The notes under the pieces: generated by a model
Databases searched by the model: none
What the model was told of the DNA's origin: nothing
Seen by the model: only the letters and a program-made list of their open reading frames with translations
Shown: positions 1 to 64,000 of the stretch, piece after piece
Position numbering within the stretch: position 1 is the stretch's first letter
How the letters are laid out: the number at the start of each line of letters is the position of its first letter
Source: a virus
Length of the DNA: 64,000 nt
Virus record (IMG/VR): IMGVR_UViG_3300036770_003657
Span: 62,001 to 126,000 of that record
Reading direction: 5' to 3' (one strand)
Translations under genes and position numbers: made by a program

Positions 1-3000
1 CATATTCAAAAAAGTCAGTGATCTCATCAACTACGTTATATTTGTTTTTAAGCTCTATGGCTAATGCTGCTGGACTTAAGCTTATAGCACTAGCTCCTTC
101 AGTATTGATATTATCGATAGGTGTATAATAACTTGGGTCAAATACTGATGATGTAACATGCTCTATTTTAGTTTGATAAAAATTTCTATTATAAAAAACT
201 AAATCACCTACTTTATAATTAGTAAGTTCTTCCCATTCATCATATACATCACGGCCAGAACTCCAGTTTTGTGTTATCCAAAATAAAAATTCTTTAGTAC
301 TTGTTAACCAGTTAGCTACATTTTTAAGTTCAGGAATATAAGTATCAAAAATAAAGCCTTGACTTTTTAGGTATTCACCGTAACCTAATAGAAAATCTAC
401 TACTTCTTGTACATTGTAAATTATAGTTCCATAATTTAACACTAGTGGAATAGGATCAAAAATACTTCTAATATTGGCATCAACACCTCCTACAATAGGC
501 AATTTTGGCAATTTTTGCAGATAATCATAATCTGGATTTGTTGAGCTAGTATGACTAATTTTTACTCTATAATAAAATTCATTTATTTTAACAATATTTC
601 CTGCAATATATCGTTGATTGCTATCCCAAATAATGTAACTTTCACTAATACCACCTACATTTATATCATAACCAGGTTTAGACCAAGGATAATAGTAAAA
701 ATATGGTTGACTAACACTATAACCTTTTATTTCATAGCCTACCCCATATCTAGTTCTAATTTTAGTAATAATAACACCACTATAGAATAATTTTTTAGTA
801 GGTGAACTAGTATTTAGAAAAATTTTATAATTTTCATTAGGTACAAAAACACTGGTTGTAGATTTAATATTTCTACTGTCTAAAATTAAATTATATTTTT
901 CTTTACTACTATATCCACTTAACCTATGACTAATTTTATTAGTTAAATTTTTTAAATTATTTGCGTATTCTGTTAAAAATTGATTTTTATTGTTTACCAA
1001 ATAGTCTACAATATAATTAACTAGGCCGCTGGTTTGAGTTCTTTGTTGAGTTGATCCAGTATTTGGTAGCAATATATCCTTTAGCCTAATGCGTAATCCT
1101 GTATCTTTATATACATTTTGTGCTGCTGAATTTTTTACTATTCTTGATCTGTCATAGTACAGGCTAAAAACCTTGTTAGGAGTCATTAGTATTATTGTTT
1201 TTAACAAACTAAATGGATAATAACTACTACGTCGCCAAGCACTTTCCACTGGACTAATATCACCGAATACATAATTCTTTTCTAATCTAGTATTAAACAA
1301 TCCAGTAGCCAAATTAGCCTGTATAGGATCTAACAAATTGCCATTACTATCTACAGGAATATTATTTAAAACAGGTTTAACAAATCGTTCGTTAACTCTT
1401 ATCCCTTTGTTTGGTTCACGAATAATACCATCTCTTAGGTCATTCCATAATACGTAATTGTCACTGGTATATGGAGCAGGGCCATACACTTCTTTCCACC
1501 ATATAGGCTCCATACTAAAACCTAAACTTTCCCAAGGACAGATATGTATACGATCTGTATCATAATACCATTTATAAACACCTCTCCAAAATCCTGGTAA
1601 AGTGACTAAATCAAAACTTTGTACCTCACTGTAGTTATAGGTAAATGGATTACTTTGTAGATATAATTCCTGTTTAGTATAATCCTGATCAATTAGAGTT
1701 GTCCATTTAAAGAAACTTGTTGATAATATTCTATTAAATTCCTCTTTATTGTATAAACTGGGTCTATTAGATCCTTCTATATAATCGTATATGTCTATTA
1801 GCGTAGGATCGTAATTAATTTTAATATTATTAAAGATTCTTTTTTCAAACTCTAATATTATATCATCTCTAAAGTCGTCAAAAGCTAGTACAATACTACC
1901 ATCATGTCCTTGAATTACTGTACGTGGTTCTAAAAAAGTATCATCTACATACTTTTTTGGTTCGTATTTTGGATAAAGTCCTAAACTGGTAGGTGTAGGT
2001 GGTACAAAGCACCCATCAGTACTATCATATTCATATAAATCAACTAAATCATTTTCTTTTAACGGTGCAAATACTTCAATAAACCCTGTTCTTGTAAATG
2101 TATAGTCCTTACCATAAAGTAAAAGATTATTATTAACATAGATATACACAGCCTTAGGATTTATTTCTTCTAAAGTAAAAATCGAACTTAATGGGAAACT
2201 AGTCTGTACAAATTCTTTAAGTTTAAATTGAGTATGCGTATGTGCAGTATATGCCAACATATCACTAAAATAGTAAGGCATATTAATTGTTTTATTTTCA
2301 TTGATCTTTTTTAACAATTGATCAAGTGCTTGTTTAGGTGTTAGTCCTTCTTCTAAATATTCACTATTAAAAATTATACTCTTTTTAAACTTTGAATAAT
2401 CATTCATACCAGATTCTAATGCTTTTATGATATTAGCATTTTTATCGGTAAGATGGTATAGTGCTAGGTTAAGACTACCACTATGCTGTAAAAACTTTAA
2501 CCCCTTAGTACTTAACTGGCCTATATCTCTTAGATTACTTGATCCAGGGTAAGTTCCTACAAAATTATCCACATTATCAACTATACTGTCAACATGATCT
2601 ATGACTTCACCTAGTGTAAATGTTTCAATGTTTTCATTTAGAGGATTATTTTGAAAGTTTACTGGGAATTCATAATATCCTATAGAATTTTTTGGCTTTT
2701 TAGTATAGCATTTTATAGTAACAATATCGTTTATATCAATATCATTCTGTAATCCGATATGTTTATATATTACTCCATTATATATTTCATATTGGCGTTC
2801 GTCTAATCTTTTATCGTTAATATAAACTTTTACTCTTAAATCATCTAAATCATTATAATCATCAAATATGTCTAATGCAAAATCATTAAGAACTAAAGAT
2901 TTTATATCATTTTGTACTTTATATTCTTGTTTATAAATTCTAACAATAGGTTGAACATTTGCTAGATTATTTTTTATCCATCCATTAACTAATCTTTTTT

Positions 3001-5245
3001 CCTGTTGTGGAGTATAATGTTCTAAGTATTTGTTTGACAATATGTCACTGATAATTTTTGTACCATCTTTATATTTAAAATCTTCATTGGTTAAATTAAA
3101 ATCAAAAACAATATCGCCAATATTATTGATATTTCTATAAGTTAAACTGAATCCTAGCTCACTGTCAATGCTGGCATTACCTATTTTATAAGAAAATAGT
3201 TTATTTCCTTTAAATGTACTACCTTCATATTTGCTTAAATTACTTAGGCTAACTTTTTCTTCATCAAATATATCATATAATGGACACTGATTCAAACCGC
3301 TTTTATATTGGCCTAATTGCCAAGTAGATCCATTGAACCAAAACATCTGTCCACCTAATATGTTACCAGCTAATACTAACACAGTTTGATCTAATTCAGG
3401 TTCAGTATCTGGTTCTTCAGCCAAATGTATTCTTCTATAAGTTCGTTGTAAATCCTCATCAAATATATCTAAAAATTCAACACGGAATACTTTATTTTTT
3501 ACCCTAGGATCAGTGTCAGCAGTGAATATTACTCTATGTCCATTGACTAACTCTACACCATCAATAATATATCCTAAAGCTCCTTCAACAATACTAAAAA
3601 CATCCTTAGTAAAATCATCTAATAAATCAATATTTGCCTTACTGTGATTACCAAAATTGAACAATCTTATATTAGGATTAAATTCTATAATTGGCCTCTT
3701 AGCTCTTTTATCCTGATCAAAAACTGCTAATTTTCCTAATGCACGAGCAGTTTGTTCAATAACTTCTTTATGAAACCATCGATTATATCTACTCCAAGGA
3801 TTACGATCAAGACTAGATCTATTAATTAGGATATAATCTTTATCTAATGCTGCATAATTTATATTATTAAAGGCTAACTGATCGAATCCATTACTATCAA
3901 AATTAACATCTACATTATATGCTATATCATTAACTACTTCTAGTGTGGCTACATCAACTAATATTATACTTTCACCTACACCTTCAACATAAAACTCTTT
4001 ATCTCTATAAAATTTTGGTGTAACTAATCCTCTAAATTTTATTTTCATACCATTTGATAGTGTAACACCATTTGATGTGTAACTTTTTTTACCTATAACT
4101 TCACTCTCTACATCAATACTGGTATTTTCTTCAATATCAAAAATCTTAATCATTCCTGATGTATCTGGATTATCATCACTAACATAGTATAATACATCAG
4201 GTGCATTAACACTGACTGTGAATTCTAGTACACCATTTTTAATATTAAAGTTTTTACTGGGTACAAGCTTATCATTAATACGATCAAATATTTTTATACC
4301 GTCTAGATATCTAAACTCGTCATTATCTTTTAGAATAAAAAAATCTAATATTACTATATCATTTTCTTCTATGTTGTTTTCTAATAATAATACATTCTTT
4401 TTATCTTCATTCAGATAAAAAGTAAATTTATTTTGTTCAACTTTTTCACCATTAATATAAACTTCGCTTAATAATGTGTTTATATCATCATTACTACTTA
4501 AAATTTCTACAGTAAAGTTATTGACACCGTGTTGGGTATAATTAAAACTTTGACTACCTTTAAATTCGGGTGTTCGACTAGCAGTTCTATTAGTTCTTAT
4601 TGATAAGGGATGTTCTGGTACATTGATTTCAAACCTATATGTTTCACCTCTGTACAGACGTAGATCAGGATTTCTAGTCAATGCGTCTGGAGTGAACAAA
4701 TAAGCAAAATTATCACCTTCGTCAACTAGTTCTATATTATATGTACTAATAATATCTAATGTTTTTGTACCACTAATAGGTACAGTATCAGGCCCATACG
4801 GTAACCAATAGTATTGTAAATAGTTGACAAATTTATCCCAATTTATGTGAGGATCCCAACTATAAAACTCTTGTTGATTTAATCTTTCATGATTATTGTT
4901 TATACCACCTAATACGTCTATAGTATTAATATAATCAATGTAATCTTTAAAAAATGTTGTATTGCCTAAATTATCCTCAGCTATTAAACAAGGTTCTAAC
5001 TGATAGTTTGCTCGATCATCACTAACTTCACTTAAAAATATATCACTGGCCTTAGATGCTTTACTATTTTTTCTTCCAATAAAACCGTTTAGACGTTGGG
5101 CTGTACCTCGTTGTATTAGATTATCAATAGTACCTGCTAGAAACTTTTGGTTAGCATCAGTACGATAAAATCTAGGAAGAAACCTTGACGCTTTTCTTTT
5201 TTCATCTTTATCTAAAGGTACTGGGTATTCGTTCTGCTCAGACAT
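1..5245 (-). CDS. Very large baseplate-proximal virion protein (gp7 position), C-terminus cut by window edge
   Basis: The minus-strand frame starts at ATG 5245-5243 and stays open to base 1, giving at least 1,748 residues; the first ~200 codons and the ~800 bases nearest the edge were checked by hand and contain no stop. The start overlaps the gp6 stop as TGATG, so translation is probably coupled. The N-terminus reads MSEQNEYPVPLDKDEKRKAS and is followed by an RFLPRFYRTD segment; the rest is rich in Asn, Tyr and Asp. Near the edge a YKVGDLVFYN stretch looks like a small carbohydrate-binding-type (ChtBD3-like) motif. Lying directly after gp6, it takes the place of T4 gp7, the wedge initiator that binds gp8, gp10 and gp53, but it is much longer than T4 gp7 (1,032 aa). 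I am confident it is a large virion protein; gp7 orthology is an inference from position. Confidence 0.7.
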   Translation of the reverse strand, partial: MSEQNEYPVPLDKDEKRKASRFLPRFYRTDANQKFLAGTIDNLIQRGTAQRLNGFIGRKNSKASKASDIFLSEVSDDRANYQLEPCLIAEDNLGNTTFFKDYIDYINTIDVLGGINNNHERLNQQEFYSWDPHINWDKFVNYLQYYWLPYGPDTVPISGTKTLDIISTYNIELVDEGDNFAYLFTPDALTRNPDLRLYRGETYRFEINVPEHPLSIRTNRTASRTPEFKGSQSFNYTQHGVNNFTVEILSSNDDINTLLSEVYINGEKVEQNKFTFYLNEDKKNVLLLENNIEENDIVILDFFILKDNDEFRYLDGIKIFDRINDKLVPSKNFNIKNGVLEFTVSVNAPDVLYYVSDDNPDTSGMIKIFDIEENTSIDVESEVIGKKSYTSNGVTLSNGMKIKFRGLVTPKFYRDKEFYVEGVGESIILVDVATLEVVNDIAYNVDVNFDSNGFDQLAFNNINYAALDKDYILINRSSLDRNPWSRYNRWFHKEVIEQTARALGKLAVFDQDKRAKRPIIEFNPNIRLFNFGNHSKANIDLLDDFTKDVFSIVEGALGYIIDGVELVNGHRVIFTADTDPRVKNKVFRVEFLDIFDEDLQRTYRRIHLAEEPDTEPELDQTVLVLAGNILGGQMFWFNGSTWQLGQYKSGLNQCPLYDIFDEEKVSLSNLSKYEGSTFKGNKLFSYKIGNASIDSELGFSLTYRNINNIGDIVFDFNLTNEDFKYKDGTKIISDILSNKYLEHYTPQQEKRLVNGWIKNNLANVQPIVRIYKQEYKVQNDIKSLVLNDFALDIFDDYNDLDDLRVKVYINDKRLDERQYEIYNGVIYKHIGLQNDIDINDIVTIKCYTKKPKNSIGYYEFPVNFQNNPLNENIETFTLGEVIDHVDSIVDNVDNFVGTYPGSSNLRDIGQLSTKGLKFLQHSGSLNLALYHLTDKNANIIKALESGMNDYSKFKKSIIFNSEYLEEGLTPKQALDQLLKKINENKTINMPYYFSDMLAYTAHTHTQFKLKEFVQTSFPLSSIFTLEEINPKAVYIYVNNNLLLYGKDYTFTRTGFIEVFAPLKENDLVDLYEYDSTDGCFVPPTPTSLGLYPKYEPKKYVDDTFLEPRTVIQGHDGSIVLAFDDFRDDIILEFEKRIFNNIKINYDPTLIDIYDYIEGSNRPSLYNKEEFNRILSTSFFKWTTLIDQDYTKQELYLQSNPFTYNYSEVQSFDLVTLPGFWRGVYKWYYDTDRIHICPWESLGFSMEPIWWKEVYGPAPYTSDNYVLWNDLRDGIIREPNKGIRVNERFVKPVLNNIPVDSNGNLLDPIQANLATGLFNTRLEKNYVFGDISPVESAWRRSSYYPFSLLKTIILMTPNKVFSLYYDRSRIVKNSAAQNVYKDTGLRIRLKDILLPNTGSTQQRTQTSGLVNYIVDYLVNNKNQFLTEYANNLKNLTNKISHRLSGYSSKEKYNLILDSRNIKSTTSVFVPNENYKIFLNTSSPTKKLFYSGVIITKIRTRYGVGYEIKGYSVSQPYFYYYPWSKPGYDINVGGISESYIIWDSNQRYIAGNIVKINEFYYRVKISHTSSTNPDYDYLQKLPKLPIVGGVDANIRSIFDPIPLVLNYGTIIYNVQEVVDFLLGYGEYLKSQGFIFDTYIPELKNVANWLTSTKEFLFWITQNWSSGRDVYDEWEELTNYKVGDLVFYNRNFYQTKIEHVTSSVFDPSYYTPIDNINTEGASAISLSPAALAIELKNKYNVVDEITDFFEY

Positions 5246-8200
5246 CAATTAAATCCTGTTTTACTGATAATATACTGCTGTGATACAATATTACTTGATA
5301 ACTCTATACTACCATCAGCATTTAATATACTAGATGTAATACTATCTACTACTTCTAAATCTTCACTGGTTGCACCATTGATGAATATTTGATCAGTTTC
5401 TGCTTTTATTTCAAATAAACTACCAAAAGACAAATTTTCCATCCTAGGAACAATTAGTATATTAGCTAAAAATGGTGCAGTCCTATTCATTATATAGGCT
5501 ACTAGTTCGCTGAAATAAAAACTATCACCAAAATCCCAATTATCCAAGCTGAAAAATTCATTCATAGCCTGTAAAACTCTTGATTTTATATCATTATCAC
5601 TGATAATTTGTTCTGGATTTTTTATAATTTTAAAACTAGCACGTAGACTGGGTATAGCCTTAGATCCAAAAAGCACTTTATACTTTACTGGATGATAAAT
5701 TACCTCATCACTTATAGCTTTTATTTGATTTAATTCTTCACTTAATATAAAACTTAGTTCATCTGTACTAGGTGGTAATGGTTCATCATCAATACTACCT
5801 AACAACCATAGTCTAAAATTGATATCATATTGTTTGGTTAATACATAAAGATCCATTAAATTAGTTTGACCTGGATCAATTCTTGCTTCATAATCTGCAC
5901 TATGTACATATTGGAATTTTAAATTGCTACGACCTTGAAAAACTTTATAATCTAAACTAACTTCCCATTTTGTTGTTAAAATATTATATCTAAATAACGT
6001 GCTAAGATCATAATCATAAACATATTTTCCATCTATGTAATAAGATTGACTTGCAGAGTTTAAGTTTTGTATTACTGTTACGAGTTCATTACCATCACTA
6101 CCAGTATTTTCAGTGTAAAAATAATCATATTGCCCAGTTCTTGTTTCAAATTTTTGCAATACAATAAAATTATTAAAATTCACTGCACCTGATGCATATG
6201 TTGGACTTACTATTAAATTAAAAATATCTGGATCATCCACTATATCATCATCATTGGTGTCTTTAAAAGTAACTTCTATTTTTTTAGTATCTACATATCC
6301 GTCTGATCCAATAAACTCATTAGTTACTTCCCATTCTATATCGTAGTTTAGACTACCATCATTGTTTGGTTTTGAATTTATATCCAGTATACTGATTCTA
6401 TCTTTGATTACTGTATTAGTTTTTGTGTCATATACTTTATTTGTTTTATCAAAATAAAATCTAATCTTTTTATCACTTTCAAAAATATATCTAGTATTTC
6501 TAGATTTTACTGTATAAAATTCTGTATCTGTTGTAAATGATATTAGCCAGCTACTATCTAATTTTTGGTTTGATATATCACCTGATCTAGATATACTGAA
6601 TGGGTCTTTTAAATTAAGATTTACTTCAAATATAATTTGCCAAGTTTTTAATTCTATGTCATAGCGTAAACCAAATGGTTTATTTGAAAAAATTAATTCA
6701 TTTATAGTAGTAATTGTGTTACTATCTAAGTTAGTTCTCCAAATTGGTATAATTTCTTCTAGTATAGCATCTGTAGGTATTTTTTCATTTATGCTTATAC
6801 TTCCAGTACCATCTTCTAATGTTTCAGTTAAACCGTTATTAGTAATACTGATTAGTTTTACCCATATATACTTTGTTGTATTTTTTAAGTTATTAGTTTC
6901 GTTTTCTAGTCTATTATTTCTTGTTCGATTAAACACTTTACCTGTAGGTGCTATAAATTTTAACATAGCACCTGGCTCTAAATACCTTAAAGTAGTATTG
7001 ACATTATACCCTTCAATAACACCCAGTGTATTTTTAAAATGTCCTGTACATAAATTAGTGATTTGAGTTTTATTGACCCAACTTATCTGAGTACTGGCTT
7101 CATTAGTTACAGTTTTTCTACCAAATTTGTAATAGTAATAATTTCTTATATTAGTAGTTTTTAAGTAAGGAATTATTTGATTTAGAATAATTGATTGAAT
7201 ATCTATTCTATTCCTATAACTAAACCTAAAACTATCCTCATATTCTTCTTGATAAATTACGCCGTCATCACTAAAAAGATTTGTACTACTATATTTTCCA
7301 GTAGGATCAATTAAGTCAAAATACCTACTAATTCCACTACTAGTTCTATTAATAGTTTTGATTTTTAATACATCTTGATCTATACTTAAAGGACTAATAT
7401 TATAGTCCTCAGCAGTTATCATTCTATTTTGAGTATAATATGTAGCTGGAGCATTGGCTTTAATTGAATTATCACTCTCTGTTTCACTGCTATTGGCTAC
7501 ACTAGTCTGTAAGCTCATAGACAAACTTAGAATTTCTAATTTTCCTTTATTGCTCAGATAAGTTAAATCCATAGATATATTACGCATATCTTTTGGATTT
7601 ATTGTATAACTTAGGCCATTACTTACTCTATAATATACTCTAAATGTGCCTACAGGTAAATTACCAAAAACACCATCACCAAATACTAGGCTAACACGAT
7701 CATTTGTTCTAGTCACAATATTGTATATGTTTTTTATATTCTTTTTTACGCTATTGTAAATTATATTATTTGCTTCAAAATTTGGAACACGCTGCCAAAA
7801 TTCACTTTCTGCACCATTAGCATTTAGTTTATACAACCATAAATCTGTATCATTTATATTAGTAGCATCAATATCTATACTTTCATTTGTAGTTGGCTGA
7901 GTTAATGTAAAACTACCAGTGTTTAGTCCACCTTGTCTAAAATGACTAAAGAAACCTGTGGTATTACTGGCTGCTCCTCTACCATCATCTCTATAGATAA
8001 AGCTTAATCTACGTGCTGCTAGGGGAGGTTCTTCAACTATACTAGAACCATCAATACCAGTACTGACTACTTCAAAATTCATATTACGACCATCTACTAG
8101 TTTATTAAAACTGTAGATAGGCACAGTATTACTAACTGTTTGAAACCTATACTGCTGGGTAGGAATATCAGATACTTCACTACTTTTTTCTGGAGTACCA

Positions 8201-8709
8201 AATTGACTGGTCATGGGTAGAGCAGCATTAACCACTCGTATAAATTGATCTAACCAATTAGCATTACTGGGATCATTCCATAAAATTTCTACATTACTTA
8301 AATTTCTACCATTACTATCTATAATATCCTCAGTTGTACTTATTGTATCCCATTTGAGTAACCCATTAGCAGTTTTATTACGTTTACTATTATAACTTAA
8401 TGTACGTGCTAGTCTTAGTATGCTTTCTCTGCGTTCTGCTAGTTCTAAAAAGTTTTCTCTAGCATTTAAATCAACTCTAAAAGCAAAACTTTGACCTAAG
8501 AAAGCAATCATATCAATTAAGGCAATATATTCACTGCTTTCAATATAATCGTTAAAATCTTCAGGATAGTTCTCACGTAGGTAATTAATCATTACTCTAC
8601 GTAAATTTTCAAAATCATAGCTGGCAAAATCAGCATTTTTGAAGCTTTGATAAAGTCTTCTCCAATCTTCAGCTACTAGTAATCTATTTTGTCTATCGGT
8701 GGATGACAT
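5245..8709 (-). CDS. gp6: Baseplate wedge protein gp6
   Basis: 1,154 residues. T4 gp6 forms the inner ring of the baseplate wedge and clamps the wedges around the hub. The family signature is the N-terminal block at about residues 25-110: an NLRRVMINYLRENYPEDFND segment, a SEYIALIDMIAFLGQ segment, and DLNARENFLELAERRESILR. This block is strongly conserved in T4-like gp6 and in Baseplate J-type proteins. The protein is nearly twice as long as T4 gp6 (660 aa), with the extra length in a long middle and C-terminal part rich in beta structure and Asn/Asp. A possible start-proximal SD (AAGGA in the mRNA) lies just upstream, and a late-promoter-like ACTAAATA lies 18 nt before the start. Its stop overlaps the start of the downstream giant protein. 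Identification is firm; the function of the extra domains is unknown. Confidence 0.93.
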   Translation of the reverse strand: MSSTDRQNRLLVAEDWRRLYQSFKNADFASYDFENLRRVMINYLRENYPEDFNDYIESSEYIALIDMIAFLGQSFAFRVDLNARENFLELAERRESILRLARTLSYNSKRNKTANGLLKWDTISTTEDIIDSNGRNLSNVEILWNDPSNANWLDQFIRVVNAALPMTSQFGTPEKSSEVSDIPTQQYRFQTVSNTVPIYSFNKLVDGRNMNFEVVSTGIDGSSIVEEPPLAARRLSFIYRDDGRGAASNTTGFFSHFRQGGLNTGSFTLTQPTTNESIDIDATNINDTDLWLYKLNANGAESEFWQRVPNFEANNIIYNSVKKNIKNIYNIVTRTNDRVSLVFGDGVFGNLPVGTFRVYYRVSNGLSYTINPKDMRNISMDLTYLSNKGKLEILSLSMSLQTSVANSSETESDNSIKANAPATYYTQNRMITAEDYNISPLSIDQDVLKIKTINRTSSGISRYFDLIDPTGKYSSTNLFSDDGVIYQEEYEDSFRFSYRNRIDIQSIILNQIIPYLKTTNIRNYYYYKFGRKTVTNEASTQISWVNKTQITNLCTGHFKNTLGVIEGYNVNTTLRYLEPGAMLKFIAPTGKVFNRTRNNRLENETNNLKNTTKYIWVKLISITNNGLTETLEDGTGSISINEKIPTDAILEEIIPIWRTNLDSNTITTINELIFSNKPFGLRYDIELKTWQIIFEVNLNLKDPFSISRSGDISNQKLDSSWLISFTTDTEFYTVKSRNTRYIFESDKKIRFYFDKTNKVYDTKTNTVIKDRISILDINSKPNNDGSLNYDIEWEVTNEFIGSDGYVDTKKIEVTFKDTNDDDIVDDPDIFNLIVSPTYASGAVNFNNFIVLQKFETRTGQYDYFYTENTGSDGNELVTVIQNLNSASQSYYIDGKYVYDYDLSTLFRYNILTTKWEVSLDYKVFQGRSNLKFQYVHSADYEARIDPGQTNLMDLYVLTKQYDINFRLWLLGSIDDEPLPPSTDELSFILSEELNQIKAISDEVIYHPVKYKVLFGSKAIPSLRASFKIIKNPEQIISDNDIKSRVLQAMNEFFSLDNWDFGDSFYFSELVAYIMNRTAPFLANILIVPRMENLSFGSLFEIKAETDQIFINGATSEDLEVVDSITSSILNADGSIELSSNIVSQQYIISKTGFN

Positions 8710-8726
8710 AACCTATCCTTATTCTA

Positions 8727-8734
8727 TATTTAGT
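8727..8734 (-). promoter_or_regulatory. Candidate T4-type late promoter ACTAAATA before gp6
   Basis: On the minus strand ACTAAATA lies in the 45-nt gap between gp25 and gp6 and fits the NNTAAATA pattern seen before other structural genes in the window. It would give a short leader carrying the AAGGA ribosome site. One short AT-rich match in an AT-rich genome is weak evidence on its own. Confidence 0.4.
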
Positions 8735-8754
8735 TTAGGTTAAAATGTGCTATT

Positions 8755-9195
8755 TTAACCTATCAATCCTGCGCTTTGATCAAATCTAAATTGTAAACGT
8801 TCGCTGATATTATATGGTAGATAAGTTAGTTCACATTCAATTTGTAGTCCTGTACTATATGAATTAACAATTACACTTTCTGCCCTAATTCTTGGATCAT
8901 AATTTATAATTTTTTCTACATCTGCAAGCACTAATCTTCTAATATCATCAGTCATTGGTTCAAAAATTACATCCCAAATAATAGTGCCAAATGTTGGGTC
9001 GTTTAATTTCTCCCCTTGTCTAATATGAAAATGATTCAATAAGTCCTGTTTTATTAGGCTAAAATCATATAGAGTAAAGTTTTCACTATCCTCACTTACT
9101 GTACTAAATCCTCTATAAGTTCGTGGTAAAGGTGGTCTGTCCAATTGTTTTGGACCTTTTACCACAGTGTTTTGATATAGTTTTTCTAGGCTCAT
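8755..9195 (-). CDS. gp25: Baseplate wedge protein gp25
   Basis: 146 residues, close to T4 gp25 (132 aa). gp25 has a lysozyme-like fold without enzymatic role in the virion; with gp6 and gp53 it forms the wedge core bundle that nucleates the tail sheath. The family core is clear: YDFSLIKQDLLNHFHIRQGE at about residues 42-61, then DPTFGTIIWDVIFEP, DDIRRLV and YDPRI. Its ATG (9195) overlaps the gp5 stop by 4 nt (ATGA), which implies coupling. The gp25-gp6 order matches that of many contractile-tail systems. The in-frame start is fixed by the overlap and by the MSLEKLYQNTVV N-terminus. Confidence 0.95.
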   Translation of the reverse strand: MSLEKLYQNTVVKGPKQLDRPPLPRTYRGFSTVSEDSENFTLYDFSLIKQDLLNHFHIRQGEKLNDPTFGTIIWDVIFEPMTDDIRRLVLADVEKIINYDPRIRAESVIVNSYSTGLQIECELTYLPYNISERLQFRFDQSAGLIG

Positions 9196-11120
9196 TTTTT
9201 AACCTTTTTAAATGTATCGTGCTTGGTAGTATATTTTTTCCAAAATTTTGGTGGAGGTCTGAGATCTTCTGTTGGAGTATCATTATTTGCTGGATGATAC
9301 CTATCATGCACGTCACGATCTAACCCAGGAAATTCATCATTTTTTACTGGCTTAAACTGTTTAGGTTCTAAACTTTCATGATGAGGATATGGTTCTGGAG
9401 TAGGTACTCGTCGTAATATACTAATTAAATCTATGGGGTCATCCTTAATATTTGGTACTGTAAAATCAGGAAGTTTATGAGTTTTTAAATATAATGGTAT
9501 TGTAGACTTTGCAGTAATTCTTGCTTCTTCTGATGTTTCAGCTGTAGCTGCTGTAGGACCATTCATATGAATAACTCCTGCTGTTTCAATAATTGCAGGA
9601 CCAGCTTTAGTTTCATTATTACCACCACTAGTTGTATAGACATGCCCTGTAACATTAATGTCTAAATTTCCTGTAATAGTTGTTCGTTGATCAATAAAAA
9701 AGTTTAAATCTACTCTGTTAGGAGTTGCTCCATTAACATCCTCAACTGGACTACTTGTATCTTCATCTGTGCTGCTAGGATCTTCGGGATCTTGTCTTGT
9801 AGAATCCCAAGGAGCAAATTTAGCACCACTAGCTCCATTACCTGCTGTTACACTAACACCATTTGCTATACGCACATCTAATCTTCCATCTATATTATGG
9901 GCATAATCAGTAGCATAATATTTTTTTACATCAGATTTTACAGTTTGTCTATATTCTTCTTCTATAGTCTCATCTTTACGACGCTTAATGTGTATTTTTT
10001 GATCTCTATCAATAATTAGATTATGATCCTTTTTTATATTTGTGTGCATTTCACCATGAACTTTAGTATTAAAATTACGACCAACTTCTAGATTGAAATC
10101 TCTATCACAATAAAAATTAAAATCTTTTTTTGTTCTAATATTAATACTGTCGGCACAAAATATATCCATTTTACCATCACTGGTTAATTCTATCCAAGCT
10201 GTGCCACGAGCATTACCTATATAAATTAAATCTTCAGTATTATGTAAAAGTATTTGATGACCAGTACGTGTACGTAATCTTATTAACTCGTTATGTAGTA
10301 ATGTTCTATCACCATTAAGTTCACCATCTTCTACAGCAGCATAATCAGGTGGACCTTCGCTGGCATTCTTAATGCGTAGAAATTTATCATCACCATCATC
10401 CATAACAAAACTACTACCGCCTAATCTACTAATTGGATATTTGGTAATTTCCCATTCATGTTTGCCCATTTTATGCCTAGGGCCATCTTTATCTACTGGT
10501 CCAGGTGTGCTAACACCAAACACTGAGCTGGGCCATTCTCTGCGGGCACTGCTGGTAGTAATGCCTCTAATATCATCTTTTAAAGTGCCTTGATCTCTAT
10601 ATATTTCTGTAAAAGGATGTTGTGGTTTTTTAATCTGTGTTGCATCTTTGGTAATGTTTAACTGTGCTTTTTTATTATATTCTGCAACCACTACTCTTTT
10701 TTCTATTCCATCTTCATGAATTTCAGTAGCAGCATATCCTGGCACCATAAAATTCATATTTTTGTCTTGTAAACATCCTATATAAAACCCGTGTGTGGGA
10801 TCACCATCTAGGAAAAAACATACTACAGTGGTTCCTACATCAGGTGGTATAGCCCAAAAACCATAACTTTTCTGTGTACCATCATATTCATTTACTTTGC
10901 TATTAAATTCTTCCCCAGTGACTCCCATAAAAGGGCTAATATAACGAACTGTGGCTAATTGTCCAGTACGTTTGCGGTCATTACCAACTTGTCTTAGTTT
11001 TTCTACTTGTAAAGTACCCATATAGTCAGGATCTAAATGACTGACTACTAGAGCCAGTATCATTCCATCTTCTCTACTTCCTGGGTCTGCCTCTTGGCTA
11101 GACCTATTCATTTCACTCAT
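9192..11120 (-). CDS. gp5: Baseplate central spike/hub protein gp5 without lysozyme domain
   Basis: 642 residues. Residues ~20-125 form the gp5 N-terminal OB-fold: an early GTLQVEKLRQVGND strand pair, then GFWAIPPDVGTTVVCFFLDG and GFYIGCLQD, typical of gp5/VgrG spike proteins. From ~330 to 430 there are regularly spaced short strands (HTNIKKDHNLIIDRDQKIHI) and then a C-terminal region like the triple beta-helix spike. I see no T4-lysozyme domain, whereas T4 gp5 carries one between the OB-fold and the helix; loss is common in marine T4-like phages. It starts 8 nt after the 800-residue protein and overlaps gp25 by 4 nt, so it belongs to the same leftward operon. Role: trimeric cell-puncturing tip that attaches to the hub. 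Confidence 0.88.
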   Translation of the reverse strand: MSEMNRSSQEADPGSREDGMILALVVSHLDPDYMGTLQVEKLRQVGNDRKRTGQLATVRYISPFMGVTGEEFNSKVNEYDGTQKSYGFWAIPPDVGTTVVCFFLDGDPTHGFYIGCLQDKNMNFMVPGYAATEIHEDGIEKRVVVAEYNKKAQLNITKDATQIKKPQHPFTEIYRDQGTLKDDIRGITTSSARREWPSSVFGVSTPGPVDKDGPRHKMGKHEWEITKYPISRLGGSSFVMDDGDDKFLRIKNASEGPPDYAAVEDGELNGDRTLLHNELIRLRTRTGHQILLHNTEDLIYIGNARGTAWIELTSDGKMDIFCADSINIRTKKDFNFYCDRDFNLEVGRNFNTKVHGEMHTNIKKDHNLIIDRDQKIHIKRRKDETIEEEYRQTVKSDVKKYYATDYAHNIDGRLDVRIANGVSVTAGNGASGAKFAPWDSTRQDPEDPSSTDEDTSSPVEDVNGATPNRVDLNFFIDQRTTITGNLDINVTGHVYTTSGGNNETKAGPAIIETAGVIHMNGPTAATAETSEEARITAKSTIPLYLKTHKLPDFTVPNIKDDPIDLISILRRVPTPEPYPHHESLEPKQFKPVKNDEFPGLDRDVHDRYHPANNDTPTEDLRPPPKFWKKYTTKHDTFKKVKK

Positions 11121-11128
11121 ATTTCTAC

Positions 11129-13531
11129 CTATAAAACATCACTGAAACCAGTTTGCTGTATTTCACGTGGACTATCTGGATCTTTTTGTTCTAATAATAT
11201 TGTAGGTTCTTCTGCACCATCAATATCTTGGTTAGGCATTCTGTTCATTTGTAAAGTTTGACTGAACAGACCTCTGTTAAATGTACTCTCTACTAAATTT
11301 ACTTTATAAACACCACTTATTGCTTGAACTGCTTTAGGTCCAGGAAAATCGTATACATGTCCATTTATATCTGTAGGATTTTTGAAATCTACACTAATAT
11401 AAATTTCAGTTCTTTCATAATTTATAGCACCATCACTATTAATATCATTATTACTAGTTCCAGTGTCAGTGTAATTCCCCCATCCGCTATCACCTAAATA
11501 AAAAGGATCTCCTAAAATTTTCATGTTTACATTAATCATGTCACCACCATTATATATGGCATCCATGAATTGTTTAGTTATTAAAGTACCTCGTTCTTGA
11601 GGCTGTATACCACCTAAGGATCTTTTAAGCTTAGTTTGGTCTTGTTGATTAAGTTGTTTAGTTTTATCATTACCACCTTTTGAACTACTAGGATTAGGAG
11701 GTGGTGCATTAGGTACTTCAGGGGTAGATACGGTGGCATTTTTATTTTTTTGTAGTTCATCTTCGTTACTAATATTACCGTCACTGGCTGTGGCCTTATA
11801 GAAACTATTCTGAAATAATATTTGAAAGTCTATAACATCTGTGTTTTTTCCAGTGTAAATGTAATCATAATGCTTAAGAGCATTCTTTTTGATATATTCT
11901 ACACCAACAGGTTTTTTAGCCACTTTACTAAATCTGCTGTGATGCACTTCAAATGGTATTATACTATATACAGTTACCACAGGATTACGACCAGTAGTTG
12001 GTATATTGCTTGTAGTTTCTAAAAGATATTGTTTGCTGCTTATTTTATACCATTGTATCATACCTTTTGGTTTAGAAATATTACCAGGTTTAAGTGCCTC
12101 TATACCATAATTACTGCTACTAATTATTTCATTTAAAATATTAGGTATTATTGTACTCTGTTTAAAATGTGCTGTACCTTTATCTTTTAATATTTTAATA
12201 TTACCACGTTTTAATACTTGGGCTGCATCATCCCATACTACATTATCTTCACCAAATATACCTTGTATTTTACGTCTATCTGTAAATCCTATACTAGCTT
12301 TACCTACATCATTTACGTTGTCTTTTTGAACATAATTATAACCATCATCACCTAATTCTACACCTAATGTTTTAAATATGTCTCCGCCCCCTCCCCCTCC
12401 TGCGGTTGTTGCTGTTTTAGGTCTACTATTGTCATCACCAGCACCACCTGTATTACGAGCTGAACTTGTACTTTTAGGAAATAATATTAATATTCGATCT
12501 GGTGTTGGAATGTCATTCTTTTTTGCTAGTTCTTGTAATGTTTTGTTATATATTGATTGCAAACTATAAGGACCAGTTTGTAACATTTCTTGAACGGTAG
12601 CACCTTGTAAATCCATATCCGTTTTGATCCTACTAATGGCATCACTATATGCTTCATCATTCCATGCTACTGCTTGTACTTCATATTGACTTCCACGTTC
12701 AGTTACACGCATTTGAATATTAGTGAGTTTTAAAGGAAAATGTCTTTTAGCCACTGCATAGTCTATAAAATGTGTATCTGGGCTATAGTGTCCTTTGAAT
12801 TCTAAAGTTAATAAAATAGGCATAATAACCCAATTTTCATACCCGTTACGTTTTGCTGCCATCATTAAGCTTTGAAAAAATAATCCTAAACTATAAGGTT
12901 CAAAAATATCAAAAGTCATTGTAGCAGCATTAGTATTCTTTGTGTGAACGTCTAAGCCCATTACACCATTTATTTTTACATTATCTATAAAAAAGTCAAA
13001 CTTACCTTCTGGGTTAGCATCTACACTCTTTTTGCTTGTACTACCATAGTCAGGTAAAGGTATTCTATTTTCAGGATCTGCACTAGCAGATTTAAAAATT
13101 ATATCACCTAATATGCCTTTTTTGTAACTTTCATCTGGAAAATTTACTTGATTTGGCGTTAATACACTCATGGTCCAATTATAATTTACACTGGCATAAT
13201 TTTGTAATATATTAGCAAATGGTCTTTCTTTTATATCTAATTCAATGACTTCTTCTTCAGCTAAGCCAGTTAATATTTTTGTTTTCGGTACATTAACTAA
13301 ACCACCTACTATACCTTGTGCTAGATCACTGATCACTTGTCCAGGTACTTTGTTTACTACTTGGCTTAAATCACCGTTGGGCAGTTGTTTTAGTTTATCT
13401 AATTGTCCACCTAAATTTTGAGCAGCATTTTTTAAGCCCCCTACTACATTGGTGTTACCTAATGTTTTGACAACTGCTGCACCAGCTGCGGCTACTACTG
13501 CACCTTTTACAATATTATTCAATAAGGCCAT
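11129..13531 (-). CDS. Large baseplate hub-associated structural protein (gp27-like role suspected)
   Basis: 800 residues, lying between gp53 and gp5. The N-terminal ~80 residues are Ala/Gly/Val-rich with a short hydrophobic stretch (about residues 9-23). Residues ~105-330 contain a well-structured domain with PFANILQNYASVNYNWTMSV and FEPYSLGLFFQSLMMAAKRN. A Gly-rich linker (six consecutive Gly, near residue 385) separates the halves. Near the C-terminus is GPKAVQAISGVYKVNLVEST followed by FNRGLFSQTLQMNRMPNQD, a pattern I associate with hub proteins that contact the spike. Adjacency to gp5 suggests it does the job of T4 gp27, the trimeric platform that holds gp5, but it is about twice as long and I cannot show homology by eye. 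Structural protein: confident; exact identity: tentative. Confidence 0.6.
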   Translation of the reverse strand: MALLNNIVKGAVVAAAGAAVVKTLGNTNVVGGLKNAAQNLGGQLDKLKQLPNGDLSQVVNKVPGQVISDLAQGIVGGLVNVPKTKILTGLAEEEVIELDIKERPFANILQNYASVNYNWTMSVLTPNQVNFPDESYKKGILGDIIFKSASADPENRIPLPDYGSTSKKSVDANPEGKFDFFIDNVKINGVMGLDVHTKNTNAATMTFDIFEPYSLGLFFQSLMMAAKRNGYENWVIMPILLTLEFKGHYSPDTHFIDYAVAKRHFPLKLTNIQMRVTERGSQYEVQAVAWNDEAYSDAISRIKTDMDLQGATVQEMLQTGPYSLQSIYNKTLQELAKKNDIPTPDRILILFPKSTSSARNTGGAGDDNSRPKTATTAGGGGGGDIFKTLGVELGDDGYNYVQKDNVNDVGKASIGFTDRRKIQGIFGEDNVVWDDAAQVLKRGNIKILKDKGTAHFKQSTIIPNILNEIISSSNYGIEALKPGNISKPKGMIQWYKISSKQYLLETTSNIPTTGRNPVVTVYSIIPFEVHHSRFSKVAKKPVGVEYIKKNALKHYDYIYTGKNTDVIDFQILFQNSFYKATASDGNISNEDELQKNKNATVSTPEVPNAPPPNPSSSKGGNDKTKQLNQQDQTKLKRSLGGIQPQERGTLITKQFMDAIYNGGDMINVNMKILGDPFYLGDSGWGNYTDTGTSNNDINSDGAINYERTEIYISVDFKNPTDINGHVYDFPGPKAVQAISGVYKVNLVESTFNRGLFSQTLQMNRMPNQDIDGAEEPTILLEQKDPDSPREIQQTGFSDVL

Positions 13532-13532
13532 G

Positions 13533-13832
13533 TTATATTCCTAGTACCCTTATTAGACTGCTTTTTTTTGGCAAATAGATTTGTACACCAGGAACAAAAT
13601 CAAATATAGGATCTTGTAGTACATTTAAATTTCTTTGTATGAAGACCCACCATAATGATGGTGTTCCATAGATATCAAAAGCCAATAAGTCAGGCCTTAG
13701 GGCATATTGACTTTCTATAGTATATAAGAAGTCATCACTCTCTGCACTAACTGGCCTAATACTTAAAATATCTAAAGCATTATTTGTTATTAAAGTATCG
13801 AAATATGGACTATTTGAAGTATATGTGGCCAT
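13533..13832 (-). CDS. gp53: Baseplate wedge protein gp53
   Basis: 99 residues. It carries the gp53 core: SPYFDTLI near the N-terminus, a central YALRPDLLAFDIYGTPSLWW (about residues 44-63), then VFIQRNLNVLQDPIFDFVPG and a LysM-like end (GVQIYLPKK). In T4, gp53 joins gp6 and gp25 in the wedge core and allows wedges to associate around the hub. T4 gp53 is 196 aa; this short form keeps mainly the LysM-like half. Its ATG overlaps the preceding stop by one base (TAATG) and the next gene starts 1 nt after its stop, so it is expressed as part of the baseplate operon. Confidence 0.85.
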   Translation of the reverse strand: MATYTSNSPYFDTLITNNALDILSIRPVSAESDDFLYTIESQYALRPDLLAFDIYGTPSLWWVFIQRNLNVLQDPIFDFVPGVQIYLPKKSSLIRVLGI

Positions 13833-14821
13833 TAGATAAATCCGTCCTTTACATATCCACCATTTACAAATGTTTCTAAACTAAATTTTCTAACTCTTGT
13901 TCTACTATAAATTGGTAATAGTGTCATGTTTAATGTACTTTGAGTAGGAACATGGCTATCATTTTCAGTATTGATATTAGCACTGCCTGAACTAGCATTA
14001 CTATTTGGTGATTTACCTCCACCTGAAAGTACATTAGCTATATTTGCCACGCTTTTCATAGCTGCTGCTGCTTGTGTGGCACCTGCTGCACTGGCTATCC
14101 CTGCCATAGTATTGGCTAGACCTCCAATTGAACCAGTAGGATCACCGCCTCCAAAATTTCCTACACTTGTACCTATACCATTTATATTAGTTCTTATATA
14201 ATCAACCTCTTTGGGTAATGTCATGCTAAAACTTTTTACTACTACAGGCACATCTCTAAAAACAAAATCACCATAAGCATTAAAATAAAGTAGGATTGGT
14301 GGATTACCTGCACGTTGATCAGGACCCACAAACATTTTAGTCACACTGCGTAAAAAATGAACACAGGACAACCAATATCTAGCCTGTACAGCATCTTCAA
14401 CATAAAAATCACCACTTACACTGATTTCACTAACTCTACTATTAGCATAACTGACAAATTGATAATTTTGATGTGTAACTGGGCTTTCTGTATAATTTGC
14501 TGTAGAATTAATACTGATCGTGGGAGTATAAGGAAAAATTAGCCCACCTGCTTCTTTTAAAGGAGTAAATACTGGACTACCTGCAAACTCCGCTACGTCA
14601 TTGGGAAAACTTAATCTAACACGCCAGTCAGCAGCATCACCTCCTGCACCTTGTTGTGGCTTAGTGTCTGCTTTTGGTGTAAAGGCTTCGGCATTTAATG
14701 GAATATTAACACTTCGTAAAGCACTGGCTAGCCCACCAGCAGCGCCGTTAACTGCACCGGCTAATCCACTGGCGGCTCCTGATATTGCTTCTGCTACGCT
14801 AGGTAATCCTGGTATTGGCAT
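13832..14821 (-). CDS. gp48: Baseplate-tail tube junction protein, gp48-like
   Basis: 329 residues and the first gene of the leftward baseplate operon. The N-terminus is an Ala/Gly-rich helix-prone segment (SVAEAISGAASGLAGAVNGA). Residues ~65-205 form a tail-tube-like beta domain with DWRVRLSFPND, GLIFPYTPTISI, SVSGDFYVEDAVQARYW and PILLYFNAYGDFVFRDVPVV. A low-complexity Gly/Ser/Asn linker follows, and then a conserved end (YSRTRVRKFSLETFVNG). In T4, gp48 and gp54 cap the baseplate dome and start tube polymerisation; position beside gp53 and the tube-like fold favour gp48, with gp54 as the alternative. The mRNA has a good ribosome site (AAGGGGA) 6-7 nt before ATG, and a late promoter lies just upstream. 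Confidence 0.72.
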   Translation of the reverse strand: MPIPGLPSVAEAISGAASGLAGAVNGAAGGLASALRSVNIPLNAEAFTPKADTKPQQGAGGDAADWRVRLSFPNDVAEFAGSPVFTPLKEAGGLIFPYTPTISINSTANYTESPVTHQNYQFVSYANSRVSEISVSGDFYVEDAVQARYWLSCVHFLRSVTKMFVGPDQRAGNPPILLYFNAYGDFVFRDVPVVVKSFSMTLPKEVDYIRTNINGIGTSVGNFGGGDPTGSIGGLANTMAGIASAAGATQAAAAMKSVANIANVLSGGGKSPNSNASSGSANINTENDSHVPTQSTLNMTLLPIYSRTRVRKFSLETFVNGGYVKDGFI

Positions 14822-14839
14822 ATTGTTCCCCTTGGCAAA

Positions 14840-14847
14840 TATTTATT
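14840..14847 (-). promoter_or_regulatory. Late promoter AATAAATA for the leftward baseplate operon
   Basis: On the minus strand AATAAATA lies 19-26 nt before the ATG of the gp48-like gene and matches the T4 late consensus TATAAATA at 7 of 8 positions. Its last base on the plus strand is also the first base of the -35 element of the rightward sigma-70 promoter, so the two promoters touch. Confidence 0.65.
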
Positions 14848-14875
14848 TGACTTTTAAATGTGTGTAGTTTATAAT
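14847..14875 (+). promoter_or_regulatory. Consensus sigma-70 promoter for gp55-gp47-gp46
   Basis: TTGACT (14847-14852), a 17-nt spacer and TATAAT (14870-14875) form an almost perfect host-type promoter pointing at gp55, whose ATG is at 14898. A strong ribosome site AGGAGAGG (14882-14889) follows. It is therefore readable by unmodified host RNA polymerase, consistent with making the late sigma factor and recombination nuclease before late transcription. Spacer and both hexamers are directly visible; timing is inferred. Confidence 0.8.
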
Positions 14876-14897
14876 AACTTTAGGAGAGGACTACTCA

Positions 14898-15719
14898 ATG
14901 AGTGTAAATTATCTTAATAACAAAGATTTACTAGAAGAAATACATAAAAGCAAGAATACTTACAGCAGTTTTAGTAAGCCAGAATATCATCAATATGATA
15001 TTATTTTGACTAGTTTGGATAAAATTAATATCAGAACCGTAGCTGAGGCCAAACGAAATCGTGCTAAACGTTTAGGTGATCAGGATTATCAGCGTCGTAA
15101 AGAAGCAGGTGAAAAGGTCAAACAGGCTGAATGTGAAGTTGATTATAAAAAAATGGCTAAGACTGACTTGATTTTTAGGATTATGACCTATGAACATATT
15201 CCTGTGAATAAAACTAGAAAAAAGAATCAAAAAACTGAAGCAGATGGACACGATCGTGTAAACTTTCCCCCGTTCCAACATTGGAAGTTTGATGAAAATG
15301 ATGAACTAATCTGCGTTGGAAAAAGTCATTGGAAGGGCGGAGTAAAAAGTGGTAAGTTTAATAAGGATCATGGCCAAATAACTAATACTCTTGCTCGTAT
15401 GTACATGAAGCTATGTGAACGTTATGCTACCCGTGGCAACGTTCGTGGCTACACTTACAATGATGAAATGAGAGCACAGGCCATACTACAACTCACACAA
15501 GTAGGACTACAATTTAATGAAGCCAAATCGAACAATCCTTTTGCTTATTTTACTGCTGCTGTTACTAATAGTTTTGTTCGAATAATTAATATTGAAAAAC
15601 GTAACCAAAATATTAGGGATGATATTTTAGAGATGAATGATATGACACCTAGTTATACTAGAACTAGCAATGCTGAACACACAGCCAGCTTGAAACGGTA
15701 TGAAAGAGAAGAGGAATGA
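14898..15719 (+). CDS. gp55: Late-transcription sigma factor gp55
   Basis: 273 residues. gp55 is the phage sigma subunit that recognises TATAAATA late promoters, working with the sliding clamp and gp33. The diagnostic region-2-like core is NPFAYFTAAVTNSFVRIINI (about residues 213-232) followed by EKRNQNIRDDILE. Upstream helices (ITNTLARMYMKLCERYATRG, then MRAQAILQLTQVGLQF) fit conserved sigma region 2. T4 gp55 is 185 aa; here there is an extra ~90 residues, including FPPFQHWKFDENDELICVGK and SHWKGGVKSGKF, that I do not recognise from T4. It is driven by a sigma-70 promoter, has a strong SD, and overlaps gp47 by ATGA. Its target motifs occur throughout the window. Confidence 0.9.
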   Translation: MSVNYLNNKDLLEEIHKSKNTYSSFSKPEYHQYDIILTSLDKINIRTVAEAKRNRAKRLGDQDYQRRKEAGEKVKQAECEVDYKKMAKTDLIFRIMTYEHIPVNKTRKKNQKTEADGHDRVNFPPFQHWKFDENDELICVGKSHWKGGVKSGKFNKDHGQITNTLARMYMKLCERYATRGNVRGYTYNDEMRAQAILQLTQVGLQFNEAKSNNPFAYFTAAVTNSFVRIINIEKRNQNIRDDILEMNDMTPSYTRTSNAEHTASLKRYEREEE

Positions 15720-16726
15720 GTTTATTTAAAAAGGCTGCATTTTTTACAGACATACACTTTGGTCTAAAATCTAACAGTCAAGTACATAATCAAGACTGTG
15801 AAGATTTTGTAGATTGGTTTATTAAAACAGCAAAAGAGAATGGTTGTGATACTGGGTTTTTTCTTGGTGACTGGCATCATAATCGTAATAGTCTTAATAT
15901 TGTTACTATGGATTACAGCCTTAGAAGTTTAGAAAAACTGGGCCAAGCATTTGATCAGTTCTACTTCTTTCCTGGTAATCATGATCTTTACTATAAAGAT
16001 AAACGTGATATTCATAGTGTGGAGTTTGGCAAATATATACCAGGTATCACCGTTGTACACAAACCTATGACACAGGGTGAAGTTACTATGTGTCCTTGGC
16101 TTGTGGGTGATGAGTGGAAAACTGTAGGTAAGAAAGATGCACGTTATATCTTTGGACATTTTGAACTGCCCAGTTTCTTTATGAATGCTATGGTACAAAT
16201 GCCTGATCATGGTGAAATACAATTGAGCCAATTTAAAAAATATGAAATTGGCCTGAGTGGACATTTTCATAAACGTCAAAATAAACAGAACATGCACTAT
16301 ATTGGCAATGCCTTTCCACATAACTATGCTGATGCTTGGGATGATGACCGAGGTATGATGATCTTAGAGTGGGGTGGCGAGCCAGAATATCATGCTTGGC
16401 CCAATCAACCTACTTTTAGAACTATCTCATTGAGTAGGCTCATTGATGAAAAAGATATACTAATCAAACCTAAACAACATCTTAGAGTAACATTGGACAT
16501 ACCTATTAGTTATGAGGAGGGCAGTTTGATCAAAGAAGATTTTATTGGAAACTATGACATTCGTGAACTTACACTGATTCCTGAAAAGCGTGATGTTGAA
16601 ATCAATAGCGATTTAGAAATTACAGCGTTTGAAAGTTTAGACCAAATTGTAATAAATCAGTTGACAAGTTTAGAAAGTGACACGTATAATATTAAACTTC
16701 TTATGGATATCTATAAAAATATATGA
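15716..16726 (+). CDS. gp47: Recombination endonuclease subunit gp47 (SbcD/Mre11-like)
   Basis: 336 residues, near the T4 length (339). This is the metallophosphoesterase subunit of the gp46/47 complex, which resects DNA ends for recombination-dependent replication and host DNA breakdown. The catalytic motifs are in order: TDIHFG (11-16), GDWHHNRN (51-58), GNHD (87-90), FGHFE (146-150) and SGHFHK (181-186), supplying the Asp/His/Asn metal ligands. The ATG overlaps the gp55 stop by 4 nt, and its own stop overlaps gp46 by 4 nt (ATGA), so the two subunits are probably made in step. Confidence 0.96.
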   Translation: MSLFKKAAFFTDIHFGLKSNSQVHNQDCEDFVDWFIKTAKENGCDTGFFLGDWHHNRNSLNIVTMDYSLRSLEKLGQAFDQFYFFPGNHDLYYKDKRDIHSVEFGKYIPGITVVHKPMTQGEVTMCPWLVGDEWKTVGKKDARYIFGHFELPSFFMNAMVQMPDHGEIQLSQFKKYEIGLSGHFHKRQNKQNMHYIGNAFPHNYADAWDDDRGMMILEWGGEPEYHAWPNQPTFRTISLSRLIDEKDILIKPKQHLRVTLDIPISYEEGSLIKEDFIGNYDIRELTLIPEKRDVEINSDLEITAFESLDQIVINQLTSLESDTYNIKLLMDIYKNI

Positions 16727-18495
16727 TTAAGATAAAAGACTTAACCGTTAGAAATTTTATGAGCGTGGGTAATAATACTCAGGCTGTAGATTTTTGTAAG
16801 GAACAACTGACATTGGTCTTAGGCGAGAATCTGGACCAGGGTGGTGATGACAGTGGCAGTCGTAATGGTACAGGTAAAACTACCATCATTAATGCTCTAA
16901 GCTACGCTCTTTTTGGACAGGCACTGACCAACATCAAGAAAGATAATCTCGTCAACAAGACCAATAATAAAAATATGTTGGTCACGCTGAACTTTGAAAA
17001 AAATGGCACTACCTATAAAGTAGAACGTGGACGTAGGCCCAATGTTTTTAAGTTCTATATCAATGGTGAAGAACAGGAAATCATTGATGAAAGTCAAGGT
17101 GATGTAAGAGAAACACAGAAAGATTTAGATGATCTACTGGGTATGACGCACGATATGTTTAAAAATATCGTTGCTCTAAATACCTACACAGAACCTTTTC
17201 TCAGTATGAGGGCTGCTGACCAACGTATGATCATTGAGCAATTGCTGGGCATTACCTTACTCAGTGAAAAAAGTGATGCACTAAAAGAATTAGTTAGACA
17301 AAGTAAGGAAGCCATACAGCAAGAAACTGCCAACATTGAAGCCACTAAGAAAAGTAATGATCGTATTGAGCAAAGTATTCTTAGCCTACAATCAAAACAG
17401 AGGGCTTGGAGTAAGCAGCAACAAGATGATATTGAAAAATTGGCATCTAATATTGAGGAACTACAAAATATAGATATTGAGGAAGAATTAGGACAGCATA
17501 AACGCCTTAAAAGTTATCTTGACCTAAGTAATCGTATCAGTAGTTTGAACAAGGAAAGTGCTACTCTTGAGACTGCTCTAATGCAGGCTGAAAAAAATTG
17601 GAAGAAGTTTGTTAAGGAAGTAGAAGACTTGGCCACTCATAATTGTCCCAAGTGTAACAATCCAATTCACGATGCCCAACATAAAGAAATGAAAAAGGCT
17701 GCTCAAAAAAGTGTAAGTGAATCAGCCCTATATATGGAAAGTGTAGGACAAAAATTAGAACTTGTCGTCAGTGAACTAAATGAAATTGGTGATATAAATG
17801 GTAGACCAGAAACTTTTTATGACACTGTGGAAGAGGCTCTAAAGCATCAAAACAATCTTAAAACATTAGAAGATGCTCTAGTACGACGCAGTGAAGAAAC
17901 TGATCCATATCAAGAACAAATTGATGAACTACGCAATACAGCCATGGAAGAAATCAATTGGGATCGTGTCAATGAACTCACTGCTATAAAAGATCATCAA
18001 GAATTTTTAATTAAGTTGTTGACCAGCAAGGATAGTTTTATTCGTAAAAAGATTATTGATCAAAACTTGAACTATCTCAATAATAGGCTAAGTTATTATT
18101 TGGATCGTATGGGCTTACCACATCAAGTATTATTTCAGAATGATCTTACTGTGGAAATTACACAGTTAGGACAGGACTTAGATTTTGATAATTTAAGCAG
18201 AGGTGAACGCAATAGATTAATCTTAGGACTAAGTTGGGCATTTAGAGATGTATGGGAAAGTTTATATCAGAATATTAATTTGTTATTCATTGATGAACTT
18301 ATTGACAACGGATTAGATTCAAGTGGGGTAGAAAGTGCTCTTGCTGTGTTGAAAAAGATGGCCAGAGAGCGTAATAAAAATATCTACTTGATCAGTCATA
18401 AGGATGAACTACAGGGTAGAGTAAACAATGTACTCAAGGTCATTAAAGAAAATGGATATACCAGTTATGCTACAGACTTGGAGATCATAGACTGA
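16723..18495 (+). CDS. gp46: Recombination endonuclease subunit gp46 (SbcC/Rad50-like ATPase)
   Basis: 590 residues (T4 gp46 is 560). SMC-type ATPase partner of gp47. Walker A GSRNGTGKTT at 45-54; a long coiled coil from ~180 to ~440 interrupted by a zinc hook CPKC at 308-311; ABC signature LSRGE at 491-495; Walker B LLFIDEL at 520-526; H-loop ISHK at 557-560. All key residues are present, so the complex should be active. The stop overlaps the next small gene as TGATG. No intron or intein interruption is seen even though an endonuclease gene lies shortly downstream. Confidence 0.96.
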   Translation: MIKIKDLTVRNFMSVGNNTQAVDFCKEQLTLVLGENLDQGGDDSGSRNGTGKTTIINALSYALFGQALTNIKKDNLVNKTNNKNMLVTLNFEKNGTTYKVERGRRPNVFKFYINGEEQEIIDESQGDVRETQKDLDDLLGMTHDMFKNIVALNTYTEPFLSMRAADQRMIIEQLLGITLLSEKSDALKELVRQSKEAIQQETANIEATKKSNDRIEQSILSLQSKQRAWSKQQQDDIEKLASNIEELQNIDIEEELGQHKRLKSYLDLSNRISSLNKESATLETALMQAEKNWKKFVKEVEDLATHNCPKCNNPIHDAQHKEMKKAAQKSVSESALYMESVGQKLELVVSELNEIGDINGRPETFYDTVEEALKHQNNLKTLEDALVRRSEETDPYQEQIDELRNTAMEEINWDRVNELTAIKDHQEFLIKLLTSKDSFIRKKIIDQNLNYLNNRLSYYLDRMGLPHQVLFQNDLTVEITQLGQDLDFDNLSRGERNRLILGLSWAFRDVWESLYQNINLLFIDELIDNGLDSSGVESALAVLKKMARERNKNIYLISHKDELQGRVNNVLKVIKENGYTSYATDLEIID

Positions 18496-18740
18496 TGCAT
18501 AGAGATGATAGGCTGCACGATGAATTAATGGCAGCATTTAGGGAGTATTTTAAGGCACATACTGATTGGGTGGAAAAAGGCACACGAGTCTCAGGCTTAA
18601 AAACACGTAAGACATTAAGTAAAATTAAAAAATTAGCCATGTTGCGTAGAGAAGAAATTATGCAATGGCGCTATGCAATAGACAGAGAAAAGGCAGCTCG
18701 TAAGGCACTTCAAAAGGCAAGTCAAAAGGCAACGCCATGA
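18495..18740 (+). CDS. Small basic helical protein of unknown function downstream of gp46
   Basis: 81 residues, highly charged and predicted mostly helical, with many Lys/Arg (VSGLKTRKTLSKIKKLAMLR) and a Lys/Ala/Gln-rich tail. It starts in the gp46 stop (TGATG) and so is co-translated with the recombination operon. Small proteins of similar character sit beside gp46 in other marine T4-like phages, to my recollection, but I know no function. The positive charge and position suggest nucleic-acid binding or an accessory role with gp46/47; this is inference only. Confidence 0.7.
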   Translation: MHRDDRLHDELMAAFREYFKAHTDWVEKGTRVSGLKTRKTLSKIKKLAMLRREEIMQWRYAIDREKAARKALQKASQKATP

Positions 18741-18749
18741 TATACATAT

Positions 18750-19190
18750 ATGATGTCATGGACACATCAAGGCCAACTAGTCACAGAAATTCCAGAGGAA
18801 TACATAGGCTTCGTTTATCTTATAACCAATACAATATCAGGCAAAATGTATATTGGCAAAAAACTATCAAAGTTTGCCAAAACTACTTACAAGGTCGTAA
18901 AATTAAAAAATGGCACTAAGAAACGTAAAAAAATTAAAGGCAAAATAGAAAGTGATTGGCAAGAATACTACGGCTCAAATGACTCACTAAAGGCAGATGT
19001 AATAAAATTAGGTCCAGAAAAATTCCAACGAGAAATATTATACTATTGTAAATCAAAGGCAGAATGTAGTTACGTAGAGGCAAGAGAACAATTCTCAAGG
19101 CGTGTATTGGAAAGCGATGACTACTATAACGGACAAATTAGTGTTCGTGTTCATGGTAGTCATATCAAAGGCAAAATTTTAAACGGTTAG
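18750..19190 (+). CDS. GIY-YIG endonuclease, SegE-like
   Basis: 146 residues. The GIY-YIG catalytic signature appears as FVYLITN (about 21-27) and MYIGKK (33-38), followed by a conserved EYYGSND segment and a PEKFQREILYYCKS segment with a later Glu (VEAREQF) suitable for metal binding. The pattern fits the Seg-type free-standing homing endonucleases of T4-like phages. Start: two consecutive ATGs (18750, 18753) with no clear SD; the gene begins 10 nt after the previous stop. No host intron is evident around it. It is followed directly by a 430-nt GC-rich structured non-coding stretch, so enzyme and RNA may travel as one cassette. Confidence 0.82.
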   Translation: MMSWTHQGQLVTEIPEEYIGFVYLITNTISGKMYIGKKLSKFAKTTYKVVKLKNGTKKRKKIKGKIESDWQEYYGSNDSLKADVIKLGPEKFQREILYYCKSKAECSYVEAREQFSRRVLESDDYYNGQISVRVHGSHIKGKILNG

Positions 19191-19193
19191 GCT

Positions 19194-19607
19194 GGCGTAG
19201 GCCTAAATTATTCATACGCCCTAAACCTGGACAAATGTATCGCAGGGACGGAAAACTCACCGCCGTAGTGAGTACTCAGCCACTACCCGCAAGGATGACG
19301 ATCACTTAACTGCCGTGATTTGGCTGTTTGAATAGGATAAAGGCCAAAAGACGCTGATTTTCAGCACGTTTTACAAATATGTTAGCGTATATTTGTAAAG
19401 CCGCCGTTGTATGAAGACTGTGCTCGAGGTACCGGACAACCGCCTCTGTAATGCACTAACGCTAATGACTAAGCAACTCGCATAATGTTCTTCGCCCTGT
19501 GTGGGCGAAGTGTGACGTCACAATCTGCATAATATTTAAAAAACAAAAGACGAAAAAACTTTTTAGGACGACTAAGTCCTAAAAAAGAGTGAGCGTAGCA
19601 TCACTCT
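19194..19607 (+). ncRNA. Candidate structured non-coding RNA region (430-nt gap, unknown family)
   Basis: No convincing gene exists between 19191 and 19620. The stretch is visibly richer in GC than its neighbours and contains many stems: GGCGTA 19194-19199 with TACGCC 19215-19220; ACTCAC 19255-19260 with GTGAGT 19268-19273, or alternatively GTAGTG 19265-19270 with CACTAC 19281-19286; ATCAC/GTGAT 19301-19319; GCTGA/TCAGC 19353-19365; an 11-bp stem 19370-19380 with 19389-19399; CTTCGCCC/GGGCGAAG 19490-19510; palindrome TGTGACGTCACA 19511-19522; GAGTGA/TCACTC 19587-19606. The loop of the 11-bp stem (TTAGCGT, 19382-19388) is complementary to ACGCTAA at 19459-19465, a possible pseudoknot. I recognise no known family. 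Strand is assumed from the flanking genes. Confidence 0.5.
19553..19585 (-). terminator. Intrinsic terminator for leftward transcripts
   Basis: A perfect 10-bp stem (TTTTTAGGAC 19560-19569 and GTCCTAAAAA 19576-19585, loop GACTAA). Read on the minus strand it is followed after one base by six U residues (19558-19553). On the plus strand no U-tract follows. It would stop transcripts coming from the gp26 operon, which converges on the 299-residue gene. Confidence 0.55.
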
Positions 19608-19612
19608 CCTTA

Positions 19613-19619
19613 ATAAATA
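19613..19619 (+). promoter_or_regulatory. Late promoter motif ATAAATA only 4 nt from a start codon
   Basis: TAATAAATACAC (19611-19622) is followed one base later by the ATG at 19624. ATAAATAC fits the extended T4 late consensus TATAAATACTATT as I recall it. Given usual late-promoter spacing, transcription would start at or next to the AUG, and no SD is visible between motif and start. The same 12-mer recurs at 26981-26992. Confidence 0.55.
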
Positions 19620-19623
19620 CACA

Positions 19624-20523
19624 ATGAAACTTAATGAGTTAATCACTGAACAGGAAATTGCAGAATGGGGAATGAATTTAGCTAAAAATTTATTTAAAGG
19701 AGCTAGAACAACACCTCAAAAAATAGATCCTGTTCCTATACCTAAGCCAATAAATTCAAAAGCAGCTCAAGCACGAGCAGGTGCTCAATATGGCGATACA
19801 ATAATCAGTAAGTTAGGTTTTTCTAAAGATTCATGGGTAGGTAAATTACGTCAGAATATGATGGCTAAGGCTATACAACGTAAAGGACTTAAGGCTCATA
19901 ATGATGCAGTGATTAATAATATGAAAGTGGCCACTGAGGCTCAAGCTAGAATTAGTAATCTTGGATTAACAGCATTTACTACAACTCTTTTTCTTTATGG
20001 TGTTTATGATTATTTAATGGCACGCTGGACATTGGATGAAAATGATCCTAATTATGAAAATGAAATAAAAAAACTTAATGGTGAATTCTTATTAAGCTTT
20101 TTAATTCCTAGAGTGATTGGTGCTGGATTAAAATTGACCAGTAAGATGGTTACTGGTATCATAAAACTTACTGGTCACCCAAGAGCTGCTGAAATGGTTC
20201 GTAGATGGGGAGGTCATGTAGCTAAGGTAGGAGAAGCTGCGGCTCTAGCATTTTTTCAAACTGATAAAGGCAAGGAATGGCTAGCCGAATCTACTCTATA
20301 TATTATAGCAAGAGATTTTATTGGATCTGGTATAGAATGGCTAATAGATTTAGGTAAAGAATATCTTCCACGGGTAGCAGCAGGAGTTACTGGAGCTGTA
20401 CAAGGAACTAGTGATTATATGTCAGGTGAAAAAGATGCAACAAAGGATCCTGGTGTTGATGCATATGCTAAAACTGATAGACCTGGTACTATAACAAAGG
20501 CGATGGATCCTAATTACAAATAA
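19624..20523 (+). CDS. Unknown virion-associated protein with possible capsid-targeting N-terminus
   Basis: 299 residues, function not recognised. The N-terminus MKLNELITEQEIAEWG resembles T4 capsid-targeting peptides: a short amphipathic leader ending in (L/I)-x-E, here ITE at residues 7-9, the site type cut by prohead protease gp21. Two hydrophobic stretches follow: LGLTAFTTTLFLYGVYDYLM (about 113-132) and FLLSFLIPRVIGAGL (about 158-172). The C-terminal 50 residues are Gly/Asp/Lys-rich. It lies alone on the plus strand with a late promoter motif directly before ATG, and its stop abuts the convergent gene with no gap. It could be an internal head protein delivered with the DNA or a membrane-active protein; both are inference. 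Confidence 0.6.
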   Translation: MKLNELITEQEIAEWGMNLAKNLFKGARTTPQKIDPVPIPKPINSKAAQARAGAQYGDTIISKLGFSKDSWVGKLRQNMMAKAIQRKGLKAHNDAVINNMKVATEAQARISNLGLTAFTTTLFLYGVYDYLMARWTLDENDPNYENEIKKLNGEFLLSFLIPRVIGAGLKLTSKMVTGIIKLTGHPRAAEMVRRWGGHVAKVGEAAALAFFQTDKGKEWLAESTLYIIARDFIGSGIEWLIDLGKEYLPRVAAGVTGAVQGTSDYMSGEKDATKDPGVDAYAKTDRPGTITKAMDPNYK

Positions 20524-20739
20524 TTAAACCAGAGGTAACCCACTCTTTTTAGTAAGCTCTATATTGTTTTTAATAATTTCGTTCATTATCATTCTATCTT
20601 CTGGTGTATAGATGTGTAATAATTCTTGTGCAGTTATACCACCTCTCATGTACCAACTTATAGTATAAATATCTTCCTTTAATCTTTTACACTGTAAGTC
20701 TAGATCATTGAATAAGGTTTCTAAGTCAGAATCCGGCAC
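20524..20739 (-). CDS. Small partner protein of gp26, possible hub or tail assembly factor
   Basis: 71 residues. The start is GTG at 20739 (an out-of-frame ATG overlaps it two bases upstream, so the start is uncertain). It contains DLQCKRLKEDIYTISWYMRG followed by GITAQELLHIYTPEDRMIMN and ends LTKKSGLPLV, a pattern reminiscent of small tail-assembly chaperones. It follows gp26 by 5 nt in a two-gene leftward operon. In T4 the gene after 26 is 51 (hub assembly catalyst), so a gp51-like role is an attractive positional guess, but I cannot show homology. Its stop codon lies back to back with that of the 299-residue gene. Confidence 0.6.
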   Translation of the reverse strand: MPDSDLETLFNDLDLQCKRLKEDIYTISWYMRGGITAQELLHIYTPEDRMIMNEIIKNNIELTKKSGLPLV

Positions 20740-20744
20740 ATAAA

Positions 20745-21584
20745 TTAATTTCTGCCGAAAAAACTTGCTTGGTCCATAGTGACTACTACTTTGCTTTGAT
20801 GTTCACATTCTGGACATTGTACATTTTGTGTGGGAATATCCCATTGTTGTTTATTTTGTTCCAGTTTAGTTTTAATATTACTAAAATAATCTTTGTCACT
20901 ATTTCTAACCCAATCACTGATAAGTTCTTTGTCATAAACATTACCATCAGGTGTTTCTATATGTTCTATGCTGATTTCAAATAATTCTAATTGCATATCA
21001 CCTATACGCTGGTAAATTTCAGTTTGAGCTTTTAGTGTGCCCACATCATCACCACTAGATTCTAGCCTGTTTAATTGAGCCAACATTTTTTGTAGTTTAT
21101 AGTTTTCTATATTAAATTTGGTAATTTCTTCATAGAGCAACGGTCTAATAATAATTCTCAACTCACCACAAACAATAGCATTATCATAAGTTTGTCCACT
21201 AAGATATGCTAACACATCACTGAGATCTATAGTATAATCATTAATACTTTGACAATTTGGACAACGATGACTCACGTCCATTTTAGCACCATAACTAGCA
21301 ATTCTTATGGCTACTAACAAGCAATCAACATCGATACTGGGCATTTTCCAAGCATTTACTATATGCGGACAACAACTTTGTACAACCTTTACAGTACTCT
21401 CTCCACTAAAAAGAGCATCTGGGGTTTTCATAATGATCTCGTCCATACCTGTCATACCAAATATTGGGGTGTTAGTACTAGAACCCTGTGTGCTACCAGG
21501 TTCGTAGTAAATTCCTTTACTAGGCAAATCTATATAGATTTTAGGTTGACGAAAGTATTTCTGTAGTGGATTTGGACCAGTCAT
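20745..21584 (-). CDS. gp26: Baseplate hub assembly protein gp26 (T4 baseplate family)
   Basis: 279 residues (T4 gp26 is 208). The family core is clear: KIYIDLPSKGIYYEP at about 15-29, TGMDEIIMKTPDALFSGEST at about 45-64, and SCCPHIVNAWKMPSIDVDCL, all typical of the T4-like baseplate/gp26 family. Two Cys pairs, HRCPNC (about 101-106) and QCPECEHQ near the C-terminus, look like one split zinc ribbon. It acts in hub assembly rather than in the wedge. It is the first gene of a short leftward operon with an exact TATAAATA late promoter upstream, separate from the other baseplate genes. Confidence 0.85.
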   Translation of the reverse strand: MTGPNPLQKYFRQPKIYIDLPSKGIYYEPGSTQGSSTNTPIFGMTGMDEIIMKTPDALFSGESTVKVVQSCCPHIVNAWKMPSIDVDCLLVAIRIASYGAKMDVSHRCPNCQSINDYTIDLSDVLAYLSGQTYDNAIVCGELRIIIRPLLYEEITKFNIENYKLQKMLAQLNRLESSGDDVGTLKAQTEIYQRIGDMQLELFEISIEHIETPDGNVYDKELISDWVRNSDKDYFSNIKTKLEQNKQQWDIPTQNVQCPECEHQSKVVVTMDQASFFGRN

Positions 21585-21593
21585 TGTAGCTCC

Positions 21594-21601
21594 AATAAAT
21601 A
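21594..21601 (+). promoter_or_regulatory. Late promoter AATAAATA before the tape-measure gene
   Basis: AATAAATA lies 43 nt before the ATG at 21645 in the 60-nt divergent gap. The opposing TATAAATA lies 12 nt further right, so each promoter sits in the leader region of the other and the two should compete for polymerase. Confidence 0.6.
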
Positions 21602-21612
21602 TAGTAGGAACT

Positions 21613-21620
21613 TATTTATA
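21613..21620 (-). promoter_or_regulatory. Exact T4 late promoter TATAAATA before gp26
   Basis: The plus-strand TATTTATA reads TATAAATA on the minus strand, identical to the T4 late consensus, 29-36 nt before the gp26 ATG (21584). Confidence 0.7.
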
Positions 21621-21644
21621 TATGTTTTTTAACCGAGAAAAAAT

Positions 21645-24600
21645 ATGGCAGCAACCCCATTAGATCCATTAGTAGAAGGTGCAAGTAAAGGTAAAGCAGC
21701 TCTAGAAAGACTTGCAACCGGTGCCAATAAGACCGTTGATGCTCTTAAAAATACTCATAATACATTTGAAGCATTAAGTGGTACAGGTAATAGATTTAAC
21801 AATGACATGGTAGAGATGGCAATAGCAGCAGCTAATGCTCGTATGCCATTAAAAGAATTTTCTGAACTATTACAACAAAATAGTGAAACTTTTGCTGCCC
21901 TAGGTGGTAATGTAAACAGAGGAAGTCAAGAGTTTGTCAAGTTAGCTAAGGAGTTTAATACCAGTGGTCTAGCAGAAAATTTAAGACAGATGGGATTCAG
22001 TGCTGGTGAACTTAATGAAATATTAGCATTACAAGTAGGATTTCAAAAAAGCTCATTTGATAGAAGCGCAGAAGGACAGAGAAAGGCAGCTGCCGGTGCA
22101 GCAGAATTTGCCTATGAATTAGATAGATTAACACAGTTAACAGGACAATCAAGGAGAGATCAGGAGGACAATTTAAAACGAGCCCAAGCTGATATGAAAC
22201 TTGAGGCCAAGTTTAGAGAGATTGGTTTTGCCAAAGGTCCAGAAGAGGAAGCAAAAGCTAGGGCAATGTTCAAGGAAAATTTTGCTGTATTTGCTGCCAA
22301 AGGTATGGGCGACATGTACAAAGAAATGGTAGCTATGAATACTGTGACTTCTCAGGCAGCTCAAACACAGTTTGCTATATCAGGTAAAGCAGGCCAAGAG
22401 GCTATGAGAAGTGCCATAGAACTAGGCAGAGGCAATACAGAATTAGCCAAAGCTGCAACAGAGCGTGCCGAGATAGAAGTTATGAATCTACAGCGTAGTA
22501 GGGCATTCAATAGTATTGCTATGTATGCTAGCGGAACTGTTGGTGAAGTTGCACGTCAAACTATGGCTGCTAATGATAAAGCTTATCATGGTATGCAGGC
22601 CACTATGAAAGAGTATGGCATTGATGTTAATAATGTCAATGAAGCACTTAAAAAACAAGCTGAAGAAATTAAAAAGGAACAAAATGCAAGATCAGGCATA
22701 ACCTCAGCCATGATCACAGGAAAGGTACAATTGGAAACTGCTTATGCTGCATTTATGGAAAGAATGCTAGGTGGTATCAATAGGGATCAAAAACTAAATG
22801 AATCTTTATTAAGTTTTTCAAAACAATTCAGTCAAACTCAGCCAGGTGATCTTCCTAAGGATACAATAAGACGATATGAACAAGCTTTAAAAGAACAAAA
22901 GCCTGGAGGACCTCCTGCTGATGCTAGCTTTCAAGAAATGTATTCTAGAATGATTGGAAAAATGGGAGGTGATTTCGCTGTACAATTAGGAGCACAAGCT
23001 GCTAAGGGACTTGTAGATGTAACAAAAACACTGATATCAGGAGGGCTAGGTGCTGCTGAAAATATTATTAATGCAGTAGATATTAATCTGGCAGGTGATA
23101 TCAAAACTGATAAAGAACCAAAGACAGGTCGTGCTGGTGGTACATTAGGCGAAACTGGTAATGTTATAGAACCTAAAGATGTACAAGCTTTATTGCACAA
23201 AGGTGAAATGGTCTTAACACCAGAGCAACAGCGTAATATGATGACTAATATTAGGACTGATGCTATAGCAGATGTAATGCACAAGATGGTAAACACTGCT
23301 TCTAAGACTAGTCCCACTGACACTTTTGCTGTAAAAGATTTGCAAAAGATTGCAAAAGATATAACCAGTGTGGCAAGTAAAGTAGAAGTAATTAATTGGC
23401 CAAAGAACTTTACAGGAGCTGCTGCTAACCCTCCAGCTCAAACTAAACCAGCAGAAACAAAGCCCACAGAAGTTAAACCATCTGATAAGAAAGAAGAAAA
23501 GAAAAATGATCCTAGACAAGACTTGGCCAAACAAGTACCTACTCAGGCCAGTGTGCGTAGTGTGGATAATCAAATAGACAGAGCAGAAGAAATTAAAAAT
23601 GCTATGCCCAGTATTGCTAGTTTGTTCATAAAAGATCAGGAAGATGAATTAGAAACAGCAGCAGAACAATTTAGTGGAGTATTTAAAGACCTTATTCCTA
23701 TACAAGAATTAGAAACTACACAGGAAGAATTTAGAAGCAAGTTCAATGAAAATCAAAGACGATTAATTGAAGATTATAAGAATAGTAGTGAAGAGAATAG
23801 ATTTTTTGCAGCAGAGGAACAACGTTCTGCAATGGAAGAAGATCTTAAATTATTACAGAAGAAAAATGCAGAAATAGAAAGGTTAACAGAAGAAAGAAAT
23901 AAACGTGAACTAACTGAAGAAGAAGAATCACAACTAGCTGAAGAAACTATGAATAGAGATGCTTTACGTAAATTAGTAGAGGATAGACAAGATCATATTG
24001 ATGTTATAGAAAATATAGAACAATATGCATATGAGCGTGATTTAGAAAAGCAGGTAGAAAATGCCAAAGCATTTGCAGATCAAAAAGCTAAAGCCCAAGC
24101 TGAAGAATTAGAAAGTTTAGGAGGTATAACTGATGCTGCTCTACAGGCAAGACAAGAGTTTTTAAATCAGCTAGATAGTAGTTTTACTGAAGATGAATAT
24201 GGTGAAGGTGGTGATGCCATTGGTGGAGAAATGGATCCTTCCTTTGCTGAAGATGAAAGCGAATATGTACAAGCAGCTATACAGGATTTAACAGAACAAA
24301 TACCAAATATAGGTAATAGTTTAACTGAGTTTATAGAAGATGAATATGGTCTAGGTGGCGATGCTATTGGCGGTGAAATGGACAGTGCCTTTGCTGAGGA
24401 TGAGGATAGTTATGTAGCAGAAGCACTAAAAGCTTTTAATGAGCAAGTGCCAAAATTAACAACAACCTTTAATGAATTCAGTGAAAATGCCGAAGAAGAT
24501 GTGGATAGCACTAGTGAGTTTAATGGATATACTGATCCAGAAACTGCTATAACTGACTTGACAGAACAAATAGCTGGACTAAAAGAATTTGAACAAGATG

Positions 24601-25253
24601 AGTATGGTCTAGGTGGTGAGGCTATCGGTGGTGAAATGGATAGTGCTTTTGCAGAAGATGAGGATAGTTATGTAGCAGAAGCTTTAAAAGGATTTCAAAA
24701 TTTAATACCTGATAGTATGATAGATGACGCTGCATATGCAGCAGGGCCAGGGGATCCTAGTGTAGCAGGGTTTGATGCTTATGGTGGACCAGGGGATGCT
24801 AGTGTAGCAGGTATAGACTATACCGAAGAAAAAGATCAAAGATTAAATGTTTCTGGTTTAGATAAGAAAGGTAAACCTCAGACTGAAAGTAATTTTAGTC
24901 CAATCACTATGGATATGTTTACCCTAGGACCAGATGGTTTACCTATTGCTAAACCTAAAGCAGAAGCTAAAACTATACCAGCAGCAGTGAAAAAAGATGA
25001 AAATCAAAGTGACGCAGAAACTAAAAGATTACAAAGACAAAATGATGCTAAAAAAGCTGAAGATGATAAAAAATCTGAACCTAAAACAGCTCAACCTGAA
25101 GCAAAACCACAGAGTAAAACTCTTGATGATGTTGTAAAAACTTTAGAATCATTAAATACTTCTATAGGAAAGTTGACTCAAAAAGTTGAGGAAACTAGCA
25201 ACAAAGAAATAAGCGCCATGAAATCTATGGACGGAAATCTATTTAAAAGGTAA
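21645..25253 (+). CDS. Tail tape measure-like protein
   Basis: 1,202 residues. Residues 1-420 are Ala/Glu/Lys-rich, helical, with heptad-like spacing; residues ~500-530 contain LGETGNVIEPKDVQALLHKG followed by EMVLTPEQQ, which matches the Gly-rich 'GExG...L.kGE.V' motif common in the C-terminal half of tape measure proteins. Residues ~670-830 form another charged coiled coil, then three acidic repeats (849 onward) and a Pro/Lys-rich linker and a terminal coiled coil. In T4, gp29 (590 aa) sets tail length and fills the tube; this protein is about twice that. It is placed between the hub gene gp26 and the portal gene. No enzyme domain was seen. An alternative is an ejected internal protein. Confidence 0.62.
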   Translation: MAATPLDPLVEGASKGKAALERLATGANKTVDALKNTHNTFEALSGTGNRFNNDMVEMAIAAANARMPLKEFSELLQQNSETFAALGGNVNRGSQEFVKLAKEFNTSGLAENLRQMGFSAGELNEILALQVGFQKSSFDRSAEGQRKAAAGAAEFAYELDRLTQLTGQSRRDQEDNLKRAQADMKLEAKFREIGFAKGPEEEAKARAMFKENFAVFAAKGMGDMYKEMVAMNTVTSQAAQTQFAISGKAGQEAMRSAIELGRGNTELAKAATERAEIEVMNLQRSRAFNSIAMYASGTVGEVARQTMAANDKAYHGMQATMKEYGIDVNNVNEALKKQAEEIKKEQNARSGITSAMITGKVQLETAYAAFMERMLGGINRDQKLNESLLSFSKQFSQTQPGDLPKDTIRRYEQALKEQKPGGPPADASFQEMYSRMIGKMGGDFAVQLGAQAAKGLVDVTKTLISGGLGAAENIINAVDINLAGDIKTDKEPKTGRAGGTLGETGNVIEPKDVQALLHKGEMVLTPEQQRNMMTNIRTDAIADVMHKMVNTASKTSPTDTFAVKDLQKIAKDITSVASKVEVINWPKNFTGAAANPPAQTKPAETKPTEVKPSDKKEEKKNDPRQDLAKQVPTQASVRSVDNQIDRAEEIKNAMPSIASLFIKDQEDELETAAEQFSGVFKDLIPIQELETTQEEFRSKFNENQRRLIEDYKNSSEENRFFAAEEQRSAMEEDLKLLQKKNAEIERLTEERNKRELTEEEESQLAEETMNRDALRKLVEDRQDHIDVIENIEQYAYERDLEKQVENAKAFADQKAKAQAEELESLGGITDAALQARQEFLNQLDSSFTEDEYGEGGDAIGGEMDPSFAEDESEYVQAAIQDLTEQIPNIGNSLTEFIEDEYGLGGDAIGGEMDSAFAEDEDSYVAEALKAFNEQVPKLTTTFNEFSENAEEDVDSTSEFNGYTDPETAITDLTEQIAGLKEFEQDEYGLGGEAIGGEMDSAFAEDEDSYVAEALKGFQNLIPDSMIDDAAYAAGPGDPSVAGFDAYGGPGDASVAGIDYTEEKDQRLNVSGLDKKGKPQTESNFSPITMDMFTLGPDGLPIAKPKAEAKTIPAAVKKDENQSDAETKRLQRQNDAKKAEDDKKSEPKTAQPEAKPQSKTLDDVVKTLESLNTSIGKLTQKVEETSNKEISAMKSMDGNLFKR
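24189..24692 (+). repeat. Three acidic ~30-residue repeats in the tape measure-like protein
   Basis: The units start near 24189, 24336 and 24600. Each carries the core EDEYGLGGDAIGGEMDSAF (with small changes) followed by AEDEDSYVAEALK. Units two and three are almost identical at protein level and close at DNA level, so one duplication is recent. A smaller repeat, PGDPSVAGFDAYGG / PGDASVAGIDY, follows near 24747-24820. Confidence 0.85.
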
Positions 25254-25258
25254 TTTAT

Positions 25259-26983
25259 ATGAGTTGGCGTAGGCATTTTAATCCTGTTGACACTAGCGAT
25301 CAACAAAGCTTGAGCGTACTAGGAAACCTAAATAATGGAAATAGGCCAGGACCAGCACGTAGTAATTACAGTAGTTTTTTACCTGACATCTATGTAGGAA
25401 CTCCTAATCGTATTGAAAGATATATGCAATATGACACTATGGATATGGATCCAGAAGTCAATGCTGCCCTAGATATTTTAGCAGAATTTTGTACACAGAA
25501 AAATAAAGAAAACAATACAACATTTAGTCTAAGTTTTAAAGATCGTGCCACAAATAGTGAAATTCGTGTACTGCGTGAATACTTACAACAATGGTTTAAG
25601 CTACAACAATTTGATACACGATTTTTTCGTATTGTACGAAATACTTTTAAGTTTGGTGATGCAATCTTTATTAGAGACCCGGAGACGCAAAAATGGTTTT
25701 ATATTGATCCATCTAAATTGACTAAAATTATTGTTAATGAAAGTGATGGAAAAAGGCCTGAACAATATGTTATAAGGGATTTAAATCCAAATTTTAAAAA
25801 TCTTGTAGCTACTCAAATACAAAATAGTCCTCAACAAACTAATAACAGGGGAAGTAATTATATTGCTGGAGGGGGAATGACCAGAGGAGCTACTGGTGCA
25901 TACCCAACTCAGTATGGTGATCGCTTTAGTTTAAATGAAAATGAAGTTGCTATTGATGCTGCTCACGTTGTACATTTGAGTTTGAGTGAAGGTCTTGACA
26001 ACAACTATCCATTTGGTACTAGTCTACTTGAACAAGTTTTTAAAGTATACAAACAAAAAGAATTACTTGAAGATGCTATTCTAATCTATCGTATACAACG
26101 TGCTCCAGAACGTAGAATTTTTTATATTGATGTAGGTAATATGCCCAGTCACATGGCTATGAGCTTTGTTGAGCGTGTAAAAAATGAAATACATCAGAGA
26201 CGTATACCTAGCCAAAATGGTGGAGGTATGAATATTATTGACAGTGCCTACAACCCATTAAGCATAGGTGAAGACTACTTCTTCCCACAGACAGAAGGTG
26301 GTAGAGGCAGTAAAGTAGAAACACTAGCAGGAGGTCAAAATCTTGGTGAAATTGACGATTTGAGGTACTTTACAAATAAATTGTTCAGAGCCTTGCGTAT
26401 ACCAAGTAGCTATCTTCCTAGTGGTCCAGATGATGGGCAGCAACAATATAACGATGGTCGTGTGGGTACAGCATACATTCAAGAACTGCGTTTTAATAAT
26501 TATTGCATGAGATTGCAAACCTTGTTGACTAGCGTGTTTGATGAGGAATTTAAGAGGTTTTTACACTACAGAGGTGTAAACATTGATACAAGTTTGTTTG
26601 AAATAAAATTTCAAACACCTTTGAACTTTGCTGCTTACCGTCAAAGTGAGATGGATGGACAGCGCATCAACACTTTTAATACTATACAGGCTATTCCATA
26701 TATGAGTAAGAGGTTTGCTCTAAAAAGATTCCTAGGTTTAAGTGAAGAAGAGATGGCAGAAAATGAAAACTTATGGCGTCAAGAGAAAGGTATGGCACCT
26801 ATAACTGGTACAGATGCTAGTGGTGAACTACGTGGAGCAGGACTCAGTGCAGCAGGTATTGACAGTGACTTAGAAATGGCAGGTGATACTACTGCTCCTG
26901 AGGATATGACAGCAGAGATGCCTGGAGGTGTAGCTCCAGAAACAGGATTGGCAAGTCCTATGGCAGCAGCTCCTCCAATGTAA
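25259..26983 (+). CDS. gp20: Portal vertex protein gp20
   Basis: 574 residues (T4 gp20 is 524). The portal forms the dodecameric ring at the head vertex through which DNA is packaged and ejected, and nucleates prohead assembly. Family features include DPEVNAALDILAEFC near residue 63, FFRIVRNTFKFGDAIF, HVVHLSLSEGLDNNYPFGTS and the crown/wing segment RIQRAPERRIFYIDVGNMPS, followed by FFPQTEGGRGSKVETLAGGQ and LRIPSSYLP. All are hallmarks of T4-type portals. The ATG lies 5 nt after the tape measure stop, with the SD-like AAAGG inside that gene. The C-terminal ~60 residues are Met/Pro/Ala/Gly-rich. Confidence 0.96.
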   Translation: MSWRRHFNPVDTSDQQSLSVLGNLNNGNRPGPARSNYSSFLPDIYVGTPNRIERYMQYDTMDMDPEVNAALDILAEFCTQKNKENNTTFSLSFKDRATNSEIRVLREYLQQWFKLQQFDTRFFRIVRNTFKFGDAIFIRDPETQKWFYIDPSKLTKIIVNESDGKRPEQYVIRDLNPNFKNLVATQIQNSPQQTNNRGSNYIAGGGMTRGATGAYPTQYGDRFSLNENEVAIDAAHVVHLSLSEGLDNNYPFGTSLLEQVFKVYKQKELLEDAILIYRIQRAPERRIFYIDVGNMPSHMAMSFVERVKNEIHQRRIPSQNGGGMNIIDSAYNPLSIGEDYFFPQTEGGRGSKVETLAGGQNLGEIDDLRYFTNKLFRALRIPSSYLPSGPDDGQQQYNDGRVGTAYIQELRFNNYCMRLQTLLTSVFDEEFKRFLHYRGVNIDTSLFEIKFQTPLNFAAYRQSEMDGQRINTFNTIQAIPYMSKRFALKRFLGLSEEEMAENENLWRQEKGMAPITGTDASGELRGAGLSAAGIDSDLEMAGDTTAPEDMTAEMPGGVAPETGLASPMAAAPPM

Positions 26984-26989
26984 TAAATA
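26983..26989 (+). promoter_or_regulatory. Late promoter motif overlapping the gp20 stop, 4 nt before next ATG
   Basis: TAATAAATACAC (26981-26992) includes the gp20 stop TAA and is followed by T and the ATG at 26994. It is identical to 19611-19622. The match to ATAAATACTAT extends across the start codon. Read-through from gp20 could also translate the gene. Confidence 0.5.
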
Positions 26990-26993
26990 CACT

Positions 26994-27236
26994 ATGATTC
27001 TTCGAGAACTATTTTATTTAAATCCTGAAACACAGAAGATATCTAATGATTTTAGATTTGATTCTGCACGGGATGTTGAAGAATTACAGCGTAGTGACAC
27101 AAGAAAAACCAGACTAACCTTAAGACAGATAAATGATTTACGTAAGGCATCAGAATCACACATTTTAGAAACAGAAGAAGAAATGGAATTTGTTCAAAAA
27201 ATGTACGGTACTGAACCTGCACAGCCTGCCGCTTAA
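26994..27236 (+). CDS. Small prohead core candidate (gp67 position)
   Basis: 80 residues, exactly the length of T4 gp67, the small acidic prohead core protein encoded just after gp20. It is charged and helical (ARDVEELQRSDTRKTRLTLR, then QINDLRKASES) and ends in PAQPAA. It starts MILRELFYLNPETQKI, comparable with the leader of the 299-residue protein. A small gene of this type directly after gp20 is, to my knowledge, typical of marine T4-like phages. The gp67 assignment rests on position and size, not on sequence identity I can show. Confidence 0.6.
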   Translation: MILRELFYLNPETQKISNDFRFDSARDVEELQRSDTRKTRLTLRQINDLRKASESHILETEEEMEFVQKMYGTEPAQPAA

Positions 27237-27256
27237 ATCATTTATAAGGATAGTTT

Positions 27257-27853
27257 ATGATACACCCACCTATTGATGGCCTAGTATGCCAGCAACACGA
27301 GAATTTTCAAGCACCTTTTCGAGTATTTTTTAATGAAATAAAACCTACAACAGTAATAGAAATAGGTATTGGACAAGGTGCTACAAGCCTAGCACTAAAC
27401 AGAATTTTAAAAGAAGTTGGACACGAATATCAAATGATCAGTTATGAGCTACATCCACAAGGATGGTATGCAATGTTGAGTAATGAAGGTATTTTAGTTA
27501 GAATTTGTAATCTTTTTACAGATGATTATAATGCTCTGCGTGAAAGTAATACAGCAGAGATAGTAGGAAATATTCAACGATCAGGTACTACTGTGTTAAT
27601 GTGTGACGGTGGCTTGAAGAAAAATGAAGTAAATTTTTTAGCAGATTACCTTAAGCCAGGTGACTTTATTATGGCACACGATTACTGTAGAAATGTTGAG
27701 TATTTTGAAGAAGCAATCAATAATCGTATATGGAATTGGTGTGAGATCACTGATGCTGATATACAGGACGCTATGGATAGAAATAATTTTCAAGATTATA
27801 TGCGTGATGAGTTTCAGAATGTAGCTTGGATGTGTCGTCGAAAACCATTATAA
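27257..27853 (+). CDS. Class I SAM-dependent methyltransferase-like protein
   Basis: 198 residues. Motif I of the Rossmann methyltransferase fold is VIEIGIGQGATS at about residues 33-44; the acidic end of strand 2 is ISYELHP (about 74-80); a later VLMCDGG and FIMAHDY fit the CmcI / sugar O-methyltransferase type, where Asp/His bind a metal. Target unknown: a nucleotide sugar or glycan is plausible because the next gene and another downstream look like glycosyltransferases. It has an AAGGA ribosome site 8 nt before ATG. It interrupts the usual gp20-gp21 cluster and overlaps the next gene by 28 nt. Confidence 0.7.
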   Translation: MIHPPIDGLVCQQHENFQAPFRVFFNEIKPTTVIEIGIGQGATSLALNRILKEVGHEYQMISYELHPQGWYAMLSNEGILVRICNLFTDDYNALRESNTAEIVGNIQRSGTTVLMCDGGLKKNEVNFLADYLKPGDFIMAHDYCRNVEYFEEAINNRIWNWCEITDADIQDAMDRNNFQDYMRDEFQNVAWMCRRKPL

Positions 27854-28434
27854 CACGTAGTTTTGTGTTCGGCAATGGCAGAACACGATTAAACATTGAT
27901 TTTGATGAGGTTCGTTCATACGGACCTATCTACGCTTGTAATGCTGTATATAGGGAATATACTCCAGATTATTTAATAGCAGTTGATCGTAAAATGATTA
28001 ACGAAATAAAAAATTCTAATTATAATACTTCAAATGTGTACACTTATGACAATATTGATCGTAGACAATATAAAAATTTTAACTTTATAGAACCTAATTT
28101 AGGATGGAGCAGCGGACCTACTGCTCTTTATTTGGCCTCAAAGACTATGCCAAAGGAAGTTTATATATTTGGGTTTGATTTTGAAGGATTGAATGGTAAG
28201 TTAAACAATGTATATGCCGATACTTTCAATTATAAAAGTCGTGATGATAAAGCTACATACTACGGAAATTGGATCAAACAGACAGAAAAAGTTATAAAAG
28301 ATAACCTAAACATAAAGTATATTAGGGTATCTATACCAAATTTTTTCGAAGTCAAATGGCCATATGATAACTATAACCAAATACTATACGAAGATTTTAG
28401 AAAAATGATGCTAGAGTGGAAAAAAATTCGTTAA
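27826..28434 (+). CDS. GT29/sialyltransferase-like protein
   Basis: 202 residues. The N-terminal VFGNGRTRLNIDFDEV and GPIYACNAVYREY resemble the GNGPSL...C/SN signature of bacterial sialyltransferase-type enzymes (CstI/II, GT42) and related GT29-like proteins, where the Gly-Asn-Gly loop binds the CMP-sugar. YIFGFDFEGLNGKLNNVYAD later in the chain fits the same family. The classical catalytic His cannot be assigned by eye. The start used (ATG 27826) overlaps the methyltransferase by 28 nt; a GTG at 27832 is an alternative. With its neighbour it forms a likely glycan-modifying pair. Fold call is moderate, substrate unknown. Confidence 0.55.
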   Translation: MDVSSKTIITRSFVFGNGRTRLNIDFDEVRSYGPIYACNAVYREYTPDYLIAVDRKMINEIKNSNYNTSNVYTYDNIDRRQYKNFNFIEPNLGWSSGPTALYLASKTMPKEVYIFGFDFEGLNGKLNNVYADTFNYKSRDDKATYYGNWIKQTEKVIKDNLNIKYIRVSIPNFFEVKWPYDNYNQILYEDFRKMMLEWKKIR

Positions 28435-28470
28435 TTTTAGCCTATAATACACCGTTTTTTTAAGTTATAT

Positions 28471-28478
28471 GTAAATAA
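28471..28478 (+). promoter_or_regulatory. Weak late promoter candidate GTAAATAA before the core protein gene
   Basis: GTAAATAA lies about 34 nt before the ATG at 28512 and near a good SD (AGGAGA). It keeps the TAAATA core seen elsewhere but is a poor match upstream of it. A TTGACA at 28482-28487 has no -10 partner at the right distance. Confidence 0.3.
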
Positions 28479-28511
28479 TACTTGACAGCTCATTACCTAT
28501 AGGAGAACAAA

Positions 28512-29564
28512 ATGGGAGATCGTTCAAAGTTCGAACAGATGCTTGAGTACCTTATTAACGATGAGGAAGCCCGAGCACGAGAATTGTTTCATGATATCGT
28601 GGTGGCCAAGAGCCGCGAGATTTACGAGAATTTATTAGCCGAAGACTTCCAAGAGGAAGAAACAGAAGAAGCCCGTGATGGTGACGATGATGACGTCGAA
28701 GAAAATTACGGCATGGGTGGAAATATGCAGCCCCCTCAAGAACCAGGTATGGAAGCCTTCGGTGGTGATGCATCAGACGACATGTTAGGTGACGTTGGTG
28801 ATGAAGGTGATGATGAGATGGACATGGGCGGCGACATGGATAGCATGGGCGGCGACATGGATATGGACATGGGCGATGGTGATGATGGACTAGGTGATAG
28901 ACTAGACGATCTAGAAGCTGAATTAGCCGCTATCAGAGATGAGTTTGAAGAAAAACTAGGTGGTGATGAAGAAGGTGGCGACATGGATGACATGGGAGGC
29001 GATGGAGAAGGTGATGCTATGCCTCCTATGGGTGATGAAGAAGATGACGAAGTAAAAGACGGCATGTTCTATGAAGAAAGTGATGATGAAGATGATAAAG
29101 ATAAAGATACAGATTCAGATGATGAACAAACAGACGAAGACTTCATCCGTGAATATGTAGAAAAAGTGGGTGGTGGTAATTACAACACTTGGGGTAAGAT
29201 GGGTGACGATGGTCAAAACACTAAAAGCCCAGTAGCTGGTCCAAATAGAATGGGTGGTACTTCAGAAAACATTCTAAAAGGCGGTGTTTACAACGGTAAA
29301 GAAGTAGGTGCCGGTAGCACTATCGAAGGTAATGGAGTGTTCAAGCAGAGCAAGCCACAAATTGAAGATTTTGGCAACGTAAACAAGCCAGGTGGCAATG
29401 CTGGTAAAACAGGCTTTAAGAAGAAAGAGCCTGGACATGGCGCTGAGAAGAAAGGTGAAGCTGAAGGCAAAGCCTGGGGCGCAGGTACAGGTGGAGCAGT
29501 AGGTCAAGTTGGTAGTCTAAACACCAAGAGCCTACTAAGTGGAGCTCCAAAAAGAGCCAAATAA
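28512..29564 (+). CDS. gp68: Acidic prohead core protein, gp68-like
   Basis: 350 residues. The N-terminal ~60 residues are conserved in type (FEQMLEYLINDEEARARELF, then HDIVVAKSREIYENLL), matching the gp68 prohead core family of marine T4-like phages. The middle (about 50-230) is extremely rich in Asp, Glu, Gly and Met, including MDMGGDMDSMGGDMDMDMGD, with a short coiled coil (DRLDDLEAELAAIRDEFEEK). The C-terminal 100 residues switch to Lys/Gly/Asn-rich, giving strong charge polarity. T4 gp68 is only 141 aa. The core is built before the capsid shell and destroyed by gp21. It sits 10 nt before gp21, in the T4 order 68-21-22-23. Confidence 0.7.
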   Translation: MGDRSKFEQMLEYLINDEEARARELFHDIVVAKSREIYENLLAEDFQEEETEEARDGDDDDVEENYGMGGNMQPPQEPGMEAFGGDASDDMLGDVGDEGDDEMDMGGDMDSMGGDMDMDMGDGDDGLGDRLDDLEAELAAIRDEFEEKLGGDEEGGDMDDMGGDGEGDAMPPMGDEEDDEVKDGMFYEESDDEDDKDKDTDSDDEQTDEDFIREYVEKVGGGNYNTWGKMGDDGQNTKSPVAGPNRMGGTSENILKGGVYNGKEVGAGSTIEGNGVFKQSKPQIEDFGNVNKPGGNAGKTGFKKKEPGHGAEKKGEAEGKAWGAGTGGAVGQVGSLNTKSLLSGAPKRAK

Positions 29565-29574
29565 CAGAGACTAG

Positions 29575-30201
29575 ATGAGTTATCTTAGAGAAAACTTGAG
29601 TTTCGATCAGGCGAGAGTCGTGATCGAAAGTCAAGGAGAGAACGGCAAAGACCTTTATATGAAAGGTATTTGTATTCAAGGTGGTATTAAAAATGCCAAC
29701 CAGAGAATATATCCTGTAGACGAGATAGAAAGAGCTGTCAAAACCTTGAACGATCAGATCTCAGGAGGCTACAGCGTTCTCGGAGAGGTAGATCATCCAG
29801 ATGACCTAAAGATCAATTTGGACCGAGTCAGTCACATGATTACAGAAATGTGGATGGACGGTCCAAATGGTTATGGCAAGTTTAAGATACTGCCAACACC
29901 CATGGGACAACTAGTGAGAACTATGTTAGAAAGTGGAGTTAAGTTGGGAGTAAGCAGTAGAGGATCCGGCAATGTCAGTGGAGATGGTACTGGCAAGGTC
30001 AGTGATTTTGAGATCATTACAGTGGATGTAGTGGCTCAACCAAGTGCCCCAGGCGCTTATCCTACACCAATTTATGAACACTTGATGAACAATCGTGGTG
30101 GGCATAGAGCCTTACGCATAGCGGAGGAAGTGAAGAAAGACGCCAAGGCACAGAAGTATATTAAAGAGAGCCTATTAGCAGTAATAGGCAAGCTCCGATA
30201 A
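29575..30201 (+). CDS. gp21: Prohead core protease gp21
   Basis: 208 residues (T4 gp21 is 212). This serine protease cleaves scaffold, core and capsid proteins at (L/I)-x-E sites during head maturation. Catalytic elements: His74 in GEVDHP (70-75), Ser128 in GVSSRGSG (125-132) and Asp151 in ITVDVVAQPSAPGA (148-161), the conserved pattern of the herpes-like prohead protease family. Substrate sites visible in this window include LAE at residues 39-41 of gp23 and possibly ITE in the 299-residue protein. It lies between the core and scaffold genes in canonical T4 order. Confidence 0.95.
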   Translation: MSYLRENLSFDQARVVIESQGENGKDLYMKGICIQGGIKNANQRIYPVDEIERAVKTLNDQISGGYSVLGEVDHPDDLKINLDRVSHMITEMWMDGPNGYGKFKILPTPMGQLVRTMLESGVKLGVSSRGSGNVSGDGTGKVSDFEIITVDVVAQPSAPGAYPTPIYEHLMNNRGGHRALRIAEEVKKDAKAQKYIKESLLAVIGKLR

Positions 30202-30217
30202 CAAGAGGAGAATCACA

Positions 30218-31318
30218 ATGTTGGATGTATTAAAAGGCTTATTTGAAAACAATGTGATTAGCGAAGACATTCGAAGTCAAATTGAGGAAGCATGGGAAGC
30301 CCGTGTAGCCGAAAATCGCGAACAACTAACACAACAATTAAGGGAAGAATTTGCTCAGCGTTATGAGCATGATCGTACAGTTATGATCGAAGCCATTGAC
30401 AGAATGGTAGCAGATCAACTAGCACCTGAAATTGCTGAGTTCGCGGAAGACCGTAAACAATTAGCTGAAGCCAAAGCCAAGTATGCTCTAAAGATGAAGC
30501 AGGATAGTGCTGTACTAAAAGAATTTATTACACGTACTCTAGCTAAAGAAGTCAAAGAGCTACACGAAGATCAAAAGTCTATGGCTAACAAATTTTTCAA
30601 ACTAGAAGAATTTGTGGTAGAAGCTCTCGCTAATGAAATTGCAGAATTTTATGCAGATAAGAAGGATCTAGCCCAGACCAAGGTTAAGTTAATTAAAGAA
30701 GGTCGCCAACAGCTAGGTAAGATGAAGAAAGAATTTGTTAAGCGTGCCGCAGTGATGGTCGAACAAGTTGTAGTAAAGAGTTTAAACAATGAACTTGTAC
30801 AACTAAAAGAAGACATTGAATCAGCACGTAGAGCAGACTTTGGTCGTAAGATATTTGAAGCATTTAGCAACGAATACCAGAATAGTTACTTAAATGAGAA
30901 ATCAGAAACAAGTAAATTGCTCAAGGTTATAAACAAGAAAGACTCCGCTATTACGATGGCTAATACAGTAGCAGTGAAGGCACAGAGAGTCATAGAAAGC
31001 AAAGAAATGGAAATTCGTCGTCTAAAAGAAGCAGCCAAGCGTAAAGAAGTTATGAGTGAACTGCTTGCTCCACTTAGCGCAGAACAAAAGGGAATTATGA
31101 GTGAACTTTTAGAGAGCGTTCAAACAACACGACTAACAGAAAGTTTTAACAAGTACTTACCAACTATTATAGAAGGTAGTACTGGTACAACCAAGAAAAG
31201 ACAGGCACTTGTAGAGGCAAAAGAAATTACCGGTAACAAGGTTACCACACAAAAGACAAACAGCAGCGAAACCGATAGTAACATCGTTGATATCCGTCGC
31301 CTAGCTGGACTTAATTAA
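30218..31318 (+). CDS. gp22: Major prohead scaffold protein gp22
   Basis: 366 residues (T4 gp22 is 269). Almost wholly helical and charged, with long coiled-coil heptads from ~25 to ~290. It starts MLDVLKGLFENNVISEDIRS and has IEEAWEARVAENREQLTQQL, a conserved start of T4-type scaffolds. The C-terminus (KTNSSETDSNIVDIRRLAGL) is a conserved tail thought to contact the shell. It forms the assembly core of the prohead and is degraded by gp21. A strong SD (AGAGGAGA) precedes the ATG; gp23 follows after 10 nt. Confidence 0.92.
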   Translation: MLDVLKGLFENNVISEDIRSQIEEAWEARVAENREQLTQQLREEFAQRYEHDRTVMIEAIDRMVADQLAPEIAEFAEDRKQLAEAKAKYALKMKQDSAVLKEFITRTLAKEVKELHEDQKSMANKFFKLEEFVVEALANEIAEFYADKKDLAQTKVKLIKEGRQQLGKMKKEFVKRAAVMVEQVVVKSLNNELVQLKEDIESARRADFGRKIFEAFSNEYQNSYLNEKSETSKLLKVINKKDSAITMANTVAVKAQRVIESKEMEIRRLKEAAKRKEVMSELLAPLSAEQKGIMSELLESVQTTRLTESFNKYLPTIIEGSTGTTKKRQALVEAKEITGNKVTTQKTNSSETDSNIVDIRRLAGLN

Positions 31319-31328
31319 GGAGAAAGAA

Positions 31329-32507
31329 ATGTCTGAACTACTAACAAAGCGTTGGCAGGAGACAAAAGAGGCTCTACTCGAAGGCCTCCAAGGCACAAAA
31401 AAATCAGTGATGGGTGTAACTCTTGAGAATACTCGTAAGTATCTCGCAGAAACCGCAAGCGCTGGTACTACTTCTGCTGGCAACGTCGCAACTTTAAACC
31501 GCGTGATCCTTCCAGTGATCCGTCGTGTTATGCCAACCGTTATTGCTAACGAGTTGGTTGGTGTACAACCATTAACTGGACCAGTTGGTCAAATCCATAC
31601 ATTGAGAGTACGTTACGCTGATAGTGTAAATGCTAACGGTGATATTGTTGGAACAACAGCTGGTGAAGAGGCATTAAGCCCATTCAAGATTGCTGAGCAG
31701 TACTCCGGTGCTTCTAGTGGTAAAGCCGCTAGTACAGCGACCATGGAAGGTATTGCTGGTCGCAGAATGAGCATCCAGATCCTCAAGCAAACAGTTGAAG
31801 CGAAAACTCGTAAGTTAAGCGCTCGCTGGACATTTGAGGCTGCACAAGATATGCAAAGCCAACATGGCATTGATGTCGAAGCAGAAATTATGGCTGCTCT
31901 AGCACAAGAAATTACTGCTGAAATCGATCAAGAGATCCTAGCAAGTCTAAATAGCTTGGCAGGTAATCCTCTAGCAACTTTCGATCAAGCTAATGTAAGT
32001 GGTACAGCTACATTCGTTGGTGATGAACATGCTGCTCTAGCAGTTCTAATCAACCGTGTTGCTAACATGATTGCTCAACGCACACGTCGTGGTGCTGCTA
32101 ACTGGGCAGTTGTAAGTCCATTTGTATTAACAATCTTACAAAGTGCAACAACAAGTGCATTTGCTCGTACAACAGAAGGCACATTTGAAGCTCCAACAAA
32201 CACCAAGTTAGTTGGTACATTAAATGGTGCTATGAAGATTTATGTAAACACATATGCAAGCGACACACAACCTATCCTTATTGGTTATAAAGGTACAAGT
32301 GAGAGTGATGCTGCTGCATTCTACTGCCCATACATTCCATTGATGAGCAGTGGTGTTGTATTAGATCCATCAACCTTCGAACCAGTCGTATCATTTATGA
32401 CACGTTATGGTTATGTAGAGTTGACAAATACAGCAAGCTCTCTTGGTAATGCTCAAGACTACTTGGGTAAAGTTGGAGTTACAACAGCTAACGTCAAGTT
32501 CAGCTAA
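31329..32507 (+). CDS. gp23: Major capsid protein gp23
   Basis: 392 residues, short for the family (T4 gp23 is 521). It has the family signature NVATLNRVILPVIRRVMPTV, then IANELVGVQPLTGPVGQIHT and LRVRYA (about residues 52-98), and the C-terminal SFMTRYGYVELTN. The N-terminal ~41 residues form the cleaved propeptide, ending at LAE (39-41) before TASAG, matching the gp21 site (L/I)-x-E. It is a HK97-fold protein that forms the hexamers of the head; a separate vertex protein (gp24) is not seen here. A strong SD (AAGGAGA) precedes it and a strong terminator follows it. The gap in length probably lies in the insertion domain region. Confidence 0.96.
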   Translation: MSELLTKRWQETKEALLEGLQGTKKSVMGVTLENTRKYLAETASAGTTSAGNVATLNRVILPVIRRVMPTVIANELVGVQPLTGPVGQIHTLRVRYADSVNANGDIVGTTAGEEALSPFKIAEQYSGASSGKAASTATMEGIAGRRMSIQILKQTVEAKTRKLSARWTFEAAQDMQSQHGIDVEAEIMAALAQEITAEIDQEILASLNSLAGNPLATFDQANVSGTATFVGDEHAALAVLINRVANMIAQRTRRGAANWAVVSPFVLTILQSATTSAFARTTEGTFEAPTNTKLVGTLNGAMKIYVNTYASDTQPILIGYKGTSESDAAAFYCPYIPLMSSGVVLDPSTFEPVVSFMTRYGYVELTNTASSLGNAQDYLGKVGVTTANVKFS

Positions 32508-32534
32508 TCTTCAACAGACTAAGAGTTTGTTTTT

Positions 32535-32562
32535 AAAAGGCACCTTACATGGTGCCTTTTTT
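32535..32562 (+). terminator. Strong intrinsic terminator after gp23
   Basis: A perfect 10-bp stem, AAAAGGCACC (32535-32544) with GGTGCCTTTT (32551-32560), loop TTACAT, followed by further T residues (TTTTTT 32557-32562). It is the clearest rho-independent terminator in the window and ends the head operon. Confidence 0.9.
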
Positions 32563-32570
32563 ATTAAATA
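32563..32570 (+). promoter_or_regulatory. Late promoter candidate ATTAAATA
   Basis: ATTAAATATGCTATT (from 32563) follows the terminator at once and resembles the extended T4 late consensus TATAAATACTATT. It would restart transcription for the next gene (ATG 32592), which has TTTAGGA as ribosome site. Confidence 0.45.
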
Positions 32571-32591
32571 TGCTATTATTTAGGAATTTAT

Positions 32592-33290
32592 ATGGAAATT
32601 GAATTACATCTTTTTACTAATAGTACTGTACACTCCCCTGACACATGGCATATTGAAAATACGTATAAAAGTTTTTGTGACACCTTTAAAAAGGAAATGC
32701 CTGTAACAGTATGGGTTGATCGTCAACCTAATTTAGAAAGATGGGAAGAATATGTAGTTAATTTAAGAAAGATTTTCCCTAAGGTTGAAACAGAAGTAGG
32801 TGGACTAAGTCATGGATATCATACTGCTGCATTTAATAGTCCAGCTGAGTTTTTGTTTATGCTAGAACATGATTGGGAATTTTACGCAGATCGTATACCC
32901 CATACATTAGATCAAATTATAGATGGAATGCGTAAAGACAATATTTTACATCTTAGATTTAATCGTAAATTAGGTGGTAATCAGCCAGATGGACATGCCA
33001 GTTTAGGACATGATATTGATTGGGAAGATCATGAAGGTAGTGTATTTCCATATAGTACAGTAAAACAAGTAAGTAATAATCCTCACATAATTAATCGTGA
33101 ACGTTGGGTAAAAGAATGTACTCCACATACTCATTATATTGGATTTACTAAAGTACACGGTTTAGAGGAATATTTGACAGCCAGTCCTATTAGAGGTTCA
33201 ATTTATGGTCCAAGAGGTCACCCTCCTACAGTATATCACACTGATGGTGCCAATCCAAATGAATTAAGGAACAAGGGTATTCGTAACTAA
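32592..33290 (+). CDS. Glycosyltransferase-like protein (GT-A type suspected)
   Basis: 232 residues. An N-terminal strand-helix pattern (MEIELHLFTNSTVHSPDTWH), PVTVWVDRQPNLERW at about 37-51, then SPAEFLFMLEHDWEFYADRI at about 83-102. The EHDWEF element is placed like the metal-binding D-x-D region of GT-A glycosyltransferases, and RGSIYGPRGHPPTVYHTDG near the end supplies further His/Asp/Arg. I do not recognise the exact family. It stands alone between the capsid terminator and the fibre block. Together with the methyltransferase and GT29-like genes it suggests that a virion protein or the host surface is decorated with sugar. A nucleotide-sugar substrate is inferred. Confidence 0.5.
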   Translation: MEIELHLFTNSTVHSPDTWHIENTYKSFCDTFKKEMPVTVWVDRQPNLERWEEYVVNLRKIFPKVETEVGGLSHGYHTAAFNSPAEFLFMLEHDWEFYADRIPHTLDQIIDGMRKDNILHLRFNRKLGGNQPDGHASLGHDIDWEDHEGSVFPYSTVKQVSNNPHIINRERWVKECTPHTHYIGFTKVHGLEEYLTASPIRGSIYGPRGHPPTVYHTDGANPNELRNKGIRN

Positions 33291-33298
33291 TTTGGATA

Positions 33299-33338
33299 GC
33301 TAAATAGTATATTAACTAATTTATGGGGTACCCACCCC
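33299..33338 (+). promoter_or_regulatory. Late promoter candidate GCTAAATA with GC hairpin leader
   Basis: GCTAAATA (33299-33306) lies 64 nt before the ATG at 33370. A GGGGT/ACCCC hairpin (33325-33329 with 33334-33338) lies in the leader, then AAAAAGGAG as ribosome site. The same octamer occurs at 36351, also followed by hairpins. Confidence 0.45.
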
Positions 33339-33369
33339 GTAGGCTTAGAACGCTAAAAAGGAGAAACAA

Positions 33370-34086
33370 ATGGGACGTCCAATTCATAAAAAGTTTTTTG
33401 GTCAAACAAATATTGGTAAAACAGGTGAAGGTGTAGGCGGTGAAGGTGTAGCCAGTGTAACAATTGGTGGAAGCTGGGAAGGTTTTACTAGTGCTTCAAC
33501 TACAGTAACATTTAGCGCACCACAAATACCAGGTGGTGAAACTGCAACTGGTACCGCAGTGATTGATGGAAATGGTGCAGTAACAGCAGTTACAATTACT
33601 AATTCTGGTTCAGGATATACATCAGCACCAACAGTAACAATTGCTGATAGTGATGGTGGTGCAGAAACTACTGGAACAGCTACAGCAGTATTGACTACCG
33701 GTGCAGATGCTCGTCAAAATAGTATAACTGTAACAGCTTATTTGCCTGCTGCAAATACTCAAGGTTATATCAGAGGTGCAGGTGGCAGTAGTGCAGTTAC
33801 AGGTGATATATTACGTCAAGTAGGTAGTAATAAGTACGTTGTACAAACTGCTCAAGGTGTAGGTCGTTGTAAACTAGTAGCTGATGGTGCAGCCAATGCA
33901 GCAGGTGAAATGACTATAACAGCAGTAGATAGCAGTGGTAAAACATATTATGTTAGTAAACTAACTGCTAAAAGAGCTAGACTATATCCATATGGTGCAG
34001 CTGGTCATGAGTTTGCAGCTGGTCAAATTGCTCCTTGGAGTTTTGCTGCCGCTGCTAGTGGTAGAGTACAAATTGTCAATAGATAA
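33370..34086 (+). CDS. Virion structural protein with Ig-like beta repeats
   Basis: 238 residues. It begins MGRPIHKKFFGQTNIGKTGE, a start found in structural proteins of marine T4-like phages to my recollection. Residues ~50-110 contain the ATGTAVIDGNGAVTAVTITN and SGSGYTSAPTVTIAD pattern, a small beta domain widespread in phage fibres and decoration proteins. The C-terminal ~110 residues include KYVVQTAQGVGRCKLVADGA and end in VQIVNR. Gly/Ala/Thr-rich, no enzyme motif. It may be a head or tail decoration protein; role unknown. A strong SD is present, and its stop overlaps the next start by one base (TAATG). Confidence 0.7.
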   Translation: MGRPIHKKFFGQTNIGKTGEGVGGEGVASVTIGGSWEGFTSASTTVTFSAPQIPGGETATGTAVIDGNGAVTAVTITNSGSGYTSAPTVTIADSDGGAETTGTATAVLTTGADARQNSITVTAYLPAANTQGYIRGAGGSSAVTGDILRQVGSNKYVVQTAQGVGRCKLVADGAANAAGEMTITAVDSSGKTYYVSKLTAKRARLYPYGAAGHEFAAGQIAPWSFAAAASGRVQIVNR

Positions 34087-35240
34087 TGTCTAAAGTTCTT
34101 AGAATACAAAAAGGCGGATATAAAGTTATTGCTGAAGAAGGCAGTGAGATCCGCCTTGATTCTGGATCTGGAGGTAGGGTAACAGTAACAGGTGATTTAT
34201 ATGTTGAAGGTCAAACAACTTATATCAATACTGTAGACTTAGAAATTGAAGATCGTATTATAATTTTAAACAGAGGTGAACAAGGTCCTGGGATAACTTC
34301 AAGCTCTACACAACCTATGTCAGGACTACAAATTGATAGAGGTAATGTTGATGCCTTGATGGTGTTTGACGAACAACCTTTTAAAAGTTTAACAAGTAAT
34401 CCTAATGAAAACACATTATTACCACCTAGTTTTGTTTTGAAAGATAATTCAAATACTAAAAATTTATTACCTTTAACTACAAATAAAATTCAAACTTATG
34501 GTTTAGAAGGAGGTAATAAGGATTTAACTATTTGGACAGGTTATGAAGGCGTAATAAAAGTAGATTATCTCACAACACCAGCAGGAGAGACAGAAGCTAT
34601 ATATGATCCCTATCATATAAGAATACAAAATTTATTGAATTCTTCCATTGCAGAAATTCAAGATCAAGCTAATGATATGGTTCCTAATATTAAATTTATT
34701 AGAGAATATGTTAGAGCCAGTGCTGGCGAAGCTGTTATTCAAAGATTTTATAGATATACAGAAACCACTACAGAAAATACCTTATCAGGTGGTGAAGCTA
34801 GGGACATTTCACAAGAAGGTGATGGATTTAGTGGGGTACAGTTTGTTGTAGGTTCAGGACCTTTTGGTGCTAGAGTAAAAAATGATGTAGCCAGAATTGG
34901 CCGTTTTGGTTTAGATAACGGAATGATTATCGGACAAGGTGCAGAAAGTGCCAATAATATAAGAATAGTTATTGATAACGGTGATAATGCAGTGATAAAA
35001 ACTGACAATACTGACTTACAGATTAGTCCTAGTACAAGAAATATAGTTTTAAAAAGTGTACTAAGGGTAGAAAATCTAAGTAATGAATTTGCAGACCCAA
35101 CACCAGTAGTAGGTGAAAATGTTTTATTTGTGAGACAAGAATTAGGTTCAGGTGGTACAGGAGTTTATTTTACCAATGTCGTTGGTAATGGTGAATTTTG
35201 TAGTGCATCAAATGCGCTAGTTTATAGTTTAATATTTTAG
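34086..35240 (+). CDS. Fibre-type virion structural protein
   Basis: 384 residues. The N-terminal ~70 residues carry GRVTVTGDLYVEGQTTYINT and VDLEIEDRIIILNRGEQGPG, a beta-helix-like motif used repeatedly in long tail fibre and appendage proteins of T4-like phages. The middle is mixed alpha/beta and includes IKFIREYVRASAGEAVIQRF. The C-terminal ~70 residues contain TDNTDLQISPSTRNIVLKS, also fibre-like. The function is structural; adsorption or connection of appendages is inferred from the type. It is coupled to the preceding gene by a 1-nt overlap. Confidence 0.65.
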   Translation: MSKVLRIQKGGYKVIAEEGSEIRLDSGSGGRVTVTGDLYVEGQTTYINTVDLEIEDRIIILNRGEQGPGITSSSTQPMSGLQIDRGNVDALMVFDEQPFKSLTSNPNENTLLPPSFVLKDNSNTKNLLPLTTNKIQTYGLEGGNKDLTIWTGYEGVIKVDYLTTPAGETEAIYDPYHIRIQNLLNSSIAEIQDQANDMVPNIKFIREYVRASAGEAVIQRFYRYTETTTENTLSGGEARDISQEGDGFSGVQFVVGSGPFGARVKNDVARIGRFGLDNGMIIGQGAESANNIRIVIDNGDNAVIKTDNTDLQISPSTRNIVLKSVLRVENLSNEFADPTPVVGENVLFVRQELGSGGTGVYFTNVVGNGEFCSASNALVYSLIF

Positions 35241-35249
35241 GAAAAATAA

Positions 35250-35657
35250 ATGGCAAGTGGTTTTGGATTAGTGAGTTCTATAGTTCCAGTGCTAGCAGTT
35301 ACAAATCCTGATCCAGGAGATATTGCTGGTGCCCCTAGTGGTGGACAACCAATATTTAAAGTTGGAGTTTCTCCCTTTATATCTCCAGATTGGCCTGGTA
35401 CTGCTTATGCAATTACAAGTATGTTTTTTTGTAATAGAGGAAATATTCCTTCTAATTTAACATTATATCTAGTACCTAAAGCTAGTGCATACCCGTCAAC
35501 ATTCACAGTCATTATTAAAGATTTAAATATTCCACCAGGTGATACATTTGCTTTTGAAAGTGAAAAAATTATTTTAGGTGTAGAAGATAGTATTTGGGCC
35601 AGCTGTGATCAACCAGCTAGTATAAATGCTGTATTAAGTGTTGTTAGGGTTGCATAA
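35250..35657 (+). CDS. Small beta-sandwich structural protein, paralogue of the gene at 61242
   Basis: 135 residues, no enzyme motif. Its C-terminal half (VIIKDLNIPPGDTFAFESEK, then IILGVEDSIWASCDQPASIN and AVLSVVRV) lines up with the 112-residue protein near the right end (NDFEIPNSDAISFVAGKLVL, then ESGDSLRV, and VTLSILE). Both fit a small jelly-roll-like fold used for fibre tips or head decorations. It has an SD-like AGGAAAAA before ATG and overlaps the next start by one base. Confidence 0.6.
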   Translation: MASGFGLVSSIVPVLAVTNPDPGDIAGAPSGGQPIFKVGVSPFISPDWPGTAYAITSMFFCNRGNIPSNLTLYLVPKASAYPSTFTVIIKDLNIPPGDTFAFESEKIILGVEDSIWASCDQPASINAVLSVVRVA

Positions 35658-36334
35658 TGAAATTTTATAAAGCTCAAAAATTAAATAACAATATAGTTAA
35701 AAGTCAAGAACTAACTATAAGTTCAAGATATAAAGGTCTAATTATTATGGATTACCCGTTTGATCCTCCTACAGCAGGTGCTACGAGGGAGGAATATGGA
35801 GTGCCTATTATCAATGCAATACGTATACCATCAGGACCTGATAGTGAAAGACCTTTAAAGGCTAACTGGTATAATGATGAGGAAAGCGGTCTTATAAGAT
35901 ATAATACAGATGGCGATGCGTTAGAAGTTTTAACTAATGGTGTTTGGATTCAATTAAAGGCTAAACAACCAGCAGAAATTACTATACAGAGATTTGGTGC
36001 AGCTCCCGGTAATACCCTTGATACTGATGAGGACACTTATATAGGCACAGAGCCAAATGACGACGATACTGGATATCTTGATCCTCTTACATCTACTTTT
36101 GTAGACGGTGTAGAAAAATATTTTGGTCCTATAAAAGAAAGAATTAATGAGCTAACACCAAAGAGTGCTGCAAATATTATGGTATATGTAGAAAATGTAT
36201 TTCAAATACCTTATACTAATTATAGATTAGTTGATAGTGGCGCTATCAATAGAAGCCCTTCTGGGGTGTATCTTCAGTTTGAGTCACCTCCACCCATAGG
36301 TAAAACGGTCACTGTAATTCACGGGTTTGACTAA
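35657..36334 (+). CDS. Virion structural protein with fibre-tip-like module
   Basis: 225 residues. It contains GLIRYNTDGDALEVLTNGVW (about 75-94), the 'IRYNT...F....GxxW' pattern seen at ends of phage tail fibres and short fibres. A second part (SAANIMVYVENVFQIPYTNY and VYLQFESPPPIGKTVTVIHG) matches a beta module common in phage appendage proteins. No catalytic motif. It is the last gene before a 147-nt leader region and belongs to a four-gene run with 1-9 nt gaps. Confidence 0.6.
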   Translation: MKFYKAQKLNNNIVKSQELTISSRYKGLIIMDYPFDPPTAGATREEYGVPIINAIRIPSGPDSERPLKANWYNDEESGLIRYNTDGDALEVLTNGVWIQLKAKQPAEITIQRFGAAPGNTLDTDEDTYIGTEPNDDDTGYLDPLTSTFVDGVEKYFGPIKERINELTPKSAANIMVYVENVFQIPYTNYRLVDSGAINRSPSGVYLQFESPPPIGKTVTVIHGFD

Positions 36335-36350
36335 CCTTTTCCCAAAAATA

Positions 36351-36358
36351 GCTAAATA
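36351..36358 (+). promoter_or_regulatory. Late promoter candidate GCTAAATA
   Basis: GCTAAATA lies in the 147-nt gap before the 934-residue fibre gene and is identical to the octamer at 33299. Placed 124 nt before the ATG, it would produce a long structured leader. Confidence 0.45.
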
Positions 36359-36481
36359 AGAATGAAGTACTCGTAGTCTGAGTATTGAACAAACTGTGGT
36401 AAACCAGCAAAGAGCCCGAAAGGGATGCGAGCGAGCGTTCAAATTTGGTTAACCGTGAAACACGGGGTATAGGGGAGCAGA
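36359..36481 (+). promoter_or_regulatory. Structured 5' leader of the 934-residue fibre gene
   Basis: Three stem-loops stand out in an otherwise AT-rich region: GTACTC 36367-36372 with GAGTAT 36380-36385; a GGTAAACCA/TGGTTAACC stem (36398-36406 with 36446-36454, one mismatch) enclosing a CCC-GAAA-GGG tetraloop hairpin at 36415-36424; and CCGTG-AAA-CACGG at 36453-36465. The ribosome site AGGGGAG (36471-36477) lies just beyond the last stem. The last stem and the long stem share two bases and so cannot both be complete. It may protect the mRNA or gate translation. Confidence 0.45.
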
Positions 36482-39286
36482 ATGGCCAATGTAGGTCGTA
36501 TTTCAGGTTCCCTCTTAAGAAGGAATCTTCTCAGAAATGGGGAGGATCTTGCTTTTGAGGATAACTTACTTTATCTATCAGTACCAGATGCTAATGATCC
36601 TACTAAGTTTGTAGGTATTGGTATTAATAATGATAGTCCCGTATACCAACTAGATATTACAGGAACAACTAGGTCTACTGATTATCTAGGAGAATATTTA
36701 AAAATAGATAATGTTCAAATTGATAATAACGAAATACGCAGTACGTCAGGCGGCTTATCTATAAAGACAAATACAAGTAATGACTACCTAACCTTCGATA
36801 GTAAAACATTTAAGCTAACAAATTTAGATCCAGTGCTAGGAACTAGCCAACTTGATCTAATAGGTAATCTTGAGGTAAATGGCAATATTCATGCTACTGG
36901 TAGTATAACTGCTGATGGTAGTTTGACATTCGGTGATCAGGACACAGATAACATTGTTTTTAATGCTGATGTTAAAAGCAATATTATTCCTGATATAGAT
37001 GATACTTATGACTTAGGCAGTTTAACTAAATCATGGAGCCAAGTTTATGTAGATGATATGAGACTAGGTGGTCCTGAAGTAGGTGATTCATATAATTTTG
37101 CTGAAACTACTATACCAGGATCAGGAACATTACCTGCAAAAACGTTTACTGGTATAGATAGTCCACAAAATTATACCAAAATTAGTAACACTTTTGCAAA
37201 CGGACATTTAGTATTAAATTCAAATGGTAATGGTCTTATTGAGCTTATTAATGATACAAGAATTACCAATGATCTAAACGTACTGGGTGATGTAGCCACT
37301 GACAATGCCAATTATATTTTAATGGGTGATCCAGAATACGGTATATTGTCTGGTGCAGTAGATATGACACAGCAGACTAGTTTGACTGATGGTGTTGCTC
37401 AACTTAATCTTACACTAACTTTATTGGTCCCATTACCACCACCAAGTTTTCCAAATTCAATAAATTTAACAATTAATAGTCTTACTACACGCATAATGAA
37501 CATAGATGCTGATGCTCAATTATTAAACGGTACAGGTATCACAGCACCAGCAGCTGGTACTATTGTTTATGTTGCTAGAGTTAATACTTTTAGTACTAAC
37601 ATAATACAAGATACTGGCCCAGGCAATCGTGGCATACTAACAGTTAATAGAAATAGCAGTGCAGCGGTTACTAAAAAACTGACATACGGCAATACCACTC
37701 AAACTATTACCACTGTACTAACAGGTTCAACTCTTGGTAGTGAAGAATTCAAATACACCCAGCCAACTACAGGTGTATTAGTTCCAGGTTATTTGATTAG
37801 AATATCTGCAAGTGGTACAGCTTTTGGTGGATTATCACTGAATGGTACATACGTTATTACTTTTATTAGTTCAAAGATTTTAAAGTTAGCCAGTTACAAT
37901 ACTACAACTGGCCAACAAACACCAACAAATATTGTAGCTGATGCTACAACAACAGGTCAAAGTTTAGAATTTACTACAATAAATGACAATGGTGCATATA
38001 CAGATAATAATACTAGTCTTATTGTAGGTGATAATGTTGCTTATCCTGTAGACAAGCCAGGGTTTCACGAGACAGTAGATTTGAGTGTTAGTGGTACAGC
38101 AGTTCCAGCAGGTTGGAACACTGTACAAATACTACATGATGCAGCAGGTTCAACTACAATTGGAGCTAACACAAGTAACATAGGTATTTGGTATTATGAT
38201 AGTACCAGTCCACTGGCTCCTGTTTTCAGTAGTCAAACTTTTACATTAGGTACAAGTAGTATAACTTATAGTAGCACTATTCCTCATTACAATAGTAGTA
38301 CAACATATAATGTAGGTTTTTTAGTAACTTGGAACCCAGGTGAAACTAGTTTACCAACTACTAATTCAAATTGCTTAACAACTAGTGCTGTTGGTCCGTG
38401 GACTACAGCAGGTAATAAAAATTTAACTTTATTTGGATATTCAACTTTACCAGCAACTACTCAAGTTACAACAGGTGCAGGTCCTAATAGTACAACTTTT
38501 GTAGTTAACGTAGTCACAGGGTTTGGTGCTTGGACAACTACAACAACTGTACCACAGTTTACAGCAGATAATAGTTACCTCACAGCAAATTCAGCACTAC
38601 CAGCATTAAATGCCATAGTTCTTTATAAGACTGGAACAACAAGCAGTACAAGCTTTTTAGATGAAACAAATATTTTCTTTAACGCGGCGGTAGGTGGTAG
38701 TACAACTGGTGCTACAAGATGTGAAAACCCAGACGGTGGCACTTTAATGGCTGATACACCACCTTTTACAGCAGGAAGTACATTGTTTAACAGCCAAACA
38801 AGTACTTTACTAGACACTGATGCTACTGTAGTAGGTACAGGTACAGGTGTTAATAGTCTCAAACATGATTTAACAGATTACTCAACAGGTTATTTGCCAG
38901 CAGGTCCAAATCTAAGCACTAGAATCCCAACCAGACCACAATATTTTACATTTAGATTTGTAAGAAGTGGTGTCAGTAAATTTAGAATACGCTGGACTAC
39001 ACCATCAGGTATAGCAGGTATTTGGGCAGCACTACCAGGACCTAACGGGACTAGTTTAAAATCAGGAAATATATTCGGATGGTTAAGTTCTGCTATTGAT
39101 AACAGCCTAGCAGGTGGTTGTGCTTTGGGTGGTAATTTGCCAACGGGTAGTGGTACTAAACAAGTTAATATAAGTTTTGGTACATTAAGTAGTACAAATA
39201 GTACTAATAATGAAATATGGGTGAGAATTAGATTAGAACAAGGGCAGTCAATGACCAGTTTGTATTTAGATGTGAGCGATCAATAA
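36482..39286 (+). CDS. Large fibre-type virion protein with beta modules
   Basis: 934 residues. N-terminal domain: GRISGSLLRRNLLRNGEDLA, LLYLSVPDANDPTKFVGIGI, then repeated short-strand motifs such as LEVNGNIHATGSITADGSLT and a segment ending DTYDLGSLTKSWSQVYVDD (about 160-195), a classic fibre shaft pattern. Residues ~290-850 are Thr/Ser/Gly-rich beta modules. The WYYDSTSPLAPVFSSQTFTL and STIPHYNSSTTYNVGF part (~560-610) has a close counterpart in the fibre gene at the right edge. The C-terminal domain includes KFRIRWTTPSGIAGIWAALP and VRIRLEQGQSMTSLYLDVS. Probably a long tail fibre or other adhesin subunit. The ATG is preceded by AGGGGAG. Confidence 0.7.
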   Translation: MANVGRISGSLLRRNLLRNGEDLAFEDNLLYLSVPDANDPTKFVGIGINNDSPVYQLDITGTTRSTDYLGEYLKIDNVQIDNNEIRSTSGGLSIKTNTSNDYLTFDSKTFKLTNLDPVLGTSQLDLIGNLEVNGNIHATGSITADGSLTFGDQDTDNIVFNADVKSNIIPDIDDTYDLGSLTKSWSQVYVDDMRLGGPEVGDSYNFAETTIPGSGTLPAKTFTGIDSPQNYTKISNTFANGHLVLNSNGNGLIELINDTRITNDLNVLGDVATDNANYILMGDPEYGILSGAVDMTQQTSLTDGVAQLNLTLTLLVPLPPPSFPNSINLTINSLTTRIMNIDADAQLLNGTGITAPAAGTIVYVARVNTFSTNIIQDTGPGNRGILTVNRNSSAAVTKKLTYGNTTQTITTVLTGSTLGSEEFKYTQPTTGVLVPGYLIRISASGTAFGGLSLNGTYVITFISSKILKLASYNTTTGQQTPTNIVADATTTGQSLEFTTINDNGAYTDNNTSLIVGDNVAYPVDKPGFHETVDLSVSGTAVPAGWNTVQILHDAAGSTTIGANTSNIGIWYYDSTSPLAPVFSSQTFTLGTSSITYSSTIPHYNSSTTYNVGFLVTWNPGETSLPTTNSNCLTTSAVGPWTTAGNKNLTLFGYSTLPATTQVTTGAGPNSTTFVVNVVTGFGAWTTTTTVPQFTADNSYLTANSALPALNAIVLYKTGTTSSTSFLDETNIFFNAAVGGSTTGATRCENPDGGTLMADTPPFTAGSTLFNSQTSTLLDTDATVVGTGTGVNSLKHDLTDYSTGYLPAGPNLSTRIPTRPQYFTFRFVRSGVSKFRIRWTTPSGIAGIWAALPGPNGTSLKSGNIFGWLSSAIDNSLAGGCALGGNLPTGSGTKQVNISFGTLSSTNSTNNEIWVRIRLEQGQSMTSLYLDVSDQ

Positions 39287-39298
39287 TAGGATTATAGA

Positions 39299-41062
39299 AT
39301 GGCCGTAACTGATGCAACCAGAGTTGATTTATTATTAAAGAAGTTATCAGGTGTAGCTAAGACCGACACCGCTGCTAACAAGAGTGTAAGTAATGAATCT
39401 ATAGCCAGTCCAGCCCTTAATAGAGGTGACAGTCTATGGCTTAATGCCTATTTGGTTCCTGCTACTGCAAGTGCTACATTAGGAACTGTAACAGGTTATT
39501 TGTCAAGTGACAAAGTAGAATGTACAGCAGATACTACCAGTCAAAGAATGGGTGGACAAGTATACCCTACTTGGAAAACAGGTTTAACAGATTGGATACC
39601 ACCTGAGTTTGACACTGTCAATGTTACAAATAGTTATAGAGTAAAAGTTTATTATGGTGCTAGTGGTCTAATAGATCCAAGTACTAGTGGTGGTACACAG
39701 ATATTTGCTGATGGTATATTAGGTGCTGGTGAATGGTATTTTGATTATCAAGCTGGTATATTACATTTTTATGGAAATAGTATACCAACTGGAATGACCA
39801 GTAGTCATGTCATTTACGTATTTGGTTATAGGTATGTAGGACCAAAAGGCTTTGACTATGCCTTTAAGGTAGATAGTCCTATAATGCGTGGTGATTTAAC
39901 ATTACCGAATCTAATTACCTTAAGAGGCGATACAGTTATAGAACAAAATTTAACTGTAACTAAAGATTTAGAGATACAAGGTGGTGATTTAACAACTACT
40001 GAAACTATTTTTAATTTGTTGAATACAACTGCTGAAACAATTAATTTTGGTGGAGAAGCTACAAGTCTTATACTAGGTGCAATAACAGGTACAACCAATA
40101 TTAGAAATAATTTAGAAGTTGATGGTGATGTAGTTATCGACGGTGATGATTTAAAAACAACCAGTACAACATTTAATTTACTTCCAGATGTTGCTGAGAC
40201 AGTTAATTTTGCCATGGCTGCTACAGATTTAGTAGTGGGCGCTACAACAGGTACAACAAGAATTAGAAATGACCTTGATGTTGATGGCGACTTAAATGTA
40301 GATGGTGATTTTCATATTGGTAATAACTTAGATATTGATGGTGATTTAAACATTGATGGTGGTGACTTAACAGTTAGTACAGAAGAATTTAATATTGCCA
40401 ATACAGTGGCCACAACAATTAATTTTGGTGGTGATGCTACAACTATTGAAATTGGTAGTAGTGAAGGCATTACTAATGTTAATAATAATTTAGACGTTGA
40501 TGGTACCTTAAACATTGATGGTGGTGACTTAACAGTTAGTACACAGGCATTTAATCTAGCTAACGAAATTGCTACAACAATTAATTTTGGTGGTGATGCT
40601 ACAACTATTGAAATAGGTAGTAGTGAAGGCATTACTAATGTTAATAATAATTTAGATGTTGATGGTGATGTTAATATTGATGGCGGTGATTTAACAGTCA
40701 GCACAGAAGAATTTAATCTGGCAAACACAACTGCCAAGACAGTTAATTTTGCGGGAGAAGCAACAAATATTGAGATTGGTAGTAGTGAAGGTTATACCAA
40801 TGTTAATAACAATTTGGCAGTAGATGGTAATTTACAAATTAATAAGGACTTGGCAATTGGCGGCAGTTTTGCAGTAGATAATAATTTATATGTAGAAGGT
40901 TCATCAAGAGTCAGTCAAAGTTTAGAAGTTGAAGACAGCGTAAAAGTTGCAAACGAATTAGCAGTAGATGGAGATACAAATATAACAAAAGACCTTAATG
41001 TAGGTGGCTACATTAAAGGTGGACAGTTGATAGACACAACAATAGATTGCGGGGAGTACTGA
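39299..41062 (+). CDS. Fibre protein with five 54-residue beta-helix repeats
   Basis: 587 residues. The N-terminal ~190 residues form a globular region (SLWLNAYLVPATASATLGTV; GEWYFDYQAGILHFYGNSIP). Residues ~215-510 consist of tandem units of about 54 residues with IDGGDLTVSTEEFNLAN, INFGGDATTIEIGSSEGITN and VNNNLDVDGD, which suggests a triple beta-helix shaft built of Asp/Asn ladders. The C-terminus GGQLIDTTIDCGEY shares a DCGxY end with the 331-residue protein downstream. The stop overlaps the start of a 21-codon frame as TGATG. It looks like a long, thin fibre shaft; receptor-binding role is inferred. Confidence 0.72.
   Translation: MAVTDATRVDLLLKKLSGVAKTDTAANKSVSNESIASPALNRGDSLWLNAYLVPATASATLGTVTGYLSSDKVECTADTTSQRMGGQVYPTWKTGLTDWIPPEFDTVNVTNSYRVKVYYGASGLIDPSTSGGTQIFADGILGAGEWYFDYQAGILHFYGNSIPTGMTSSHVIYVFGYRYVGPKGFDYAFKVDSPIMRGDLTLPNLITLRGDTVIEQNLTVTKDLEIQGGDLTTTETIFNLLNTTAETINFGGEATSLILGAITGTTNIRNNLEVDGDVVIDGDDLKTTSTTFNLLPDVAETVNFAMAATDLVVGATTGTTRIRNDLDVDGDLNVDGDFHIGNNLDIDGDLNIDGGDLTVSTEEFNIANTVATTINFGGDATTIEIGSSEGITNVNNNLDVDGTLNIDGGDLTVSTQAFNLANEIATTINFGGDATTIEIGSSEGITNVNNNLDVDGDVNIDGGDLTVSTEEFNLANTTAKTVNFAGEATNIEIGSSEGYTNVNNNLAVDGNLQINKDLAIGGSFAVDNNLYVEGSSRVSQSLEVEDSVKVANELAVDGDTNITKDLNVGGYIKGGQLIDTTIDCGEY
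39970..40830 (+). repeat. Tandem 162-nt repeats in the 587-residue fibre gene
   Basis: Five units; the last three start at 40351, 40513 and 40675, exactly 162 nt apart. The first two of these three differ at few bases (compare 40411-40503 with 40573-40665), so they duplicated recently, whereas the first two units of the array have diverged. Unit size in protein is 54 residues. Confidence 0.88.
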
Positions 41063-41127
41063 TGAGAAATTCAGTATTTTTGGTAAATAAAAGTATTAAA
41101 TTTTTTACTTCAAAGGAAGATAAATGA
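41062..41127 (+). CDS. Possible 21-residue peptide between fibre and giant genes
   Basis: ATG 41062 starts inside the preceding stop (TGATG) and the frame ends at TGA 41125-41127, overlapping the giant gene start (ATGA). The peptide is MRNSVFLVNKSIKFFTSKED plus a final Lys. The perfect overlap at both ends would let ribosomes pass from one large gene to the next. A similar short frame (MKRDSLSIILNKKGSVKG...) sits in the same place at 62662. A late-promoter-like GGTAAATA (41082-41089) lies within it, so the region could instead be a plain leader. Confidence 0.35.
   Translation: MRNSVFLVNKSIKFFTSKEDK
41082..41089 (+). promoter_or_regulatory. Weak late promoter candidate GGTAAATA before the giant gene
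   Basis: It carries the TAAATA core 35 nt before the giant gene ATG, followed by the ribosome site AAAGGAAG (41113-41120). Weak as a motif, but the giant gene needs a nearby start of transcription or long read-through. Confidence 0.3.
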
Positions 41128-44100
41128 GCACAAATATTAGATTTAAGCGTAGTGATATACCTGGCAAAGTACCATCACTAGAGAGTATTGACCTAGGCGA
41201 ATTAGCACTTAATACAGCCGATGGTAAACTGTTTATGAAGCAGGAAATCAAAGCACCACCTGGAGTGGCTGCTATTCAAAAGATCATCGAGATTGGTGCA
41301 ACAGAAGTACCTAATGTACTTTACGTTGCAAAGAATGGTGATGACAGCAACAGCGGAAGGACACTAGGCCAAGCTTTTTTGACACTGAAGAAAGCACTAA
41401 GCATAGCGACCCCTGGTACAACTATTTTCTTAAAGAGTGGGGAGTATATTGAAGATAACCCATTACGTGTTCCAGCTCGTGTGTCAGTTGTTGGTGACAA
41501 CCTGCGTAATACCACAGTACGTCCAAAGAACCCAACCAAGGATATCTTTTGGGTATACAATGGTGCTTATATCTTCTGTATGAACTTTAAGGGTCATATT
41601 GCACCTAGTGCGGCAGTATGTTTCCCACCAGACGGTAGTGCTGGCGAGATCGTAACAAGTCCATACACCCAAGCGGTTACAAGTATTACAACTACTGGTA
41701 CAGGTATGCGTGTTGACGGTGCATTGACAACAGGCCTACGCTCAATGGTTTGTGATGCGTTTACACAATATAACCAAGGTGGTATTGGTATTCACATGTT
41801 GAACAGAGGTAATACTCAGCTTGTATCTATCTTTACAATTTGCTGTGACATTAGCTTTATGTGTGAGAACGGTGGTTTCTGTTCAGTTAACTTGTCAAAC
41901 AGCTCATTTGGTAACTACGGTCTTGTAAGTCGTGGAGCCAGTGAACCACTATATCGTGGTGTTGTTAAGAAGTCAGCTGGTCGTCAGATCACATTTAAGA
42001 ATTTAGCAAGACGTCCTAACATTGGTGATGGTGTACTTTTTGCCGATTACAACCAAAGAACCTGTGATAGAGACAATGGTCTTGTAGTAGATAGTTTAGC
42101 ATTTGACTTACTGTACGAAGGCACTACTCAAAGTACATTTAGTGGCCTACGTTATTGGAAGAAAGATGATATCACTACAGGAATAGAACAACAAGAACAG
42201 ACAGCAGCAGCTATCAAACGTGCTCAGACAGTTGCTAGAGCTGTGGTAAAAGATGTAGCATTTACAAGTCCAAGTAATAGTGTACAGCAAGTATTGTCAG
42301 CTGCACTAGGTATTAGTGTAGGTAGTGACACAGCCAAGAGAATTATTACTGAAGAATTTGATATTATCAGTAAAATTGTAGCAGATGGTCCAAATAGCCC
42401 AGCTCTAATTATTGGACCTGATCTAGATGCAGCAGAACCAGAATATAAAAAATTAAGAGAACAAGTTTTAGATAGAAAAGCTCAAATTGTTGATGAAACA
42501 ATTACTTTCTTAAAGACAAACTATCCTACACTTGCATATGTAACATCAAAGTGTAAGCGTGACGTAGATTTGATCATCGAAGCAGTTATCGATGATATGA
42601 TTTTTGGTACAAATTATAAAACAATTAAGGCAACTCTTTCATATTTGAAAGCTACCGTTAATGAATATAATGTTCCAGAAAATCAAAGAGTAGCCACTAT
42701 TGAAGCATATAAGTTTGCTAGAGACCGTATTGTTCCTTTAGTTCAAGAAGATGCCACACTATTAGCTAGAGTACAGGCTAATTTTGAAATTGTAACAAAA
42801 GGTCTAGAACAGGATGCAGCAGCACCAAATGCAAGAGGTGCAACATTTATTAAGAATTTATTAGATCCAAGCAACGCTGATTACGGTTTAGTATTCCCAG
42901 CTCAACAGGATACTGATGCTGATGTTGTTAACCTAGTTACAAACTTACAGGAAAACAAGAATTTTGTTATTGCAGAAGTTATTGATTACATCAATAAGAA
43001 TTGGCCAGAAGTAGTTAGATACGGATATAGTGAAACTACTTGTAGTCGTGATTTAGGTTATGCTATTGATGCAATTTGTTATGACATTATTTACGGTGGA
43101 AATAGCCAGACATTAGATGCTGCTAAGAGATACTATAACTATGCTAGCGGCCTAAGTGAACTACGTAGTAGTGAAGAAGTTCCTGCCACTATTGATGCTT
43201 TTGGTCGTGCTCAATTACTAGCCCAACGTGTAGTTATTAAGGATGAAATTGAAGCCACTTCTAATGCAACACAGGTAATAAATGGTTTAACAGCTACAAC
43301 TCAAACACAAGTTAATAAACTTGGTGGATTGTTTAGTGTACTGTTAAAACAATTAGAAACAAGTACAGTAGGCACCAGTGATTTTATTCAACCTAATGGT
43401 ATGCGTTTAGATGATGAAGGGTTAGATAATGCTTATGCTCTACTACAAGCAAACAAGGCATTCATTAGAAATGATGTTGTAAATTATCTAAGCAGAGCAT
43501 ATCCAGGATTTGACTACGATAGAGTAAAATGTGCTCGTGATGTAGACTATATTGTTGACAGCGTTTGTTTTGACCTAGTACACGGTGGTAATCGTCAGGC
43601 TGTTACAGCTGGTATTTACTATTATGATTTCAATGAAGAAACAAATGTACTAAAGAGTGTAGTACCAAATCAAATCAAGCAAACAGTAAATGCCTACAAG
43701 TACATGAAGGAATTGCTACGTGATGTACTAACCTGTAGCCCAGTTCCAAATCCTTGGCAAGGCAATGTGCCACAAATTACAGATCTTCCAGCAGCCACAG
43801 GTAGTGAAGTAGTTGCAGTGGGCAATTTGATTGATATTATCAATGAGATCTTACAAGAAGGCCCAAATAATACAGAAGATAGTATCCAAAGAATCAAGCA
43901 ACCAATTGGTCTAACAGCAAGCTCAGATCCTAATAAGATTCGTGCATTTAATCTATTGATGGCAAACCGTCAATTTATTCGTGCTGAAATGATTGCTTAT
44001 ATTAACCAAAACTGGTATACAATCAGTGATGGTGATACACAATTTGCTCGTGTTAATACAGCAACAGATCTAACACTTGGTACAACTACAACAGGTTATC

Positions 44101-47100
44101 CAACTGTAACATATCAGCCAAGTTTATACAAATCTATTCGTGATGCAGTATTGGCAGCTAAAGAAGATATTAAGACAGAAACAATTAAGTTTATGGCTAA
44201 CAGCTTCTTTGACAACTTTAGCTTTAACAAGCCAAAGTGCTATAGAGACGTTGGTCTTATTTTAGATGCTATCCTAAGTGATATGATCTTTGGCAGTAAC
44301 TATAAGACAGTTACAGCAGCCATTAGCTACTTACGTGCATATGCCAGTGAAGTAGTTGGCGCACAGAAAGTACAAACAGTGGCCAGCTTAAAAGCTGCAA
44401 AAGATATTACACTACGTAGAATTGTAACACCAGCTGCTAAAGAAGAAATTAGCACAAGATTTGATATCGTTATCAATATTTTAGATGGTGCAAGAGTAAA
44501 TGATCTTGGAGAAATTACAACAAATGCTACAGTGGATGGTGTAAGTTATACTCAATTATCTGGTTATGCTAGTGCATTGAACTATCCAATCCCAGTAAGA
44601 AATAACGAAGAAGATATTGATCGTTATACAGCAGTTAACATTCTACGTGACAATATGGCCTTTATTAAGGAAGAGATTGTCAGTTATATTGATGCTAACT
44701 TTACTCTAAATGAATTTGACAGAGAAAAGTGTGCTCGTGATGTAGGATTTATTGTTGATGCACTTGGATATGACCTAGTATTTGTTAGTAACTTCCGTGC
44801 TATCAGTGCAGGACGTAGTTATCTAAGAGCTAACAGTGCTAAAGTTTCAGGAAGTCAAAAACTAGCAACTTTAGGTTCATTTAGATATCTCAAGAAATTA
44901 GTAACAGAACTAGTTAAAGGTAACAACCTAGCAGTCAATAGTGTTCAACGTGGTATGGATATCATTATTGATATTCTTGACAAAGGTGAGGAAGCAACAC
45001 CTAAGTATATGATTCCATTCCCAGCAACAGGACGTAGTGTAGAATACAAACGTGCTCGTGATCTAGTTCAAAAGAATAGAGAGTTTATTATTGATGATGT
45101 ATTAACTTACATTAACACACCAGGTTTGGAATTACTTCCAGGTGAAGTGGAATTTAAGTTACTAACAGCATCAACATCAAATGGTATAACTACTAAAACA
45201 TTTTTTACAGATGGAACATTTACTGTAAGTTATACACAAACAGAAACTCGTGTAGTTCTTGCTGTTGGTGATCTAGTGAGAGTAAGTGGTAGATTGTTTG
45301 GTACAAGTAATATTGATGGATTTTCATCACCAGCCACATACAAAGTGGCCAGTAAGACAGATAGTAATTTAGAAGGTGATCCAGCAAAACCAGCAACTAC
45401 AGAGTTCAAACTAGTAAATCTTGACGGTAGCGCAGTAACAACATTTGGTGGCCCAACTGGTAAAACTACAACAATGAGATTTGAACAGGTTAAGGCTGCT
45501 AATTATGCAGATCCAGCTGGATTTGATATTAGAAAATGTCGTCGTGACCTAGAACTAATCCTAGATGCTGTATATTATGATACAACTTATGGTGGTACAC
45601 TAGAATCAGAAGTAGCTGGTAAGAGCTATGTAGCTGGAGCATTAAGTCAATTAGATCCATTAGGTGGTCAAGGTGATGAAGTATATGCTACACTAAGAGC
45701 TTACAACTATTTGAAATCTCTAATTAGTACAGTGGCTCAAGATATTGTTTGGGTACCAACTGTTGGCAACACAACTACACAGGTACGCAGTCCAAATGGT
45801 AGTGATGGTAGTGCTACTGCTGCTAAGGAAATGGAAACTTGTATCAAATTAATTATTAAGTTAATTGATGACAGCGTAACTGAAAGCCCAGCATTTACAG
45901 ATTTGACCACAGTAACAAGTGCCCCAAGTACTGATTGGTGTGATCCAGCACTAGTTAAAGCACAGAAGGCACTACAGGCTGGTAAGGAAGTTACAAAAGA
46001 ACAGGTTACAGATTTTGTAGATGAAAACTATGTATTATTTGGTTATGACAGAGATAAGTGTGCTCGTGATGTAGGTTATGTAATCGAAGCAGTACGCTAT
46101 GATATGCTGTTCAACAGCAACTTCCGTAGTATTGTAGCTGGTCGCAGCTACTATCGTGCTATGAGCAGTGTAGTTGTTAAGGATCAAAAGACAGCAACAT
46201 TGGCCAGTTTCCAACACTTAAAAGATAAGTTGTTAGAAATTGTCAAGCCAGTTAATCCAGATAATCCAACAACAGCTGAATCTGTTAGTGTACAGCGTGT
46301 TACACGTAGTATGAATATTATTCTCGACATTTTAGAGAATGGTATTGCAGTTGAGCCAACAATATTGTTGACAGAGCCAACTGGTGGTACAGGTAATGCT
46401 TATGCTAGTGCAGATCGTGCTCAATTACGTGATGATATTCAAGCTAATCGTGTTACAATTGAAGATGCTCTAATTACTTGGATTGATGGCCAAACAGTAA
46501 CAGGTCAACCATTTGAGGGTGTAACTTACAATGAAACAGCCTGCCGTAGAGATGTTGAGTATATTTTAGATGCATTGATTTATGACTTGACCTATGGCGG
46601 TGAATTAGAAACAACCGTTGCTGCTCGTGCTTATTATGGTGGTACAACTGATATTAATCTTGCATTAGGTTCAGATGAAGTAGCACTCACATTGGCTGCT
46701 TATGCACAACTTAAGACAATTATTGATTCAAATTCAGCCGCAAGTGTTACACCAACAAATGATCTAATTGATATAATCATTGATTATATTAATACAGGTA
46801 CAGAAGTTGCTGCTGCTACACCAGATTTTAGTTGGGTTGATAATGGCATCAGAGTGTTTAACGATAAACTTGCACTAACTGCTACAGTTAATAAATTAAA
46901 AATGTCTGTAACAGATTTTGTAGACTTAAACTTTGCCTACAATAGAGACAAGTGTTATAGAGATGTTGGCTTCCTAATTGATGCACTGTGTTATGACCTA
47001 CTATATGGTGGTAACGTTGACACAACTCAGGCTGCTATTGCTTACTTTGATGGTGCAGTTACTCCAAAGAGTACAATTCCTAAGCAGATCATTCAAACTG

Positions 47101-50100
47101 TGGCTGCTTATGAAAGACTAAAAGAAGTTCTAGATCAAGTTGTACAATTAAAAGATGTAACACCAAGTGGTAATCAGTTTGAAGCCAAGGCAAGAGCAAC
47201 GGCCAGTATGGACCTAGTTATTAAATTAGTTAAGGACGGTCCAGCATTTACTCCTAAGAAGCCATTCCTAATGCCAGCACCAACAAGTGGTGCAAATTGT
47301 GCTGCTGATGCTGATTGGTTAAATGCTACAAAGATGATTTCTGCTAACAGAGCATTCTTAACAGCAGAAGTTACAGCATTTATTAAGGCTACATATCCAT
47401 CATTAGTATACAATCAAGTCAAATGTGAGCGTGATGTAGACCTAATTATTGATGCTGTACTTTATGATCTGACATATGGTGGTAAGGTAGCAACTACATT
47501 GGCAGCAGAAGCATACTATGAAGGTACTAGTGATACATTAAGTGGTGTAGCAATTACTGGCACAGCAGGTCAATTTAGCTGTACATCTACAAAATTAACA
47601 GTAGGTGATACCGTAAAAATCACAGGAACATTAGGTGGTACTGGTACTATAACAGGTTATGCTACAGGTGATGTGTACAAGATTAGTGTAACTAATGGAT
47701 CAACAACATTTACCCTTGTAAATCTTGATGATACAGCCATTGTAACTACAGCAGGAACTCCAACAGGATTAACATATACTCATGGACAACTTCCAGCAAG
47801 TTTATCTGGTGAATTAACAGAAAGCCTAGCAGCATATACATATTTAGGTGATCTATTAGAACTAGTAGCAGCAGGTGAAAAAGTTGCTACAAGTGCAAGA
47901 GACACATATCAAAATATTGTAGTACAGCGTGTAGGCGTAGGTGATGCTAATGGCGATGCAGCAACAAGAGCAGGTGCTCTAGTTAAAACAGTTCTAAATA
48001 GAATTATTGATGGTGATGCAGATACAACTGCGGCTGCTATTGCAGGCCCAAGTACAGCTTGGGTTGATGAGAAACTAGTTGCTCTAAGTAATGCTATTGA
48101 TAATGCAACATTTAGATCTGATGTCAAAGCAGAAGTCAATACACTACTAACAACTAAGTTTGATATTGGTTATACTGGTACACAAAAGACACAATGTGAA
48201 CAAGATATTGATGCAGTAATTGATGCTGTACGTTTTGATGTCATGTTTGGTAGCAATTATCGTAGTCAACTAGCAGGTAACGCTTACTATCGTGGCTTTA
48301 GTGGTCTTGCAAATGTACTAGGCGCACAGAAAGATGGTAGTGTAGCAACATTTGAGCTAGTAAAAGATGCTATCCTAGAAAAAGTTGCTCTATACACTGT
48401 AGAACAGGATAAAGGTGGTCAGGCTGGTAGCACTGCTGCTGGTGATGCTGCTTATGATTTAATTCAGTTGATTATAGATGACTTAAATGATGACGGAGTT
48501 ACAGAGACAGAAGCACTTGTTGATTGGGTTGATTTAGATTTACAAGACCTAAATGACATTTTAATTGACAGTAAGACTGGTGCAAATGGTGCAGATGATC
48601 TCCCACAATTAGTAACTGATTATATTGATAATAGATATGAAGGTTCTTTAACTTATAATCAAGCTGATTGTCAAGAGGATATTCGTAGTATCATCGATGC
48701 AGTACGCTTTGATATGATGTTTAACAGCAACTTCCGTACAATTACTGCTGCTCGTGCATATTTCCGTGCTCAAGCTAGTAAGGTAGTTGGTGAACAGAAG
48801 GCTGCTACAATTGAAGCATTCAAGTTCTTAAAAGAAAAATTAAGTGCTATAGTTATTACTAGTGCTCAAGCAGTTGAGCGTGTACAAGATAGAATGGATC
48901 TTCTAATTCGTATTGTTGATAAGGGTGAGAAGGCAATTCCAGCTTATGTATTACCAAGCCCAACAGGCTATAATACAAGTAGAGCAGGTACAGTAAGTTT
49001 TGGTTATGCTAGAAACTTAATTGAAACAAACAGAGAGTTCTTAAAAGCAGAAGTTCTAAAGTTTATTAGAACAGATGCTAGCACAAACACATTAAATTTC
49101 AATGAAACTAAGTGTTTAAGAGATTTGGATCTAATTTTAGATGCTGTGTACTATGATATGACCTACGGTGGAAACATGGAAAGTATCATTGCTGCTGGCG
49201 CTTATTATCTTGGCGCAACAGCTGGTGATATTACAGGTGATCAAACCGCAGCTATCACAGGTGATGATGTAGCCGCTACAATTGATGCCTATGAGAGACT
49301 AAGAGATATGATCAAACTAGTAGCTGAAGGTAAAGATGTAAGTGATCTACAAATCATCTTCCCTCAGGTACAAGGTGATGCAGGCAGTACAGCAGGTGCT
49401 CAAACAGCTAAGAACTTGGCCTATGTAATTAGAAACTTAGTAAATCAAGAGGGCTCATTTAAAGTAACTGCCCCAACACTTGCTCAACCAAGTATAGGTT
49501 GGGTACCAGCTGCTCTAAGACAGCCAAATGATTTAATTGTTCTAATGCAAACAAGTGATACTGCTAGTGGTGCATATGTGGGTAGAGCTAGCATTCAATC
49601 ACAGGTAACAGAATGGGTAAGACTACAATTAAATGCAGCTAATTTTAATGCAGCACCAAGTGCTATAGCAGATCCAGGTTCTGGACCATTAGCTCAGTAT
49701 TTTGATGATAACGGTATTACAGCAGTAGGTAACTGGACTGACTGGTTCGTACTAATACCAGTAACTGCTATTGTATCAGGTCAAACATATAAGATTGCTG
49801 ATCTTGGTACTACAACTACTTGGGCTAACCATGCTGCTAGTGGTAATACAAGTGCTGTGGGTGATGAATTTGTTGCTAACGGCACAGCAGGAACAGGTGA
49901 TGGTAAAGTTGTAAGAGTATTAAAAGCCAGTCAAATGGAGCCAGGAAAGAGATATAAGATTAAGGACGCAGGTGATACTAACTGGAATACTTATTCAACC
50001 AGTATTATTACAGCAACAAGTGGGAACACATTTATTGCTAATGAAGATGCTCCACCAACTGCTTCAGGTACTGAAGGTACAGTGTATGAAATGTTTACAT

Positions 50101-53100
50101 ATGATATTACTAAGTGTGAACGTGATGTACAATTAATCTTAGAAGCAGTACGTTATGATATGATGTTTGATACATCCTTCAGAACAGCTACAGCAGCTCG
50201 TAGTTATTGGAGACAACAGGCTAACAATGCTCTAAGTACTGGTAGTACAGCTCTAAGCGTATATCCACAAAAAGAACAAAGTACTCTATTGTTTACTTTT
50301 ATGAAGAGTGTTTTACAAACGTTACCAGCTAAGTATCCAAACAAAGCACTATCAGACTTAGGTGAAGGTCAAATTCCTGGTATTGTTAACGGTAGTACAG
50401 CATATACAAGAATTGGCAAGCTGATGGATTATATAATTGGTGCTGTAGGTGCAGCTAATTTGGCGGCAGTAAATGCACTACTACCAGCTAAGCCATATAG
50501 CTTACCATTACCAGCAGGTGGCACAAATAATAGTAGTGATGCTAATTTCCGTGCTGCTCGTGATCTAATTGAACTCAATAGAAACTTTATTAAAGCTGAA
50601 GTTATTGCTTGGATTGATCAACAGAAGCGTGAAGAAAGAGAAGGATTCCAACAGGCTGAATTCAATTTCAACAGAAGTGAATGTGCTGAAGATATTGATC
50701 TAATTTTAGATGCTATCTATTATGACTTAACATATGGCGGTAATATGGAAAGTTATACAGCAGGTCTAGCATACTATTCAGGTATTGGTATTGAAAGTTT
50801 ACCAGCAGATGAGCGTGAAGCTACAATTCGTGCTTACAATTATATGGGTATGCTCTTATATGATGTAGCAAGAAATCAGCTAACAACCAGCTATCAAACA
50901 GCTCTAGAGCAAGTTAAAGGTACAGCAGGTAGTATTGAAACTTCTCGCAGACTTGGTGAACTAGTAGATATTGTTATTAATGTTGTTAAAGGTGGTCCAA
51001 AACAAGTTCCACTAAGAGTTGATCCAGACTTTTTAGCTGGTGATGAGACTCTTGCATTTGTTCGTATTGCTGTACAAGAACAAAAGCAAGAACTACAGGC
51101 TCGTATTGCAGACTATATTGATAGCTTTATCCTACAATACAACACAGAAAAATGTGCTCGTGACGTAGGCTTGATCTTAGATGCTGCTATGTATGACTTG
51201 GTACTAAACAGTAACTTCCAAAGCGTAACAGCAGGTAGTGTATATTTACAGAAGGCTGCTAATGTTGTGTATAGCACACAGATTGGTCCACAACTACAGG
51301 CTATTAAGTTTATACGTGATCAGGTTATTAGAATTAGCCAAACTCCTCCTCTAGTCAAGAATGAAGATGCAATTGGTCGTATTACAAACTTGTTTGACAC
51401 AATGTTTGATATCATTGACAAAGGTGTTGAAGTTGCTCCTCCAATCGTTAATATTCCTCCAGTAGGTGCTGCATTTAATCCAAATGCTGTAAATGCTGCT
51501 AATAGCATTATTGCTAATAAGGAATTCTTGAAGGAAGAGGTAGTAGCTTATATTACAGCTAATTACAAGACCTATGATCAAAGTCGTTGCAGCAGAGATG
51601 TTGGTTTAATTATTGATGCAGCACTATATGATTTGTTATTAGACACAAATTATAACAGTGTTAAGGCAGGTCTAGCATATCGTCGTGCTACAAGTAGCTT
51701 GGTTCTAACAGATCAACTACTAGAAACACTAGGTGGTATTGATTTTGCCAAGCAGAGAGTAGTTGAACTATTAGATGATGCTGACGCAATCGCTAGCGTT
51801 ACACGTAGCTTTGAGCTAATCAGTAGCATTATTGGCGGCGGCAGTGTTCCAACAAGTCGTGTGCCACTTCCAGGATCAAGCGTATATGCTCTAAGCCGTC
51901 CAAGTGGTAGTAATTATCGTGATCCAGCTTTCCAAACTGCTGCTACAGCTCTAAGAGATGCTAAAGCAACATTACAGACAGCAGTTACAGCTTGGATTAA
52001 TAGTCAAATAAATGGTGCTAGTGTTGGAAGTACTTGGGATGGATTTACATATGACGCAACCAAGCAAGCTAAGTGTGAAGAAGATGTAGGATATATCATT
52101 GATGCAGTTGCATATGACTTAATCTACGGTGGTAATATGGAAAGCCTAAATGCAGGCCTAGCATACTATACAGCCACAGCAGATGAAAGTCTACCAAGTA
52201 ATGATGAAATTCAAAACACAATTGCTGCTTACACATATCTAGCTGATCAGGTACGTACTACAGTAAATGCTGAATTTACTTTAGAACCAGACACAGATGC
52301 GTTAAGTGCAATTGAAGCACAAAACCTAGTATTAGGAATTAGAAACCTAATAGATAGTCGTGCTAATGCAGTGGCTACACCAAGTATCCCAAGCCAAGTT
52401 TGGGTTGATCCTCTACTACAGGAAATTAATCAAACATTTATACAGGAGAAAAAGCGTTTACAAGACGTAGTTATTGACTATGTAAATGAAATTGATAGAT
52501 ATACTGACGGTGCTATCTCAGTACCAGCAGACTATGATAAGGATAAGTGTCGTAGAGACGTTGGACTTGTATTAGATGCTGTACGTTATGATATGATGTT
52601 TGGTACTAACTTTAGAACTATAGTTGCTGGTCGTAGCTATCGTAGAGCATTAGCAGCTAGTGGTCTAATAGGCGGTGCTCAAGCAACTGCTAATTTAAGT
52701 GCTTTCAAAGAACTTAAAGAGCGTGTACTAGGTAAGAAACTAGTAGGTGTTGAAATTACAGGAACAGGTGGTACATTTACTTGTACAGCTCCAGTAACTG
52801 ATAGAGATGCTCCTCTAGTAGTAAACCAACCAGTTCGTGTAAGTGGAGTATATGCCACAGGTGCTGGTACTATAGGTACACCAGGTACAGATTCAGAGTT
52901 CAGCAATATTGCTACACAACCTAAGACATACTATATCATTGCTACAAATGGTACAACAAGCTTCACACTAAGTGCTGAAGTTGGTGGTGCAGCCATTGCA
53001 ACTACAACTGGTGACGGTGGTGCAGCAAGTGCAGGTGGATTAACATTTGAAATTAGACCAAGTCTAGAAAGTTTAGATGAAGTAACAACACAAGGGCTAC

Positions 53101-56100
53101 TTGATACACTAACTGCCGATGCTGAAGATCCTGATACACCACTAGTAGTTGGTCGCGAATACAAGATTATAAGTCAAGGTAAGACTACTGTTCCAGCTGG
53201 TGAATTTATTGTAGGCGGTCAATACAAAATTTTACAAGTAGGTGATGTAGGTCAGGTAGGTACTACAGATTATACCACTACAGGTGTAATTCCAGGAACA
53301 AGTACTCCAGCAACTAATACAGTTGGTCTAGTATTCCAAGCAACAAGTACTGGTATTGGTACAGGTCAGGCAATATATTATACAGATTATACACTATTTG
53401 GTGCAAGAAACAATGATGTAGGTACTGTATTTGTTGCCACAGGTTCACCAAGTAGTGCAACTGGTGGTAGTGGTCAAGTTAAGAGCGTGAGCTTCCGTGA
53501 ACGTGCTGAAAGACTATTTGATCTGTTCCTAGCTATATTAGACAGTGATACAGTAGCCATCGAAGCATTAGGTTATGATGTTGATACAGACTTTGATGTT
53601 CCAGCTAAACAAGGTCTAAGACCTACTACACAGTTGAACGGTGGTATCAATAATAGTACAACAACAATTACAGTTGACAGTAATGTTGAATATCCAACTG
53701 CTGGCATTTTATTAATTGGTACAGAAGAAATAACCTATACTGGTAAGAGTGGTACTACAGGATTTACAGGAGTAGCAAGAGGTGCTAATAGTACAACTGC
53801 TGCTGCTCATGCAGATAATGCAGTGGTTACTTGTTTAAATCCAAGTTATTATTTACTAACTCCACCAGAACTAGAAACAACTGACTTCGATAATACAAGT
53901 GATTATAATGATGCCGTAGCTGCTCAAACAGCTAGAATCACAGCACGTAATCAAATCAATGCTGCTAGACAGAGCCTAGAAGATGATCTAATTACATGGA
54001 TTGATGCACAAGTAGCAGCCAATGCAGGTGATGGTGCTGGTAACTTTGGTACAGCTTTTGAAGCTTACTGGATTGCTAATAGTTATGAGAAGCGTACAAA
54101 GTGTAGAGAGGACATCAAGTTCATTCTAGACGCAATTACATATGACTTAACTTATGGTGGCAATCAAGAAACTGTAGTTGCTGGTAAAGCTTACTATGAT
54201 GGTACAGTATTAAGTGTAGACAAATTAGCTACAATTGATGCTTACACTCACTTTAAGACATTACTTGCTACAGTAGCAGGTGCCAATAGTGGTGATGATG
54301 AAACAGTTACAAAACTTGTTGATGATCTAATCAGTTATATTGATCCAAAGATTGAGGATTTAAGACAAGTTGATGCTGATACAAGTTGGGTTGACAGTGA
54401 ACTATACGTATTCAGTGACAAGCTCAAGGCTGCTGCTAACACAGTAGCTAAGGCTACAACTGATTATGTAACTGCTAACTTTGCAGGTCTAAGCTATGAT
54501 GTAGCAACTTGCCAACGTGACGTAAAACTAGTAATAGATGCAGTACGTTGGGATATGATGTTTAATAGTAACTTCCGCACTATCGTAGCTGCTCGCAGTT
54601 ATTATAGAATTCAAGCAGCAACAGTAGTTGGTGCCCAGAAGGAAGCCAGTCAAAAGGCATTTGAAGTTGTTAAAGTTGCTCTAGATGATCTAGTCAAGAG
54701 TGACAGTGTAGCACAAGCTCGTGTATCAGCTCTAATGGATATTGTTATTAATCTACTAGCAGCCGTTGATGAAACAGCAGCTTTAGCTACATTACCAGCA
54801 ATTAGTACTCCATATGGTGGCACACCAAATGCCAGCAACATTGGATACTTAAATGCTCGTGATCGTATTGCTAGAAACAGAGACTTTATCGTTGATGAAA
54901 TGAGTGAATGGCTAGATGATCAAAACTATACATTTCCTGCATACGATAAAACTGTTTGCCTACGTGATATTGAATTAGTTCTTGATGCTGTAGCATATGA
55001 TTTAACATATGGTGGTAATATGGCCAGTGTTGAAGCAGGTAAGGCCTACTATGCAGGTGCAGTACTGCCAAATACAACAGGTACAGATCACGTTGATGCT
55101 ACTAAGGCAGCATTTGCTCATCTAAGAAATATAATTGAAGACGTAGCTCTTAACAATACAATTACTCCTACAACAGGTGTAACAGTAACATATGTTCAAG
55201 ATGATCAAAGCAAGGAAACAGCAGACGACGCTCAAGCAGGTGCTAAGGTAGTTGATCTAGTTGATATAGTAATTACTTGGGTTGACAGCAATAGTGGTAC
55301 AGCTGAATTCCGTCCAAGCACAAACTGGGTTGACAATAATCTGGCGCTAATTGCTAGCACAATGCTAGATCGTAAAGAAAGTTTAGGTTTACAGGTAACT
55401 GACTTTATTGATGCAGAGTATCCAACATTATTTGCTGATTCAGATACAGCAGCAGGTGAAGATCCTGGATATAGTAAAGACAAGTGCAAGCGTGATGTTG
55501 GTTTAGTCACAGAAGCTGTACGTTGGGACATGATGTTTGCTACAAACTTCCGTAGCTGGACAGCAGGTCGTGCTTACTATAGACAAGCTGAAAACTTACT
55601 AGCTGATGGATTAGCAAGTCAAGGTCAGAAAGAAGCCAGCCTAGCAGGTTATAGATTCTTGAAGGGCCTGTTAGCTACTATCGCAGGCAATAATGTAACA
55701 GCCAGCAATAGAATAAAAACTGCTATGAACGTTGTAATTGATACTTTAGAGTATGGTCCAACTACACGTAATGCTTATGATGCTAGATTGGTAAAAGCTG
55801 TTGAACTTATTGATGCTAATAAGGATGCATTGATAGCCACTATGACAACTTGGTTACAAGATGGTGCTCAAAGTTTAACTGATGGTGTGAGCTTTGGTAC
55901 TAATTATAGTGAAGAAAAGTGTATTCGTGACTTAGGTTATTTAATTGATGCTATCAAGTATGACTTAACCTATGGTGGTAATATGGAAACTGTCACAGCA
56001 GGTTTAGCCTACTATGATGGTGTTGTATTACAAGGTGGTGTTGGTAACACACAACCAGGTGATGCAAGTCATATTGCTAAGACACAGGAAGCATTTACAT

Positions 56101-59100
56101 ATTTAGGTACACAAATAGCAGCTCTTGCAACAATGCCAGCAAGTATGGCTGACAAAGTTGCAGCTCTAATCACTGATGTAAATCAAAGTATTAGAACTGC
56201 TGATGAAAATCTTGTAATTGGTAAGCAATATAAGATTATAAGCGTAGGCGATACAGACTGGAACACTGTAGCAGGTACAACAGGTGTTACATATGTTGCA
56301 GGTGATATAGTTAAGGTAGCTGCTGTAGGTGCAGGAACTGGTTATGCTACTCTTGTTAATAATGAAGTTAAGGCTGACGCAAGTTGGGCTGAATCAAGTT
56401 TACAAGAATTAGCAGTCACAATGAGACTACAACAAACAGCTATTAAGGCACAAGTTACTGATTATGTAGAGGATAAATTCCCAGGACTAATGACCGAAGC
56501 ACAAAAAGTTAAGTGTGCTCGCGATGCAGGATTATTAATTGATGCTGTACGTTGGGATATGTTGTTCAACAGTAATTTCCGTAGTATCACAGCAGGTCGT
56601 GCATACTATAGAACAGTACTAGCTCTAGTAGCAGATGCTCTTGCAGGTATTAATCAGAAGCAGGCCAGTGTAGCAGCATTTACATTCTTAAAAGGTATCT
56701 TACAAGGTATTGTTGCAAGTAATGCAATTGCGTACGAGCGTGTAACAGCCAATATGGATATTATCCTAGAGATAATTGAAAATGGTTTAGGTGATCAGGC
56801 TAGTCCAGCAATTACTTATGGTGCTGTAGCAGATGCACAACGTCAAGCTGCACACGATAACTTAATTGATAACATTCCATTCTTAAAGCAGGAAATTATC
56901 AAGTATGTTGATGCTACTTTTGACAATATTGAGTATGATGAAGTCAAGTGTGCTCGCGATGTAGAGTTAATTACTACAGCAGTTGCTTACGATATGGTAA
57001 CAGGTAGTAATTATCAAACTGTTACTGCTGCTCGTGGCTACTTGCGTAGCTATGCTAGTGACGTTATAACTGAAGCCAAGCAGAAGCATATTACATTATT
57101 AGCCTTCAAGTATCTAAAGAACTTGCTAACTAATTATGTTGGTGGTAATACAGCAGCTAAGAACAGCATTACAGCTAACATGGACACAATAATCAATACG
57201 GTTTATGATGCACATCAGTCAACCGTGACTGCTGTTACAGCTAGTAATGATACATTTACAACCAATGATACAAGTTGGATGGAAGTTGACACAGCTATTG
57301 TATTTGGTGGTACATTAATTGGTGGCGTAACTGGTGGTACAACTTATTATGTTAAGAGTGTAGAAAGTGCTACAGAGTTTACAATAAGTGCTACACAAGG
57401 CGGTGCTACATTTGATGTTGCTTCAGATGCTAGTGGTTCAATGGCAGTTAAGAAAGTACAAACATTTAATGTAATTATACCAACTGCAAGTGTTACCGTA
57501 AGCGATGATCAAACAACTTTAAACACTTATTTGACTAATAATACCAATATTGAAACATTAGTTACAACGGGTATTAACAATAGTGGTGGTTATGGTTCAG
57601 CTGCTAATGCAGACATTTGCAAGCGTGATATTAGACTACTAGTACAGGCACTAGCATTTGACTTAACATATGGCGGTAACTGGGCAAGTATTACTGCTGC
57701 TAAGAGTTACAGAGATGGTACTAACGCTCTAAACATTCCAAGCGGTGAAGCAACTAATACAAACACTGCATTTAATGCCGTACGTGATAAGATCAAAACA
57801 GATACTTCGTTGGACACTGCTACTGATACAAGAATTGATACTCTTGTAGCTTATGTAACAGGTGTAATTGGTAGTGCAACATATGCTACACCAGCAATAG
57901 TTTATCCAGAACTATTAGGTAGTGATAATGCACTAGAAGCAGCTAGAAATGTTCTAATAAGCAATATTGTTAATGCTAAGGCTAAGGTAATTCGTTATGT
58001 AAATGATCGTGCTTACTTCCAATATGATGTATTAAAATGTGAGCGTGACATTGGATTTATTCTAGATGCCGTAGCAATTGACGTAGCAACAGGCAGTAAC
58101 TATCTAAGTGTACAGGCAGGTATTAGTTACTTACGTGCTAATGCTACAAATGCTGTAGCTGCTCCTCAGAAATGGGCAATCCTAGCAGGATTGAATGCTG
58201 CTAAACAGATTCTAGCTGCAAGAGTTATTACAAACCAAGCAGCAGTTAGTGCAATTCGTGCTAAACTAAGTGTAGTGATTGATATTATCAATGACGGTGT
58301 AGCACCAAGTGTAACATTAAATGGTAGCGATCAAGTAACAGCGGAAAACACAACAGGTAGTCCATATGTTAGCTTGTCATATCCAACTACTGTAACAGGT
58401 GGTGTAGTAGGCAGTATAACTGTTCAAAATAGAATTGATGCTGCTACAACATTACGTACAGGAACAAGTGGTTCAGATCTAATTAGATGGATAGTTATAA
58501 ATGAAGTATTAAATGCAGTCAACGGTACTGCTGCTGCTGGTACTTATGATAAAGCCAAGTGTGCAAGAGATGTAGCATTGATATTAGATGCACTAGCACA
58601 CGATTTATTATACGGTGGTAACTATGCTTCAGTTCGTGTTGCTAATAGTTATTATGCTGGAACAGCTAATCAGTTAGGTAGTAATCCAGATGAAATAGCT
58701 GCTATCACAACTGCTCTAACTGAAGTTAAGAATCGTTTAGATAACTACGCTCCATTTATTGGTACAGGTATTGAAACTAGACTAGATACATTAGTTGATT
58801 TGATCGAAAATGTAATTGATACTGGTAGTACAAGCGCAGAACTTGCAGGTCTTGTAGTTGAATTACCAACTGCTGCAATCCAAGCAAGTGCTCTAGAATC
58901 AGCATATGACACTTTAGTTGCTGCTAAAGAAGCAATGACATATGAAATTTTAGATAGCATCAATAGCAGACCATTCCTAGTATACGATCAAGCCAAGTGT
59001 GAAAGTGATGTAGAAACTATTCTTGACGCACTAAGATATGATATTATGTTAGGCAGTAACTTCAAGAGTATAAGAGCAGGTCAAGCATACTTAAGAAGTT

Positions 59101-61172
59101 ATACTAAGGCAGTTACTCAAGAGCAAAAAGCAGCTACCATTGGAGCACTATACTTTATTAAGAAGTCAGTGTCCGTGGCATTAGATGATGATGCTGATGT
59201 AGCAGATGCAAGTGTAACTATAGCACGTCAACTAATGGACTTAATAATAGATATTCTAGACAGAGGTCCAGCAGTAGTGCCAGGTGATGTAGCTAAACTA
59301 GCTCCTCCATATCAGTCAGAAGTTGTTACAATAACTGCTACTGCTAATACACAAGCAGTATCAACTATATTAAACAACAAGGCATTTATTAAGGCTGAAG
59401 TACGTTCGTTCTTAGACAGAAACTACAGTGAATTAGATTATGACAAGATTAAGTGTGAAAGAGATGTGGATTATATCTTAGACGCACTACGTTATGATCT
59501 AGCATTTGCTGCTGCTAGTGATCAAGCAAATAGTGAAACACGCGAAGCAGGTCTAGCATATTGGAAAGGAAATGCAGGTATTACATTGGGCACACACCCA
59601 AGTAATATCGATGATCCAGACTTTGATGGAGTAACTACTGGTAATGAAAATGAGCAAGATGCTACTGTGGATGCATATACAGAATTAGCAAATATCATTG
59701 AAGCTATATTAAACAATAGTTACACAGCTACTCAAACAGTGGTATCAAAAGGTACTTATGTAAGTGGTGCTAATGCTGCTAGTACTGTAGCTAAAGACTT
59801 AATTCTTAATATTAAGAATATGGTTGCTGCTACAAGTTTAGCAGGTGCTGAAGCTGTGATTCCAACAGCTGATATAAGATATCCAGCACCAGCAGGTGAC
59901 ACTGATGTTAATGATGTATTAGCATTAGATGTTGGTACTAATCTAAAAGCAACACTACCAGCACTAACTACTACAGAAATTACAGCAGCATTTGCTACAC
60001 AGTTCTTCGTGTATAACAAAACTAAGTGTGCTCGTGATGTTGGATTTATTGTAGAGGCTCTAGCATTTGATGCACTGTATGGTGGTAACAAAGAATCTAG
60101 AGTTGCTGCTGATCAATATGCTTACAAAGGTGGTTTAGTAATACCTGTAGCTACAAAAGGACCAACAGTTGGTGGCTTCGCTAGACTAAAAGCAATCATA
60201 GATGATATTGTAGCAGGTGATGCAGTTACAGCGACTACTGGAGTTATAGAAGCACAGCAAGGAACTAGCAATCCAAGTACTTTAACTGGTGTAAGTGATC
60301 TAGTTCAAATTACCATAGATGTACTAAATGGTAAAGCATTACCTGCTCTAGTAGATCCAACATTCAGTGCTGTAACTGGTTACAAACCAGACAACTTAGT
60401 AGTACGTAGCATTGTGCGTGATAGTAGTCCAAGAATAGCAGCAGAGACTATTACATACATCAATGAAACATATGCTGGATTTGGTTATCTACAAGATACT
60501 TGTAAGCGTGACATCGGTCTAACCTGCGATGCTATGGCTTATGACTTGATCTATGGTGGTAATAGTAGAACTAAGTTTGCTGCTGAACAGTATTACAGTG
60601 GTGGTCGTTTCCAGATCCCAGCTGATAGTAAGAGTGCTACAGTGGCCAGCTTTGAGTATCTAGGTGCATTGATCAGAAAAGTAATTAAGAATGAGGCAAT
60701 TATCACATTCCAAAACTTTGTTGATCAAGACAAGAGCAATGAGCAGGCTACAAATAGTGAAGTTGCTAATGTGGCAGCATTGACAGATGCGTTTACAGAT
60801 ATCTTAACAAATGGTTACATCAGTGTACTACAACTTGATGCAACATTTAATGGTAGTGTAGATGATAACACATATGCTACATTCCACCAGGTAAGTACTA
60901 TTACAACAACTGGTCACACACTAGAATGGGTTGGAACTGGTATTGACGTAGATAGTGCTTTACCATACAACGGCGGTGTACCAAAACCAGAGAATCAATT
61001 GGTTAGCGAGAAGGGCGGATTTATTAACTTCACCAGTACAGATGAAAAAGGTGACTTTAGAATTGGTCCAGACTTAACAATCAAGCGTGACTCAGGTAGT
61101 ATCGTAGGTAGAGCGTTTAACAAGAGCTTGTTAGGAGTTGTAACACCATACATCCTAGCACTACAAGGTTAA
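41124..61172 (+). CDS. Giant 6,682-residue repeat virion protein (fibre/adhesin-like)
   Basis: One frame of 20,049 nt without interruption, about 0.7 MDa. N-terminus: MSTNIRFKRSDIPGKVPSLE then LGELALNTADGKLFMK, a fibre-type virion anchor. Residues ~65-300 form a right-handed beta-helix/pectate-lyase-like domain (VLYVAKNGDDSNSGRTLGQA; LKSGEYIEDNPLRVPARVSV). From ~310 to ~6,490 come 34 helical repeats anchored on C-x-R-D-(V/L/I) followed by ILDAVRYD-type helices. Beta domains are inserted near nt 45130-45490, 47540-47800, 49770-50090, 52740-53470, 53640-53835, 56210-56360 and 57215-57470. The C-terminal ~120 residues (FTSTDEKGDFRIGPDLTIKR; SLLGVVTPYILALQG) match ends of phage fibre proteins. 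No catalytic motif was found. Structural role is confident; adhesion is inferred. Confidence 0.85.
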   Translation: MSTNIRFKRSDIPGKVPSLESIDLGELALNTADGKLFMKQEIKAPPGVAAIQKIIEIGATEVPNVLYVAKNGDDSNSGRTLGQAFLTLKKALSIATPGTTIFLKSGEYIEDNPLRVPARVSVVGDNLRNTTVRPKNPTKDIFWVYNGAYIFCMNFKGHIAPSAAVCFPPDGSAGEIVTSPYTQAVTSITTTGTGMRVDGALTTGLRSMVCDAFTQYNQGGIGIHMLNRGNTQLVSIFTICCDISFMCENGGFCSVNLSNSSFGNYGLVSRGASEPLYRGVVKKSAGRQITFKNLARRPNIGDGVLFADYNQRTCDRDNGLVVDSLAFDLLYEGTTQSTFSGLRYWKKDDITTGIEQQEQTAAAIKRAQTVARAVVKDVAFTSPSNSVQQVLSAALGISVGSDTAKRIITEEFDIISKIVADGPNSPALIIGPDLDAAEPEYKKLREQVLDRKAQIVDETITFLKTNYPTLAYVTSKCKRDVDLIIEAVIDDMIFGTNYKTIKATLSYLKATVNEYNVPENQRVATIEAYKFARDRIVPLVQEDATLLARVQANFEIVTKGLEQDAAAPNARGATFIKNLLDPSNADYGLVFPAQQDTDADVVNLVTNLQENKNFVIAEVIDYINKNWPEVVRYGYSETTCSRDLGYAIDAICYDIIYGGNSQTLDAAKRYYNYASGLSELRSSEEVPATIDAFGRAQLLAQRVVIKDEIEATSNATQVINGLTATTQTQVNKLGGLFSVLLKQLETSTVGTSDFIQPNGMRLDDEGLDNAYALLQANKAFIRNDVVNYLSRAYPGFDYDRVKCARDVDYIVDSVCFDLVHGGNRQAVTAGIYYYDFNEETNVLKSVVPNQIKQTVNAYKYMKELLRDVLTCSPVPNPWQGNVPQITDLPAATGSEVVAVGNLIDIINEILQEGPNNTEDSIQRIKQPIGLTASSDPNKIRAFNLLMANRQFIRAEMIAYINQNWYTISDGDTQFARVNTATDLTLGTTTTGYPTVTYQPSLYKSIRDAVLAAKEDIKTETIKFMANSFFDNFSFNKPKCYRDVGLILDAILSDMIFGSNYKTVTAAISYLRAYASEVVGAQKVQTVASLKAAKDITLRRIVTPAAKEEISTRFDIVINILDGARVNDLGEITTNATVDGVSYTQLSGYASALNYPIPVRNNEEDIDRYTAVNILRDNMAFIKEEIVSYIDANFTLNEFDREKCARDVGFIVDALGYDLVFVSNFRAISAGRSYLRANSAKVSGSQKLATLGSFRYLKKLVTELVKGNNLAVNSVQRGMDIIIDILDKGEEATPKYMIPFPATGRSVEYKRARDLVQKNREFIIDDVLTYINTPGLELLPGEVEFKLLTASTSNGITTKTFFTDGTFTVSYTQTETRVVLAVGDLVRVSGRLFGTSNIDGFSSPATYKVASKTDSNLEGDPAKPATTEFKLVNLDGSAVTTFGGPTGKTTTMRFEQVKAANYADPAGFDIRKCRRDLELILDAVYYDTTYGGTLESEVAGKSYVAGALSQLDPLGGQGDEVYATLRAYNYLKSLISTVAQDIVWVPTVGNTTTQVRSPNGSDGSATAAKEMETCIKLIIKLIDDSVTESPAFTDLTTVTSAPSTDWCDPALVKAQKALQAGKEVTKEQVTDFVDENYVLFGYDRDKCARDVGYVIEAVRYDMLFNSNFRSIVAGRSYYRAMSSVVVKDQKTATLASFQHLKDKLLEIVKPVNPDNPTTAESVSVQRVTRSMNIILDILENGIAVEPTILLTEPTGGTGNAYASADRAQLRDDIQANRVTIEDALITWIDGQTVTGQPFEGVTYNETACRRDVEYILDALIYDLTYGGELETTVAARAYYGGTTDINLALGSDEVALTLAAYAQLKTIIDSNSAASVTPTNDLIDIIIDYINTGTEVAAATPDFSWVDNGIRVFNDKLALTATVNKLKMSVTDFVDLNFAYNRDKCYRDVGFLIDALCYDLLYGGNVDTTQAAIAYFDGAVTPKSTIPKQIIQTVAAYERLKEVLDQVVQLKDVTPSGNQFEAKARATASMDLVIKLVKDGPAFTPKKPFLMPAPTSGANCAADADWLNATKMISANRAFLTAEVTAFIKATYPSLVYNQVKCERDVDLIIDAVLYDLTYGGKVATTLAAEAYYEGTSDTLSGVAITGTAGQFSCTSTKLTVGDTVKITGTLGGTGTITGYATGDVYKISVTNGSTTFTLVNLDDTAIVTTAGTPTGLTYTHGQLPASLSGELTESLAAYTYLGDLLELVAAGEKVATSARDTYQNIVVQRVGVGDANGDAATRAGALVKTVLNRIIDGDADTTAAAIAGPSTAWVDEKLVALSNAIDNATFRSDVKAEVNTLLTTKFDIGYTGTQKTQCEQDIDAVIDAVRFDVMFGSNYRSQLAGNAYYRGFSGLANVLGAQKDGSVATFELVKDAILEKVALYTVEQDKGGQAGSTAAGDAAYDLIQLIIDDLNDDGVTETEALVDWVDLDLQDLNDILIDSKTGANGADDLPQLVTDYIDNRYEGSLTYNQADCQEDIRSIIDAVRFDMMFNSNFRTITAARAYFRAQASKVVGEQKAATIEAFKFLKEKLSAIVITSAQAVERVQDRMDLLIRIVDKGEKAIPAYVLPSPTGYNTSRAGTVSFGYARNLIETNREFLKAEVLKFIRTDASTNTLNFNETKCLRDLDLILDAVYYDMTYGGNMESIIAAGAYYLGATAGDITGDQTAAITGDDVAATIDAYERLRDMIKLVAEGKDVSDLQIIFPQVQGDAGSTAGAQTAKNLAYVIRNLVNQEGSFKVTAPTLAQPSIGWVPAALRQPNDLIVLMQTSDTASGAYVGRASIQSQVTEWVRLQLNAANFNAAPSAIADPGSGPLAQYFDDNGITAVGNWTDWFVLIPVTAIVSGQTYKIADLGTTTTWANHAASGNTSAVGDEFVANGTAGTGDGKVVRVLKASQMEPGKRYKIKDAGDTNWNTYSTSIITATSGNTFIANEDAPPTASGTEGTVYEMFTYDITKCERDVQLILEAVRYDMMFDTSFRTATAARSYWRQQANNALSTGSTALSVYPQKEQSTLLFTFMKSVLQTLPAKYPNKALSDLGEGQIPGIVNGSTAYTRIGKLMDYIIGAVGAANLAAVNALLPAKPYSLPLPAGGTNNSSDANFRAARDLIELNRNFIKAEVIAWIDQQKREEREGFQQAEFNFNRSECAEDIDLILDAIYYDLTYGGNMESYTAGLAYYSGIGIESLPADEREATIRAYNYMGMLLYDVARNQLTTSYQTALEQVKGTAGSIETSRRLGELVDIVINVVKGGPKQVPLRVDPDFLAGDETLAFVRIAVQEQKQELQARIADYIDSFILQYNTEKCARDVGLILDAAMYDLVLNSNFQSVTAGSVYLQKAANVVYSTQIGPQLQAIKFIRDQVIRISQTPPLVKNEDAIGRITNLFDTMFDIIDKGVEVAPPIVNIPPVGAAFNPNAVNAANSIIANKEFLKEEVVAYITANYKTYDQSRCSRDVGLIIDAALYDLLLDTNYNSVKAGLAYRRATSSLVLTDQLLETLGGIDFAKQRVVELLDDADAIASVTRSFELISSIIGGGSVPTSRVPLPGSSVYALSRPSGSNYRDPAFQTAATALRDAKATLQTAVTAWINSQINGASVGSTWDGFTYDATKQAKCEEDVGYIIDAVAYDLIYGGNMESLNAGLAYYTATADESLPSNDEIQNTIAAYTYLADQVRTTVNAEFTLEPDTDALSAIEAQNLVLGIRNLIDSRANAVATPSIPSQVWVDPLLQEINQTFIQEKKRLQDVVIDYVNEIDRYTDGAISVPADYDKDKCRRDVGLVLDAVRYDMMFGTNFRTIVAGRSYRRALAASGLIGGAQATANLSAFKELKERVLGKKLVGVEITGTGGTFTCTAPVTDRDAPLVVNQPVRVSGVYATGAGTIGTPGTDSEFSNIATQPKTYYIIATNGTTSFTLSAEVGGAAIATTTGDGGAASAGGLTFEIRPSLESLDEVTTQGLLDTLTADAEDPDTPLVVGREYKIISQGKTTVPAGEFIVGGQYKILQVGDVGQVGTTDYTTTGVIPGTSTPATNTVGLVFQATSTGIGTGQAIYYTDYTLFGARNNDVGTVFVATGSPSSATGGSGQVKSVSFRERAERLFDLFLAILDSDTVAIEALGYDVDTDFDVPAKQGLRPTTQLNGGINNSTTTITVDSNVEYPTAGILLIGTEEITYTGKSGTTGFTGVARGANSTTAAAHADNAVVTCLNPSYYLLTPPELETTDFDNTSDYNDAVAAQTARITARNQINAARQSLEDDLITWIDAQVAANAGDGAGNFGTAFEAYWIANSYEKRTKCREDIKFILDAITYDLTYGGNQETVVAGKAYYDGTVLSVDKLATIDAYTHFKTLLATVAGANSGDDETVTKLVDDLISYIDPKIEDLRQVDADTSWVDSELYVFSDKLKAAANTVAKATTDYVTANFAGLSYDVATCQRDVKLVIDAVRWDMMFNSNFRTIVAARSYYRIQAATVVGAQKEASQKAFEVVKVALDDLVKSDSVAQARVSALMDIVINLLAAVDETAALATLPAISTPYGGTPNASNIGYLNARDRIARNRDFIVDEMSEWLDDQNYTFPAYDKTVCLRDIELVLDAVAYDLTYGGNMASVEAGKAYYAGAVLPNTTGTDHVDATKAAFAHLRNIIEDVALNNTITPTTGVTVTYVQDDQSKETADDAQAGAKVVDLVDIVITWVDSNSGTAEFRPSTNWVDNNLALIASTMLDRKESLGLQVTDFIDAEYPTLFADSDTAAGEDPGYSKDKCKRDVGLVTEAVRWDMMFATNFRSWTAGRAYYRQAENLLADGLASQGQKEASLAGYRFLKGLLATIAGNNVTASNRIKTAMNVVIDTLEYGPTTRNAYDARLVKAVELIDANKDALIATMTTWLQDGAQSLTDGVSFGTNYSEEKCIRDLGYLIDAIKYDLTYGGNMETVTAGLAYYDGVVLQGGVGNTQPGDASHIAKTQEAFTYLGTQIAALATMPASMADKVAALITDVNQSIRTADENLVIGKQYKIISVGDTDWNTVAGTTGVTYVAGDIVKVAAVGAGTGYATLVNNEVKADASWAESSLQELAVTMRLQQTAIKAQVTDYVEDKFPGLMTEAQKVKCARDAGLLIDAVRWDMLFNSNFRSITAGRAYYRTVLALVADALAGINQKQASVAAFTFLKGILQGIVASNAIAYERVTANMDIILEIIENGLGDQASPAITYGAVADAQRQAAHDNLIDNIPFLKQEIIKYVDATFDNIEYDEVKCARDVELITTAVAYDMVTGSNYQTVTAARGYLRSYASDVITEAKQKHITLLAFKYLKNLLTNYVGGNTAAKNSITANMDTIINTVYDAHQSTVTAVTASNDTFTTNDTSWMEVDTAIVFGGTLIGGVTGGTTYYVKSVESATEFTISATQGGATFDVASDASGSMAVKKVQTFNVIIPTASVTVSDDQTTLNTYLTNNTNIETLVTTGINNSGGYGSAANADICKRDIRLLVQALAFDLTYGGNWASITAAKSYRDGTNALNIPSGEATNTNTAFNAVRDKIKTDTSLDTATDTRIDTLVAYVTGVIGSATYATPAIVYPELLGSDNALEAARNVLISNIVNAKAKVIRYVNDRAYFQYDVLKCERDIGFILDAVAIDVATGSNYLSVQAGISYLRANATNAVAAPQKWAILAGLNAAKQILAARVITNQAAVSAIRAKLSVVIDIINDGVAPSVTLNGSDQVTAENTTGSPYVSLSYPTTVTGGVVGSITVQNRIDAATTLRTGTSGSDLIRWIVINEVLNAVNGTAAAGTYDKAKCARDVALILDALAHDLLYGGNYASVRVANSYYAGTANQLGSNPDEIAAITTALTEVKNRLDNYAPFIGTGIETRLDTLVDLIENVIDTGSTSAELAGLVVELPTAAIQASALESAYDTLVAAKEAMTYEILDSINSRPFLVYDQAKCESDVETILDALRYDIMLGSNFKSIRAGQAYLRSYTKAVTQEQKAATIGALYFIKKSVSVALDDDADVADASVTIARQLMDLIIDILDRGPAVVPGDVAKLAPPYQSEVVTITATANTQAVSTILNNKAFIKAEVRSFLDRNYSELDYDKIKCERDVDYILDALRYDLAFAAASDQANSETREAGLAYWKGNAGITLGTHPSNIDDPDFDGVTTGNENEQDATVDAYTELANIIEAILNNSYTATQTVVSKGTYVSGANAASTVAKDLILNIKNMVAATSLAGAEAVIPTADIRYPAPAGDTDVNDVLALDVGTNLKATLPALTTTEITAAFATQFFVYNKTKCARDVGFIVEALAFDALYGGNKESRVAADQYAYKGGLVIPVATKGPTVGGFARLKAIIDDIVAGDAVTATTGVIEAQQGTSNPSTLTGVSDLVQITIDVLNGKALPALVDPTFSAVTGYKPDNLVVRSIVRDSSPRIAAETITYINETYAGFGYLQDTCKRDIGLTCDAMAYDLIYGGNSRTKFAAEQYYSGGRFQIPADSKSATVASFEYLGALIRKVIKNEAIITFQNFVDQDKSNEQATNSEVANVAALTDAFTDILTNGYISVLQLDATFNGSVDDNTYATFHQVSTITTTGHTLEWVGTGIDVDSALPYNGGVPKPENQLVSEKGGFINFTSTDEKGDFRIGPDLTIKRDSGSIVGRAFNKSLLGVVTPYILALQG
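42050..60610 (+). repeat. Array of 34 Cys-anchored helical repeats inside the giant protein
   Basis: By hand count 34 units share the pattern C-x-R/E-D-(V/I/L)-x-x-(I/L)-(I/L)-(D/E)-A-(V/L)-x-(Y/F/W)-D. Sixteen continue as LTYGGNMESxxAGxAYYxG (type A), sixteen as MMFNSNFRTIxAGRSYYRA (type B), and two (first and 32nd) are irregular. From unit 13 onwards types A and B alternate almost strictly, so the growth unit was probably an A-B pair. After type B comes V-x-x-Q-K-x-A-T and a helix with FKxLK; after type A comes an AYxxL helix. DNA copies such as 46088-46160, 48697-48770 and 54538-54610 are very alike. Confidence 0.88.
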
Positions 61173-61184
61173 TAGGTGAAAACA

Positions 61185-61216
61185 GTTACTTACCTGTGAG
61201 GACGCAGGTAAGTAAC
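61185..61216 (+). promoter_or_regulatory. 12-bp perfect hairpin between giant gene and next gene
   Basis: GTTACTTACCTG (61185-61196) pairs fully with CAGGTAAGTAAC (61205-61216), loop TGAGGACG. No U-tract follows on the plus strand, so it is not a normal intrinsic terminator. It may block exonucleases or tune expression of the downstream gene, whose site AAAAAGGAAAGG is 15-25 nt further on. Confidence 0.6.
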
Positions 61217-61241
61217 AACATAAAAAGGAAAGGATTAAAGA

Positions 61242-61580
61242 ATGGCAACAGTACCCTTAAATGCGTTTAAAACAGTTACAGCAAGCGTGACAGCAAGCCC
61301 AACAAATATCTACACAACACCAGCTGGTGTAACAGGTATTATTCTTGGTACACAAGTTACAAATATTACTGATGCAACCAGTGCAGCATTCACAGCCTGG
61401 CATGTCAGAGGAGTTGTATCAAGTGAATTAGTTAATGATTTTGAAATTCCAAACAGCGATGCTATTAGCTTTGTTGCAGGTAAGTTAGTTTTAGAATCAG
61501 GTGACAGTCTTCGTGTACAAGGCAGTCAAAATGGAGCACTTAAAGTAACATTAAGTATTCTAGAATCAGCAAACGATTAA
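61242..61580 (+). CDS. Small beta-sandwich structural protein
   Basis: 112 residues, Thr/Ser/Ala/Val-rich: VTASVTASPTNIYTTPAGVT, VTNITDATSAAFTAWHVRGV, then FEIPNSDAISFVAGKLVLES. It is a probable jelly-roll/beta-sandwich of the kind found as tail fibre-associated or head decoration proteins. It is related in its second half to the 135-residue protein at 35250. It has an SD (AAAAAGGAAAGG) and follows a 12-bp hairpin. No enzyme motif. Confidence 0.62.
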   Translation: MATVPLNAFKTVTASVTASPTNIYTTPAGVTGIILGTQVTNITDATSAAFTAWHVRGVVSSELVNDFEIPNSDAISFVAGKLVLESGDSLRVQGSQNGALKVTLSILESAND

Positions 61581-61617
61581 TAGTCAAGCAATTGACACAG
61601 GATAAGGATAGATAAAA

Positions 61618-62613
61618 ATGGCAGCTCAAGCTAAAGTTGAATTATTTAGTGGTCGTGTAAAGAAAGTCGCAGCCCGCGACATTATGACCAAAGGTTATGG
61701 TACAGGAGATTCAAGATATGAAGTCCGTACACCAGGAGAACCAAAGTCAAGTGGCTACTTAAAATTAAGTGAGGCAGAACCAAACTTATTTGTACCATGG
61801 CGTAGTGTTAATCCAGAAACAAATATAGCCACAGATCAAAACCCAAGAGATGTTTTAGAAGTTGCAACCAAAGTAGCTTATGTATTACCAGACGGTACTG
61901 ATATATCACCACCTAATCAAACATTAAGAGCAATGCTTCTTTCTGACCAGTGGGGAAATAGAACTTGGAGTAATAAAATTGCTTTAGATGCTAATGACAA
62001 TATGATTATTAATAGTAATCTATTTGTTAATGGTACTACAGTTGAAGTTAATACAGTTCAAACTACAATTGATGACCCAATCATTACTATTGGTGGTGAT
62101 GCTCCTGCTACAGACACTAATGGTCAAACTGATCGTGGTATTGAATTCCGTTGGTGGGATCCTCTAGCTCTTGATGGACAAGGTGCAGCTAAAACAGGTT
62201 TCTTTGGTTTTAAAGCCAGCACACGTACTTTTACATTCATCCCAAGTGGTCGTAATGAAAATGAAATTTTTATTGGTGATAGCGGTACAAGTGAAGGTGC
62301 TTTTGAAGTTCCAAACTTACAGACTGAAAATATTACCACAGCTCTTAATCAGAACCTAAGAATAGCACCAAGTGGTACTGGTACTGTAGTTATTGAAAGT
62401 GCTATTACACAAGGTACTTGGCAAGCTGATGTAATTGATGTTGCTTATGGTGGTACTGGTCGTGTAGAATTACCAGAAGGCGGTATATTATTTGGTAATA
62501 ATGATGGTCCAGTAGGTGTTACAAATCCAGCACTAGCTAATGGTAGTTTATTACAAAGTGATTTAGGGGGCAGACCATACTTTAGTAACATAGTAGATTG
62601 CGGAACATACTAA
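61618..62613 (+). CDS. Fibre-type protein with virion-anchor N-terminus
   Basis: 331 residues. The N-terminus MAAQAKVELFSGRVKKVAAR and later GYLKLSEAEPNLFVPW are shared with the protein that starts at 62758, so this is a common attachment module. Residues ~135-190 have a FVNGTTVEVNTVQTTIDDPI segment followed by ITIGGDAP, a fibre shaft motif also seen in the 384-residue protein. The C-terminal part (APSGTGTVVIESAITQGTW; DVAYGGTGRVELPEGGILFG) matches the GGTG/'AYGGTG' motif widespread at phage fibre tips. It ends in DCGTY, like the 587-residue fibre (DCGEY). Likely an appendage subunit, adsorption role inferred. Confidence 0.72.
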   Translation: MAAQAKVELFSGRVKKVAARDIMTKGYGTGDSRYEVRTPGEPKSSGYLKLSEAEPNLFVPWRSVNPETNIATDQNPRDVLEVATKVAYVLPDGTDISPPNQTLRAMLLSDQWGNRTWSNKIALDANDNMIINSNLFVNGTTVEVNTVQTTIDDPIITIGGDAPATDTNGQTDRGIEFRWWDPLALDGQGAAKTGFFGFKASTRTFTFIPSGRNENEIFIGDSGTSEGAFEVPNLQTENITTALNQNLRIAPSGTGTVVIESAITQGTWQADVIDVAYGGTGRVELPEGGILFGNNDGPVGVTNPALANGSLLQSDLGGRPYFSNIVDCGTY

Positions 62614-62622
62614 CCAAAATTT

Positions 62623-62630
62623 GTTAAATA
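62623..62630 (+). promoter_or_regulatory. Late promoter candidate GTTAAATA
   Basis: GTTAAATA lies 10 nt after the 331-residue gene stop and 128 nt before the last gene. It would drive a leader containing a 31-codon frame and a terminator-like hairpin. Confidence 0.4.
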
Positions 62631-62661
62631 GTCTGTAAAGGCTTTTTAGTTAAGAGTTGAT

Positions 62662-62757
62662 ATGAAACGTGATTCATTATCTATTATCCTGAACAAAAAA
62701 GGGTCTGTAAAAGGCCCATTTTTGTATGTAGCGACAGAAAGGAGGCAGGGGTTCTAA
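62662..62757 (+). CDS. Possible 31-residue leader peptide before the last fibre gene
   Basis: ATG 62662, stop TAA 62755-62757, immediately followed by the ATG of the next gene (TAAATG). The peptide starts MKRDSLSIILNKKGSVKGPF. The ribosome site AGGAGG of the next gene lies within its last codons. No good SD precedes its own ATG, so it may not be translated. Its position, size and start resemble the 21-residue frame at 41062. Confidence 0.35.
   Translation: MKRDSLSIILNKKGSVKGPFLYVATERRQGF
62695..62723 (+). terminator. Terminator-like hairpin within the leader of the last gene
   Basis: GGGTC (62701-62705) pairs with GGCCC (62713-62717, one G-U pair), loop TGTAAAA, then ATTTTTG. A run of six A precedes the stem. 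The stem is short but GC-rich, with a T-tract after one base. It lies inside the 31-codon frame and downstream of the promoter candidate, so it could act as an attenuator as well as end the preceding message. Confidence 0.45.
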
Positions 62758-64000
62758 ATGGCAGCGCAACAACGAGTAGAACTCTTTAGTGGCCGTGTAA
62801 AAAAGGTCAAGCCTACACAAGTCAGCGAACAACGCTACGACTTTTTAAAGTTAAGTGAAGCAGAACCAGATCTAGGTGTACCTGAAACTACAGACAGTGC
62901 CGATGTAAGACGTATATTGCTTACTGATAAGAATGGCAAACGCTATTGGAGTGACACTGTACAAATTGATGATAACGGTGATTTACAAAGTAGTGGTCAA
63001 ATACAGGCAGACGCTTTCCATACTGAACGATTAGAAGTAACAGATTCAGGACTTAATGCTAGATTTGTTGGTGAAGATATTAATCTTACAACAAATGGTA
63101 ACTTGCAAACCACTGGACTAGTTAAATTTAATAGTGCAATGGGCGTAAACATAGGTAACCCAGATCAAGGTGCTCTAGTAAGTAGAGCAGTTGCAATGAA
63201 TACAGCCACGCCTGTATCAAGAGGAATGGCACAAATGAATTTTATATTAGGTAAATTAGTACCTAAACCACCCCCAAACTTTCCTAAACTTAAAAATGGA
63301 ACTGATCAAACATTAGCTATACAAAATGTTAATAGTTATAGGATGTGTGATTTTGTTCAAACTGATAACACAAGCAGTAATCGTAATGTAGCAGGTGGTA
63401 CTACAGTAACCGTAGTTAGAAGAGCTGCTACTTATGAAACAAATTATATTAATAATTGTGGCCCAGGTGACAGAGGCACAGTAACAATTTATAAAAATGA
63501 TGTTGCTAGTGGCAGTAAAGCGTTAACAGATGGTCTAGTAGAAGATGAAGATGATACATCACCTAACTACTTATTGGGAACAGATAACGGTTTATACAGT
63601 AATTTACGCATAGCTGATGATAAAGATTATGCTCTGACAGCAGATCCAGCTATTGCTCCACTATTTTGGCAGACTTTTGATGCCAGAGCTGAGGGTACAG
63701 TAACAGAAGGATGGAATGAAGTATACATTGAACACGATCAATTGTTTACAGATCCTGTAACAACTGGAACAACTAATCTAGCTTATTGGTATTATGATGC
63801 TAGCACACCTGGCGTTCCAGTATTTTCTTCAGTTACCTTTACACCAAACGGTAGTCCTACGCTATCATATAGTAGTACTATTCCACATTATGCTAATGCT
63901 ACATCATTTACTTTAGGTTTTGATATTAGTAAACTAAGCGGTGATATGTATCCGACTAGCAATACCTTTATTACCAGTGCAGCAGGTGGTGCGTTTGATG
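62758..64000 (+). CDS. Fibre-type virion protein, 3' end cut by window edge
   Basis: At least 414 residues. N-terminus MAAQQRVELFSGRVKKVKPT and FLKLSEAEPDLGVPE match the 331-residue protein, so both probably anchor to the same site. A DKNGKRYWSDTVQIDDNGDL segment and QADAFHTERLEV follow as shaft-like strands. Residues ~320-400 (WYYDASTPGVPVFSSVTFTP; STIPHYANATSFTLGFDIS) correspond to the middle of the 934-residue fibre. It is thus a chimera of modules from two neighbours. A strong SD (AGGAGG) lies 14 nt before ATG. Open to the last base of the window. Confidence 0.72.
   Translation, partial: MAAQQRVELFSGRVKKVKPTQVSEQRYDFLKLSEAEPDLGVPETTDSADVRRILLTDKNGKRYWSDTVQIDDNGDLQSSGQIQADAFHTERLEVTDSGLNARFVGEDINLTTNGNLQTTGLVKFNSAMGVNIGNPDQGALVSRAVAMNTATPVSRGMAQMNFILGKLVPKPPPNFPKLKNGTDQTLAIQNVNSYRMCDFVQTDNTSSNRNVAGGTTVTVVRRAATYETNYINNCGPGDRGTVTIYKNDVASGSKALTDGLVEDEDDTSPNYLLGTDNGLYSNLRIADDKDYALTADPAIAPLFWQTFDARAEGTVTEGWNEVYIEHDQLFTDPVTTGTTNLAYWYYDASTPGVPVFSSVTFTPNGSPTLSYSSTIPHYANATSFTLGFDISKLSGDMYPTSNTFITSAAGGAFD

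Follow-up and report, generated by a model that had tools for sequence, protein, structure and literature searches.

A 20-kb gene in the virus record IMGVR_UViG_3300036770_003657 encodes a giant fibre-type protein with 34 copies of a globin domain, and the phage also has bilin enzymes. According to sequence profiles and structural models, the domain very probably shares its fold and ancestry with phycobiliproteins and other globins of the bilin-binding type. The record is 399,796 bp long. The window analysed here is the stretch of 64,000 nucleotides corresponding to its bases 62001-126000.

A preliminary description of this DNA had proposed one open 20-kb frame for a virion protein of about 0.7 MDa with fibre-like ends, a helical repeat array in the middle and fibre genes on both sides; the frame, the ends and the array are confirmed, and the virion role is likely. 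The 6,682 codons contain no internal stops, and the computed mass of the product is 719,268 Da (719 kDa; pI 4.6). GC content is 52% and 43% at the first and second codon positions and 19% at the third, the latter fitting a real AT-rich gene. Relatives from IMG/VR have unbroken frames of 6904, 6792, 6653, 6653, 6362, 6204, 5995, 5995, 5616, 4745, and 4724 aa that contain this domain array as well. Domain types have a shared order in the giant gene and these relatives, and their best matches are collinear with 47-70% identity over the main stretches. Over the compared stretches pS (0.53-0.61) exceeds pN (0.19-0.27), indicating that the frame is under purifying selection.

The N-terminus resembles tail-fibre and baseplate-wedge families, and both ends of the protein are shared with the tail-fibre families phrog_17885 and phrog_3442 (Table 1). 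In the segment following the N-terminal one, a DUF1565 match covers residues 71-127 (4.7e-5). A profile of the repeats located 34 globin copies within residues 307-6592, with an all-helical predicted fold. The genes on either side belong to phrog virion and tail families. Beta-rich inserts, with types such as 'GKxYKIxxxGDTxW' and 'VxITGTxGxF', recur between and inside the globin domains; a further one lies at 56220-56381 of the window. The globins themselves (window 42042-60899) are of two types, with GGN and xSN forms. Their order is partly alternating and largely kept between phages, which recalls alpha and beta subunits.

Table 1. Features of the giant gene and its surroundings (window coordinates).
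Feature	Position	Strand	Remarks
Upstream structural gene	39299..41062	+	phrog_6002 virion structural
Likely ribosome-binding site AAAGGAAG	41112..41119	+	purine-rich; read directly from the sequence, just 5' of ATG
Giant ORF	41124..61172	+	6,682 aa; ATG at 41124, TAA at 61170-61172
N-terminal fibre/baseplate-attachment segment, residues 1-63	41124..41312	+	phrog_17885, phrog_3442, phrog_13163, phrog_32294
Probable right-handed beta-helix, residues 64-301	41313..42026	+	DUF1565, tail-fibre families; fold inferred
Globin domain 1	42042..42419	+	CDRD
Globin domain 2	42429..42869	+	CKRD
Globin domain 3	42909..43409	+	CSRD
Globin domain 4	43407..43913	+	CARD
Globin domain 5	44115..44555	+	CYRD; Pfam Phycobilisome match, residues 1036-1120
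Globin domain 6	44607..45077	+	CARD
Inserted non-globin, beta-rich module	45078..45500	+	gap between domains, recurrent sequence pattern
Globin domain 7	45501..45917	+	CRRD
Globin domain 8	45933..46403	+	CARD; used for structure prediction
Globin domain 9	46404..46850	+	CRRD
Globin domain 10	46866..47291	+	CYRD
Globin domain 11	47298..47720	+	CERD; interrupted by beta module
Inserted beta-rich module	47721..48056	+	gap in globin array
Globin domain 12	48057..48566	+	CEQD
Globin domain 13	48522..48974	+	CQED
Globin domain 14	48996..49505	+	CLRD
Inserted beta-rich module, 'YKI' type	49506..49949	+	gap in globin array
Globin domain 15	49950..50489	+	CERD
Globin domain 16	50532..51038	+	CAED
Globin domain 17	51036..51455	+	CARD
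Globin domain 18	51471..51872	+	CSRD
Globin domain 19	51915..52406	+	CEED
Globin domain 20	52401..52826	+	CRRD; interrupted
Inserted beta-rich modules, 365 aa	52827..53921	+	part matches phrog_2885/phrog_4406
Globin domain 21	53922..54398	+	CRED
Globin domain 22	54384..54830	+	CQRD; in tandem model
Globin domain 23	54831..55340	+	CLRD; in tandem model
Globin domain 24	55323..55778	+	CKRD; in tandem model
Globin domain 25	55770..56219	+	CIRD
Globin domain 26	56382..56819	+	CARD
Globin domain 27	56826..57278	+	CARD
Globin domain 28	57492..57920	+	CKRD
Globin domain 29	57921..58340	+	CERD
Globin domain 30	58425..58856	+	CARD
Globin domain 31	58878..59345	+	CESD
Globin domain 32	59331..59870	+	CERD
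Globin domain 33	59919..60392	+	CARD
Globin domain 34	60384..60899	+	CKRD
C-terminal fibre end, residues 6593-6682	60900..61169	+	C-terminal ends of phrog_17885 and phrog_3442
Downstream structural gene	61618..62613	+	phrog_697

The globin repeat is about 150 aa long and follows the pattern YDxxKC-x-R-D-V-x(4)-DAVxYD-x(3)-G-[GS]-N, then AGxxYY. Its C-x-R-D motif retains Cys and Asp in all 34 copies and Arg in 28 of them, while a shuffled giant protein is expected to have 0.23 such motifs; 34 of the 52 cysteines of the protein occupy the motif position. We aligned 115 domains from this phage and related phages and found the highest relative entropy at C44 (7.0 bits), followed by Tyr74 and R46. 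In this alignment the Tyr and two of the Asp columns show no variation, and the Arg is conserved in 88% of the domains. A looser set of 630 copies has Cys in 582 (92%), Asp in 621 (99%) and Arg in 524 (83%). The copies of cyanophage isolates keep Arg in 23 of 45 cases and sometimes lose Cys.

The domain also occurs elsewhere in the genome. A 2,381-aa protein (minus strand, ~248.2-255.4 kb of the genome) has two weak copies, in one of which the motif reads SKRD, Ser replacing the Cys. A second giant gene (minus strand, ~354.5-366.9 kb) codes for a 4,122-aa protein in which an Mtd_N domain (the N-terminal domain of the major tropism determinant) is combined with five of these globins. C-x-R-D is present in each of the five, and the Pfam Phycobilisome profile has its clearest match in this protein.

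The repeat, which the preliminary description could not place in a named family, is matched by the Pfam Phycobilisome profile (PF00502) above its curated cut-off of 22.2 bits, both in the giant protein (32.7 bits) and in its 4,122-aa sibling (41.7 bits, E 1.5e-10); few single copies match on their own. The preliminary description had also overlooked the motif for bilin attachment and the genes for bilin synthesis in other parts of the genome. The C-phycocyanin alpha model TIGR01338 matches the repeat at 4e-4, far below the TIGR01338 cut-off. A hmmsearch of PDB sequences with the repeat profile has found mainly phycocyanin alpha at a marginal E-value of 0.018, with KCxRD placed on the chromophore motif. 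As the broader 115-row profile weakened this match from 0.018 to 0.08, we relied on profile-profile and fold comparison. For the former, phycobiliproteins were taken from cyanobacterial genomes, using as a query a phycocyanin sequence which served for searching only. Aligned to them by hhalign, the repeat gave 88% and 91% probability over 110-113 columns, as compared to <0.5% for the reversed and column-shuffled control profiles.

AlphaFold2 run without templates predicted a confident six-helix globin fold for domain 8 (pLDDT 90.9, pTM 0.88). Among the best 50 Foldseek matches in PDB, the great majority were phycobiliproteins, ApcE or smURFP, with probabilities mostly of 0.97-1.00, TM scores up to 0.70 (smURFP 7uqa) and 0.65 (ApcE 4xxi), and weak E-values (0.006-0.5); the remainder of these 50 were non-haem or sensor globins. 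The model of three consecutive domains (22-24; pLDDT 77, pTM 0.56) favours neither a rigid rod nor a flexible chain and matches biliverdin-bound smURFP 6fzn with a TM score of 0.78.

The chromophore-attachment residues of phycobiliproteins are C84-x-R86-D87, while Arg93 and the X/Y helices serve alpha-beta assembly. Counting from the Cys, the repeat and phycobiliproteins share C0, R2, D3, Y13, and G18 in a gapless register which extends through the GG after helix E. The Arg93 position is occupied by Asp in 79% of the repeat copies and the X/Y helices of the light-harvesting phycobiliproteins are absent, the domain model starting at the equivalent of helix A/B. Since these assembly elements are missing, we do not call the repeat a phycobiliprotein; it appears to work like, or to derive from, the wider group of bilin-binding globins.

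Phycobiliproteins (PF00502; CpcA/CpcB, ApcA/B and the bilin domain of ApcE) thus have in common with the repeat the globin fold, the C-x-R-D register in helix E with Tyr at +13 and Gly at +18, a similar domain length and the alternation of two domain types. In contrast to them, the phage repeat stands in tandem in one polypeptide, on a fibre-type protein without a phycobilisome, and its bilin is putative. Bilin-binding globins are characterised by the motif CXRD (PMC10151467). Among them, the bilin biosynthesis-associated globins (BBAGs; Rockwell et al. 2023, PMC10151467) of heterotrophs resemble the phage repeat in combining this motif with a genome that encodes heme oxygenase and a bilin reductase, but they are single-domain proteins clustered with these enzymes, whereas in the phage ~217 kb separate the 34 tandem domains from the enzyme genes. 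The same globin domain is present in the giant gp7 and tail-fibre proteins of T4-like cyanophages (S-PM2, P-HM1/2, Syn9, S-SSM4, P-TIM40). These have only ~2-9 diverged copies per protein, with Arg in about half, compared to 34 copies with 28 Arg here. At least four copies were found in P-HM2 (gp7 and tail fibre) and at least nine in S-PM2. The globin repeats also match the tail-fibre family phrog_5342 as well as phrog_4527 and phrog_701; the libraries of these families had given the repeat neither function nor fold.

Among isolated T4-like cyanophages, comparable frames reach 7,352 aa in P-TIM40, 7,312 in P-SSM4, 7,124 in P-SSM7, 6,935 in S-SSM4, 6,603 in P-RSM4, 6,376 in Syn33, 6,200 in S-ShM2, and 6,076 in Syn9; in P-HM2, the comparable giant gene carries the annotation gp7 (baseplate wedge protein). 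To rank the protein with the largest of all phages, as suggested earlier, is fair, but the size is not unique, and among T4-like aquatic phages it is not exceptional, or only moderately so. Mass spectrometry of virions of the cyanophage S-CREM2 identified 286 unique peptides of its 14.9-kb 'long tail fiber' ORF (ORF85; PMC10665884). By analogy with this ORF, and because the matching families are tail or virion ones, the virion role assumed for our protein is likely.

The giant gene sits within a T4-like structural gene module: genes for the portal gp20, prohead protease (S77) and gp23 are located at 25-32 kb of the window, and the opposite strand to the giant gene has gp25 and gp5-like genes (9-11 kb). 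From the family matches at both ends and from the neighbours we infer that the protein belongs to the tail. The gp25 and gp5-like baseplate genes adjoin a 1,749-aa ORF (window 2-5248, minus strand) which runs off the window and contains a CBM5/12 carbohydrate-binding module. A 146-aa protein (window 18750-19190) matches phrog_447 (NAD synthetase) and homing endonuclease families.

Heme oxygenase (2.9e-21) and ferredoxin-dependent bilin reductase (2.3e-16) genes adjoin at 339.7-340.9 kb of the same genome. The reductase gene is ~217 kb from the giant gene, outside any shared operon. On the minus strand, the genes for bilin reductase, heme oxygenase, ClpS, a small heat-shock-like protein and DnaK form a row, with IscU- and IscA-like Fe-S genes and a Gram-negative porin gene no more than 15 kb from the bilin genes. 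The presence of porin, ClpS, IscU- and IscA-like genes suggests a proteobacterial host. A photosynthetic host was also considered, but a search over ~300 kb of the genome detected no cyanophage psbA.

All ten tested records of at least 240 kb contain both the globin domain and the bilin reductase. Five of them were picked via the reductase, two via the domain and two via the portal gene; the tenth is the genome described here. As the ten records are related and some were picked via the reductase or the domain, their co-occurrence is consistent with a functional link but confounded. We do not count it as strong support, since portal-picked and gp23-picked records show the domain to be near-universal in the lineage (10/10). 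Among isolates the association is loose. The pelagiphage Mosig, a phage of non-photosynthetic SAR11, has heme oxygenase and bilin reductase genes (MT647606.1, 39650-40886, beside neck genes; the reductase is 48% identical to the one of this phage) and lacks the globin domain. The domain is also absent from P-SSM2, where a heme oxygenase was detected and, according to the literature, PebS is the bilin reductase. The domain occurs in many cyanophages for which no reductase of this kind was detected, although Synechococcus hosts make bilins themselves. A CpeT-type (T-type) bilin lyase was not found in the ten large phage records, Mosig and P-SSM2. Genes for heme oxygenase and bilin reductase were recognised in phages two decades ago. 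What benefit they bring in hosts lacking phycobilisomes was described as unclear (PMC2984593; PMC11480375), with a bilin-binding globin named as one possible partner of the enzymes (PMC11480375).

Two alternatives concern the gene and the domain as such. The locus is known from a single metagenomic record, which leaves room for an assembly artefact or for translation otherwise than as one protein. This is very improbable: unbroken homologous frames in several independent assemblies, their shared domain order, purifying selection and the divergence of internal copies point to a real, selected gene, and S-CREM2 virions contain a giant fibre according to mass spectrometry (PMC10665884). The internal copies do not exceed 76-80% identity over ~100 nt, making assembly collapse or expansion unlikely. 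Convergence of a helical bundle, with the repeat unrelated to phycobiliproteins and its C-x-R-D coincidental, would agree with the marginal E-values against PDB sequences (0.018-0.08) and with the Foldseek E-values, all of which are above 0.001. We consider it improbable in view of the Pfam matches above the cut-off in two proteins, the hhalign result with its clean controls, the dominance of phycobiliproteins in the fold search and the motif register kept through the GG after helix E.

The more difficult question is whether the globins carry a pigment. In our proposal, the giant gene product would form a fibre that is attached to the tail or baseplate of a T4-like jumbo phage and consists of an N-terminal attachment segment, a beta-helix, 34 tandem globins with beta modules and a C-terminal fibre end. 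The phage heme oxygenase and bilin reductase would make a bilin or a related linear tetrapyrrole for the globins, and this would attach at the motif Cys, as conservation and ancestry suggest. On the virion, the fibre would then resemble a long string of beads, each bearing pigment, and would serve light-dependent adsorption or photoprotection. That its bilin-binding-type globins carry a bilin from the phage's own enzymes is a tentative reading which falls somewhat short of probable. The complete retention of Cys and Asp, the rank of C44 as the most conserved position, the share of cysteines at the motif and the presence of both enzymes in the genome support it. It is weakened by the weak Foldseek E-values, the distance of the enzymes from the giant gene, the negative lyase search, the separate occurrence of bilin genes (Mosig, P-SSM2) and domain (many cyanophages), the incomplete Arg in cyanophages and the missing Arg93 and X/Y helices. 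Its strongest rival, and a serious one, keeps the fold and ancestry but has no chromophore: the globins would be a spacer for a long tail fibre or baseplate arm, with Cys and Asp kept for folding. This is possible, though we would not call it probable. It accounts well for the repeat number, which varies widely among relatives, and for the frequent loss of Arg and occasional loss of Cys in cyanophages. It also fits the Cys-less copy in the 2,381-aa sibling, the occurrence of bilin genes and domain without each other, and the lack of T-type lyase in the records searched. The near-absolute Cys is explained less well: it is the single most conserved position, accompanied in the aligned set by invariant Asp and by Arg in most domains, and a ligand-free domain would not be expected to retain the exact chromophore triad.

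Adsorption of S-PM2 is reportedly light-dependent. Some cyanophages fail to adsorb in the dark (PMC7238727; PMC7112961); P-HM2 adsorption depends on light, while the podovirus P-SSP7 does not show this effect (PMC7112961). As P-HM2 has the domain in gp7 and the tail fibre, a role of the domain in light response or photoprotection may be taken as a lead, by analogy. The fullest form of the proposal, a covalently pigmented virion fibre with dozens of bilins per chain from the phage's own enzymes, which controls adsorption by sensing light or screening it, seems rather unlikely at present.

Giant modular fibres are already known; a 34-globin shaft with the attachment motif in a phage with bilin enzymes is undescribed in the literature searched. 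The search covered open-access journal papers, none of which named phycobiliprotein-like domains in tail proteins of phages. If pigment is present on the virions, this would be categorically new. The globins would then constitute a phage-encoded acceptor for the products of phage bilin genes, and the domain in S-PM2-like and P-HM2-like cyanophages would explain their light-dependent adsorption. The domain offers a concrete candidate for the light-dependent adsorption of some T4-like cyanophages (PMC7112961, PMC7238727). Even without pigment, large unnamed families of tail proteins would acquire a fold and an ancestry.
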